From Branchiostoma floridae (Eukaryota; Chordata; Leptocardii; Amphioxiformes; Branchiostomatidae): a stretch of DNA of 64,000 nucleotides. Position numbers and translations under genes: made by a program. Shown here piece after piece: positions 1 to 64,000 of this stretch; position 1 is the stretch's first letter; the number at the start of each line of letters is the position of its first letter. The stretch lies in the NCBI RefSeq assembly GCF_000003815.2, contig NC_049986.1:12965876-13029875 (forward strand), given 5' to 3'. A model generated the notes under the pieces. The model saw nothing but the letters and a program-made list of their open reading frames with translations. It was not told the origin of the DNA and did not search any database.

Positions 1-852
1 GTCTTCAGAAAGACTTGAAATGAATTGTTGACGACTTTTCGCTGTCGCAGTTGGTTCTCAAATTGAACAGACATATTCTTGCCTAGAGTTTATGTGTGCT
101 CTGAACAGCCATATGACCTTTTAAGACAAACTTATTGATTTAACGCCCCTAATAAACTAAATGGCCTCAACTTTAGTACCACAGTGAGATAGTGCTGTTT
201 TTAGGCCGACAATATCTCAATACTTACATGTTATAGACGATTTCATTGCTTCTTTAGTGACAGGTGACTCAATTTTTACAGACCTTATTTTTTTCAAACA
301 GGTATGACAAGTTGACCTTCTGTGCTTCAGCGGTTTGATTGGTATTAAGTACACAAATGACTTCATAACGATATCTTTGTCTGTTCACCTTTGTACCAGT
401 ATACGCACCTACCTGCATGTGCGCTGTAACGCACGTGTCAACAGCTATGAATGTGCACCTTACACCAGCAAGTTGTTGTAGGAAAATATTACTGATGGCA
501 GCATAGAAGAACAAAAAAACATGAATCACGTAGCAAACTAGCCTGACTAAGATCGCGCTCCTAGCGGCTGGCTCTACATGTGGTCAGGGTGGCGGTCAGT
601 AACCCCAGCCAGCGAGATTGTGTAAATACAGTTGCAGACTACGTAGCAATCCAGGGAAAGTATTTTCAAATGTAGTCTTCATTTTCCGTGATGCTCTTTA
701 TATCATGTTACTTTCTATATCGCAATACTAGAAATGCCATACGTTTATGAAGGTAAGATGATATGATATGCAAAACCCGCTTTGTAAAGTTTGGATAGTA
801 TTACCATGTTTGTCATCTTTTTAATTATATTTGTCTTCTTTTTAATTTCCAG
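1..852. other. Upstream region of the LDLR-A gene, no gene seen
   Basis: No convincing coding exon is visible. A pyrimidine-rich tract ending in an AG at 851-852 looks like a 3' splice site just before the first coding exon of the next gene. A 5' untranslated exon and promoter probably lie in or beyond this stretch, but I cannot place them. Confidence 0.5.
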
Positions 853-865
853 GAAAGTCTTCGAT

Positions 866-3135
866 ATGGAAAATTTCCGGGTGCAAGGAAAACGTCTGTG
901 TCCTTTCCTACTCTTCCTGTGGTGTCTGTGTGAGTTGTGCAGCGCCTTCAACAACACGACAGCCGTCTTCAGCAACAAGACAACTGCCTTCATCAACACA
1001 ACAACCACCCTACCGTCAACCACAACGCCAAGCACGACACTCGGCTGTTTTCTGTGCGACGAAAACCAGCGATGTATACCAGATGAGAGAGTGTGTGACG
1101 ATTTGGAAGATTGCGACGACCGAACGGACGAATTAAACTGCTCGTGTGAATGGGACCAATTCCGATGTGACAATGGGTTGTGTATTCCTGACTATTTAAC
1201 GTGTGACGGGCGAGACGACTGTGGCGACTGGAGCGACGAACGCGCATGCGCGTGCACACGTTGGGAGTACGCATGCGCGAACGGCAGGTGTATCAGGAAG
1301 ACTCAGGAATGCGACGACCGAGACGACTGCGGAGACGCCAGTGACGAGCTGCACTGCGCATGCCCGAGCCATAAGCAGAAGTGCGCGACATACGGGTGTA
1401 TTACGTCAGACGAGGAGTGTGACGGACTGTACCAGTGTGAGGACAAGAGTGACGAGGAAAACTGCCGTGAGTACAAGAAAAACAGCTGCATTTTAGCGAT
1501 GTTTCATTTCGATTATCTTATTAGATCACATGGACCGAGAGGATCTTGAAAAATCACTAGAAATATAAACTAGAAATAAAAAGTGATAAGCAATGATTGA
1601 CAAACATTACTAAGTAACTATGGAACATTCTCCTTAAAACCTAAAAGAAGTTCACAATAGTATCTATTCACGTTTAACGTTATGAAACCAGTAATTGGCA
1701 GAAATAAATGTAGCTGTTGTGATGTTATTAACTCCTCACTAACCATTCCACACTTCTCTTCGCTGACACTTTTCTTAACAGCCTTGTAACTTATTACAGT
1801 ATTACAGTGTTACATTTTCTTTACGCCTCCACAGTTCCCGAGTTAAGATGGGACGTGTGGTTGGAGATCGGTGTGGCCATCTTCTTCGTGCTGATTTTCT
1901 CCATCGTGTGTGCGGCGACCCGCTGCTGTATGGGCCCGCCCAAATCTCACTCGCCGCGGAGGAGGCAACAGGGGGAAGACCCGGGTAGGTTAGGATTATG
2001 CTGTTGACGGGAGTTCACCTTTATCCGTTGTTTTTAAAACAGGATATTAAGGATATCAAGACAACGGACGACCGGTGGTTTCAAATTGAAACATTCTAAA
2101 AATGTTCCAGGTAATTCCAAATTATTGCACCCTACGTCGACTTGATATGCCCAAATACCCTGTTTTTAAAAATTCATATAGTAAGAAGTTTATTTGCAAG
2201 TTCATGCCCGAGGGCTAAGTNNNNNNNNNNNNNNNNNNNNNNNNNNNNNNNNNNNNNNNNNNNNNNNNNNNNNNNNNNNNNNNNNNNNNNNNNNNNNNNN
2301 NNNNNNNNNNNNNNNNNNNNTCGGCCGAGCTAAATTCTTGATTTGTAAAGGGGGCTTTAGAATTTCTCAGTGCTGGGGTTCCAGCGCTGACTGATATCTT
2401 TGACCAGAATAGCCTAAATGCAACGCCACTGATAGACGCAGTATGGTGTCATACTTGATTACGTACGTAGACTGCATACATGTACCCGGTAAAATAGAAA
2501 TGACAGGTAGTAATGTAGCATTGTAGAACAAGTAAGTTACTTCAACGTAAATCACTTATGAAGGGTATTGCTAGGGTACTGTAACATAAGGCTTGCCCTA
2601 TTGTACGTTTGCTTAGAATTCCTTGATTTCTGACTCAACAATTATTGTACATGATAGCTATCCTCTCACTTTGACATAGTTCGGAAAAAAGTGAGCAAGA
2701 CAAACTTTGATTCTTGTTGTTGTTTTCTCAGGACTAGAGCTAGCAAACATCGGTCAATCCAACCCGTCGTTCGACGACAATCCTCCGGCTTACGACGCAT
2801 GCGTGGTACCTGACACAATTTGGACTACGTCACAAAGCGGCCTTCCCGGCAACCCTGCCGTCAGCTGCCCAGACATCGTCATCGTCCACAACGACAACAT
2901 CGAACCAGAAAACACACAAACAAGATCAACACAGAGCGTAAACAACGTAAACACCACAGGAAACAACAACACAGACTCCGTATCAGAGACAGTGTCGGTG
3001 GCCTCCACATTACCAGCGTACGACGACTACACCAAGTACCCAACGGCGCCCCCTGACGGAGAGGTGAAGCATTACATCACAGATGGGGCGTCACCCTTGC
3101 AGTCAGTAGGTTCGTCTGTACAAAGTGTCAGTTAA
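866..3135 (+). CDS. LDL-receptor class A domain type I membrane protein with PPxY tail (LDLRAD3-like)
   Basis: Three coding exons join at GT-AG sites with matching phase: 866-1466, 1835-1984 and 2732-3135, giving 384 aa. The start is the ATG at 866, just inside an exon whose acceptor is at 851-852. It is followed by a hydrophobic signal peptide (about residues 8-27) and a short Thr/Asn-rich stretch. Four six-cysteine LDL-A repeats with acidic calcium-binding ends (DELNC, DERAC, DELHC, DEENC) fill about residues 53-200. Exon 2 encodes one membrane span (about 209-229) followed by Arg-Cys-Cys. The tail (about 155 aa) carries NPSF, PPAY (268-271) and a later LPAY. PPxY and LPxY motifs bind the WW domains of NEDD4-family ubiquitin ligases. 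LDL-A repeats plus a PPxY tail is the architecture of vertebrate LDLRAD3, so a role as an endocytic or ligase-adaptor receptor is inferred. The second intron contains an assembly gap, so a missed exon there cannot be excluded. Confidence 0.8.
2221..2320. other. Assembly gap (100 N)
   Basis: A run of exactly 100 N lies in the second intron of the LDLR-A gene. The round size suggests a placeholder of unknown true length. Confidence 0.99.
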
Positions 3136-5136
3136 GATTAAGACTTGCTTAGGCTGAACAATCGTGTTTGTAAATAATATAGTAAAATGAATTTATTTTC
3201 AACTAATGTAAGTATTCAATCACATAATCAGCAAATAATACACAATGTGTAAGAAATGTGAAAACGTTAATTTGTCAAAACCAGTGGAAATTCATTGTTT
3301 AAGGTGGTTGCATTTCATTTCATTCGACATTTTTTTACACATCTAATTGTTCTTAAGCATTAGGCCAAAGTAGCCCAATTCTTTGACATTAAACTGTCCT
3401 CAGAAAATTGTAGCGATATGAATGTTCAAGCATGAAAGGTGCGCTTGAGGAGCTAACAAAGCTGTGCGTCAGGGTAACATAACGTTCTAACAAGTATCTG
3501 TCTAAATGTTGCATTAACACTTAATTTTCACACTAAGAATATGTTCTGACTACACCTGTTGCTATCATATTCCTAGTTTTCTAAGAAAGTCAACCTCAAA
3601 ATACAAGTTTCTACTTTTGCGAACTGCTATGGCATTCAAGCCACTACATTTAGAAAATTTCCTGATCATTGCAAAGATAAGAATAAGGGCTCATTATATC
3701 ATTTTCAAATCCTGTGTCACAGCAACAATTGATAATAAATAGTACCACAAGAACTACAGTGAAATAATCATCAACTTGAATACACAACTAGTGTGCGCCT
3801 GTCTCTAGGTGTAGTTTTTTTTCACCCTATATAGATTTTGTAAGTACAAATATACTTCAGAAATATTCTGTTAAGTTTATGGGATGAAAATTAGATTAAA
3901 GCAACCCTTAATTCTTTTCCTCTTTTGAACATTAGTACATTGGCATAATATTAGCATCAATGTTTATATTGGCTGCACCGTTATCACCTGTGTCCTCTTT
4001 ATATGAGAAATCCAAATGATATATTGCAGAGTAATAAAAATATACCTACAGGGAATAAAATGTGTTTTATCGTCAGGGAATCAGTTGCAATAAAATTGCA
4101 GTGAATACTTTTCTATGGTGTCATTCATCCATCATTATTAGAATGGATTACATTCCATGTTATATCTGATGATTGTCGACAATACATAATTATGATATAA
4201 TCTTATTTCATAGTATTTGATGTGAAACAATCTATTTGATGAAATGTCAAGAATAAGTATCCACTTTGTGGACTATCAAATCATTTTCTAGCCAGTTTTG
4301 TAATTGGAAAGTTAAAGATATATTACAACAGTAGATCTAGAGGCAATAGACATTATTTGTTCTCTTCTAATATTTAAAAAAAAGTAGCCAAAGTGGCTTA
4401 ATTGCACTTTGGCTGTACCAGTACAATACCATACAATCTTGAGAGCCTTTCAGTGTAACACTAGGATCTCCTCTATCTTGTATTGTTATACTTTTCAATT
4501 AATAGTCTCCAAGTCCTTTATACAGACTACAGCAGCAGCTTCACACACTGCCAAGCTAAGGAACTCTCTTGATGACAACTGTTTTTCACCTGCATACACT
4601 CTTCAAGCCTTCAAAACCAGAGATAATTGCTGTATTTTAGCATAAAAATTCCCACCACTTGTCAAATTTCTAAAGGTGGTTAAATCGCTTTGCATTAAAC
4701 AAACGTTACACACCCATAAAAAATCTACATTTAGTATTGCCACAGTGAAATTTAACTGAAATATGTGTCTTTTGTTCCCACTGCAGTAATTGTAATACAA
4801 AAAAGGGCAAGAAATGACATCTGCATTGTGTAGATGAGAGTTAGACCTTCAGCTCTGACAACACACAATATTACTGATGAGAGATAAAAAAAGTTGTCTT
4901 GCAAAGAAAACAGTAAGTTTTCATATATAAAGTGACTGCCCTTAGATCTATACCTGCATGTGTGAGGCTTGACAGGGTTGTTACAAGAAGATCTGATACA
5001 CAAACATCATACACAAACCTGAGCTCACACAACAGTATTAGTATTACTGATAAAAGAATTTAGCATCCACAAAGCAAGAGGATGATACTTTAAAGCCGTG
5101 GGGAGGGGGAGAGGTGTGACAGTGACGCTCCTCGGA
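3136..5136. other. AT-rich intergenic DNA between two convergent genes
   Basis: This stretch lies between the stop codon of the LDLR-A gene (+) and the stop codon of NEU1 (-), so it should hold both 3' untranslated regions. Several AATAAA-type hexamers occur on the + strand near 4034-4092, but none is clearly better than the others. No coding exon was seen. Confidence 0.5.
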
Positions 5137-8100
5137 TCACAACCCTCCGTACAACGCCACCTTTGCCAGCGACAGCGACTCTACGGAACTCTTCACGCCC
5201 TTCTCGTACAGGATGTACAGGTGTCCGCTGTCCTCGCTCAGCATGGTCATGGCGGAGTAGCCGCTAGCCTGCGGCCAGATAGTCAGACTGGACGCCCAGG
5301 TGGTGCCGTTATCGTAGCTCCACCTCAGGGTCAGGTTTATTCCTGGATGGGGCAGAATAGAAATGTTATATTGTAAGTGGCTAATCACCAAGCAGATCCT
5401 TGGTGGTGGGCATGCAGTATCAATTGTCCATGCAGTATCTGTGGTGGCAAATGGTCCTACAGTGGCAAATGGATAGGGCTGGCCAATATATAGTGCCTGC
5501 CTACCACCAATGATCTGCTTGGAGATCAGCAAGTGGCTACATAAAACAGGAATGCGTAAATGGTGATTCTAGGAAAGGGGTATTGACCTGTAATGCTGTT
5601 ACAGTAGTACCTGAAGATACCACAAGGGGGTTAAAAATTGTGCCATGTAATTCTTTGGGACCTGAATGACTTCCTACATACCAGAATTCATACAAATCAA
5701 TATCAGAAAGATTTTGAGTTAAAACACAAACGCAACAGTAACCCAATCGTAGATAAACCTCCTTCATGGAGGTGACCAAACTTACACTGTACGTTCATCA
5801 TAATAAATTGAAACTTAAACCCATGATACTGTACTCACTCTTTGTCTTGTGTGCTGGGTTGGAGAAGAACAGCACACCGTTACTGTACCACTGACTGGCC
5901 ATTGCTCTGGGCTCGATCAGCTTCTCATCAAAGCGCAGGTAATCCAGAGGGAAAGACTCGGCGCCGTCAAAGCTGCGCATGATGACGCGGCAGTGACAGT
6001 GGTAGGTGTACTCATTCCTCGCGTTCAACAAAATCGAACCGTCCGGGAGCTCCAGCGGCTGATTGGAAGACAGACGAGTGGAAACTGTGTTTAAAGTACT
6101 CTATACTCTGTATCTATTTAAAAAATGTACAATAACATAACTGCATTCACTTCACTACAAAGAACACGTCTCCATATGCCTGACACATTTCCCATCTTGT
6201 TTTTCATGTTCTGTCCTGAAGTCCTGTCCTGGATGATACAAGAACAAAAGAAATCCTCTAAGACAAACCTGATTTTCATCAGGGGCAAAGTCTCCTGCCT
6301 TCTTCTTCTGGTCGTAGGGGATGGCCTTCCTTGTACCTCCGTAGCGCCACCTGGAGGAAAATGAAATCACTGTGTCCACTACTAGAATATTCTGACCACA
6401 ACTTACTAGTACATATGCTTCTATTTAAGTTGTTTTACTAGAATTTGTTCTTTTGTTTGTTAACAGAAAATTTGTATGAGGTCAAAATGTTGTAAATTAA
6501 AAGTCATGATATATTTTAATATGAGTGTGAGCCATGTTCCCACACCTGTTGCCATGGCAACTAAAGAGACAGTAAACACCTGTTGCCATGGTGTTACATG
6601 TGTTACTAAGGTGACAGTAAACAGGAGTTGCCATGGTGTTACATGTGTTACTATGGAGACAGTACACACCTGTTGCCATGGTGTTACGAAGAAGACAGTA
6701 CACACCTGTTGCCATGGTGTTACTATGGAGACAGTACACACCTGTTGCCATGGTCGTCGCTAAGGAGACAGTACACACCGCCGTGCAGCAGGTCTCCATG
6801 GCCACAAACTATCAGCCGACCCTTGTAGGGGTCAAGCTTTTTCTGGGGAAAGTAACAGGTAATGTCTTTGTTTGTGCCTTTATTTTTTTGCCTTAAGCCT
6901 GGTGGCATAGCTTATGATTTGTGCCAATTTGTCTAAAGCACCAAAATTTGGCACACATGTAGAGTTGAATTTACTTGGATTCTACATATGTATTAACGGT
7001 GCACACACCAATTCTTCCGCGACAGGGGTCCGAGATAGTGCGCGACAAAAATGTGACGAAAGGGTCTCGAGGGTCCGTGTTTGAGTTCAAATTTCTCATA
7101 ATCTGCTGCGAAGTGGCATTTAATACTGGCATGGCTAAAAAGCGTAAGAAGTGATGTGTTTTTGGTGCAAATTGGTTTTGGGCCCGAGGGTCACTTCCTT
7201 GTATTTCTACGCGTTGGAAGTGATTCGCCGTTGACCCAGATTTCCCGTCCATATGCGGTCTGTGAGCCGTGTTGGTATGCCTCGCGCGTCGGGTTATTGT
7301 AAAAATCTCAGTGTTACGATTTTCTTTATTTTTTGCCTGATTAATCTTAAGTGTATTCTCTTTCCGACAATATCAGTCATTTTCATGACTAAACTATAGG
7401 TGATGGGTTTATTTCCACGTCAAAATTCCCCTTTTTGTGCATACTTTTTTGCGTGAAAAAAACTTTTCTCCCCAAAAAATTATGAAAAGTAGAGAGAGTG
7501 AAGAAACTGAAACCCGGCTGTTCTTAAAGCTGGAGTGATACCCGTCATTCTCATATACGGCTTTTCTGCTTTAGATCTATTTTCTTGAAGAGACGGCCTC
7601 TCGACTTGGGGGTGCGCAGCCTCGATTTGAGACCCCAAATAAACTGGGGTGTGCACCGTTCAGTTTCTGCTCCGAATCAACTTCATGGTATTCCAGCTTA
7701 CGGCTTTCGACTGTGGAATCTGGCTTTCTGGATTCTGACTCAGCCCGGATTCCAGCTGTCCAGATTTTGTCTGGTGATAACTTTAACCTATGTGATTTGG
7801 TCTATTGTGTAAACAAACAGGTAAATACAGAATCATACTGAAACATAAACAGGTGACTGAACCAGGTGGGGAGAAATAAAAATACCTGGACGCCGTACCC
7901 AGGACCGGGGTCAAAGGTCATGGTTCCGATCTGTTCGGAGATGTTGCGAGGGTGACTCCAGGTCAGTCCGTCATCAGTACTGTTGATCAGGAACAGAGTG
8001 GACACATTGCACCTGCAAGTCATGATTGGAAAACAGCAGGAAGGGAATTAATATTTGTTCTGTTGTCTTTTACATTATACTTTTACATTGTGCAGCATGT

Positions 8101-10228
8101 TCTAATCACATGTACAGTACATGTAATATAAAACCAAGACACAAATCCAATTTTTGTTAGTCAATGGTGACTTGTGACGGTGAGATTGTAGTGGAAAGGG
8201 GACTTTATTAGCCACCAAAATCATGACTTGTTTCAACACTGTCGTCTAAGTGTCCAAATTGCTGATTCTTGTTCCACGGAAAATAACGTTAAAGTTCCAG
8301 TTGCAAGCCCCCTTAAAAAGTCCAAAACTTTTCACACAAAATTGTGAAATATGTGACCTAACAGAGTTCTTACTTGTAGTGGTGAGCACATTGAATATAC
8401 ATAACAAATATGGTGGATGTTGTCTCATCCACAAAGATGGACCCAGCGTTGATGCCGTCCGGAGATCTGTCATCCGCCACAAAGTCTGTAGGAGACCAGG
8501 TCTGACCTGAACAGGAAATGTGGGGACACAAATAGCATCAGTCCTGGACTCCTGGTCTGATATTTAAAAGGTATGATATCAAGCCCATAAAAAATGATCA
8601 TGGCTCATAGTGGCAAATGTGCCGTTGTTGCCACACTGGTGCAACAAATCCATGTGTGATTTTGTAACTCTTTTTCACAGATTAGCCAAAGACACTTTGT
8701 GGTTGTCACTCCACCGTCATGGTAGATATACTGTACACTCACTCACTCACTATAGAAATAGCCTTATAACCATATTATAGGAAAGTTCCCTTGAACTTTG
8801 AATATTTGTCTAGTGTTGAAAAATTCATTTTTCTTTTGAGTTTTGATCAAATAGCATTATACAAAGACATCTCAAGCTACATTTTAAACATTACTAAGAA
8901 ACAAGAAGAAGACGCACAAATGTATTACTATTAGAATAGTTTCAGAACCCATGTTTTAGATTAGTCATAGAAACCATGTGTACTGTATTACGATCTTTCG
9001 CATCAATATGCCTGTACTTAGCCCGATAGGGCATGAATGTGCAATAAAGGCTATTATACATTCTTCTCTATACTAACTTGTAAAGTACCTTCCCAAAGGG
9101 CACAAGGTCAGGGCAAGGCAAGTATCGAACCAAGGCCCTACAGCTTCCAAGTCAAGTGCTCCAGCCATTGCACCACACAGACCTCACTTTCAAGCCCATA
9201 GCTATTGGAAAGTGGAGCCCAAGCCTGTCCTCCCTAAATCTTGGGAGTGCTGAACTGCAGTCCCTTACAGTGGTATTCAAGCACAGTCCCTACAACACCA
9301 GAGGGCACCACTTGAAACTCTCTAGACCTCGCACTAAACTGGAAGTCCAGAAGAGGTCCTATCCTGTAAGGGTTTTGAAAGCCTGGAATGAACTCCCGGT
9401 GGATATTGTAATCCAGAACACTAAACTGCTTCAAAAACAAGATAGACAGATACATTGAAGCCATGCTTGACGGAGGAGCAACAGTGGGCTACCCGCCTTC
9501 CAGCTCCTGACCGCGGAGGCACTACAGTCTCTGTGGTTTTAGGTAAATTCAGGTAAGTAGGGGTTTTGAGGACTCAAACCTTTGACCTCTGGGTTCCAGA
9601 CTCACTAACCTTTATCAGTAGACCTCCTGATGGCTAAAAACTTGGGCCCAGCATCCCCAGAGCTGTACTTCCGGGCACCGCACAGGGCTAGCAGGCTCCC
9701 CTGGGGGGTGGAGACCAGCAGGGGGGTCCGGTAGATATCCACCTCCCCCTCACCCCCTCCACTCAACCACAGCAGCTGCTCTTCTACAACAACAGGCGAC
9801 ACCTGGAGAAAGGTAGCAGGTAGAACTTTACTTCCATGCAAAATAAGTTCAATGTTATTATGTATTTCTATTTCATATTGGGTAAATGAAATACAGTTGA
9901 TGAAAAATGGTTTGTTCAAGAACGTCCTCATTCAAACAACATTAAGTGAGTTGTTTTTATAAAGATCACGAGGTTATTTTGTGACCAAGGTACAAGTCTG
10001 ACTAAGCCGGTACACATACGTTGTTAGTCACTGTCTTGTATCGACTTCAACTTCAAGGACGTTCAGGCACTAAAACAGGGATAATCATTGATAGTCCTAC
10101 AACTTATGTATCCTTGTATCTGCACTTACCGGTTTGACATTGGAAATTAAGATGGGGGACGATGAAATAGTCGCCAGGAAGCCAAAACACAAGAACACAA
10201 CAAACATCCTGACTTCCTCTTCCGCCAT
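5137..10228 (-). CDS. NEU1: Sialidase-1 (lysosomal neuraminidase)
   Basis: Eight exons on the minus strand join in phase: 10228-10130, 9802-9610, 8506-8374, 8012-7886, 6842-6742, 6350-6269, 6058-5839 and 5342-5137 (386 aa, near the usual family length). NEU1 removes terminal sialic acids from glycoproteins and glycolipids, mainly in lysosomes. The first exon encodes a hydrophobic signal sequence (about residues 8-24). The family YRIP-type motif is YRTP (57-60) with the first catalytic Arg at 58. Four Asp boxes follow: STDKGQTW (94-101), STDDGLTW (153-160), SDDHGNRW (212-219) and SYDNGTTW (327-334). Other hallmarks are the His/Cys segment YHCHCR near 264, an Arg-Trp at 325-326 and LYEKG near the C-terminus. 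These match NEU1 better than NEU2-4. The Ile-to-Thr change in YRTP is unusual. Intron 5 begins with a minisatellite built from the exon 5 donor. Confidence 0.95.
6545..6770 (-). repeat. Minisatellite spanning the NEU1 exon 5 donor site
   Basis: About six copies of a 34-45 bp unit are centred on CCATGG at 6552, 6586, 6631, 6676, 6712 and 6748 (the last three are exactly 36 bp apart). The copy at 6748 is the true end of NEU1 exon 5, encoding SDDHGN and the donor CAG|GTGTGT. The other copies lie in the intron and most repeat the donor. Read through on the minus strand, use of a later donor gives a TAG a few codons past the normal junction. Confidence 0.9.
9065..9185 (-). mobile_element. tRNA-derived SINE fragment
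   Basis: On the minus strand there is a tRNA-like head with an A-box-like GGTGCAATGGCTGGAGC and a B-box-like GGTTCGATAC about 50 nt later. It is followed by TTTGGGAAGGTACTTTAC. A closely similar tail segment recurs near 26496, which supports a dispersed repeat. It lies in NEU1 intron 2. Confidence 0.6.
9190..9510 (+). mobile_element. LINE (CR1/jockey-like) ORF2 C-terminal fragment, frameshifted
   Basis: The translated segment [10 protein letters not shown]...[14 protein letters not shown] is the typical C-terminal end of a non-LTR retrotransposon reverse transcriptase protein. The frame shifts near 9428 into a second frame reading [13 protein letters not shown] and ending at the TGA at 9508-9510. 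It is a dead fragment in NEU1 intron 2, antisense to the gene. The exact LINE clade cannot be decided by eye. Confidence 0.7.
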
Positions 10229-12569
10229 TTTGATCGAAATTTTTTCACTTTCGATAACTATCGCTAGAGGTCGCTACTGCATAGTGTACCGATCTATCCA
10301 TCAGACATCACTCCGTTTTCCTCACAACAGAAGTGAATTATCACCTTTAACATTAAAATTACGGCATCTTTTAATGGAGGGAAGTCTTTTAGCGTTATAA
10401 TCGCTCAGCTGTCTATACATGATAAAATCCATTGGTCTACACAAGGACAACTTACTCTGGAGAAAAGGTGGAAGCTATTGGCTGGCCGCTGTGCGGCGTT
10501 GTAAAAGCCACAACACAGACAACGGGCTATGAATATGCTCTTCGATTGACCTAGGAGGGTACTACATATCGCATCTTCATGGAATGGTGTTTATGAACGA
10601 CAATATTTTACCTGGTAAGATAGTTAACTGTTACATGAAATACCATGAAAATAATTTGACACAGGATCGGGCGTTGCGAAAGTTAATCATTTCCTGCATG
10701 GCTAGGTACAATCATGTCAATCATCTATGAAAGATTAAAGAATGTTAATGATGTTTGCACTTCTTCGCAACATTCACATCTCTAACTATTTGGGAGTGGC
10801 AATCCGACCGGATGAGTAAATTTATGAAGAAAAGTTTGGAACGGAAACAGAACAAATTCCACACTGTGCACGCCTATGTGGCAACCGCAACAAACCACAA
10901 AATGTCGCCTCACTTCATTCACAGCAAGGGGCGGACATCTAATCTTAATGTGACTTGAGGGAATTCTAACTATGACACTTCAAAGAAGAGTGAGTCAAGC
11001 TGTGACGAAAAAGGCGAGAATTCAGCTCGTGCTCGGCGCGTGCCATGTTGCGGGGGTGGAGAAGAATTCTCACTTTCACCTTATCAACATAACGTTACAA
11101 ATCAGAGACCTGACACCATTACGTAGCTATACAGACATGTGACAATCTGACCATATTTTGACAAAGCCTTATACTAAGTGGTTTCCTATGATGATCTTAA
11201 CTCAAAGGCACGCATCTTGCCAAATTCGTGAGTGTCATAAATTGTTCAAATTCGTGTGACTGTGCGCAAAAATATCAATGCTGTTTCAAAAAAAGAGATA
11301 AACGATATCCGCACTAGCACATAAGCCCAGAGAAAAGACGACTTGTCACTTTGGATATCAAAGTGCATAGCCATGTAGTCATATCCTACATATATAAAAC
11401 TGTGTGTATATATATAGTCATCATTGTTCCTCCTCTTAATGTAGAGGTGACGCATTCAGCTGTTACTTAATCGTTAGATAAGTAACGTTACCAAGTACCT
11501 CATATGAGGACGAACTGAACTGAACTGAATTACTAACTGACTATCTATAGTAACGTTACATGTATTTAATAGTACTATCCTCATCACCTGTTTGCTGTCA
11601 AAGTTAGCTTTGCACTTCTTATCGGAAAATGTAATCGAATATACGTGAACTTTGCTTTATCCTGGCTCAGGGTGGTACGAGCCAGTTCTATTCGTACTGC
11701 AAACAGGCTGACGAAACGCCAACCTCTCACCCTCACCTCACACGACCTCACTATCAGCACAAGTTCATCACGTGTGTTCAGCGTAGTGCACTTTACTCTG
11801 TAGTAATGATGCAACCGTACCAAACTGTGCCCACGCAACATACGCGCATAGCACGACCTTCGTAACATCACTGGGCCATTGATGATACAAATTTGTGTAA
11901 CTGCTTGCCTCTTCGTTACAGTAGAATGCATGGTAAGTTGGACGTGGGCCACAGTGGACGTGAGCCAAGGTTGGCCCAGCTGGCGGAAGTGTGCGCCAAA
12001 CTCCCTGTGTGGCTGCAAGGTTGTCTGAGGAGAATGATGGCCAATGCCAAGGTCAAACAAACTCTTTAACATCACAGCCAGACATCTATAGATTTGTATC
12101 GGCTCTTTCGATAAAAAAAGTCCCTGATACAGCTTTCCACATACAGTACAACATGTTGAGCGTGAAATATTAACGGCTTTGACATAACGTTATATCGTTC
12201 TTCCGGTACTTTTAATTTTCAATTTTTCGTTTTTCGTTATTAAGTTGGCGGAGAGGAGTGCGGCGAATCGTGCAGTCTGGAGAAATATCACGGAGGGAGC
12301 AAGGGGCCAGTCACTGGCCTAGGCACTTAGGCAGGGTAGGCAGGGTATACACCCGATTCTTTTGTCAGCTGTTCCTCTTAATTCGTATTTTTCCCGCGCA
12401 CAAACATTCCTTCTTCTTGTCGTCTGCATTGTTTACATTACCTGACGATGGATCATGCAGGCCTGAGATGGATTAAAACTTTTCGCGCGCTTTTTTCGCG
12501 CCCCAGGCATGACACGCCACTTTTGCGCCCTTTGCCCCCGTCACATGACGAGCGCGAGGGGTCCTGTTA
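10229..12569. other. Intergenic DNA between divergent NEU1 and IER-like genes
   Basis: This holds the NEU1 5' flank (read leftwards) and the distal 5' flank of the IER-like gene. No TATA box or coding exon stands out. Short ORFs here have no recognisable domain. Confidence 0.4.
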
Positions 12570-12579
12570 CCATATTTGG
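12570..12579. promoter_or_regulatory. CArG box (candidate serum response element)
   Basis: CCATATTTGG is a perfect CC(A/T)6GG match and lies about 670 bp upstream of the IER-like start codon. Serum response factor sites drive immediate-early genes in vertebrates, so the position makes sense. A match is expected several times by chance in 64 kb, so this remains a candidate. Confidence 0.4.
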
Positions 12580-13054
12580 GGGGATTTTCCACGGACTGTG
12601 ACCAATGGTCACGAGGCGTGGTGTTTATCTTGACGTAGTTTGAATGGCGCCTTGACTACACCAGTGTGTTTCCCTTTGTTTGGCGGAGACACGTCATAGC
12701 CAGTCCCTAGGTGGTTTCACCCCAGGGGAATTCAGGGAATTCCAGCCCAATTACTCAGGACGTGCTCTCATTGGTCAGTTCAACATCATGGACTATTCCG
12801 ATAGGGATGTTGTTTTAAGTTTCAATAGAAATCATTATCATATTAAGTATTTGATGCCTTTTACATGACATTAAGTAAAAGTGTAGAATATTTATAATGT
12901 ATGAAATATATTTTGCTTTGAAATCTCCACCTTGCTTGCTATTATAATATGGTGATTCATAGTTCAACTTCCTGCACCCCCTGGAATATAGTAGTACAGA
13001 CTACATTCTCTCAGCCGTCAATCATGCCGCCAGGCGACCATATTCTCGGCTCCT

Positions 13055-13084
13055 GATTGGTCCATTGAAATAGCCATTACGTCA
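13055..13084 (+). promoter_or_regulatory. Inverted CCAAT box and CRE-like site of the IER-like gene
   Basis: GATTGG (13055-13060, an inverted CCAAT box) and TTACGTCA (13077-13084, one base from the CREB/ATF palindrome) lie 170-200 bp upstream of the start codon. Another ATTGGTC lies near 12770. CREB and CCAAT sites are common in early-response promoters. Function is inferred from motif and position only. Confidence 0.4.
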
Positions 13085-13252
13085 GTGTGGATTTGAATAA
13101 CACAGGATTTTTCCATGCAACGGTCATTCGTAGATCACGCCACGTTACTGGTAGGGTGTGATCCCCATTCAAGCACCGCTACAAGCCAAAAACTCGGTGT
13201 TTTGATCCATTTGTTGCAGTTTCTGTTCCTCAAAAGTATCAGCAAGGACAAG

Positions 13253-14143
13253 ATGGCTTCTGTCGACGCCCAGAGACTGATCGCGCTGTCCATCGGCAAG
13301 CTGCAGGCCTCCCGATCACAACGTGGCGGGATCGACTTGCATAAGAACCTTCTAGTATCCCACGTACTCTATACGGCTCGGACTGCGTTGCTGACCGGGA
13401 TGGTTCCCGAGTACTACCACGCTGAAACAACAGCAGTGCAGACCGACGACGACACCGTGGATTGTCCCGAAAGGGTGGAGGAAGTGGCCGTGCCAGTCCC
13501 CGAGAGTAGGGAGTGTGACTCAGCGTTGCCGAGTGGGGAGGGCGAGGGGGAGACCAAAACCCTTTGTACACTCACGCCGGTTGTTGACCTCGCCCAACCG
13601 CCGCTTACATCAGCAAGCGGAAATGTCGACTCGCGCCTACAAGAGACTGATGTAACCCTGACCGAGACTATGGACAAGGAGAATATTTCTACCGAGCAAC
13701 AACAGAACCTAACCACGACCTCGCTGCAGCCCGCTGTGCTCGGTGAAAGGTGCGCGAACGTTCCCACGGCCTCGTGCGACAACAAGCGATCGGCGGCGCC
13801 ATGTTCCTGTTGTCGCAAGCGGAAGCAATCCGAAACCGAAGCCGCCTGTGACTCAATTTCCCCCAAGAAACGGAGAATCGAGCAGCAGGAAACGGACTCA
13901 GAAAGCGACTCGTGGGAAACAACAGAGGACATGTGTACGGAGTCGCCCGTTTCCAGTCTTGTTAGCATCTTCAACTCAGGATTTAAAGGACTGGTGCACA
14001 GCTCGATTGAACTAGAATCCGAGCCACCACAACAAGCTGTGCCCAGATCGGGACCAAACTCATCCAAACAAGGACTCCAGCAGTGTATGCAGGAAGTAGT
14101 AACTTCTATCGGGACACTAGCCAGACCGATTGTTGCATTCTAG
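13253..14143 (+). CDS. IER5L: Immediate-early response protein, IER5L/IER5/IER2 family
   Basis: A single-exon gene (296 aa), as IER genes usually are. The ATG at 13253 is chosen over an in-frame upstream Met at 13115 because the family domain begins right there. The N-terminus DAQRLIALSIGKL...SQRGGIDLHKNLLVSHVL matches the IER domain of vertebrate IER2, IER5 and IER5L, and DAQ..I resembles IER5L most. Basic patches CCRKRK (186-191) and KKRR (205-208) look like nuclear-localisation signals. A conserved C-terminal block with VSSLVSIFNSGFKGL (about 233-248) follows. The middle is acidic, Ser/Thr-rich and probably disordered. Family members are growth-factor- and stress-induced nuclear proteins; IER2 and IER5 bind protein phosphatase 2A. 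The gene may be the single ancestor-type copy, so the symbol marks the family rather than strict orthology. Confidence 0.85.
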   Translation: MASVDAQRLIALSIGKLQASRSQRGGIDLHKNLLVSHVLYTARTALLTGMVPEYYHAETTAVQTDDDTVDCPERVEEVAVPVPESRECDSALPSGEGEGETKTLCTLTPVVDLAQPPLTSASGNVDSRLQETDVTLTETMDKENISTEQQQNLTTTSLQPAVLGERCANVPTASCDNKRSAAPCSCCRKRKQSETEAACDSISPKKRRIEQQETDSESDSWETTEDMCTESPVSSLVSIFNSGFKGLVHSSIELESEPPQQAVPRSGPNSSKQGLQQCMQEVVTSIGTLARPIVAF

Positions 14144-17100
14144 ACTCACCAACTTTCCTGTAGTGACTGTATATAGTAATTTGTTTTTGTACCACTTCAT
14201 ATCTGCCGCCCTGATGCGCTGTTCTTACGAAACAAAGGCAGATGTTTGTCGCAGCCATTCCACTGGCTCTGATACCATTTTCCTCAGCCGCATGTGCTAC
14301 AAAATCACCTTACTTTCGAAACTTAGATGCATTCGCACCGAAACAACATCTAGAGGAAGTCTATTTGTGCCAAATGTAGTGTAATAGAGGCGTGTTTTGA
14401 CCTGCGTCATTGAAGATTGGATGGTGCTCGATTTTCCTTTGTCTGATGATCTCGGTGACGTCAGACGATCATGTATACAATTATGCAGGTCAGCGGAGAA
14501 GGGCCTCGTGGCAAGCTGGCAGACAACTCCAAATCACTGCAATCAAATTCTGTTGCTTTAACGAGTCTAAATTGCATCTTTTGAATCATGTATGGCCATC
14601 GGATGCCAGAAATTGTGCTACATGTTTTGGTTAGCTGTTGCAAAATGGTGTTTACTTTTTCGTGTCTGGAAGCGAGGACCCAATTTCCGCCAGCGTTTGA
14701 TGCAAATCAAGTTTCATTGTTATGCATCGAGCAAACAAGGGTGCTAGTAGCAGGGGCCCAGGTCGGGGTTTTCCCGCCGGGGTTCCCCTCTAGTCTCCAA
14801 CCATCTGTGCCCCTAGATGTCTGTTTTCTTCTGTTGTCTTACCGACACTACCATATTTGGTATCAGGAATGTAGACAGGCTGGCTGAGGAATTCTCGTGC
14901 AATAGCGGCAAAAAGAACAGCTGCCCCAGGGCCAAATCTGTAAACACACAAGAAGATGAAAAGCTGCTAGCTTGATCTTTTGTAAATATTGTAGTCTAGG
15001 GAAAAACTCGACAAGCCGTACAACTCCTGTACTCATATGAAGAGTACTTACAATGATATTGTACATGTTTTTTTATCGTTAATTTATGCTGGAACCCGAG
15101 ATGTGAGATTGTATGGTTCAAAAGACACTTGAGCCTGATATGTACATACTTGCAATGTGACTCGCTGTTGTTATGGTAACGCAGGTGATGCGTTGCCTTA
15201 CGTCATGTTCTGGGAATAAAAAGTCCCATCGGATGATGACACATGAATATCATTGTGCGTGTGGTTTTATTGTGAATATTTTATGTGCATTTTCGCGCCT
15301 CTGTAATACGATACACGATGACATAAGTCAGTCTGAGTTCAGTTTGGACCGGTTTATCCGGTACCTGAACTAGTTCACCAGACATTGCAACATTCTAGTC
15401 CCCAAGAATGTTTTAAGGATATAGACTAGAGATTTATTTAATCGACGCTGCGGAAGGAAAAATACAGCACTAGCAATGTGCTATTTTTTTGTCTGGCAAA
15501 ATACAAACTGGGCGGCAGATTTTTTTAAATATTTTGCAAATCATTTGCCAGATTTGGTAGAAATGTCAACGTGACAGGAAGTTGGGCGCAGGTGAAAAGA
15601 GACTTGAGAACAGGAAATTGCCAAATACGCCGCCAAACTCCTGAAATCCGTCTTTCCGCAAGGCTAAGCTACGCAGTACAAGACCTTGAGCACCCGTCTG
15701 GCGATGTGCCAGTACAGACACAAACACTGAGCGTTTCTGAGAAGAGGCGGTTTCCGTAGCCACAAAAGGCTTGAATTCGAAGCCTGTGCCTCAGGCAAGA
15801 ACAGAAATATCCTCCCTTCCACAGGAAAACAGGAAGTAAGGGTGAATATTGAAGCCTTTTTGAGAACAAGGAAGACGCCTCAAGTGCGAACAAATTGCCC
15901 GAATCATATATCCCGTTATGATAACTCCAAATATGGTGAATAAAACACCAGGGAATTAGAATCCCCCATGTGTCGTATCACCTGCTCATCAAGAGCGGCG
16001 CGTTCTGTGAAACCAATTTTACTTTCATTGAAAGCCGACTGACAGAAAAATCCCCATGAAAACCATTCACTGGCCTACGTGCTGCTATTATTAGAATATA
16101 TTTATTTTGTACCGGATTGTGATCAAATTGTAAACGTTTGTGACTCGAGTAAACGCACTGACACCAGCAATTTTCACTTTTTTAGTGCCTTGGTAGGACA
16201 GTGACGGTATATTATGATCATAACAAAGCTCTAACGTTACCACCAGTGAATAGAGCAAGCGTAGTGATGTTTGTTTTGGGAAAAATGTCTAATGCAACTC
16301 CTGTCTCACAAAGCGTCCGCACGGTCGTGTGATTGTTTGGTCTGACGTCACCAGGAAACTAACCCGCGTCACACCAGCTTTAGGTTCCTCTCAACAGACA
16401 TTAAACTATTTCCTGTACTCTATACCGGTCTCATGAGTCATAAACGTACCGAAGTCCATGCCTATAGTGTTTATACATACATGCACACATGGTAAAGGAA
16501 ACAGTGGTTAGATGTACCATATGTCTACATGCCGACTGTGTTCAGCTGGCATTTATTCCTCGGCGTACAGAACGTAGTCTAATGTATTTCTGTGAAATTA
16601 CTAGTACTCAGTTTTCCTCTGTAATTCGATACAATCGCATTGTGGTTTTTTTTCTAGAAAAGGTTCGCTTTTGTGTTCAGGTTGACAATGGATTTCCAAT
16701 CCTATAAATGAACCGCAGATCGATTCAGCAACCCAAACAATAATAATAATGTTACATGAATTTGCTATAAATGTCAAACATAGGTTTTAAGAAATGCATA
16801 ACGTTATATAACGTCTTATATGTATTGTGGATAATTCTGATGTCAAATCCCCTGCTGCGTGCCCTTTGCCCCCCTCCCCCACCGAGAGCCTGTGTACAAA
16901 AGGTTTTGTGGTGTTGACTAACTGGAATGGCAGGTATGCAAACACAAAACCGCAGTGTTCGGGGCACGATGCACTGCAGACAACCGTATACACCAGACTA
17001 CACACGGTATACAGACATCCGAATACTTGTCTGACGTTTGATAAGCACACACACGACTATACATGCATTATTGTAATTTTATACGGCACTTGTTAGGGAT

Positions 17101-19672
17101 ATGCATTTATGCAGGCGACCTAAATTTTACCGCACCATGAATTTTCATCAGAAATCCTTCATAAGGGCGTTCCCCGTTCCACTCGCCCACCTGAACCGGC
17201 TTACGCTAACCAAACAAATAGAGCCGTTACCAATAGCAACCAGGTAAAGCTGTCTCAGCCTAGTTCGCGAAGGGCGTTGGCCGATAAATTATAGTGCACG
17301 TCCCATGTATTAGTGATTGAATTGCATGCGTGGCAACCGCCTATGTTATGGTTCACGCAGCCACAGCAGAACATCACAGTGTTTTGCTATGGCGTATTCC
17401 TAAACGTAACCGCCTATCGATAATCATTTTGGGATATATCATAATAATAATGGAATATATAGCTCTAAAATATCAAATTGATATTTGAGAAAAATATGTC
17501 GTCACTTTTTAATTTCCGATTCAATACATATGAATAATTTCCTCTGGACAAACATGAGTAGCATGCTTATGGATTAGATTCCTGGGGAATTAAAATTGAG
17601 GAAGTGGTTAGCTGACCGTTATTACATTACGTGTCACGGTTTGGTGTAAACAGGAAGTCTTTACATTGTGGAATGACCGGCCTTTGGATAGAGACCACCA
17701 CTCAAAATGTCACATTCAATTGTTTCGGAATGGAGTGAAAAATTAAGAGAAGATAAAAAAAAATATATCTGCGTTGTGGCACTTAACAATTTCTAGAACA
17801 TGATATTTTCCTCTTTTTTAATGTTCATGAACATTCCAAGCAATTTATAATCATTCGACAATAATTCTAATAAAAGTACCAATATTAAAACCTCGCGATG
17901 AATTGAAATGGACAATATGAGGTTATATGAAGAGAGAGATTATCAAAGTATCATATGTCATTTTATGTGTGCCAACTGAAGAACAACAACAACACGAAAG
18001 AAGCATAATTATTCACCTTCATGTCCATAAACGGTTTATAACATCAATGTCTAATATAATTGCCTTTCTGTCAGATCCCAGAAAACAGGAAGTATCAGAA
18101 GGGATCCCTCCTTCCGTCCATCCAGGGTTATTAATGTACCGGAGCTTCCGGAGTACGCACGAGGAAATTGTACAGCAGAGCCACGGGGTTCTGTAAGGCA
18201 GGAAATGGTAATGATGGAAGATTGTTATAAAGACAGGGAAATGCCTCCTAAATCGTCACCACAAATAGGGAAATTTATATTTGTCCGTTTATATGTTTTT
18301 CACAGCAGAATCATAATGATATGATAACATAATGTAATGTTGATATTTTTTTTTGTTTACATACTTTTATGGCTAGCGCCTGACATTGTCATTACCTAGT
18401 GTAAAAAAATCAATGATAGATTTGATGCAACATTCAAACATAGCTTTCACCTGATTCGTTAGCTTTGTTTGTTTGTTGCACTTTTCTACATTTTCTTTGA
18501 TATTTGATAACAGAGTGATTCACATAGATACTTTTTTTGTATTATTCCGATTTAATTTTTGAAATTTGCAAATTATGTTTAGTATTGTTATTGTATGATC
18601 TAACTCTTGATTCATTTTGATATTACACGTCATAATTTCAACTTATTTCATTTGTCAATTTTGTTCAGTTTTGATTCATATCATCATGTTTCAAGTTCCT
18701 GGGACATGCGAGGAGGCCCACGAAAGTCACATTTATAGGCTTCTTCTCCCTGCATGTTTATTAATCTCATGTATATTCATTGTCTTAATCAAATCAAATC
18801 AAATCAAATAAATGACCACACGGTTTCTCGTGGAGCGAATACGTTTTCAGAACAAATCGACCTTTCGCAAGTCTCTATTAACACACATCTCTGGGCTGAA
18901 CAAATACTACAAGCATAATTTGGCTCAAATGGGGAGATATTTTGCCGAATCAGCCGTCCATAGATAGGAACAACTCATTTGACAAAATATCTCTACTGAA
19001 TTTAGTTGGGCCAATTTTTACTACTTTTTACTATCCCTTGGAGTTTTCTAGTGGTGCCTTTTGCAGGGCGGGATCAGCTAGAGAATAATAATGACCGTAG
19101 GTGGAGAGAAAAGCTTGTCCAGACGTCACCTGACGTGACAGTCTCTATCACGCACTCATCACCAAACAATCATGTTAACACGTGTCATGTCGCACACCTG
19201 CAGTTCATGATACCGCTCATGTGTGTCCGTCCATACAAATGAGTTTATACTAGAGGTCGGGATTTCATCAGTACGTGCACGGCGACCGTTACGTGGGTTA
19301 CCGAAGACGGCACTGACGTCGACGTCGACGCACGCCTGCGTCAAACACGCCGGAAGAATCCGCCCACGACCGGTATCGCTGACCTCGCCCACTTGCATTG
19401 ACACTGAACAGATTTGTTATAATTCGATTTTAACAGCGTGCTGGTCCTGTAACCACATATGCTATATGAAGATGACATTATTTTCATCGGTTTTGTTCAC
19501 CCTATTAATTCTTCTCCACCCACATAATTTTATGCCGATTCTGGAGGCGTGTGGCCCATGATGTGGTTCATGCGTAGCGGAAATAAAATACTTACTGCTT
19601 GGTATCAGGTGTCAATATTTTGACGCGATGTATAAGTGTGAAAGTAGCAAGTCACGCAGGGGCTCGGAAACA
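14144..19672. other. Gene-poor DNA downstream of the IER-like gene
   Basis: No exon could be supported in this 5.5 kb. It includes two more perfect CArG matches (14851-14860 and 15927-15936). AATCA-type repeats at about 18787-18811 end a likely LINE 3' tail. The rest is unremarkable AT-rich sequence. Confidence 0.5.
18640..18811 (+). mobile_element. Probable LINE 3' tail with (AATCA)n end
   Basis: The stretch ends in four or five tandem ATCAA/AATCA units followed by AATAAATG. This is like the short-repeat 3' tails of non-LTR retrotransposons seen at 22202 and 59730. No longer reverse-transcriptase coding match is visible. Confidence 0.4.
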
Positions 19673-19881
19673 TACTCTCCAAGCAGAGGTTCGGCTTCGG
19701 CTGTGTTTTGACTTTATTTTGGCGTTTTTGTCGAGCTTTCTATTTGTATGCATTCTTTATGTCCGCCATTATTTCTTTATGTGCGACATAGAGAAAACAG
19801 CTGCAGTACAAAATAGAAAGCTCGACGAAAAAATGCCCATATGTTTAAAACAGCCGGAGCCGAACCTCTGCTTGGAGAATA
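19673..19881. mobile_element. Fold-back MITE, TACTCTCCAAGCAGAGG family
   Basis: A 209 bp element with terminal inverted repeats. The left end TACTCTCCAAGCAGAGGTTC is mirrored by GAACCTCTGCTTGGAGAATA at the right, and the inner arms (GCTTTCTATTTGT / AAAATAGAAAGC) pair as well. The TIR core is shared with elements at 35496 and 55110. No clear 9-bp target duplication remains, so this copy may be older or rearranged. Confidence 0.8.
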
Positions 19882-21659
19882 GGATCTAAGTTGAAATTCG
19901 ATTCGAAAAATGTCAAGTCATCCGTGAATTACATTTCGGCTCTAGATATCGTATACCGTGCCTTGGTGACAAAGGTCATTGGCAAAATCTGAATTTGTTT
20001 ATTCAGTATGCTGACGCATAGGAAGGTGTTAGTATCCGTGCGGTCATTGACCTATCTGCTCACACTCCGCATGGATAATCGTATAAACGTGATATTCAAG
20101 GCCGTGCCGCGCGGGATATTGGAAAACCGTTACATTTGCGCCTGGCGCATCCCAAAGTCAGAACGTGCGTTTTCAAGGTCACTACGCAGTACGTGCGTAA
20201 CCGTTACAAGTAGATATACAGACAGTGGTAAAATTATGTGGGAGTAGGAAGTTGCCTCCAAGGCCTGTTAATTCATACGAACGACTACAAGAGCACGTAA
20301 CCGTTTTCATGACATTTATTTTTCTCTCTCTCTATATATATGTATTTCATTTCATTTTATCTATTTATCCAGGGACAAACATGTTGCCACTAGGGCGGTT
20401 TTCAATGAGCCACGCGCAAATAAACATAATAAAGGTTCAATTCAACTTAAATGCATCAAAGATAGAAAAATACATGTATTATACAACAAACCAAAGAAAT
20501 GCACACTAGTGACACAAGCAACTCAATATAATAAATAAGTTCTACACCCTTGATATTTGCCCTCATTTACCATTGTGTGAAGTGTGAACCACAAAAAAAA
20601 AAAAGAAACCTGGAAATTTCGCGAAAATACTGAGCCGAACTCTACATCTTCTTGGAGATTAATCCCGTGTCCACGCACCTAGGTTTTGTTGGCATGAATA
20701 TTGCAATTCGACCTAACGTCTCAGACGTTGACGTAAGTAGACAAATGAAATGCGTAAATCGCTCAGTATAAAAACATCGACCTACATAGAAACAGCCTAA
20801 TATTCTACAATTTTGTATAATCTAAACATTACTTTCCGTGACACATCTATCGCGCCTTTCTGATATGCTAATGTAATCATATGAATTGGCTTCGCTCCGA
20901 CGCATGCACACCTACACACGTTGCCATAACGACCACTATAATATCGCTAAAAATAGCAACCATTCAAAACTGAGAAATCACGACGCTGCTCTGATAGCGG
21001 CGAGGCAATCAGGTCCAAAAATAGCTTCTCTCGGCGAACGTTTTGAACTCCCGCCAAGTTATATGTAGCATATGGATGAAAACGGTCGCTAGTACGAACT
21101 TACAATGGGTTCAGACTGGTACCCGATACGTAAGGTATATATTTAGTTCCCTAGATATAGACTTCTAAGTTCTAACACACGTTGTCATCCCATTTCCCTT
21201 TCATGCTAGTAGTAGTTAAGGCTTTGTCTCGACATAAGAGAAAGAGTTCCATGATCCAGATTTTGTGGCTACTACTTCTGGTTTGTTCTGGTTTTGACAA
21301 TTGTTTGTCAACACATTTTATATATTTTTTCGGTATTTATTATTTAAAAAATTCTATTTATCGTTACCTTTAATCACAATTGCTTCTTTACGTGCGTAAA
21401 ATTGCACAGAAGAGGATACGGTGGATTCATCTTCTGGACCAACATAAATTAAACAATGTCTCTGTATTTTTGTCAATTTATCATTACTTTGAATTACTTT
21501 GCATACAAAACTAAGATTAAGTCATATGATATTATTTTGACCTCTGACCTCTCTTGCTTTGTTTAAGCAAGTTTCTTTTTTTTTGTTCTTCACATTCTAT
21601 TCAATTATATCAATGTAATTGTACGACTCTGGGTAGAATAGTGATTAACATAACAGTGC
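19882..21659. other. Gene-poor DNA
   Basis: No coding exon is supported. A CT/TA-rich tract and TTTCATTTCATTTTATC near 20325-20375, next to TTATCCAGGGAC, resemble a LINE or SINE tail in minus orientation. Confidence 0.4.
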
Positions 21660-21715
21660 AACACTAATGGAGATCGAAATAAACAAACAAACAAACAAAC
21701 AAATAAACAAAGGTC
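21660..21715 (+). mobile_element. Retroposon 3' tail with (AAAC)n
   Basis: GGAGATCGAAATAAAC followed by several AAAC units is a typical retroposon end. The body upstream cannot be delimited by eye. Confidence 0.4.
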
Positions 21716-21799
21716 AGCGAAATCACATCCTTAATACGAAGTTTTCACGAAATCGTCTTCCGGGAGGGACGTTAAACAGCCTCATTACTCATACTTTGG

Positions 21800-22250
21800 G
21801 TACCTACTGGCTGCAAAATACACCAGATTATTATTATCATTATTATTATTTGTATTGGAATGTGAGTTATATAGTGATATACGTAATTCTTTTATTAATG
21901 CCCTGAATTTTGATACACGAGCTAAACAGTTAGTAAAAGATGAGCTTTTTGTATACATAATGAAATCATCTGACAACATTGTACTGCAAAAACTCTGTGA
22001 ATTCATATACACTTGTTTCAAGAAGAGAAAAGAGACATGTAAATTGTAGAATAGTATAGCATTACATATTTGACTATTTTGTAAACGATAGATGTACTTA
22101 TAGTGTAGCATAGCCTTAGTTGTTCTGTCTCTCCCACTGCCACTGTAAAGATTCTTTACAGCAAAGGTTTATGTAACTACTGCATTTAGCCCATATGGGC
22201 AAGGTCATGCAAATAAAGATCATTGTCATTGTCATTGTCATTATTAATTC
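21800..22250 (+). mobile_element. LINE 3'-end fragment (ORF2 C-terminus plus tail)
   Basis: An open frame up to the stop at 22047-22049 encodes CELYSDIRNSF...FVYIMKSSDN..LQKLCEFIYTCFKKR, the usual C-terminal Cys/aromatic segment of non-LTR retrotransposon proteins. It is followed by a short 3' UTR with TTAGCCCATATGGGC and CAAATAAAGATCATTGTC, then a (CATTGT)n tail. A related TTAGCCCGATAGGGC...CAATAAAGG sequence lies near 9016. The 5' part is missing. Confidence 0.65.
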
Positions 22251-22408
22251 AGCGCTAGCCGTTGGCATGTCTCTTCATGGTTTTTACGACATCTAGCGAC
22301 TAAAGTTTGTAATGCATTCGGGATCTATCAGGTATTGCACAACTGGGAAGTGAAATTACAAGATCGAAAGTGTACGCAATAAAACCCTCTGTATCGGAAG
22401 CTGCCGTC

Positions 22409-22532
22409 GGGTGAGCCGTGGCCTAGTGGGCTTCTCCTCTGAGACGAAAGCAGATCGGAACTACCCACTCCTGTCCTCGGGTTCGAATCCCGTGGGCTGT
22501 GGGTGCCTGCTAGGCTAACTCGACACTCATCC
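22409..22532 (+). ncRNA. Candidate Pol III ncRNA (vault-RNA-like), copy 1
   Basis: A 124 nt unit. The first seven bases GGGTGAG pair perfectly (one G-U) with the last seven CTCATCC, and TTTT follows at once (22533-22536), as in a Pol III terminator. The A box TGGCCTAGTGG (22419-22429) and B box GGTTCGAATCC (22480-22490) match the tRNA-type consensus. Inside, AGTGGG can pair with CCCACT and CGGG with CCCG around the B box. This arrangement (closing stem, A and B boxes, CC-TTTT end) is that of vault RNAs, the small RNAs of the vault particle. Upstream blocks shared with copies 2-4 lie about 85 and 130-150 bp before the start. A tRNA-derived SINE is the main alternative. Confidence 0.65.
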
Positions 22533-22967
22533 TTTTGACTTCTTTTTCTCCTCCGTCTCTTTGTCATCATTGGCCTTTACTTATGAATCTTATCTACTGC
22601 TAAACCTTATATGATCTTACATTATTTTTGTATCACAAAACAACTCCTTTGTTAGCGAAAAATTACATGATTGTTGTATCAGCAGTTTTTCATTACTATT
22701 TCAAGCTCTCCCTGAAAAGCAACACAATTGAAACGTATGAAACACGGACTGTAAAAGTCTTTGTCGTGGATGACGCCGCTTTCGTTGCAGTCCATTTGGT
22801 GGTGTAGTAAAATCAAAGTCATGGACGTAGCCGCTTACTAAAAGCGATATCTGACGTGTAAAGTACAGGCGTCGGCTATGCACACCGAGGTATTGCACAA
22901 ACAGGGCAATAGTTGCGTGAGCCGGATCGACTCAATATCATAAGCAGCATTACAACATGTAGTTCTC

Positions 22968-23089
22968 GGGTGAGCCGTGGCCTAGCGGGCTTCTTCTCTG
23001 AGCCGAAAGCAGATCGGAACTACCCACTCCTGTCCTCGGGTTCGAACCCGGGGCTGTGGGTGCCTGCTAGACTAACTCGTCACTCATCC
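22968..23089 (+). ncRNA. Candidate Pol III ncRNA (vault-RNA-like), copy 2
   Basis: A 122 nt unit followed by TTTT (23090-23093). It has the same closing stem, an A box TGGCCTAGCGG and a B box GGTTCGAACCC. Differences from copy 1 are few and include one deleted T just after the B box. The upstream block TATTGCACAAACAGGGCAAT corresponds to those in the other copies. Downstream sequence diverges after the terminator. Confidence 0.65.
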
Positions 23090-23636
23090 TTTTACCATCT
23101 GCGTTGATCTTAAATACATGCACCTTGGGTTTCTTTTTTAATAATCGTCAGTACCTTTTATATCTATCGATATTTGTTTTTCATTGATTACTGGTTTGTA
23201 AAATAACAGCCCCCTTCTTAGTAAAGATCAAAACTGTTGTATCATCCCTGTGATTTGATTTGTTTTTATTAGAATTGCAAACGGTACAATACACGAGGCT
23301 TACAGGCAGCGGTATGCCTGTGTTGTGACCCACACATAAATACATAGACATAGCGTTACATGTAACAGTGATACAACGATCAAGACCACAATAAATGTTT
23401 GAAACATACATTGTCCACATTTCTTATAGGTTGAAACGATGACCTGAAATTTTGAAAGGTTGGGAGTGCTGCGGTAGTGTGGTATCAAATTCATGGGCAT
23501 AACAAGTTGTTAAAAGCGACGCTTGGTGGATTAAGTGAGTACGTCAGCTATGTACTTCAATATATTGCACAACCAGGAGTATTGTTGCGTGTAGTTATCG
23601 TCAACATTAAAAGCGGCATTACAACGTCTATCTACC

Positions 23637-23758
23637 GGGTGAGCCGTGGCCTAGTGGGCTTCTCCTCTGAGCCGAAAGCAGATCGGAACTACCCACTCCT
23701 GTCCTCGGGTTCCAACCCGGGGCTGTGGGTGCCTGCTAGACTAACTCGACACTCATCC
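23637..23758 (+). ncRNA. Candidate Pol III ncRNA (vault-RNA-like), copy 3
   Basis: A 122 nt unit followed by TTTT (23759-23762). The closing stem and A box are intact. The B box reads GGTTCCAACCC, with the usually invariant G replaced by C, so this copy may be weak or silent. Upstream blocks AAAAGCGACGCTTGG and TATTGCACAACCAGG are kept. Confidence 0.6.
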
Positions 23759-24222
23759 TTTTGCCATCTGCGTTTTTTCTTCCATCTTGTTGCCATGGGT
23801 CATTGTAAATATGATACATACGGTTGATTTCCCCGTTTATAAATCTTAGTTGCTTTTTTCTCTTTAGTTTGACTAGTTTCTTCACACAAGCTTGTCGTCA
23901 GTAAATGTTTTAACACGCTCTACTGAATGAAGATCTATTTCAACACCTCGCGAAAAACATCAATCTAAGGTCTGAAACATGAACTTTCTAAATTCTAAGA
24001 GCCGTTGTACTTGGAGTTTGTTGTTCGCATTTCATTTGGCAGTGCTGCAGTCGTGAAATCAAGTCACGTGTCAAAAGCGACATCTGGCGGATAACGTGTG
24101 CACGTCATCTGTGTACTACAAGGTACGAAGTATTGCACAGGCCTGGTATTGCACAACCATAGCTATTGTTGCGTGCATCACTAGTACTAGTATCAAAAGC
24201 AGTATTGCATCGTGTCTTTCTC

Positions 24223-24347
24223 GGGTGAGCCGTGGCCCAGTGGGCTTCTCCTCTGAGCCAAAAGCAGATTCGGAACTACCCACACCTGTCTGCGGGTTCG
24301 AATCCCGTGGGCTGTGGGTGTCTGCTGGGCTAACTCGACACTCATCC
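24223..24347 (+). ncRNA. Candidate Pol III ncRNA (vault-RNA-like), copy 4
   Basis: A 125 nt unit followed by TTTTT (24348-24352). The A box TGGCCCAGTGG and B box GGTTCGAATCC are perfect. It has a one-base insertion near AGATTCGG relative to the others. Upstream it keeps AAAAGCGACATCTGG and a doubled TATTGCAC block. It is about 350 bp upstream of the FBXW5 first exon, in the same orientation. Confidence 0.65.
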
Positions 24348-24657
24348 TTTTTCTATTTTTCTCAACACCGCCATAAACTTTTACAATGTTCTTTCTTCTT
24401 TTTTTCTTTACCTTCAAGGTAAATATTCTTTTTCCACATTTGATGACCCGCAGATGTGATTAAATTGTCACGGTCACTTTAATCTCGATATGATGTTGCA
24501 TTCGTTCAGAACGTTCCCTTTGCTCTGACCTTTATTTCTGACCTAATAAAGCAGTTTCTCAACAGCTGTTACAGTTCATATCAACTTGCTATGTTATGTA
24601 TCAGAAAAACTAGATTTAAGAATAAAGACGATATGAAGTTAACTGCGGAAGGTACAA

Positions 24658-24668
24658 CATTATATATA
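24658..24668 (+). promoter_or_regulatory. Possible TATA box of FBXW5
   Basis: TTATATATA lies about 230 bp upstream of the donor (GTAAGT at 24896) of a probable 5' untranslated exon of FBXW5. The position fits a core promoter, but the transcription start is unknown. Confidence 0.3.
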
Positions 24669-24689
24669 GCTACCCTTTCTCCACACACC

Positions 24690-24895
24690 TTCCGTCAGTT
24701 CCTAAACGCTCTTGTTGCATTTTGTTCATGAATCGCTAGTCGGCGCCTTTGATGCATCGCTGACTTCGGATCATCAATCATTTCCCAGACGTCCTTGCAA
24801 CAAAGATGGAGAAAGTAGTAGACGAGTTCGGAAGATTGTGGAATTTTGTGAAATATCTCGGAAATTCTTCAACGCACCTCTATTAGAAGAGATCG
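24690..24895 (+). other. Probable 5' untranslated exon of FBXW5
   Basis: A strong donor CG|GTAAGT at 24896 has no matching coding exon, while the first coding exon has an acceptor at 25829-25830 only three bases before its ATG. The simplest reading is a leader exon ending at 24895. Its 5' limit is a guess from the TATA-like site. Its frames contain short upstream ORFs. Confidence 0.5.
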
Positions 24896-25833
24896 GTAAG
24901 TACATCCGTTCCTGCTGTTGATACTTCATTCGTCATCGGCCACGATTGGTACGGTTTTCTTGCGGTGACAACATATCCGACACGTAAAGTATTTTCGTCC
25001 GCACAAAAGTGGGGAGGGGGGCGGTGATCAAAACATTACCCAAATTTGGATCGGACACCCTTATAATAACGGCTGCCGGCTGTTTCTCCAGTGTTTGATA
25101 GTTGATACAGTTGCGATACAGCATGAAAAGATTATCTCTTGAAGCGATGTAGAAAAGAACTAATGCAGAGAATAGAATGAGTGAAGGAAAATATTGAAGG
25201 GTGAAAGAATGAATGAATTGTATGACCAACTTCCCTGCGTATTGAGAAACATGATCAAAGTACGTACAAGCCATAGTCTCAAACTCCAAAGGAGTTCCCA
25301 AATTTCCTATTTGAGCTGACCTATTCCATATATGGGCATTCACCTGTCACCCATGTTGGGTGCAGACAGCCAAAGGAGTTTGATTGACAGTGTTACCATA
25401 GAAACGAACCACAAGGGGCGGGGCCAGGACAGCTGACAGGGAAGTGCCATTCCTGATGTGGAATCCCAAAATAGGAATCTTCAGAGTTTTCACATCAGGG
25501 CGCCACTGGGTCATTTGGTTTGTAGGATTGGTTGAGTTTTTTGGGGGGCAAACTGGGCAAGGAAAAGTCGGTATAAAAAGTCAGTAAATTTCAATGTTTA
25601 TTCATGTATTTTACTATTTTTCTGCATTTTGTATGATCCTTGGTATGGCATACAGTGATACACTGTGCGGATACAGCATGCTTTGAAAATTTGCCAAAGA
25701 TGTCTTGTATGAATCAAGGGTTCAATTAATTTGGGATGTTACAATGACAACATGCAGGACAAACATGCAGATTAATGAGTGAAAGTTCTACTTGTGAAAG
25801 TTGTATTTTGTATAATTCCATTTTCTCCAGACC

Positions 25834-28800
25834 ATGCCCAACACCATGATGACGTGGCCCCCTGCGGAGGTTGACCTGTGGCTCTCCCTCCCCGACAGCA
25901 TCCTTCTACACGTCTTCTCCTTCTTAAACTCTAAAGAAGTCGCCAAGGCTGGCATCACGTCCAAGAAATGGCACCGTGTATCGCAAGACGATCTTCTGTG
26001 GAAGGATCTGTTGTACTCGGAGTTTTCCGTGTCCAGAACGATACCCATGGCTCCGTTTAAATCGTCCTGGTGGTCAGAGTTCCGCAGACTACATTATCTG
26101 TCGCCGGTGGCTCTGACAGAGACGCTGAAGGAACACACGGACCAGGTTTTACACGTCAGCTTCTCCCACAATGGGAACATGTTCGCTTCAAGCTCCAAGG
26201 ACGGTTTTATTAAGGTGAGACAGTATTGGAGATAAAAACTAGTAATGAATTATGAGTTGAATGTGTGAATGAATAATTTGTAGCTTGCTTAAACTCAACT
26301 GACATTCCTGTTAGTCTGTTGTTTTTGAAAGGGGAAGGAAGACTGGATAAACAGATTTCACATGTTGTTAATTTTTGGCATGACTTAATTGCAGGTAAAA
26401 AAATGTTTTGATGCCTGCAAACCTCTCTCTGTGACAGTGTGACTTGAGCTTGTCTCCAGGATCTATGTTGTATCTAACTTAGGGAGAAGAGATCTTGTGT
26501 CCTTGGGGAAGGCACTTTACATATGTTTCCTCACATATACCAATCACCAGTTTAGGGTTGTCCTCTTGGATGGGATGTAAAGCGTAAGGTCTTGTGTTTG
26601 AAAAGAGGCACATCTTGATGTTCATGCCCTGTTCATGTTACTTGAAGTGGCCTTTAGGTCTTGTTTTGTTATTACAATGGGTTAAAGAGAAAGTAGTGTA
26701 AGAAGTATCTTGTGGCCTGCCCTGTACAGGTGTGGACGGTATCCTGGCCATGTCAGGTGAAGTACAGTGCAGACATGAAGAAGCACAAGTGGAAGTACAC
26801 CCAGTTCTCCCAGTTCAACAGTCTGGACACACTCCTGCTGGTGTCAGGGGTGCACTTTGGGCCACACAGCACCTCTGGGGAGATCGCTGTCTTCTCTTTA
26901 CAAGGTACATGTCTTTAGGTTTTCTTATACATGTATGTCTTACTCTAAGGTCGTTGTTCTCAATGTTGTTTCTTGACTTTTTTTTTTTACAATGATAAGA
27001 AGACCATATACCGTATGTACAAAATGCAATTGGATGTGTTTACCATATGCAATTGGATTTGTTTACCATATGCTAGGCATCCTTACTGTAACTACCGTAA
27101 ATGCAGAAACATTGGCGGTGGTTTAATGCGAATTTAAAACCACCGCAAACATTTTTTCATGGCATTAAGAGACTACAGTGCATGGTGCTACCGCGAAATT
27201 AAAACCACAGCAAAAAGTCAATTTTCCCACTACCGCAGAATTAGATCTCCGCAAACTTACATGCATTTACAGTATATTGTGAAGTGTATACTTTATTTGC
27301 TACATTCCTGACTGTGCATGCACATTTTATTTTCACAGTACTTGATGAAGAAATGTTGCCTTTCGTGAAAAATTTTGGGTGCCTTCAAATTTTACAATGA
27401 TAAGGGCTAACAGTCACACTGCTGTTTATAGAAATCTAAACATAGAGACCATAGCACGGATTCACCATATAGGTATTTGCTTATCATATGAGTCATCAAG
27501 TAGAAATAGATGCTTTAAAGATGTGAAATTTCAATCCCAAGTTAGGCTAACTTTTTATTCAATTGTTGTGTGACTTGAATGTCTCTATGTTGTGTTTTCG
27601 GAAAGACGAGTTCATGTTACAAGCGCGGGTGTTGAACAAGCCGTACGACATTTTCGGCACGTGGCTGGATGATTCGTACCTGCTGTCAGGGAACCTGCAC
27701 TGGCTGGGAGACTCCACATGTTCTGTACTGTGGCTGAACAAGGCCACACAGGAGGTGGACTCAGAACAGGTCAGGAGGTCTTCTGTTGTCTCAGATGTAA
27801 ATATGGCATTTATCTGGTAATCCAGCAAACAACACTACATCTGTGTATCAATCCATGATGCAGTTAAGTGTTCCAATAAGGGACAGAAAGTACTCTTTGA
27901 ATGCATGAATATCAAATCTTTTTAGATAGTGTTCTGAACACGGAAGTCTCTCAAGTTTTCAGTTTTGGCAGTATTACCAATACCAGTATTTCTATTCAGC
28001 AAGAAGTCATGGGAAGGTCTTTTGGTCCTGCTTCATATATGACTGTATCATTCTTCCCAGGTGTCAGTTGTGATGCGGCTCTTCAGATTCCGTAATTTCA
28101 ACTCCAGCACGATACGTATGGTAACAGTTGCCGACTGCAGCCGTTTCCTTACCGATGTGGCCTCGACAGCAAACACTCACAGGCCTGTGGGCCCCTGCCA
28201 GCCCATATCGGAGGAGGAGTCACCTGGTATGAACACTGCGGCTAGCCAATCAGAGGAAAGTGCAATAACACATCGGTGTGGAACCAGTGATGGGGACATG
28301 GGGACAGAATGTACCTGTGGAGGGGGGGTGCTTAACACAGACTTTGGTGGTGACAGTAACACACATAAAGGAAGCGGTGATGGTACGGCTACTGAAAGCG
28401 ATACAGACAATAAGGATGACAGTGTCATTCCACTCGCTAGAAAACAATCAAATGTTAACTTAGCTGCAAATACTGCAAGCCAAGAACAATCCCACAATGC
28501 AATGCAAGATGATGATGATACTCACGATGGCAGTGAAAATGTTGGGCCAAATGTTTGGGAACAGTACCGCGAGCGAACAGTCGGAGTAGCTGGGCCTTCC
28601 CATGAGGCAACTGCAGGGCCTTCCCATGATGCATCTGCAGGGCCTTCCCATGAGGCAACTGCAGGGCCTTCCCATGATTCAGCTGCAGGGCCTTCCCAAC
28701 ATGCCATGGGCCCTGACGACCTGTTCTATAACTACTACTACGATGAAGAGAGTGATGAGATGTGGGTGGATTATGACTACCTCCCTCATCAGGAGCTCCT

Positions 28801-31800
28801 GCCGCGGGCTTCGTACTACCCATCTCCGCAGAAGGAGAGTCCGACACAGAGAACGAAAGAAGGTGCGAGAAGTCAGAACAGCTTCTCTAGTGGTGCTAGC
28901 CACAGCGGGGAACACAGCGAGCTTCTGGCCTCGTACGATAACATCGATGTGGCGTACAGAGATCACGGCGGGCGACCGTCGGCAAGCGATAAGTACCTCA
29001 TCTTCACAACAGGCAGTGAGACTTACACACCACACCAGATAGGTAGGGTTCATCTTCAGTAATGATCTTCAACTACAAATATGATTGTTTTACTGATTTA
29101 TCTATTTGTATGTTAGTATGAGTCCAGCATTCTTGACAAGCTGCATAATTGATAGCAACAAATCAAATCCTCAGTATGGAACGTCGTTGTTGTCGACAAA
29201 AACCTAGGAGAATTTTCCGAGTGCATGGAGTCTATGAGCTACATGCATATATGGTATTTGTCTGACTTGTTTGATCTCAAGACTTACTGATCATGAATAC
29301 AAGGCAAACACTCTACCTACTTGGCCATTGCACCAGTATCCTTAGTTTGATGTAAACTTTTCTTTAACTTCTCATTGCTTGTTTGTCTGTAGGTATAAAG
29401 AGGATCCGCCCCCAGCAGAAGGTGATGAAGGACCCTAAGACCCTGCTGCAGGAGAACGCGCTGCACGGCTTCCACGGGATGGACGGACAGGACCTGGTGG
29501 AGTTCGACAGCGTGGATCAGATCATCGAGCTTCACGGACACATCATCGGCATGGGCCTGTCTCCTGACCACAGGTAAGGGTGCTGTAAACTAGATCATCG
29601 AGCTACACGGACACATCATCGGCATGGGGCTGTCTCCTGACCACAGGTAAGGGTGCTGTAAACTAGATCATCGAGTTACATGGTCACATCATCGGCATGG
29701 GCCTGTCTCCTGACCACAGGTAAGGGTGCTGTAAACTAGATCATCGAGCTACACGGACACATCATCGGCATGGGGCTGTCCCCTGACCACAGGTAAGGGT
29801 GCTGTAAACTAGATCATCGAGCTACATGGACACATCATCGGCATGGGGCTGTCTCCTGACCACAGGTAAGGGTGCTGTAAACTAGATCATCGAGCTACAC
29901 GGACACATCATCGGCATGGGGCTGTCTCCTGACCACAGGTAAGGGTGCTGTAAACTAGATCATCGAGCTACACGGACACATCATCGGCATGGGGCTGTCT
30001 CCTGACCACAGGTAAGGGTGCTGTAAACTAGTAATCTCCAAGCAGATTCCTCCGGTGGCATTAAAACAGTAACATAAGCTGGGGAAGGAATTAGCCAGCA
30101 AAGGAGGATAATTGGCCACCATGTTTTAATGCCACCGAAGGAATCTGCTTGGAGATTAGTAAACTAGATCATCGAGCTACACGGTCACATCATCGGCATG
30201 GGGCTGTCTCCTGACAACAGGTAAGGGTGCTGTAAACTAGATCATCGAGCTACACGGACACATCATCGGAATGGGTCTGTCTCCTGACCACAGGTAAGGG
30301 TGCTGTAAACTAGATCATCGAGCTACACGGACACATCATCGGCATGGGCCTGTCTCCTGACCACAGGTAAGGGTGCTGTAAACTAGATCATTGAGCTACA
30401 CGGACACATCATCGGCATGGGCCTGTCTCCTGACCACAGGTAAGGGTGCTGTAAACTAGATCATCGAGCTACACGGACACATCATCGGCATGGGGCTGTC
30501 TCCTGACCACAGGTAAGGGTGCTGTAAACTAGATCATCGAGTTACACGGACACATCATCGGCATGGGGCTGTCTCCTGACCACAGGTTAGTTGCCTATAC
30601 ATCATAACAAAGGGGTCAACCTCCCTGATGAGGAGATACATCGGGCCTAGTGCCCATCTCCACTTCTAAGCCCTAGCCACACATAAGTGCAAGCACTACA
30701 GCAGGGGGCTACTCCACTGGTAGTGGAGTGTAGTTACATGTAGCCTCTATACTCTTCCTCTTAGCAGAGAAAGAAGTACGTACTATTATAAGAGTCTTTG
30801 GTGCAAGTTAGGGCACTGCAAATTGTTAAACATTCATATCAATGTGATTTTGCCCTCAGATACCTGTTTGTAAACAGTCGTTCCTGGCCGGAGGGTTACA
30901 CGATACGAGAACCGTTAGAGCCTCCACCAATCGCAGAGCAGATAGAGATGCACGTGTTCGACTTAACCACGATGAGTCGCGTGGACAGAATATACACCAG
31001 CCACAAGGCAAAGACTCCCAACGACGAATGTTTCTTCATCTTCTTGGATGTTGCCAACGAATTTGTTGCAAGGTTTGTTTGATTTTGTACTTGTTTTTCG
31101 TTGGCAAGAGTCGAAGACCTAGAGTAGTGTTAGTGTGGCATAGCATGTTTGGAACGGCTGCATGTGTGTGGAAAGAAAATGCATGATTTTAAAAGTGTTT
31201 TAAATCTCTAAATGTTTGCTGTGGTTTTATTGTGGTTTCTTTGGTGGCCTCTTCCCATAAAATCATGACACGGTGAATGTATGATTTGTACTTCTATGGA
31301 AAAGCAGATATTTTCAAACTTACTGAAAAACCTCCTTTCCCCTCCCATAAAATCAAGTCACAATGAAAATAAATGAATTTACAGTATGCTGTACATGTTG
31401 TACAAATTTTGTAGCATATTATACAGACATTGCTACCCTATTTTGAGGTATTACTGTTCAGATAACATTGGCATATTAGATGAATATAATGCTAGACATA
31501 TTTGGAAAAAAATCCCTTTGTAATTTCTCTTTAAGACTTCTAAAAGTTGTGAATTTGATATTTCTACTTGTTGTAATCTTGTAAGTCAAGTTTTTATGTA
31601 TATAATTATCATTTCTTGAGTTCAGTTGTAACTCATTCATTGTGTCTCATTTTCCCCATCTCTAACAGTGGAGCAGAAGACCACAACGGCTACATCTGGG
31701 ACCGCCATTATAACACGCTCCTGGCGAAACTTCCACACACGGATGTTGTGAACTCCGTCGCCTTTAACCCCCAGGATCCCGAGATGCTCATCACCGCGAG

Positions 31801-31891
31801 CGACGACTTCACGCTCAAAGTCTGGAGGTCGCGGCGAAAACAACACGAGCATAAAGAACAGCAAGATACTCCGCAAACACCAAACCAATAG
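25834..31891 (+). CDS. FBXW5: F-box/WD repeat-containing protein 5
   Basis: Seven coding exons join in phase: 25834-26214, 26730-26904, 27606-27769, 28061-29042, 29393-29573, 30860-31072 and 31669-31891 (772 aa). FBXW5 is the substrate-binding subunit of an SCF-type (SKP1-CUL1) ubiquitin ligase, and vertebrate targets include SAS-6 and EPS8. An F-box (LPDSILLHVFSFLNSKEVAK, about 11-55) is followed by a first WD repeat (HTDQVLHVSFSHNG). Later conserved blocks are WKYTQFSQFNSLDTLLLVSG, NKPYDIFGTWL, KYLIFTTGSETYTPHQIG, GHIIGMGLSPDHRYLFVNSR, ECFFIFLDVANEF, and a last WD repeat with YIWDRHYNTLLAKL and ASDDFTLKVW. All match vertebrate FBXW5 in order. The protein is about 200 aa longer than the human one because exon 4 of the coding set carries a large acidic/Ser-rich insertion. 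The long exon ending at 29573 is followed by a minisatellite copied from its own 3' end. Confidence 0.95.
26400..26660 (+). mobile_element. SINE-like dispersed repeat
   Basis: Within FBXW5 intron 1 (coding), CTTGTGTCCTTGGGGAAGGC followed by ACTTTACA closely matches the tail of the SINE fragment at 9065-9185 (minus strand). No intact A/B-box head is seen here, so this is a tail fragment. Confidence 0.4.
27093..27274. mobile_element. Fold-back MITE with TACYGTAAATGCA ends
   Basis: The left end TACCGTAAATGCA is mirrored by TGCATTTACAGTA at the right, and the inner parts contain repeated GGTGGTTT / AAACCACC type inversions. The ends begin and finish with TA, as in Tc1/mariner-derived MITEs. It lies in FBXW5 intron 2 (coding). 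Confidence 0.6.
28595..28700 (+). repeat. Coding tandem repeat in FBXW5
   Basis: Five tandem copies of a 24 bp unit encode GPSHEATA, GPSHDASA, GPSHEATA, GPSHDSAA and GPSQHAM. The unit is a multiple of three, so the frame is kept. It lies in the acidic insertion specific to this FBXW5. Confidence 0.9.
29280..29340 (-). mobile_element. tRNA-like SINE head fragment
   Basis: On the minus strand TGGTGCAATGGCCAAGTAGG is followed by TAGAGTGTTTGCCTTGTA, resembling the A-box half of a tRNA-derived SINE. No B box is convincing. It lies just before the FBXW5 exon at 29393. Confidence 0.35.
29521..30590 (+). repeat. 73-bp minisatellite made from the FBXW5 exon donor junction
   Basis: Thirteen copies start at 29521, 29594, 29667, 29740, 29813, 29886, 29959, 30168, 30241, 30314, 30387, 30460 and 30533, all 73 bp apart except where a MITE is inserted (30032-30158). 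The first copy is the real 3' end of the FBXW5 exon. Each unit holds 53 bp of exon (ATCATCGAG...GACCACAG), the donor GTAAGGGTG, and about 10 more intron bases (CTGTAAACTAG). Copies are over 95% alike. The last has GTTAGT in place of GTAAGG. Reading through any donor gives a stop at once (CAC AGG TAA). Confidence 0.95.
30032..30158. mobile_element. Fold-back MITE inside the FBXW5 minisatellite, 9-bp TSD
   Basis: A 127 bp element with arms of about 40 bp. The left end TAATCTCCAAGCAGATTCC is mirrored by GGAATCTGCTTGGAGATTA. It is flanked by perfect 9-bp repeats GTAAACTAG (30023-30031 and 30159-30167), and the uninterrupted units show the empty site with one copy of that 9-mer. Confidence 0.95.
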
Positions 31892-31995
31892 CAGTTCAGA
31901 AAGCAGGAATTCTGCTACGTATTTGCTGCAACCTGCAAAATGCAATATTTTGGTCCTCTGCATCACTTGTTGCATCTCTGTTTGGCCAAATATTG

Positions 31996-32153
31996 TAATC
32001 TTCAAGCAGATCCTACTGTAGCATAAGATAGTATCAAAAGCTGGCAGAGGAGTGAAGCTGGCTTAGGAGTGTGTATGCAACTGGAGGAGACAGACCTCCT
32101 CTGGCTGGCTTTGATACTATCTTATATGCCATCGGGAATCTGCTTGGAGTTTA
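31996..32153. mobile_element. Fold-back MITE, TAATCTYCAAGCAGAT family
   Basis: A 158 bp element. The left end TAATCTTCAAGCAGATCC is mirrored by GGAATCTGCTTGGAGTTTA, and inner arms GATAGTATCAAAAGC / GGCTTTGATACTATC pair. Flanking 9-mers CAAATATTG and CTAAAATTG agree at seven of nine positions, a decayed target duplication. It lies in the FBXW5 3' UTR. Confidence 0.8.
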
Positions 32154-32252
32154 CTAAAATTGTACATTTGTACTGAGGAGTCTGAGATTACTATACATAC
32201 TAGCAAACAGAATTGACTTTACTGCTGAAAATATAAGTTTTCAATATAGTGG

Positions 32253-32258
32253 AATAAA
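32253..32258 (+). terminator. Candidate FBXW5 poly(A) signal
   Basis: AATAAA lies about 360 bp after the FBXW5 stop codon. A second AATAAA is at 33298-33303, so two alternative 3' ends are possible. Confidence 0.5.
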
Positions 32259-34252
32259 GAAATGTTTTTGTTTTAAAGCTAGAATACTTTTCTAATGCTG
32301 AAAAACAGTATTATGTTACAGTGTTGTGTTGTTCATGTTGACAGGGTCTTGTGTGTTGGATAGAGATTAAAGTGTTATAATCCTAGTTTGAGTTGAATAT
32401 TGAGGGCTGTTTGTTATAAAGGTGAAGGAAGCCATTGGATTGGGAGAGAAAATATTTCATCATTTGAGATACATGTACTTCTTACAAATCAATGCAAATG
32501 TCTTATGAATGCTTCTGTATTTCACATTTCTCTGCTTCAGTCCTTATTGTTAAGAATGTTCAGGTTTTCCTGGTCTTAATTTAAGCAATTCTATTTTTGC
32601 TTTTTGACCCTCTGTTCTCATAGTAGAAACACAAAGTAAAAGGCCTTAGAACCAAAATCTCATAATCTAGTAAACCAAAATTTAAAATAAAACAGACTCG
32701 TTGCACTTGATTCTCTGTAAATATAATTTGATTTCAGAGCTATCTCTTACTAGGGATATACAAATTTTACTTCTGTAGAAAGTAGATATATAATTTGACC
32801 CACAACTCACTCTGAACAGAGATCTATGAATGTACTACAGCCTGAGTTATATATGTACCACTGCTATGAAATTGTTGCAGATGTATTACATTGATACAAA
32901 GAAACAGCAAGGAACTGGCCACTGTTTTTGTTAACCCTTTCTACTCTAGGGGTGCTTCAAGGTGTCAGATTAGTACTGGAGTCTTGGGAACTTAGAGTGA
33001 GAGAGGTTAAATGCAGTTGAAGGAAAATAAAGAGTTTGTCAGTGGTAACCTTTTTGATTTTGTTTTTATTTGTTTCTCAAGACACCTTAGTGTAATTTTA
33101 GACACTAAATTTCACTTTATTACAAAATCATTTTTTATTAATGCAAACGAAATTATTGTTTTTTTTTATCCTTATCTTTCCATCAATGGAAACAGCGGTT
33201 TGTTCCAAGCCCATTTGTATTTTATGAGATGTTTACTTAATTGTTGATTGATCACAATTTGTACATTGATGTATATGCACAATGCTAATCTCAAAGAAAT
33301 AAAACCTTCAAACAATGCCATGACGCTTGTTGCTTCTTCTTCCACTTAGCAAACTGTAATCATGTTCACTTCTGTTTTATGTTCCTTCACAGCCGTTTTG
33401 GTGTATCTTTAAATATTTGCCCATTCCTTCTTTTAGTAACGACATCATCATACATGTTTTGCCTTTGCAGTTCTCCATATAAAAAAGCTAGCTAAAGTTC
33501 CCCGTACATCAGAAAAAGGGGGCCAACCTCTTTATATGTACATGTACATACAACTGATATTAGCCTCAACATGGCCTCTCGAATCAATAGTAAAAATATT
33601 CAAATACAATCCAATCTCTACAACTGGATAAAAACATATTTACTTTCGGATGTCTAACCTTCATAAGCGTATAGCAAAAATAGTCACATAGATAATGTAT
33701 TTCCATGCCTTTCATATGTTGTAGTGTATTTACCATGAAATAGAGGTATATATACATACAATTGATATAATCCTCAACATGGCCTCTCAAAGTTTTAATC
33801 TATAGTAGAAATAGTCATGTAGATATAATGTTTCCATGTGTTGCATATGTTGCAGTGTATTTATCATGGAACCTTTCATTCGTTATTTACCATCATATCA
33901 TGAGTACTTATACATTACTAAGTAAGTCAAAGTCAAAGATATTTGTGACATTCGCTTGAAGTTTAAGTTTATGTGTTATTTAAGAAATAAACTGTCTGGT
34001 TGAACTGCTCAATAGACTGCGGGAAAGGAGGGTATTGAAGATAATGCGAAGTGTTTTATAATATTGTTTCTTGAAAAATGTCTGGAAAAATTTACATCTT
34101 CAAATCGCCAAGTACAAGTAGATAATGTGCATATAATCTTTCTCCATCCCTATGCCTTACATATCTCTATCTCTCTATATACATTGCATATGGGGTAGTT
34201 ATCATACTAGTATACACAATAGCCACACAAATATAACAATTGTTATGTCAAG
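32259..34252. other. Intergenic DNA between FBXW5 and the VWA receptor
   Basis: The two genes converge here. The stretch is AT-rich with no coding exon. A pair of similar segments with ATATAATCCTCAACATGG / GATATTAGCCTCAACATGG near 33560 and 33765 suggests a local duplication of roughly 200 bp. Confidence 0.45.
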
Positions 34253-37200
34253 TTAGACATACACATTTTCCATGACGTTTCTCTTGCTGAAGGTGCTGTT
34301 CTGCATGTTGGCATCGGTGGGTTCCGCAGGCATGTTGACATACAGGGGTTCCTCTGGGGCGGGGTCCCCGTGACCTGCCGCCTCCTGCCAGCGATTGGTG
34401 GGCACATTCTCCGCGTTCCCAAAAGCTGGGTTGGTGAACACAAACTCTCGTGGTCCAAGTTCTTCTCTCTATAAAATAAATATAAAAAGTCATTATTGTG
34501 AATTCAATCTGGGATGTTGTAATCAACATTGAAAGAAAATACACATACAGAATATATTTATTTAGAAGCACGAAAAAACAATAAAAGATGACGAGAAAGT
34601 CAATTTTTGCAAGCTAACGCACAATACATTCATTTTCAATGTCACAGATGTTCTATTGTGTCTTTGGGGTTCTGAATATAAGGACATTGAATACATTTTG
34701 AAGATTGTTATACACAACTTGAGGTTGAATAGCTTGACTACATCCACACACAAAACACGAGTATTGTATTGTTGTGCCTTGCATTATATGTACATATATA
34801 TTGGTGCAAATTAATCAGTTAGAAAAAGACAAACCTCGAAGGGATCATCCTGAACTTCTGGCTCATCTTGATGTTCACGACACTTGATCACCAGCACAAT
34901 GATAACCAGTATGATGAGGAGGAGAAGAGCGCCCCCTACTCCTCCGGCAATGTAGTACACCGTGTTGGTCGGTGTAACTTTCTTAGTTTCGACGGTTGCT
35001 GTTGTGGTGTTTTGAAGTTGAGCAGTTGCAATTGGTGTCATTATTTGTGTAGTTGATGATGTTGATGTCATCGGAAGTTGTGTAGTTGCTTTTGATGTCG
35101 TCAGACGTTGTGTAGTTGCTTTTGACGTCGTCAGACGTTGTGTAGTTGCTTTTGATGTCATTGGATGTTGTGTAGTTGCTCTAGATGTCGTCAGTAGTTG
35201 TGGAGTCTGACTTTGTGTGCTGGAAGGTTCCACAGTAGGTGGCCTTGGAGATGACGGTAACTCAACTGCAAAGGGTAATAGAATGTGTTACGTTGTCGTT
35301 ATTTGATTGTTACATCCAACCAAACTACCTACCAGCCCAACCCAACCAACCGAACACACACACCCCTCACCAACCAATTACCCACATATCAACCAACCAA
35401 AAACCCACACACCGACCGACTGGCCTACCTACCAACAGACCAACCATGATAAAAGCACTCTACTTGACAGCGGTATGACTGGTACACAAAGATATTACTC
35501 TCCAAGCAGAGGCTGATGGGGAAATCGTAACGTTTTTTTCTTATATGCTATCTTTTTCTGTCGGCTATCCCCAACAACGACAGAAAAAGACGGCATATAA
35601 AAAAAAGATCACGATTTTCCCCAGCAACCTCTGCTTGGAGAGTACAAAGATATAGCCAGTCGACATGACTGCAGAATGTACTCACTGATTTCCCTCACTC
35701 TTTCCACCAGAAGGTCCCGGATGCTGTTGATAACAGAATAAGTACCGACCTGGAAGACCCTGTCTGTATCCCCGGCCACTGCTTCTAGTTGGTCCCTATT
35801 CACGCTGGGACCCACTCCAATGGAAAAGGCAATTATGCCTGAAAATATGGATGAAAAAAAATTAGAGAAACATGAATTAGGCATTAAGAAAGACAGGTCA
35901 ACAAAGGTCCATGTAGCAACGGTATGTAGACATCTAACGGTTTAAATGAAATCATGCTTTCTAGCAAATAAGAACTACTCTGAAAAAGTTACTTTAAATA
36001 GAATATTCCTCTTGCTCAACATTTGATACAATATGTAGGTTTTCCCGGGAAGAATTCTTACCTGATGCTCGTAAGGCATCAATAGCTGGGGCTAAGACAG
36101 TAGTAGGGTTGTCGTGGGCCGATCCGTCTGTCATTAACACCGCAATTCTGGGTATCCCCTGCGATAGTGGACGCGCTCCTTTGGCTTCGGTAAAGCTTGT
36201 GTTGACCAGGTAGTTGATGACTTGTCCCAATAAGGTTCCGCCTCCTCTGTGATATAAAACATTGACAGAGATATACTTATACTTATCATCAGAATAGAAT
36301 AAAATAAATAAATAGATAAGTAAGTATTTTCCGTCAACCATGATTTTGAATCGTCCCAATACTGTACAAAATAAGATGTATTGATCAACCCTGTACCCTA
36401 TCTTATAATCACCTTCCTTAAGCTTATTTCTCCCTTTTCTTTTTAACCCTTATAATTCCCCCTCCCCATGTCGTCTACCAGTCTCACCTCTGTGGGATAT
36501 TCCCGATGGCTTGCTTCAAAGACGCCTTGTCCGAGTAACCGTCTAGCGGGAATTCCTCCGTAAAAAAGGAACTAAACTGAACTACACCTACCAAGGTGAA
36601 ATAAAAGAGAACGTTTCTTTAGCGTTTACTGGAATATTGTATTCTATTTGGGTACTTTCTGGACTTTCACTTTATGGAAATTATTTGCTATGTTTCTGTG
36701 TACTCTAAATGTCATCTCATATTCATTACAAGCCTGATTAAATCTCGCTTATAGCAGCCCGCCAAACATCCGCTGGCTCCCTAGTTACAGCCCTGGACAG
36801 CGGAGTTTGTGTTACACAGCCTAATTCATTACTGAACACTCAAAACTACTTAATACCAAACAGTTATCTGTGATGTTACTTACCTACGCGTGTGAAGTCC
36901 GCAGCTATGTCGAACGCATCCACAACTTGACTGATGAAAGATTTGGCCCTAACAAAGTCGTCAGCGCTGATGCTACCGGACCCGTCTAGCACGAACATGA
37001 TGTCTCCGGCATCGCCAGAAGCTAGGAGCAGAAAAACAAGTCACGGAAAACTTCTCCTATGGCTCTAATTATCTTCATGAGAAATGCAGATATTGTTTTG
37101 GGTGTGTCTATGTGTTTGTATGTCCGGATTTCTGTTGTCAGCATAAATGAAGAACCTCTTTATATTTGGTATTTGGGTAGGTGTTGCGAAGCCAAGTCGA

Positions 37201-38705
37201 GAGAGAGAGAAGTGTTGAGAAGACGAAGGTCAATGTCGATTTTGGGTCCCCTGGTATGTGACCTTGGTACTGCAGCAGAACTTCCGTTTTTTGTATCTTT
37301 TGACCTGATGGTCTTGATTTTTTTGGTGGTAGATAGCTCGTGATGTAAGGAAGGAGCGGTTCATATTTTGGCGCCGCTAGTTTTGAAGGGTTGTCGATCG
37401 TTGAAATTTTCAACCATATGCACCCGTACGCGTGTTCGTGTAGTTTGTTTATATGTTCGTGTATTTGTGACTTCCGTTCGCCCGATAATGACAACAATTC
37501 GTAAAAGGGCTTCAATCAATGGAGTTGTTTTGATATATGACAAATCCGAGTTAGCCTAAAGGGCTGTGCAAAGTGCGTATATCGGGACCGACGGGTTTCC
37601 CCCGGGCTGTCACCGTGAGTCACTCGCTAAACTTATTAAATCAATTACGTGGGTAAAGAAACGGAAAGGTTCCTACCAGACAAATGTCATTTATGATTAC
37701 ACCTCGTGGAAACAATATTTGGGAACTTACAGATTAGGTATGACTATCCCAATGTACAGTCTTGGTCGCACATACAAGTAATTAAGTAGTTTCTAGAATA
37801 ACCCTTGACCCAAGCAGGAACTGGAACAAATCCGAAAACCTGTCGCACTTGATTAAGTAAACATTTTGCTGTAGGTGTGCAGAACGTGCATAAGAAACAT
37901 AAAAAAGAAACAAGAATTTCTTCCCTTCTGTAGTTGGCTAATGATTGTTTCACAATTTATCGTTCAAATGAAGAAAAAAAAAAGTCAGATTCCGAATTCC
38001 AGCCAATGCTAGCGGGATTCTCGTATATCATACACACAAAATCATAGCAATGCAAGAAATATCTAAACAAACCATCCAGTCTTCATGAATTTTGATATTC
38101 AAACGTAAACGTAACAATCCACTCTCACTTTTATATCGTTGATGAAAGTTATCTTTGATCTGACAGTACCTTAATGAAATGTAGATATTCATTTCCGTCA
38201 AGTCAGTAACGTTTTGCTTCTACTTGAATCAGTAACTACATGTTTTAAATCTTGTACACGTTTTGTTTCCTCATCGTAGTGGTCTCTTTTCTTGCTGCAC
38301 AACCAATAACCAATCCCAAGTGTCACTGTTACATGCTTTATGAATTCATATAGTTGATTCAAATACAATTTGATGGCGCCTACTGCTTAAACCAAGGACG
38401 TTATATGAGACCTTGCTTAAACCAATAAGTATATTAGATTAATCATAACTGCAGATCAGGATCCTGACCATGATATTTAACTATCAAGATCAAAATTAGT
38501 GATTAACATTCTCAGTAGCAAAATCATAAAACTCAAAAAGTTTTTTTATACGAGAATCTAGCTTTCTGATCACCGCCTGTTTGTTGTGCTTGTAAATTAT
38601 GAGGAAGTTCCTGAAGAAATGCGGGGCCTTACCTGCCAGTACAAAAGAGGGTCCCCAGCACAGTCCCACAACTAGTAGTAGCGCCGACCACCAGTTCTGA
38701 ACCAT
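34253..38705 (-). CDS. VWA-domain receptor with mucin-like stalk and YVNM tail
   Basis: Seven minus-strand exons join in phase: 38705-38633, 37021-36884, 36587-36488, 36246-36062, 35838-35686, 35265-34835 and 34468-34253 (431 aa). Residues 1-24 form a signal peptide. One von Willebrand factor A domain follows (about 30-210), with the metal-binding MIDAS motif DGSGS (37-41), RGGGT (104-108) and MTDGSA. The stalk (218-318) is Thr/Ser-rich with repeats of the type TTSKATTQRL and is probably O-glycosylated. A membrane span (about 320-343) ends in Lys-Cys-Arg. The 88-residue tail has NPAF (373-376), LYVNMP with Tyr403, and C-terminal ENVYV. Phosphorylated YVNM fits SH2 sites for PI3-kinase p85 (YxxM) and GRB2 (YxN). 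An adhesion receptor with tyrosine-based signalling is inferred. I do not recognise a vertebrate orthologue. Confidence 0.85.
35496..35644. mobile_element. Fold-back MITE with perfect 9-bp TSD
   Basis: A 149 bp element with ends TACTCTCCAAGCAGAGG and CCTCTGCTTGGAGAGTA and nearly full-length pairing arms. It is flanked by identical 9-bp repeats CAAAGATAT (35487-35495 and 35645-35653). It sits in intron 5 of the VWA receptor. Confidence 0.95.
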
Positions 38706-40278
38706 TTTGTCACGGCAAGGTAACTTTACAGTTTGGACAGTAAAATGCCAGTTGTCAGTAGAAGTACTCGTTGCCTGTACGTATACTCTGAGATATTGCG
38801 CCACTTGGTAGATTTGATCTGGGAAAACCCATGTATTTTTCTGAGGTCTAGATAATTTGCATAACAAAAGAGAGAGAACGTCATTGTTATTGTGTACGCA
38901 CTAAATTGTTCTGACCTGCAATTAGAGGCCATGCACGGCGGCACCTCCAGGCGACACCATACAGCATTACCTGTAGTTGTCAACAGCTGCAGTGTAGTGC
39001 ATTATCGCTAGATGACGTTTGAGCTAATATCGAGGCAATGCATGTTGAGGCAATGGTGAATTGACAACTTTTATCTCCTTTTGTTGCCACTTTTTGTTAT
39101 TACTTTCAATTGTTATCACCATTGTGTTCTAACGCTTGGGTTCATTTCAACTTGGCAAGGATTAGAGAAATGGCCTAAAACATGTTGGTAAGCGCTTTAC
39201 TTTGTTTTTACAAACATTGCTTGCAAAAGCTTTTACTATGCCGATTTCTGTCACAGATAAACCTTCACAGGAACAGTATATATAGAGTTTTGCAAATACA
39301 TGTTCTTATCTAAGAGCTGATACATATCAATACCTGTACATATTTAATATTGTATAGTAGACAGAAATCACTAACACGACATGGTCCTTGAAGTTTAATT
39401 CCATCTGTTCCTTTTAAACATACTTAATATAACTTGTATAACTTAACTTTGAGCGCAATTTTGTTACCAGATACAAGGTTACATGATGTTGTTTGAGAAT
39501 CCATGATTGTACGCCATAGAAAAAAAACTATCTTTGATCAGAGTTCACGGACAAAAGCATAATTCTTGCGAGCCAAACGTACAACAATGTAACTTTCGTA
39601 TAAGAAACAAGAATTTCTTACAGTTATTTCTTTCACATCGCTACTTAACATACAATTTTGCACAACATCAACATCCCAATACCATGGTGGCAAGCAACAT
39701 AACTTAATCATTTATGGCATTGCTCGAGTTTTGAAACAACGCGATGGCCAGAAGTTGTGTTAATTTTCTTTTTTTAGTCATCTTAGTTATGTATAATTCA
39801 GAAAATTAGATTAAATGCAAACCTGAGGGCCACACATATATGTTTATATTGAGAAAATATTCAAAAGCAGTTGAAATTTTACGCAATGGTTTTGTTTTCA
39901 CCAACTTGAATAGAACTTGATGAAGTTACCAATACAGCAAAATATGATTTAAAAAAAAGAATTAAAATTATGCTTGTAGCTCAAACTGCATAGGATATGC
40001 AAGTACATCTACGCTGTTGGGACACAATTAACACGTGATAACTTCAGAAGTGTTTCACAGAGAGTTTAAGACAAGAGTAGAGGAGGTTTACCGTGGAAAC
40101 GTTTTCTTGTTCTATCAAATATGCTCCCATGCGTGAGAGCTTCTCCAATGTTATATAGTAACATGAGACACGAGCAATCAGAAAAACTAAGTTACAATTT
40201 TGACACAATAAGAACAATGATATACTTGTGTTTGGGAAATGATTATGGTTCTTAAAAAAGCAGGTTGCACATTATCGA
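38706..40278. other. Intergenic DNA upstream of the VWA receptor
   Basis: It holds the VWA receptor promoter (minus strand) and the 3' UTR of the synaptotagmin. No coding exon or clear core promoter was seen. Confidence 0.45.
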
Positions 40279-43200
40279 TCAGTCCGGTTGAAGCGGTTGT
40301 AAACAGTGCCACCGTGCGGTTCCTTTGCGAGATGCAGCAAGGCTCTTCCAATGCTCCAGCTCCTCCCCCTCGGACTCCGCGCTCAGCACCACCTTCCCCA
40401 TCCCCTGGTTCTGCCCGAACCTGTTCTCGTGAACTATGACCAGCTCGATGTACACGTGATCCATGAACTCCCGCCCAACATCGAACACCAGGGCCTCGTT
40501 GTAGACAGGGTTAGTGGTAGAATGTCTGGTGGAGGTTTTCTTCTTTTTCAACCGCTTCCCGGCGTAGAGAATCGACACTTTAACGTAAGGATCTGTGGAA
40601 TCAAAGAAAATTTGTTTTAGAAGAAAATAACCTCCCGCTCTTTGCAATGAAAGCGACAGCTGCTATTCAAATCATGTACAGGTTTAACCTACCACAACAT
40701 TTTCATTAGCACACCGTTTAACTAGATTTCTATGCCCTGAAGCATTCTATCTCGCACCTTTGGATGTACAGAATATCTGTAGTTGGGGTCATCCGCGTGT
40801 CACTGACATGTTTGATTGAGGTCGGAATAACTGTCACCTTTCCCCATGGCTTTCCATGGCAGTTGGCACAACATGACTATTTTTGGGTCAGTCGTTTTTG
40901 TATTGTTGATAAAACATTTGGATCGATCCGTTAAGCGCTCGCGCGATATTTTGGGAAGAAATTATAGCTTCAAATGCCATATATATATGTGCGTAGAGGT
41001 CGAGGGAAAGGACACTTGTACGTGTTTTTTTAGGAGTCTTGCAATGGTTTCCAGTCGCACATTAAAAGTGCACCGACTAACGAACAGGATTGTACTGTAT
41101 GTGTGTAATTGGAGAACAGCATGCCTACCCGCAGAGTCGCCCGCATACTATATATGCACCCCCGCGTAAAGGGATTGATTTCTGCCCCATTCGTTTTCAT
41201 AAGGCTGGGATGTAAGCCGTCAGGTTAGTCCCCAAATGACAATTACTGTTTCCGCCCAATCTATCAGACACCGCGCAAATCATTAACACCCCATTCCCAG
41301 AGCGAGCGGTTTGACTCAGCGCTGAACGAATTTCATGGATACAAACGAATCTTTCTACACTTTGCGTGTCTCGTTGCCTTTTCAGTCATACTTTACCCTT
41401 TGCATGATATTCCAATTATGAAGTGAATTGCTGGAAAATACAATTTATTTCGCAGCGCAAAAGTCGTCTAGTGCAAAGGTCTTTTCTTAGCTCTTATATT
41501 CGCGCCGAACTGGTATTTTGAGACCTGTTGTCATACATAATTGTTTCTTTGATGTTGTAAAACTACGCCATTTGTTTTGGATCAATACAACTGCTGCATT
41601 ATCTTAGGAGCCCGACGATTTTTCCTCAAGAAATGAATTTTGTTGAGAAAAGTTTTCTTACATACAGAACGTTCCCTCTCTGTCCTTAATTGGTGAATCT
41701 GTTCCTCCTAGCGATGACTTATCATGTTGAGAAGCGTCTTAATTAGACCTAGACCCAGTATGGAAAGGTTTGGCTTCCAACTGGGACGTCCCAAATCAAG
41801 TTATCTATGGTAGAATGTATGCACGTTAATGTTGGAGTCTAGGTGGAATAGGCGGCCGCATATGCGCACCGCAACCTATGGTCGGCAATATCCATTGAAA
41901 CAGAAGGATGAGGATATGTTGGCTATAATAAAACAAGTGCTTTAAAAAAAGCTGTATCTTGCCGGGTAGTAGGGATTTCGTCAGGAAAAGGTACCTCGGC
42001 GCTTCACCAGTGTTCATCAGTAAACATGAGGATCACATCAAAATAATCAGAAACAACCAGAACAAGTGCTTTAAAAAAGCTGACATTTTGCTAAGGTTTG
42101 CATGTGTGAACGTTTTTCTAGTTATTAGAATGTCATGTAAATAGAAATAGAGTAACTAAATCTGATATGGTCGCATGGAGAGATTCACCAATATGCAAAT
42201 GAGGTTTGTCCAGGAATATAAGAATGAACATGTTTAGTGAAACTTTTTGTCATACAGGATGCAATTATTTTCGAGAAAATCAGTTTCTTCTCGTGCAATT
42301 ATGTGATATAGATGTTGTATGGGCATTTAAATGAAAGTTAGAACGACATATACCCTACATGTACATGTCTGTTCGTTCATTCAAATATCCCAACAGCGGA
42401 AAAATGCAGAACTACAACAGAAATTCCCAAATGTTCTGGTCAAAAGACAAAAGTATTGTTTACTAGTACTTTAATGGTGTAAAAAAAAAAAATTAAAAAA
42501 AAGAAAGTTGAAAAATTCCCGTTCCGGGAATCGAAGCCGGAGCGTTGGATTACAATGCATAAACTTTACCACTGAGCTAACCATTACATGTTCTGAAAAA
42601 CCTCGTTTTAAAAGGTATAGAAATGTATGGCATAGACTGCAAGTCGCAAAATGCAAAAATAAACGTTGTTTTATTTTTACAATTAAAGAATGATGAATCC
42701 ATTCCAGTGAAGTTTTACCCTCTAAACTAATTAATAAGTTTTACCCTCTAAAATAATCCCCCAGTGTAGGGAGATATTGGAAATTTACCTCATTAACATA
42801 ATCTATGTCAGATGAATTATTGGCACAATAAACCGGTATTGTAAAACTTTTTGACCCACAATAAGTATGCATTATTCTTTATTACAAAATAAATTCCTTC
42901 TGATGCAATTTTTGATATATCTTTATGATAAACATGGGTTAAAGCGTAGATTTATTTACGCTGGACCACATACGTCTAAAATACAGTTTTGATACTGGAC
43001 TGCAATGTAACCCTTGTCTAACTAAGCCATAAAATTGGGCAAAGAGAAAAGGGCCTTTTGAAGGGCCTTTGGAAGGGCTGGGTTAACATTGAACCATTGA
43101 TTGAACCATTGAACCATGGAAAATATCCGCCACAAAAAGTGAAACACTGACACGTCTTGCTATACTTAGTGTGGAAATCTTTACCATATGGTGAGATAAG

Positions 43201-46200
43201 TGTATGTAAAGTAGACAGACAACGTTGCATTTGCACAGTGAAGATTTATCTAAAGACTGTCCTTTATTATTAGCGAGTAGACATGTAGGATGTGTTTTTG
43301 TCAGAATATTCATGTTGTATAGGTCATGCTAGTTCACCTTTATCCGTTGAGTAACCTATATTCAATGTTTTCAAAGCAGGGTATTCAGGATACCAAGCAG
43401 AAAGCCATTGTTTTCAAACGGCAGTATTTCGACATGGAATCCCTGGTTTTAAAAAGAACGGATATAGGTTCCCCCGCGGAAAAAGGAGAAGCGTTAGACA
43501 GGGAGATGAAAATGTGTTTGCTTTTAGATCGCCTTTCTAAATATATATTTATGACTTGGAATTATGCGAATTGACTTCATGCTTTCAGAAATTCTTTCTC
43601 TATATATGTATTTACGACTCTATATTCCGCAAAGTGACTGTCAACCTCTTAAAAGTTTTGTGAAAGAGTGTGTGCAAGTGTGCAGATAAAGCAAAATATG
43701 CCTTTAAAGGGGTAACAGCTTTTAGAACTGCTGCCTTAATGTATCTTTACGATGTCGACCTCTGCGAAGTGACTGTCTAGCTGGTGTAAAAGCCCCCGTC
43801 ATATACAAGTGGGCTGATGAAGCAAAATTGACATTGTGAACGATGGCAGCTTTAGAATTCCTTTCAAAATGTATATTTACGACGTGTTGGATGGTGTGTA
43901 ATGGCCGTCTGATCGCTGAAATACTTAGAAGAATGTGTTGGAAGCAGATGAATTGAAGCCAAGTTCACTGTATGGCGAAATAGTTTTAGATTTCCTTTCA
44001 AAATATATATTTACGACGCGTTGGATTCTGTGTAATGCTAATGGCCATCTCATACTTTGCAACCGAGAATAAACGTTAGAAGCAGATGAATTGAAGCAAA
44101 GTGTTCACTGAATGGGAAAATAGTTTTTAGATTTCCTTTCAAAATATATATTTACGACGTGCTGGATTCTGTGTAATAGTCGTCTGATCGTTGAAATATT
44201 CTGCAACCGAGAATGAATGTCAGAAGCAGATGAATTGAAGCAAAGCGTTCACTGAATAGGAAAATAGTTTTAGATTTCCTCAAAATCTATCTTTACGATC
44301 TTGATTCTGTCTATCTGGGAATTGAAATTGTTTACTTTATGGAATAGTGTAATGGGGTAGATAAAGCTAAATGTGTGTAAAAATTGATAATAGCCTTCAG
44401 AATTGCACCCTAAATACATATTTTACAACTGAGTATTGTGCTGATTATAGCTGATAAAAGTGCCAGCCATATGCATACGACTTGATGTAAGTGTATAAAT
44501 GAAGTCAAAATTGCTTCAGATGAGTGCATATGTTTTAGGCGTCGTTTAAAATCTATGAAATAACAATTTTTTACTGTTAACGTTAACATTGTCCGTTCTA
44601 TAGCACGATATGAAGTGGGTGTATAAAGCTGAATGTGGCCTGAAAGTGGTTATAATGGCTGCGCGCGGAAAAAAAACGCCAGAGTAATGCAGAGCAAAAA
44701 TGAACAGTACATCACCGAGTTAGTATTACATCCCTGACGCCTATCTCCGTGTGTCTATATATTTCTAACACATCTCAGAATGCAGCTATTGCTATGGCGA
44801 TCCGTTCAAACTGACCTAACAAACTTCTGAAGGGCGCAAAATGAAATGTAGTTGTCGCCACTGACGCCTCTTCTTCAATGTGAAATAGAAAGAAGGCAAA
44901 CGTATTTGTGTTTTGGTAATAGCTGTGTATATATCTCAAACCTATCTACCCATTTCTCCCCCATTCAGGGAACTTTGCACAAAGCTAATAATGTCTGTGA
45001 AATATTGCCAATTTACGGGCTCACTATCGGGAGGATTTAAGAAATGCCCCGTCTTGCACTCAAGTAAGTCTTACTCAAAGACGTAAGGTTGATAAGATAC
45101 AGTCAAGATGTCACAACATCGTTCCAACTAATGTTATTGATTTAAGAAACAAGAAAAGGACACTGTATTGATATATAGGAGGATACTGTCACAAAAGGAA
45201 AATGGGCCTATCGCTAGACACGACGCCGAGGGTTTTTGAAGTTTAGATAACGGTGCCTATAGCCGTTCTTTCTCCAACGGGTTGACGTGGGCGTTCATTT
45301 TAACATTTACGGCTTGTGAATGTACGGTGTTAACACAAATCACATAAGGGTCAACAAGAAACTCACAAAACAGAAGGCAAGGGCATAAAATTGATAACGT
45401 TGCCTGGATGACCGATAAAGTTAGAGCCTGTGCTCTATATATCATAGAAGGATCAACTTTGATTTTACGAGGACGTTCAGAGATTTGTAGCTTCAAAACG
45501 GCTGTTAGTTTGAACGCTGATTCCTATCATGATAAGTGGACTGGTAGTATATTGTTTGTGCTTTGATGAATGTCAGAGAGACAGGTCAGGAAATGGGTTC
45601 TTAGTCTGGTATCCAGCCGTATTATAGCTCCTGAGTCTCTTCTGTCCTCTCCGCACATACTTTTTAGGAGAGGAGATGAGGACAGAAGAGACCCGGGAGC
45701 TATAATACAGCTGGATACCAGGCTAATGGTTTCTGCAATATTGTTAACTCAGAGATTTGCACCTTACTGTTTGCTCCGTAGGGTGGAACTTTATTTTCGC
45801 ATCGTTCTTTTATATTGTTCTTTAAGGGCACGTTAACTGTGAAGGCCGTTTCAAACCTTCCGGCGTTTCTGCGTATCGTGAACATCATATGTTGCCCTTG
45901 CAATAAAAATCATGACCCCACGTTAGGGCGATAACACGAAAGCCGGCAAGAGCAAATGTGTATATCCACGAATCGCATCATTCACCGAAAGCGTAAGAGA
46001 TTAACGATTTAGCCATTCGATCCTTGTTAATCTGTAAGTGGAAACTCATCAAATTATATACATGTGTATCTATAACAACGGAGCTGGGTATCAAGGCGGG
46101 CATGCACTTGTGCAATTTGCAAAGGTTCCTTTTTCCAGAGGCTGTTACAAACTGCGTCAGCAGACTGCGTAAGAAGAAGCACGAACGGAGGCTTTTTGCG

Positions 46201-49200
46201 TCAGAACACACGCCAGAGGTCATTTCAGCCTTTAAGAGTGGTTCATTTTTGGCTCTCGTACGTTGAACTGGAAACGGTTTCATCACACAGACAGCAAAAA
46301 TCCATCAGAACCATCAGGAAAGAACCATCAACCTAACCCTGACGTACACGCTCGAGACGAGTGGATATTTTTGTAGTAAAGTACCTTTTCAATGGCTTGG
46401 CATGGACTGGTAGCTTTCTTCATGGATTCGTCATTTTTTGACCTTCCTGACCACTTAGATTTCATAATGAAGGCAACTTTTTTTAGAACCTTTTTTTTTC
46501 ATTCGCACGCACATTCCCTTAGCGGGTTTCTATGGTACTGCAACTATTTAAAACGGCTGTGTATATGTCTGACCTGGTCTCTTGTTGTGCGGCGTGTTCT
46601 CGAGCCCCCGTGCCTTCAGGATGACGATGGTGAGTCTCTCCGCCGTGGGGAGGTAGGACGCCGTCATCAGGAGGTCACCGAGGTCAGGCTTCTTCTAAAC
46701 ATTCAAACAAAACAATTTCCTTCAATAGTTTCATCAGGTTGGTACGTCACTGCATCTGAACTATGAGCAGCGACACCTGTCCTGCAGTACAATATGCACC
46801 TGTCAGAATTGCCCTGAAGATGACAGACGGTCACCAATACGTTTGCGAGAATAAAGCAATGGTTACGTGAAAAGAGTTTCTCTATTCAAAAACAATTTCC
46901 TTCCTTCAAACAAAAGAAGACCGCTCCTAAAAACGTTAACATTGTGAAGTAGTGCTTAGCATTGTTCTTGAGTGCTTAATTCGATACAAAGGCAGCTACA
47001 GTTAAGATAATTATCCATCGAAAATTTGTAGGTACGTGTGTTTACCTTTAAAAAGCAGCCACTGTTTAATCAAAATTCTATCAACTGTGTACACACGTGA
47101 CTAATGAATCCATTCAACGAAAGGCAGCTACGTTTTGAAAGCTCTTTTTGTTGAATCTACCGAGGCATGCAACTACGAGTATGTTGTTCCAGACTCGTGT
47201 ATTATATAATCTCTGGGTCGATATCCTAAGTGCACCAGAGCAACCCTTTCCATCTTCCGCCTACACAGTAGCATAACTACCGACAACACAGCTAAGTTTT
47301 ACAAATAACCCAGCATTGCAAAATTCCCTAGTTGACGTCAAAGTAGTAAATCGAAGAGACATTACATGTTGGACGATGGTTACTTTTAAGCTTGCTGACC
47401 CAATAGTTGACCTCTTGACGCCCTGTCCATTGACATTGATCTCATGTTAGGTGGAAAATTTGGAATGTTTTCGACCCTTAATATGTAATTTTGGCTTGCC
47501 CTTACATTGCATGGGGTTAAAGTAGGGGGCTCTTTTGAAGTGAGATCATCTGCACGGTCGATTGCGCCATACCAGCAACGAAATACAAAATGCTATACAA
47601 GGCAAACTAATTCCTCAAAGAAAATAGAGAGCAACTGAATTGTTTATGTATTGTCAATGCATGCAGGTAGGTTCTAAGGTAGATTGGGGTTGGAAACTTC
47701 TTAGGTAAACTGCTGCGAGATAGGTAAGACTACAGGGGAGGTTGGTATGTGCCAAACATGTCGCCCGTGTAAGTTTTCCATAAATACCTCTGGCGTCCTG
47801 ATCTTGTAAGACTCGATCATTTTCCACAGCTCCACGCGTTCGCTCAAGTCCACGTTTTCCAGCGGTAGCAGCACCTGGCCCACGCACTCGTCTCGCGAGA
47901 ACTGGTCATAGTCAAACAGCAGAAATCGTATCGTTCTATTAGGCAGGTCTGTAGGCGGAATTTCAAAAGCGAATTTCTCCTCAAATTCCGGGTCTAAAGT
48001 CTTCCTGTGTATTTTGGACTGCAAGGTTCTGGGCTCGTCTGGCAGGACCGAGATTTTGAAGTAGGGGTCGGCCGTGCCACTGAACTCTCGCGGCTGGAGG
48101 TCACGTGCTTGAATCAGACGAATGGTGAGGATGCCCATGTCTTTGTTGTAGTGCAGTGCGAAGTGAAGCTCTCCTGCGTACTCTATGGTAGGCTCTTTGG
48201 TCTTCATCTAGATACGAGATTAACAAAAAAATATTGTAGGACCTTTGGACATATGGTATGACATGTTTCCGTAGTATTGAGTGACATTATTAACTCACTC
48301 ACTCACTCACTCACTCACTCACTCACTCACTCACTCACTCACTCACTCACTCACTCACTCACTCACTCACACTCACTCACTCACTCACTCACTCACTCAC
48401 ACTCACACTCACTCACTCACGCACGCACTCACTCGCAACTAGACTGTGCACGCTTGTCACATGATGTGTCACGTGATTGTAACATGATGTGCTTAGGTGG
48501 TCACATGACCCATGTTTGATTGACCAATCAGAAGACTCACCATCTCCAGCCGTTTGTACATCTCTGAGTTTGGGTCGAAGCTGGAGTTCTCCAGCCGTGC
48601 GGACATGGAGGGGCGCCGCCTGCTGAAGGGCTGGACCTGGCTCCCCACCAGCTCCACAGCACTTCCTGCTGGCAGGAGGCGCAACGTTAATATTGATGAG
48701 AGGCGTCGATAAAGGTTGGACTTACAGGTAGAAATATATGACATATGTCACAATAGAGATCGGAATTCAGGATAATTCTGGATTCTCCCTGGAGATGTTG
48801 GAAGTCCAAGCTCTCATAGAAGAGTTTGGAATTCCAACCTGTCCTAGGAAAATCTCGGGTTGTTCTAGGACGGATTGGAAGTTCAATTTCTGATAGGAGA
48901 ATACGGCATTCTCCTGGATTCCAATCTAAACTGTGACTTATACACAATGTAAAAGTTGCTCAAGCAATCGGACTAAGTTTTGTCAAACGTTAACGTTAAT
49001 GATAGCATGCATCCACTGTCTTTTGCCAGTTACAGTGATTTATTATAGCTGCATTCCTCCTGCAAGAGTAGCCTTGGATGATATAGAGGTCAGGTAAGAG
49101 GCCAGTGCTACAAGCTTAAGAATTTTGGCTGTCTCATCATGAGTTCCAGACGACCATTTTGATAGCATTGAAAAGGTTGTCAAGAAAGTGAATGTCTAAC

Positions 49201-52200
49201 AACATTCAGTTGCTGCAAATGGATTTTGCTCTCTCAAATTTGCACAGAAATCGAGTTTCACACCAATCCATTTGGAGAGAACGGATTTTGCATACGAGGC
49301 ACGAATGCATCACCTCCAGATCCAAAACTCTTCCAGATGGCTTGAATTATGTATACAAAAGAAGTGTCTGTGCCATGAATACTCTAAGGAGGACAAATCA
49401 TAGTGGATTGTACTTTGATACAGGAAACATGTCGCAGATTGTGGATCTGAGGTCTAACGTCTCCAACACTTAACTATTGATTTGCAAGTCGTTTCCGTTT
49501 GAAATAGAAGTTTCCGTTTTCTAGTTCAATTTTTTCTTCACATAAGTACCACATTACCGCTCAACCATCCCGCTATGATTTATCATGTTGCTTTCTTGTA
49601 CTCCAATTTCTGAAGCAATTCTATCTCCCTATTATGGATTCTGATGTGTCTAAAACAATTTTACAGTCGCCCACGCAAGAATTTCCGGCAAGGAGGAATT
49701 TTCAACTTGATCAGTTCACCGTCGGAGAGGCATTACGGCACGTTAATCAATTTTTCGTAATGTAGGAATATCGTTAGTTGTTCCTGTCAATCATCTGTGT
49801 CTGCGACATGTTTCTGTATTAGAGACCGTAGACGTAATGACTGCCACCGTCGGTATAGTGACAAATGTCCCGACAGAGAGACAGATTTCATCTGAAACGT
49901 ATGTACAGTTATTCATGATTGAAATGAATGGTAAATTTGCAACTGTAGAGTTGGATGGATGTTACGGAAGTGTGGAATGCAAATCAACCAAGAAGCGATC
50001 ATAGCGAAAGTTCCAGTCCTAGTCTTTTAATGACAGAATAAAAAAAAATTATTTCCTTTTTCTTCTTGAAACTATTACTCAAAGACGGAGCATGGGATGT
50101 TATTTCCTTGCTCCCATGTCTCCTCTTACAGAGAGATATATACCATTAAGATTCATAGATGATGACGCAGATTAAGACATATTTTGTGACCCAATGTTAT
50201 CGGGTTTCAGAGAGGGATTAGGACCGTGAATTTGGGCCAAACAAGACTTTGAACAGCATATCTTTGATTTTGTAAAAGTGGTTCCTTGTTAATCTTAATT
50301 TTTGTGCTGGTCCTCTACTCTTTTGGGTGATTTTTAAAGAGTTTTTGACAGTTTGCATTCAACTTTCACTTGTTTCCGCAACGTCTTTACATATAGGAAG
50401 TACAAGGATCCATCATACGGTCCGCCAGATTGGTATTGAGTTCTGATTTTTCTTTGACTTTCTGTTAGATGACTGCTAGCTTGAACCATACCATGATTTC
50501 CTGTCGTAACCGAGATGACATACATCATTTAACTCTACACAAGATTCTTTAAAATGAAACCACTCCTGTTTTGAGAAATCGCATCACTAAGTGCATCTCA
50601 TGTGAAGAATGCTTCCAGCAAACCTGTTGATGTACTGTATATGTTCCTGATCTAAGACACACCTATCTATCAACATCTTTTCTTTGCGTCACGCATAGGC
50701 GACTTGACAACATCCTTAAGCCCCAACAAAAGAGAGAGTGTTATGTGCCCCAAACGACGTCATTTGTAAGACTCTACTCGGAGATAGCTGTACTTGATGG
50801 ATTCCGCTATTATCCTTCAAAGAAAGGCCGCATGGATCTTACTTTAAACAGCCTTCGGGACAAAAACCCTTAGATTTTCATCATGTGTCGTCTGTTGATG
50901 TGATCCCAAAGATGACGTCTGAAGTTCGGTTTTGCCCATGAGGGCTTTTATCGATGTATCACTTGTACTCCTTCAGGTGAGTTCTTAGTTGGATTTCACG
51001 AATGTAAAGTCACTTCCGCCCATTTATGACAACATGAATGGTAGCTACATTATCAAACACAGGCAAGCAGTTAATTTTCCTTGGTACATGCTGTTATCCG
51101 TGAAATATTGGTGGCATTTTACCTGCAGCCTAGTGGGACAGAGTAGAGTGGTTTGAAACCCATTCGGTACTTTTTATCCCACTCACAGAAACTGTACCAG
51201 ATTCTAAGATAAACGTCAAATGATGTTTCCAAGTTTTACACTCAACCCAAGTAGTTGAAAACTAAGAACTGTCCGTCTATCAATGATAGAAAATGTCTCT
51301 GTGAAACAAAGGAAAAAAAATGACAAGTTATTACGGTAAAGGATATAAGTTCTTTCTATGATCAATAGATATAGTAGCTTTAGAAAATAAGATGGACACA
51401 TCGTACCAAGAGAGACATAAAATTCAATGTCTTCTCAATGCAGATTCTCAACCTCTGGCACCACTTTGGCAAAATGACAACGGCACGAAGGATGTTCATA
51501 GCGTCATGACCATCACGTAGATGGTACTCCTATGATTGACATTGGTGCATGAGCATACATTTATATAGGATGGAGTTTTCCATGCCGACGACACTTCTAC
51601 GTGCTCGATGGCCCATGCGAATAAAGTGCATGGCTGCACGTCTACAATATTGCTCTCGGAGAAAACCAGTGACTATCGCGGAGAGTCACGGCCACAGCAG
51701 AACAGTGTGACAAATACGGCCTGTAGAGTTCAGCAGGCCAAGCATTAAAGTGCCAATTCGCATCACCGCCATGTTGCAGCGGGCGACCGCGTTGACACGG
51801 TGTTCGCCCGTGACACTTCGCTAACAGCACTATACTTGGTCTTCCTAGTCTCTACCAGACTCCGGCCTGGCCGAAAAGTAATAGGGAACTTTGGTCAAGT
51901 TAGGAATAACATTCTAGTAGGAGTTAATTGGCCTAGGAGTGAATAGACCGGCCGGTGGATTATCTGCAAAAGACTGAAATCCCATGGCAACTTATTTTTC
52001 CCTATTTGGCCAAAGTCTTCTCTTTTTCATCCAGCTGACACGTCTGCCTGAGACTAGGTCTTCTGGGAACAGCCGAAGTTTGTGGAGCAGGGGGATAGAC
52101 TAAGAGCCATGAACATGTATACTTACAGTCACAGCGTTATAATTATCTGTTACCCGTATGCTATCTACTTCAGTCTGACGTTACCGAAATACTTAATGTT

Positions 52201-55200
52201 GAATGCAATTCATGATAACTCGGTTCTTTTGATTTTGCTTCTAGAAGGGGTGGGGCTAGTTACGTTGGATGATACTGGCTTTGCTTCTTTCTTGTTTTCT
52301 TGTGATGACATCACAGTGAATGTTATGTTTTGTTAGATTTCAATACAAATAATGATAAGCATAAATGTGCACGTTCATGTATATATTTTATCTTTTCATT
52401 GCATTCCTTTCCATAAGGACGCGTAATTCAAATCCTTACATCCGTTAAGTTCGCCTTTTCATCACCCAAGTTCTGCTGCAAGTCCTCCTGGCATACCCGC
52501 CGAGCATGTTAGTGTTTTACAGATGTTACAACATCCTCCGGTGATCAAAGGTCTTTACAAATGATACATGTCCTTATGGTGAGGCATTACTTATACGGCA
52601 GTATCAGAGGGAGGACTTCCTGGAATTCGAAATGTCAAACTTTTACTACCATTTCCGGAGGGAGTAACTGTAAGAGCGCGCATCGTATGCAGAAGATGGA
52701 GGGTCAAGCCGTAAGTAAACAGCAAATCAAAACGTAATGCCAGTTTTGGTTTGAGGAAAATGCCATCTACAGAGCGGAAGGAAGAAGCTTTACCTTGAGC
52801 CCTAGGCTAACATATACCATAGGATTTGACGTAGTAGGTTTTAACCTTTTATATAGCTAGTGGCTTAAAAGTCTCTGACAAATTATGACAAGCTTTGTGA
52901 TATATGAGAGCGTTCTTTCTGTAGATTTCACCCGCCAGGATACATAAAAAGGTATGTTTTATCTCTTCTCAGAAAACCTCTGGAAAATGACGGGTCATCT
53001 AAAAATGTTACGTAAAGCCCTTGAGAGTTGCATTGAGAGGCTGTACGTATTGCTGAGCATGATAGCTGAAGTGCCCAGATGAAACAAGCAGCAAATGCTA
53101 TCTACTTGTCTGGCGCTAGTGACGTTCATCTTTATTTAGAAACTGTCATGAAGACGGTCGCGAAAGCCTCTCCACATAGATAGCTTCTAATGTAAGTAGA
53201 CAGCCGTGTTACCTAAGCTTTTCCTCAAGCGTGTGGAGCCAGACTCTAAAGCGGCGCCGCTACTTTACGCAGCCGTCAAATAACTGTTAAGTGGGTCTAA
53301 GGATTAAGGCATATATAGTCCATTTCACTGCATAATATGTTTCATGGATAAACCCTTATGAATTCGAAGCGCCAGACGGTGAACAACCGAAAAGGCTCCT
53401 CTTGAGTTAACATCTTATGGTTTAGTTGTAATTTCAATCTTCAATTGTCCTTTGTTGGCTCTTAAGATGAAAGAGTTGACTCAAGTAGACAATACTAGGT
53501 ATGGAGACTTTGACAGGAAAACCATTATATGGTTTTGACAAATTCTTTATTCCCTACTTTGTTTCACTTTGCACTAACAACCACTTGTATACATTTCTAT
53601 GGTTTATTTTTGGATGTATTGTTCAGACCACACCGCTGAAATCTGAATAACCATACAGTTTTTACCACAGCCACAGGCAAACGTAAATGATAGATCACAT
53701 TGGCTGTGGTCCAGTCAGTAGGAGACATTATCCCGCCCGCCGTGCGGCAACAGGAGGATGAATCTTACTTAACCAGCTACGATAAAACAAACCTCACGGT
53801 AGGAACGTCTTTTGGGACGTATTATCAGATTTGTGGTATGCATAAGTCATGGGTCCCACAGTTTATAACTTAAACACATGGCTTNNNNNNNNNNNNNNNN
53901 NNNNNNNNNNNNNNNNNNNNNNNNNNNNNNNNNNNNNNNNNNNNNNNNNNNNNNNNNNNNNNNNNNNNNNNNNNNNNNNNNNNNNNNNNNNNNNNNNNNN
54001 NNNNNNNNNNNNNNNNNNNNNNNNNNNNNNNNNNNNNNNNNNNNNNNNNNNNNNNNNNNNNNNNNNNNNNNNNNNNNNNNNNNNNNNNNNNNNNNNNNNN
54101 NNNNNNNNNNNNNNNNNNNNNNNNNNNNNNNNNNNNNNNNNNNNNNNNNNNNNNNNNNNNNNNNNNNNNNNNNNNNNNNNNNNNNAACCGTTAAAGTATC
54201 AGCGAGACCTAAGGTGATCTGTTTGGAATTTATATATATATATATACAAGAATAGGAAGTATCATATTGTATTTTGAAGTTACTTCTAAGTTTCAAAGAT
54301 GACAATAAAAAAGTTTGTCATACCTTCTCCTCCCCCTGGCTTGAGGACCGGTACCCAGAATTCCTCCGCCAGCGGTGTTCCTGACGACTCGGACGAACTC
54401 TGGTGAGACTTGATGGACGTCCGGCTGGGGGAGATGGTCACCGGGCCCCGGGCCTTCTGGGAACGGGAACATGTCTGTTAGTTAGGGCCTTCTGGGAACG
54501 GGAACAGGTCTGTTAGTTAGGGACTTCTGGGAACGGGAACAGGTCTGTTAGTTAGGGCCTTCTGGGAACGGGAACAGGTCTGTTAGTTAGGGCCTTCTGG
54601 GAACGGGAACAGGTCTGTTATAGTAGGGCCTTCTGGGAACGGGAACAGGTCTATTAGCTAAGGCCTTCTGGGAACGGGAACAGGTCTATTAGATAAGGCC
54701 TTCTGGGAACGGGAACAGGTCTGTTAGTTAGGGCCTTCTGGCAACGGGAACAGGTCTGTTATAGTAGGGCCTTATGGGAACGGGAACAGGTCTATTAGAT
54801 AAGGCCTTCTGGGAACGGGAACAGGTCTGTTAGCTAGGGCCTTCTGGTAACGGGAACAGGTCTATTAGATAAGGCCTTCTGGGAACGGGAACAGGTCTGT
54901 TAGCTAGGGCCTTCTGGGAACGGGAACAGGTCTGTTAGTTAGGGCTTTCTGGGAAAAATTACGCCTGTTAGTTAGGGCATTCTGGGAAGGGGAAGAGGCC
55001 TGTTAGTTTAGGCCTTTTGGTAACGGGAAAAGACTTGTAAGTTAGAGCATTCTGGGAAGAGGCCTGTTACTTAGGACATTCTGGTAACGGGAACAGACCT
55101 GTTAGTTAGTACTCTCCAAGCAGAGGCTGATGGGGAAAATCGTAACCTTTTATATGAGCTGATAAAAGAAAAGGTTCCGATTTTCCCCGTCAACCTCTGC

Positions 55201-58200
55201 TTAGAGACTAGTTAATTAGGGCATTCTGGGAATAGGTAGAAGTCTGTGAGGGCATTCTGGGAACGAGATGGAAATAGAGCCTTCTGAAATGTGGATTCTT
55301 AAAAATCTATGGAACACTTTTAAAAAAACAAAGTTAGACTCTAAAATCCATATTTTTCTCTTGTGTCTAACTTGAGATTGTTTGAAAACGCTATCTATTA
55401 CCGTGGCCAATTCGGCCATAATACCTTTATTGAACAACAGTTGTATAAGATGCAACGTATGGTAACCTCTATTACTTAACAGCGGTTCTGTTTTGAATTG
55501 AAACCTTCACGGTGCTCAACTGCACTGCGGCGTCATTCTCAACAGTCAAGTTGACGGTTGGATTATTTATTAACTAAAAGCGCTGCAGCCGCGACAAGCT
55601 GTTATTCCAACCCCTGTCCTTCTCCTGTCTGAAGTTTGCCGACACGTTCTCACTCACGTGAAGGTCACCAAAGCCGTCACCGCCAACGCCGGGAAGAAAT
55701 GAGGACGTGGCTCTGCGTGGGCGCGCGGTCAGACATTAGGACAGCAGGAAATTGTGCGGGGGACGCCTGGATAAAACACCGGGCCATTGAGCACAAATTA
55801 AACCATAGAAAATGTGACGCTTATCAAACGACATTGACTATTGGTTAATATTTCACTTGTCTAGAACTCACCGTCGCCACCAAAGGTTCTTGATTTTAAA
55901 GACGAAGGAGTAACCAAGCTTACAAACGATTTAAAACGAATGTATCTTCAGAAACGTGGCTAAGGTAGCTCGTTCTGTTGATTAGGAAACTTTTCTTCAC
56001 AGCAATTAGGAAACAAGGCGACCAATCTATATAAGCTCCACGCGCCCGCTTTGATTGAATTTGAAAAAGTAAGGCCTAATTAGGAGTCAACTTTCAGTAG
56101 TCGCAACTTTCACAGATACACGAACTTGGGCTTAGGTATTACTAGTGTTTGCAGCATGTTGATTCACGGCATACCAATTCAAAGACAAATGTTTGCAGAC
56201 TCACCACATGAGAGAAGGTGAACTTGTTTGTATATCATTTACTGGCTTTTGAAAAGGTGAGTCATTCGTTCAAAGTCTCAAATGTTTTTGGCTCTGACAA
56301 TGACATTGTGTATACCTGTCATTGTCAGGGCATTCATTCGCAAGGGGTGATTTATAACTACAGTAGACATGGGGACAATCGGGTAAGGTTGGTATCACAG
56401 TTTGTTTATCAATGGTTGATCTTGTGTTGGTTCATACACAGAATATACTAGCTACAAGTAGACAATGTGCCAAGCCACATCTTACTGAGGCACACTGAAC
56501 CAGACATACATACATGTACTATGTTCTGTCTGATACAACTTCTTTTGTTTGCTCATCCGTCATTTGTTAGCGCGCTCTCATGAGTCTAAGAGCGTCCTGA
56601 GGATGCTTTCCATCAAGTCATGTGTGTTCTTACTATATTCAAAAAAAGTCAAAGCAAAATAAACCCCATATGTATGACTATATATGTACTTTTCATATAA
56701 CTCGGAGCTGCCTTTTCACAAGTCCTGTGCATGATATCTAGTACCTTCAATGCACAGTTTTGGAAGAGATAAACCAGTAAAGACAGCTTCAAAAAGTACA
56801 TGTATTTTTCATTTAAAAAAGTTGTATACTGTCGTCAAAGTACATGTATCATACATACATCAAGGCAACGGTTACGGTTTGATAGAAATCCTAGATTTAG
56901 CTTCTCACATCACGTTGCAATTCTGTAGTGGCTTTTACGGTCTCCAAACACGCATTGGGATCAATGGAGTTTCTTGATGGACACTGTATTGTTCCCGAAG
57001 GTAGTACTCTCACCACGGGGGCAATTCTTTCCAGGCGAATACCAACTTTATGTTAGTGCTTCATATATTTTCTTAACAATGAAGGTCAAGGGCTTTACTA
57101 TTGCTATCTTATATAAAACATTGTTCCCAATAGCGAAATCAATCTCAACGTTGAATAAAATCCAAGAGTTGGATCTGCAGTTTACAGCTTTTTCTCGTCA
57201 CGACGTTTACGACTTTCCCATAGACAGGCCTGATATCGCTGTAGGGATGTCCCTGTAGCTCAACTGGTAGCGGCCTCACAGTTGCATTAGCTCCTGGTTC
57301 CAATTAGTTGGTAACTGTGAGACCCTGGTTCAATTCTGGATAGGTTCCTCTGACGGGGCTGCACCCGTCTTTCGGAAGGGACGTATAATGAGGGTCCCGT
57401 GATCGAGGATGCGCCTTGAGAAAGTTAAAAGGGAAGGGCTAGCAGCCCTCTGTAAAACATGCCCTACAGAAACAGCAAGAAAATTTGCTGCCCTATGTCA
57501 CTATGCGGCTACTAGGCACTACAAGTGCTTAACGAAAAGAAAAATTGCTGAACGAAAAGAAAAACTGCTATCACTATACGAGGGGGGTTCAATAAGTTCT
57601 TTGCCTCACCAAGAAATAACAAGCACAACTCAGATTTTCAGGCACAACTTCATAGTATGAAGTCTTTTATCAATATCCTCCAAATTACAAATCATTGGAG
57701 TCATTACTTTCCAGGCATTCGTTTTTTCTAAATTAGAAGGTAAGTGGGGAGAAAAAGAAGGGTGAAGTGTGATCAGACAATTTGACCTCACACCTCAGGT
57801 TGCAGATCAATTGTCCACCTTTTTTTTTCGTTATCCCTTACCTAACGTTACTGGGTGTCGCCTGCAACATGATGATCACAATAATTTGAATTTTGGTACA
57901 CACTTATATAAGACTTTATACATGTACGTGGGGTTATCAATAAGTCCCCGACTTTACCGAGAAAAAATAAGCACAGCTCAGATTTCGAAGCATAGATGTC
58001 AAGTATAAAGTCTTATATAAATATGTACCAAAATTCAAATTAGTGTGATCATTACTTTGCAGGCGACACCCAGTAACGTTAGGTGAGGGAGAAGGAAAAA
58101 AACGTGGACAATTGACCTGACCTGAGTGTGTGGGTCAATTTGCGCTGCTGGAAGTTAGAAACCCAATTCTTTTTGCTTGAAATAGGAAGAGAATCATTAT

Positions 58201-61200
58201 CAAACATTTTGACAACGTCTTTTGTTAATTTATGGCATGGGAAACTAGACCCACACATGTCTGATCACAATTCACACAACTTTTTTCTCGCCACTTACCT
58301 TCTAATTTAGGAAAAACGAATGCCTGGAAAGTAATGACTCCAATGATTTGAAATTTGGAGGATATTGATAAAAGACTTCATACTATGAAGTTGTGCCTGA
58401 AAATCTGAGTTGTGCTTGTTATTTCTTGGTGAGGCAAAGAACTTATTGAACCCCCCTCGTATCTTGGCGTTAGATTGATGTATTACGGAGGTGTGTGCTT
58501 ATAATTATGCTCAGGGCTGTTCGTACAGAAAGAAGCTAGATCATTCCCTGTTGTGTTGTTCCTACCCAGGAAGAGGTCGTTAAAATGTAGAATGAAACTC
58601 CCAAAGCAAGGTCTGCAATTATATAGTAATCCAGCGGTTTATATGCAAACACAAGGGCCGTTAACAGCGTTTCGATGGACGTTATATTGTGCCCTGTGGC
58701 GATGTTACAATTAAAGAGGGCATTAATCTTAACGTGGACTGGGCATTTACAGCGTCATCCGACTTTAAACTGTACGATCGTATAGCGACTGGTCGTAAAA
58801 CTGAAGATACTGTGACAGTTCTTACTAATCTTCGCCATCTTGTCCAGGATCTGATATAGAGTCTCGCTGAACATCTCCATGCTAAACAGATATTTGACAG
58901 TTTGGAATATATATACGATTACTCCTCTAATAGTGAGGTAAACACTTTGTGTAAGTTACAAACATGTAACATCCATATGACCAGCGATGACAGAAATAGT
59001 CATTAATCGTACATGACGGGTCAGGTCATGAGGTCAATGGAAGAAGCTACTAATTCACGGGGAGGTATTGCTTTTGGTCTGTCTCTTTGTCTGTGTTTCG
59101 CAGTTATACATTTTTATATGCTAATCACGTTCACCGTAGAGTGACAGGAAGTCATAGATAGACACATGTAATGTTGATGAAAAAAGTTTTTCCAAATGAG
59201 CTACAATTAAACCAAACATACTAGAAATGTGTCACGGAGTCATGAGATCTTCGCACCATTGTTATCGTTTAAGATATCAACATCTCACGATGATCCCAGC
59301 GAGTGCAATTCCAGAGAACGTGCATCTGATACCTCTATGATTTAAGAATGGATAGCGGTGACAGCCGAAAGGTCCGCGGTAGGTCACCATTCGTTCTGCT
59401 CGAAATGGCAAAATCAATATCTAACCACGAAGGCCGTTCAGTACACAGGACAGGGACGGCCAGAAAACCTACCGGTAAATTGTGCAACCGGCTGCGTTCA
59501 TTCAATTATATGTTTGAAAGATGTTCAGCCGCGTGTGCCACAAATTGGAATATACGATTACTCCTTTAAATCAAGTCATAACAAGATAACTGAGTTATTT
59601 CTATGGTGTCTATGTTTTTCAGATAAACATTTCTTGCATTGATATCTACTATCAAGAAATGGCCATTAGGAGAAAATAACATGACGTCACAAGTGCCACG
59701 TAAGTGCATGTGAATTGGACCCGACATTGTTTAATGAATGAATGAATGAATGAATGAAGACCTTTATTGTACATACATACCCATTGGGTTCAGTACAGTT
59801 CGCAACAAGATATACATGGAATATGTACGATGAATCTACAATACTCAAGAATCGTATTCTACTACGTGAATTCGACTTCTTCTAGGTTCTTTGTGATATT
59901 GAAAATATAGAAACAGATATGCTCTATAAGTAAAGGTTTGTCTAAATTCATAAGGAATATAAATTTGTCTATATTACTTAGTTGTATGAAGTGGGGGAAC
60001 ATGGGGTCTATCAGTCTATAGAGTTCAGCTCTCTCTTTCTTGTAAAAACTAATAGCACGGGTAGTTTTCGGCTGACTGCAGACGTGCTAGTAATTTCTGT
60101 TGTTAGCGACCGTATCTCTATTGTGTGTGACATGGCACGAAATGGTTATGTCACGGATATTCAGATAAAATACAGCCAAATCAAATATGCCAAGTACACC
60201 AGTCATGGATAGCAGGTAGGGAGATCGTGTTTGCACATTTTGTCACCTGCGATCAGTTTTCAGATTGTGTAAATCTCGACATGACTCTAGTGATAGACTT
60301 TGAATACTTAATGTCACGTTTTGTCTGCAGAGCACCGTAGATATGGGTAATAAAATACAGGCGTCTTTTATCATGGAATTAGGTTTAGGCTTGGATCGTA
60401 AATCGTCCATTGAGGAAACTACTAAGGATGGTAATATCGCTTGGCTCAGGGCTGATGATGTCATGTTATGATAGTTGCTATACATTATGGACGTTAGAAG
60501 AATGTAATGAAATCAAGTTCAGTCGAACGGAGGGGGAAATATTGATGGAATATATCATTCTGGGACATGTTGACTATTTGCTATGGGCGTTTCTGCCCGG
60601 AGAGTATGGTATAATCCTAGTAGGTGAAAGTTGCGTTTAGATGAAATAAGCAGTGATGATTATGTAGAAATTCTAACTCTTAAATGATTTATGGTTTATA
60701 TATTAACGGAAGCTGTTTATGTTATTCTATGGGAAGTGTTGTTTCAAATACATCCCAAACAATATATCAAAATATGTTGTTTGGTGCATTCATTTAATCT
60801 AGTGATGAAGTCGGTAAAATCGTTACCAAGTCAATTCTATCTTAAATAGAAAAAGAGTTTGTCTCACACACCAATTCTTTCAAAACTGGCCCCCCCCCCA
60901 AGTTGAAACATGTTTTATTACTCGGTGTAGAGGCCCTGTCGTCACACTGTAAGGCAGACGAATGGTGGATCTATTCCCAAGAACGTGTGCTCCCCTAGGA
61001 CAAGACAAGTTACACCTCTCCATGGCACGGTGATACTGTCATGGGAGTCACGCCTGTCATAGTGGTGTCAAAATCCCCGCCGTGACGCTGACATGATTAG
61101 ACTGGGGACCGTGAGAGGAGAATTCTGTATGATTCTGATACGATAAACCCTTCTCCCATGGTGGCGGATCTATATCACTATCACGAAGACATGAAATTGC

Positions 61201-62132
61201 ATCGGACTTAGTGACAACTGAATCTATGCATTATTTACTGGGGTTGGGTAGAAAATGAAGAGATGTAGCAAGAGACATCATGTCATAGATAGATGTCGTC
61301 TCGATCGCACGATTAAAATTCCAATAAAATATAGATACAGATAAACAGTGACTTGACGGGACAGATCTAAGAGTAAAGGATGTAAATTCAAAACACGTAT
61401 GGAGCTGACACAGCTAAGAAAATACAGTCAAATGCAACAAGTGGTGTACGTGTACATGTCTGTATTCGTAAGAAGTATTTCCCCATACTGAACGAATACG
61501 TTTTCAGTTCCAAGCGAAGTTACGTATTCAGTACCAAGGACAGTACCAATGTGGTTTCAGTACTAAAGCGGTTGTTAAGCTGCGCAAAGCGCCAAACGAA
61601 AGAACAGATAAAAACATAGCACCGATATTAGGCTAAGTCCCTGTTTTTTTTCCCGGGAGATAGCATGGCAATACGTGCAAGTGATCCGTGCCGAGAGAAA
61701 GGCGCCGTAGGTCCCGTCGTCTAAGATGAACCGTATGCGTGTCGTGTGTCCGCACTCGTGTCTTCGGAAGAAAATCCTGCTATCAACAGGTCTTTGCAGA
61801 AGCCCGCTAATTAGCAGCACGGCTGATGCCACCGGACGCGGCGGCACAGGTTAATGATGTGCACCGCATGAAGCCACATGGGCACTGCGCTCAGGTGCGT
61901 GCAGCTGCAACCATTAATGTCGAACTTTTCAACATCTATTAGTTACTCTTATATCTGTGGAAGTCAACAAAACATTTGTTACAAATAGGAGAAAGCAACA
62001 TTTTCCTACCTTCATGGATGTGTATTGCCGAAGTCTCCGCCTTTTTAAGTAGATACAGAGCAAGGCGATGGCTATGCAGAGCAGCATGAGCGGTAACACC
62101 ACGTACACTGCCACCTTCCATCCTGCCACCAT
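40279..62132 (-). CDS. Synaptotagmin family protein with calcium-ligand-poor C2B domain
   Basis: Six minus-strand exons join in phase over 22 kb: 62132-62010, 54456-54324, 48668-48541, 48207-47788, 46694-46574 and 40592-40279 (412 aa). A membrane span (about 6-28) near the N-terminus is followed by KRRR, as in synaptotagmins. A Ser-rich linker leads to C2A (about 139-265: GELHFALHY, GTADPYFKISVLPD, HRKTLDPEF, FDYDQFSRDE). C2B follows (about 273-405: GDLLMTASYLPTAERLTIVI, DPYVKV, KKKKTS, NPVYNEALVF, ending WHCLQPLQPD). In C2A, loop-3 aspartates are kept but two ligand sites are Glu. In C2B, loop 3 reads HENRFGQNQ where calcium-binding members have D-x-D...D, so C2B should not bind calcium. It probably acts in membrane trafficking. 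The subfamily is unresolved. The start is the first Met after an acceptor at 62153-62154, so an upstream exon exists, perhaps coding. Confidence 0.85.
42516..42588 (-). pseudogene. tRNA-like sequence, probably a pseudogene or SINE head
   Basis: On the minus strand there is a good A box TAGCTCAGTGG and a B-box-like CTTCGATTCCC, a T-arm-like CCGG/CCGG stem, and a T-run after the end. The acceptor arms (ATGG side and ACGGGAA side) do not pair well and the anticodon arm has a mismatch. It is therefore unlikely to be a working tRNA. Confidence 0.4.
43520..44430. repeat. Degenerate tandem array, period about 126-142 bp
   Basis: A motif close to CAAAATATATATTTACGACG recurs near 43737, 43864, 43998, 44139, 44281 and 44407, with weaker copies near 43536 and 43596. 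Companion motifs between these recur in the better copies: GTTGGATTCTGTGTAATG, then GAAGCAGATGAATTGAAGC and GTTCACTG. Copies differ at many positions, so it is an old array. Confidence 0.75.
45601..45726. mobile_element. Fold-back MITE, TTAGTCTGGTATCCAGC family
   Basis: A 126 bp near-perfect palindrome. The left arm TTAGTCTGGTATCCAGCCG and beyond pairs with the right arm ending CAGCTGGATACCAGGCTAA, with arms of about 55 bp and a loop of about 15 bp. It is unlike the CTCCAAGCAGA family. No target duplication is clear. Confidence 0.8.
48290..48437. repeat. Tetranucleotide microsatellite (ACTC)n
   Basis: About 145 bp of nearly pure ACTC repeats with a few ACAC interruptions, in a synaptotagmin intron. 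It gives a spurious Thr/His/Ser/Leu-repeat ORF. Confidence 0.97.
48669..53884. other. Synaptotagmin intron, no exon recognised
   Basis: About 5.2 kb up to the assembly gap. A stretch at 48750-48920 repeats short GGAATTC / GATTCTCC / TCCTAGGA motifs in both orientations. Nothing coding is supported in the rest. Confidence 0.5.
53885..54185. other. Assembly gap (301 N)
   Basis: A run of 301 N lies in the synaptotagmin intron, close to the exon at 54324-54456. A small exon could be hidden in it. Confidence 0.99.
54451..55262 (-). repeat. 35-bp minisatellite spanning a synaptotagmin acceptor site
   Basis: About 19 copies of a 35 bp unit, GGCCTTCTGG-GAACGGGAAC-AGGTCTGTTAGTTAG on the + strand. 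The first is the real acceptor of the synaptotagmin exon: on the minus strand the unit reads CTGTTCCCGTTCCCAG|AAGGCC. Copies near 54451-54950 are very alike and those beyond 54960 decay. A MITE interrupts the array at 55110-55210. Splicing to any upstream copy shifts frame and meets a stop (TAA in the next unit or TGA in the exon). Confidence 0.95.
55110..55210. mobile_element. Fold-back MITE inside the synaptotagmin minisatellite, 9-bp TSD
   Basis: A 101 bp element with ends TACTCTCCAAGCAGAGG and CCTCTGCTTAGAGACTA. Flanking 9-mers GTTAGTTAG (55101-55109) and GTTAATTAG (55211-55219) differ at one base. It is the shortest member of the family in the window. Confidence 0.9.
55263..57248. other. 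Synaptotagmin intron, no exon recognised
   Basis: About 2 kb of intron between the minisatellite and the SINE. Only short, domain-free ORFs are present. Confidence 0.5.
57250..57530 (+). mobile_element. tRNA-derived SINE
   Basis: The head has an A box TAGCTCAACTGG and a B box GGTTCAATTCT about 60 bp later. It is followed by a body with GACGGGGCTGCACCCGTC, TTTCGGAAGGGACGTATAATG and GGGCTAGCAGCCCT, then an A-rich end with repeated CGAAAAGAAAAA. An inserted segment between the boxes (TAGCTCCTGGTTCCAATTAG) makes it unlike a tRNA gene. Confidence 0.7.
57579..58459. mobile_element. Long fold-back element, mariner-like ends, TA duplication
   Basis: An 881 bp element with the left end CGAGGGGGGTTCAATAAG exactly mirrored at the right end and flanked by TA on both sides. 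The arms run at least 160 bp (57579-57745 against 58305-58459). A second inner pair of arms (about 57835-57920 against 58010-58085) leaves a loop containing a diverged direct copy of the outer terminus (CGTGGGGTTATCAATAAG at 57927). No transposase ORF is present. Confidence 0.85.
58470..59729. other. Synaptotagmin intron, no exon recognised
   Basis: No domain, exon or repeat could be supported in this stretch. Confidence 0.45.
59730..60050 (-). mobile_element. LINE 3' tail, minus orientation
   Basis: Read on the minus strand the segment ends CTGAACCCAATGGGTATG, TACAATAAAGGTCTTC and then an (ATTC)n tail at 59734-59756. This is the same plan as the LINE tails near 9016 and 22202 (short hairpin, CAATAAAG, short tandem repeat). 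No intact protein is present. Confidence 0.55.
60051..62009. other. First synaptotagmin intron (distal part)
   Basis: No exon is recognised. A CpG-richer block at about 61650-61915 stands out from the AT-rich surroundings and could be regulatory or an unrecognised exon, but no domain or clean splice pair was found. Confidence 0.4.
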
Positions 62133-64000
62133 GTTTAACCGAGTGCACTGTTCTGTAAGACACAGACAAATCACGTTACGCCGACAGGGAAGTACCATTT
62201 CAACTCCGCAGAAGGGATTGGGAAAGAAAAGGGGTGGATCATTACGCTATGAGAAAGAGATCCCAGTGGTCTTAATTCCCATACATAAATCATATCTTGT
62301 ACCCGAGTGACTATTACTCAAGCGATAGCAACAGTCGACATGATAACCATTTGTTTTAAGTATTAAGTGCTTCTCCGGTAACGTCGGAGGATTTGCCGTA
62401 ATGTTCACCCTGACGTCAGAGAACAAGTATTGGTTATTTCTTGTTGACGTAAATTGCAAATCACTGCGGACAACAAGATGCGGCGTTTCAAGAAGCACCC
62501 GCTTGACCAGCAACCGTTACGTCTTCTGTGGGCACATCCGGGTTCTCTGACGTTTCATCCGGGCACTTCTAGGTCTTGTTATTCAAGTACCATCAAACGT
62601 GCAATCATTTTAATGAGAAAAACATGTACGGTTTCTTCCGTCAAATCATCTATCAGTTTATTTCTGAAGCCAGGAGTTTCATTTCTTTAATTGCAAATAC
62701 ATGACTTTGTGATCACCTAAAACTCTAGAATCTAATAATGATAAATATATCTGCTGTTATGCTTGATCAGTCTTGACAGTGTTTGTGCAAGCTACAATCA
62801 GTTGGCAATTAAAGAGAGAAAAATAACTTGCGAAACGGTACAGGTCACAGGTCATACCGGTCGTGTGTCATGTATACAACATCACAACAACACAAGTACT
62901 GCCAGATGAAGTAACTAGTGATAAAAGTAGTTTTTATCAGGGTTTTCTTGTAAACGTCTCCCCTGAATTTACGTGGACCGGTCCCTACGATAATATAACA
63001 ATTAGTATGGTAACAGCAGATCGCAATCAGCAGCCCCTGGGGCAGAGTCTGCCGCCGCACGTCTGACAGATCACTCCAACCTCACGGGAGGTTTGCCAAC
63101 TGTTGAACACGGGGTCATGTTCGCCAATATGTGACTTGCTTTGCAAGTGACTTTCGTGTAATCCATAACCTGCCCAGTAATTGTACATATAATCAAATGA
63201 ATTCTTTAATAGAAAACTCTGAGAGGAATGTGAAAACTATTAGGCAGCCTCCGATTATCATTCATATTCTGTTGCTGTTAAAATCAAACAATAAATGATG
63301 TTATGGATATTGATACATATGTTACATTCTGCAGTGCAGCTGTCATTGTTTTCTTTTTTTTTGGGGGGGGGGTACTTTTCAGCGTCAGAAAACGACATAC
63401 TTCCCAAAGAATAATCATTTGTTGTAAAGCTCCCAATAGATATTTGAATCAGTTCAAACTTTCCATAGCAGTTTCCCGTTTCATGAAAGTATAAGCTAAT
63501 CAGCAATCTTCGTTCCCGAGACAGCAGTAACGTTAATGACATGCAAAGTGGGACTGGTATGATTTTATATCTATATAGATCATTCTTATAGATCACCTCA
63601 CATATACTTCTTTATTACATGGAAGTCGTGTTTTTACATAGCAAACGTAGTTTTCCCCAAGACGTGATTTTTCCAGATAAGATAAGAATATCCCGGAAGC
63701 ACAATTGTCAGCACGCCATTGACAATCAACGACACATAAAACGACCGTCAATTATCATACTGAATCAAAACATATAAATTTGCGTTCATATATATGAAGT
63801 TTGCCTCGGGAGGGATATTCTTTTCTACTTTTGCGCCCAAACATTTCTTCAACCATTTACCCCAGCCTACTGCAACTGATAATTGATTATGACGTTTTCA
63901 GCCTTTGTGTGGAGCATTTGATCGTGAAAAATGTGGCAATAAATACTGCTAGTAATGCTTATTAATGACTTTCTGTTGAACCCTTTTGACCTGTTCCTGT
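62133..64000. other. Upstream of the synaptotagmin start codon
   Basis: An acceptor (TGTCTTACAG, minus strand, AG at 62154-62153) lies 20 bp before the chosen ATG, so at least one more 5' exon lies here or beyond the window. I could not identify it. A G-run at 63361-63371 and AT-rich sequence fill the rest. Confidence 0.45.

What the first reader, a model, noticed from the sequence alone, without database searches (positions are those of the whole stretch)
6545..55262. Three unrelated genes carry minisatellites whose unit contains the splice junction
NEU1 (donor, about 36 bp, six copies), FBXW5 (donor, 73 bp, thirteen copies) and the synaptotagmin (acceptor, 35 bp, about 19 copies) each have a tandem array that starts in the exon edge and runs into the intron, copying the splice site itself. 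Three in 64 kb is far more than chance placement would give. I recall exon/intron-junction minisatellites being reported at an amphioxus Adh gene, but cannot verify it here. The shared pattern suggests a mechanism acting at splice junctions.
Basis: partly seen in the sequence, partly recalled or inferred. Interest (0 to 1): 0.85.

Follow-up and report, generated by a model that had tools for sequence, protein, structure and literature searches.

The report
Amphioxus splice-junction minisatellites ("mirages")
Three amphioxus-like genes in this stretch carry repeat arrays that copy the edge of an exon together with its splice site; the kind was already known in amphioxus as "mirages", and what is added here is a count suggesting that splice sites are favoured in such arrays and a sign that the non-coding copies were once coding.

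Summary
TRF finds all three arrays, and each unit contains the splice junction: NEU1 donor, FBXW5 donor (13 copies of 73 bp), synaptotagmin acceptor (about 20 copies of 35 bp; acceptor inferred). Such arrays are a published amphioxus feature, "mirages" (Adh3, TnC, globins, PGBD5), so the kind is not new. A genome-wide test still supports a bias: triples of the donor word CAGGTAAG outnumber those of its one-base neighbour CAGGAAAG 605 to 62, though the single words are nearly equally common (27,256 and 25,094). Of 17 loci fetched from the donor list, 13 look like junction arrays (9 with homology support, 4 by open frame), 2 are in-frame coding repeats, 2 unclear. New here: in 15 arrays the intronic copies differ from the exon copy by 42 synonymous and 25 non-synonymous codon variants (about 28% synonymous expected), which suggests descent from, or exchange with, the coding copy. 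NEU1 and L033 do not show this. The NEU1 array fills half of an intron that human NEU1 lacks.

The parts
6742..6842 (-). NEU1 exon whose last about 36 nt are the exon copy of the repeat
   Evidence: protein collinear with sialidase-1 across the junction
6541..6741 (-). About five intronic copies of the NEU1 exon end, each starting GTGTGT/GTGTTT-like; first half of a 391-nt intron (6741-6351)
29393..29573 (+).
29574..30590 (+). 12 intronic copies of the FBXW5 exon end, each followed by a donor; the 18-nt intron spacer is identical in the 12 units that carry it
   Evidence: copies differ from the exon by 9 synonymous and 1 non-synonymous codon variants
30032..30158 (.). Hairpin MITE-like element (ends TAATCTCCAAGCAG) inserted in the FBXW5 array, flanked by the 9-bp direct repeat GTAAACTAG
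   Evidence: flanking repeat read by eye
54324..54456 (-). Probable synaptotagmin linker exon; acceptor CCCAG|AAGGCCC; its first 7 nt belong to the repeat unit (inferred, no homology)
   Evidence: no Pfam match
54450..55262 (-). About 20 copies of a 35-bp unit with branch-point-like CTAAC, pyrimidine tract, AG and AAGGCCC; 176-bp higher-order repeat; more degenerate far from the exon
55110..55210 (.). Hairpin MITE-like element of the same end family inserted in the synaptotagmin array; flanks GTTAGTTAG / GTTAATTAG
   Evidence: flanks read by eye

Best explanation
These are amphioxus 'mirages': minisatellites seeded by a tandem duplication whose breakpoints lie on either side of, or right at, an exon-intron boundary, so that each new copy carries the splice site. 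Shown: the anatomy, and that other genes of this genome have it. Inferred: splicing uses the exon-proximal site, so the mRNA stays normal and the extra copies stay in the intron; copies then multiply and homogenise by unequal exchange, block duplication or conversion, and the coding copy takes part. That would explain why intronic copies carry more synonymous variants than neutral change would give, and why junction arrays stay recognisable and over-represented. No function is needed. A side effect is raw material for new introns, and the NEU1 intron is a candidate.
For: Anatomy. Genome-wide triples: CAGGTAAG 605 (reversed word 1), CAGGTGAG 1105 (reversed 12); controls CAGGAAAG 62 (reversed 28), AGCAGTGA 129 (reversed 130). 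Singles: 27,256 CAGGTAAG, 25,094 CAGGAAAG: triple/single 2.2% against 0.25%. Of the 17 loci listed and fetched, 9 have homology for the exon at the array: donors L028 dynein (PDB 2.1e-6), L029 dynein, L032 TPR, L034 TMEM237, L040 ephrin, L044 trypsin (Pfam), L035 cysteine-rich, L037 ALDH (PDB 3e-9), and L030, an acceptor array of a dynein-like gene on the other strand; the Pfam matches of L030, L032, L035 and L040 lie below the curated cut-offs. Four more by open frame (L031, L033, L039, L041). Codon test: 15 arrays, 42 synonymous and 25 non-synonymous variants, P 3.5e-9 at 28% expected, 6e-7 at 33%; the nine with homology 24:12, P 1.6e-6; the seven phase-2 arrays 25:13, P 1.4e-6. Variants not shared by all copies, first nine arrays: 24:10, P 2.6e-7. 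Third codon position 27 of 41. In phase-2 arrays a GTAA donor reads AGG TAA, so those copies cannot be translated in frame where they stand. Multi-unit blocks recur in L035 and synaptotagmin (176 bp). Normal splicing at mirages is stated in PMC3087553 (passages).
Against: NEU1 copies carry a 1-nt deletion and were dropped by the codon script; L033 gives 4 synonymous and 8 non-synonymous, EphR-like L035 4 and 5, L041 1 and 2. No general gradient with distance from the exon: 7 of 12 arrays lower far away, 5 higher, so growth from the exon end is not supported. In the local sample donor-like units were not clearly enriched (C1: 5 of 68 against 3.1 expected). Of 17 donor-word loci, 2 (L036, L042) are in-frame coding repeats rather than junctions and 2 (L038, L043) unclear. 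L028 and L044 have units of 36 and 42 bp and open read-through, so their copies might be translated. Variants within one array are not fully independent. Control words differ widely (1 to 130 triples).
Confidence: 0.72

Rival explanations
1. Pure coincidence: minisatellites are so dense that some overlap junctions, and splicing tolerates them.
For: Arrays cover about 5% of the window and of a 200-kb sample; uniform placement puts 3 of about 60 junctions in arrays; weak local donor enrichment.
Against: The donor word is tandemly repeated 9 times more often than a nearly equally common one-base neighbour; CAGGTGAG shows 1105 against 12 for its reverse.
Confidence: 0.15
2. A mutational mechanism acts at splice junctions themselves (for example transcription- or R-loop-linked slippage, or donor-consensus microhomology guiding template switching).
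For: The enrichment of donor words; in NEU1 the exon-internal GGTGTG and the intron sequence after the last copy, GGTGTG, share the same letters.
Against: No test here separates this from exchange with a coding copy or from an exon-edge composition effect; an exon-type control word (CTGGAGAA) did not complete.
Confidence: 0.25
3. The redundant splice sites are functional (robustness, regulated splicing or alternative exons).
For: Most copies keep intact GT or AG.
Against: In phase-2 arrays a GTAA donor that is read through meets a stop; 73 and 35 bp are not multiples of three; for the words whose arrays I counted, matches per array are similar for the donor (about 100 rows, about 17 arrays) and a control (62 rows, 12 arrays), which does not suggest special retention of donors.
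Confidence: 0.07
4. Assembly artefact.
For: The assembly has a run of N near the synaptotagmin array; tandem arrays are hard to assemble, and PMC3902484 reports different copy numbers in two versions of the lancelet sequence.
Against: Copies differ from each other and two arrays carry a transposon-like insert; PMC3902484 says that re-examined and new reads confirmed the original PGBD5 sequence (passages).
Confidence: 0.03

Closest known systems
Amphioxus "mirages" (Adh3, TnC, globins BflGb6/BflGb9, PGBD5)
   Same: Minisatellite-like tandem duplication of an exon-intron boundary, donor or acceptor side, in Branchiostoma; many copies carry AG/GT signals
   Different: Other genes (NEU1, FBXW5, synaptotagmin); a genome-wide word count and the synonymous bias of intronic copies are added here
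Intron gain by tandem duplication of AG/GT proto-splice sites (Rogers 1989, as cited in PMC3087553)
   Same: NEU1 intron starts with tandem copies of exon sequence and is absent at that codon in human NEU1
   Different: Gain against loss is undecided without outgroups; only the donor half of the intron is repeat-derived
Ordinary hypervariable minisatellites (recalled)
   Same: Unit length, homogenisation, block duplication
   Different: One copy is under coding selection, and it seems to exchange with the others

Membership tests
Amphioxus mirages | Tandem repeat spans an exon-intron boundary | tested here: met
   for NEU1 (homology across the junction); FBXW5 by open frame; synaptotagmin acceptor inferred, no homology for its exon
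Amphioxus mirages | Repeat units contain AG/GT splice signals | tested here: met
Amphioxus mirages | Host is a cephalochordate | tested here: inconclusive
Amphioxus mirages | Regular splicing of the mRNA is unaffected | not testable with these tools
   No transcripts held
Amphioxus mirages | Length instability between haplotypes or tissues | not testable with these tools
   One assembly held
Intron gained by tandem duplication (NEU1) | Intron absent from the orthologue at that position | tested here: met
   Human c.623 and c.754 lie 131 bp apart in genome and in cDNA (table in PMC4143216, passages), so codons 208-252 share one exon; the amphioxus intron splits the codon before the Trp that aligns where the paper's D234, W240 and G243 fall
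Intron gained by tandem duplication (NEU1) | Gain rather than loss shown by outgroups | not tested
   No outgroup gene structures at hand

The most novel reading that the evidence does not exclude
Exon edges in amphioxus act as the coding member of a minisatellite: sequence passes between the coding copy and non-coding intronic copies, so the arrays keep a record of past synonymous alleles of the exon and could feed variants back into it; the same process makes new introns.
Probability: 0.4. Interest if true: 0.7.

Novelty: new member of a known kind. Interest (0 to 1): 0.52.

Why it matters
If junction arrays are as common as the word counts suggest, amphioxus offers a natural system for watching splice-site choice among near-identical competing sites and for catching introns as they form. 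If the synonymous bias holds in a larger set, coding exons exchange sequence with non-coding repeats, which would make minisatellite turnover a force on protein-coding sequence.

Tried and rejected
Polar growth from the exon end: not supported as general (7 of 12 arrays against 5). Interior copies as translated cassette exons: rejected for phase-2 arrays (stop codon, frame); open for L028 and L044. MITE preference for arrays: 2 of 6 elements in the window sit in arrays (P 0.03), 0 of 13 in C1; 2 of 19 overall is not remarkable. RNA families in the window at gathering thresholds: none. Local donor-score test: weak. Acceptor word TTTTGCAG and exon-type word CTGGAGAA triple searches: not completed. 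A family search (PF00069) planned as exon anchor: not completed. Codon test: the first version anchored L033 on a wrong copy; one search used nine arrays (28 synonymous, 11 not) and dropped NEU1 (frame broken) and L045 (junction not found); one search is the fuller set of 15 arrays, with L033 anchored anew, and its ratio is weaker (42:25). Copies matching fewer than 14 bases were dropped: TPR 6 of 61, dynein L029 1 of 10, EphR-like 4 of 26, L041 1 of 11. On re-checking I reclassified L030 (acceptor array on the other strand), L036 and L042 (coding repeats), L028 and L041 (exon found).

Full report
Observation. The unit differs in make-up. NEU1: exon sequence only, about 36 bp; the donor of each copy is the exon's own GTGTGTAC. 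FBXW5: 55 nt of exon end plus 18 nt of intron. Synaptotagmin: 7 nt of exon plus a whole 3' splice site, including a CTAAC branch-point-like motif (motif recalled, not from a call). Homology confirms the NEU1 junction. The FBXW5 junction is collinear by open frame only. The synaptotagmin acceptor, and the link of its exon to the C2 domain 6 kb away, are inferred.

Chance. Minisatellites of period 10 or more cover 4.95% of the window (17 arrays) and 5.36% of a 200-kb sample of contig C1 (74 arrays). Under uniform placement three junctions inside arrays is expected for about 60 junctions; I did not annotate every junction of the window. In C1 I read 13 of the 74 arrays, chosen by eye for splice-like units and some others, and judged 2 to be junction arrays. 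So the window is at most moderately rich.

Genome-wide word test. Patterns asked for three exact copies of an 8-mer with 10-40 bases between. Matches: CAGGTAAG 605, its reverse 1; CAGGTGAG 1105, reverse 12; AGCAGTGA 129, reverse 130; CAGGAAAG 62, reverse 28. Single counts: CAGGTAAG 27,256 and reverse 17,430; CAGGAAAG 25,094 and reverse 16,587. The triple/single ratio is 2.2% for the donor and 0.25% for its one-base neighbour, a factor of 9.0. Matches count units, not arrays: the 62 CAGGAAAG rows, all listed, form 12 arrays; only about 100 of the 605 CAGGTAAG rows were listed (C1 to C3), and these fall in 17 loci, against 2 CAGGAAAG arrays on the same stretch. Singles for AGCAGTGA and CAGGTGAG were only scaled from the 264-kb sample. 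AGCAGTGA was chosen because it was frequent in that sample, which one array there had inflated.

What the donor-word arrays are. I fetched all 17 listed loci. Nine have homology for the exon at the array. Donor side: L028 dynein heavy chain (PDB E 2.1e-6), L029 dynein (Pfam 7.6e-11), L032 TPR (6.6e-4), L034 TMEM237 (1.9e-24), L040 ephrin (6.2e-5), L044 trypsin (2.5e-8), L035 cysteine-rich, NCD3G/ephrin-receptor-like (6.6e-4), L037 aldehyde dehydrogenase (PDB 3e-9; no Pfam hit). Acceptor side on the other strand: L030, dynein stalk (4.5e-4). L030, L032, L035 and L040 are below Pfam's curated cut-offs. Four more have an open exon-like frame: L031, L033, L039, L041. L036 and L042, of one sequence family, are repeats inside an open frame; L038 and L043 are unclear. 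Further loci: L047 PDCD2_C (1.6e-9), L046 and L048 exon-like, L049 an acceptor array, L045 a minus-strand exon, the last four by eye. The usual unit is the last 20-55 nt of the exon plus a few to about 20 nt of the intron.

Evolution of the copies. In 15 arrays the intronic copies differ from the exon copy by 42 synonymous and 25 non-synonymous codon variants; about 28% synonymous was expected (transition/transversion ratio 3, computed on the first nine arrays), P 3.5e-9, or 6e-7 if 33% is expected. The nine arrays with homology give 24:12, the seven phase-2 arrays 25:13, all without FBXW5 33:24 (P 2.2e-6). In the first nine arrays, variants not shared by all copies were 24:10 (P 2.6e-7) and third codon positions held 27 of 41 variants. 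In phase-2 arrays read-through of a GTAA donor gives AGG TAA, so those copies cannot be coding where they stand. The likely reading is that copies descend from, or convert with, the coding copy. Against it: NEU1 copies share a 1-nt deletion, L033 gives 4:8, L035 4:5, and there is no general gradient with distance.

NEU1 intron. Human NEU1 codons 208-252 lie in one exon: c.623 and c.754 are 131 bp apart in both genome and cDNA coordinates in a table of PMC4143216 (passages). The amphioxus intron splits the codon before the tryptophan aligned to W240 (alignment with the 8du5 chain; numbering from D234, W240 and G243 named in the paper). About 200 of its 391 nt are exon-derived copies. This is what the model in PMC3087553 predicts for a gained intron; loss in vertebrates is not excluded.

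Literature. PMC3087553 (abstract and passages) and PMC3902484 (passages) describe mirages in Adh3, TnC, globins and PGBD5, with somatic instability at Adh3 and normal splicing. The original Adh paper was not held. In the listings of seven searches of this library I saw no genome-wide count and no report of the synonymous bias; most subscription papers are not in it.

Noticed in passing
window 5386-5524, 19677-19877, 30036-30154, 32000-32149, 35500-35640, 55114-55206: A hairpin MITE-like family with CTCCAAGCAGA ends, 6 in the window and 13 in 200 kb of C1; two sit inside junction arrays with 9-bp flanking repeats.
   Followed up: partly
window 28592-28698: In-frame 24-bp coding repeat (GPSHEATA-like) in a long open frame before the FBXW5 array exon.
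   Followed up: no
window 43851-44298: 141-bp unit, 3.2 copies, of unknown context.
   Followed up: no
L032 (TPR gene): More than 50 donor copies in one intron, the largest junction array among the loci fetched.
   Followed up: partly
L028, L029, L030: Three of the 17 donor-word loci are dynein heavy chain-like exons, all within C1:221200-245500; possibly one large gene with several junction arrays.
   Followed up: no
G000:C1:51061-5866506: 14 CAGGTGAG arrays in the first 6 Mb of contig C1 (the listing stopped there); not compared with other regions.
   Followed up: no
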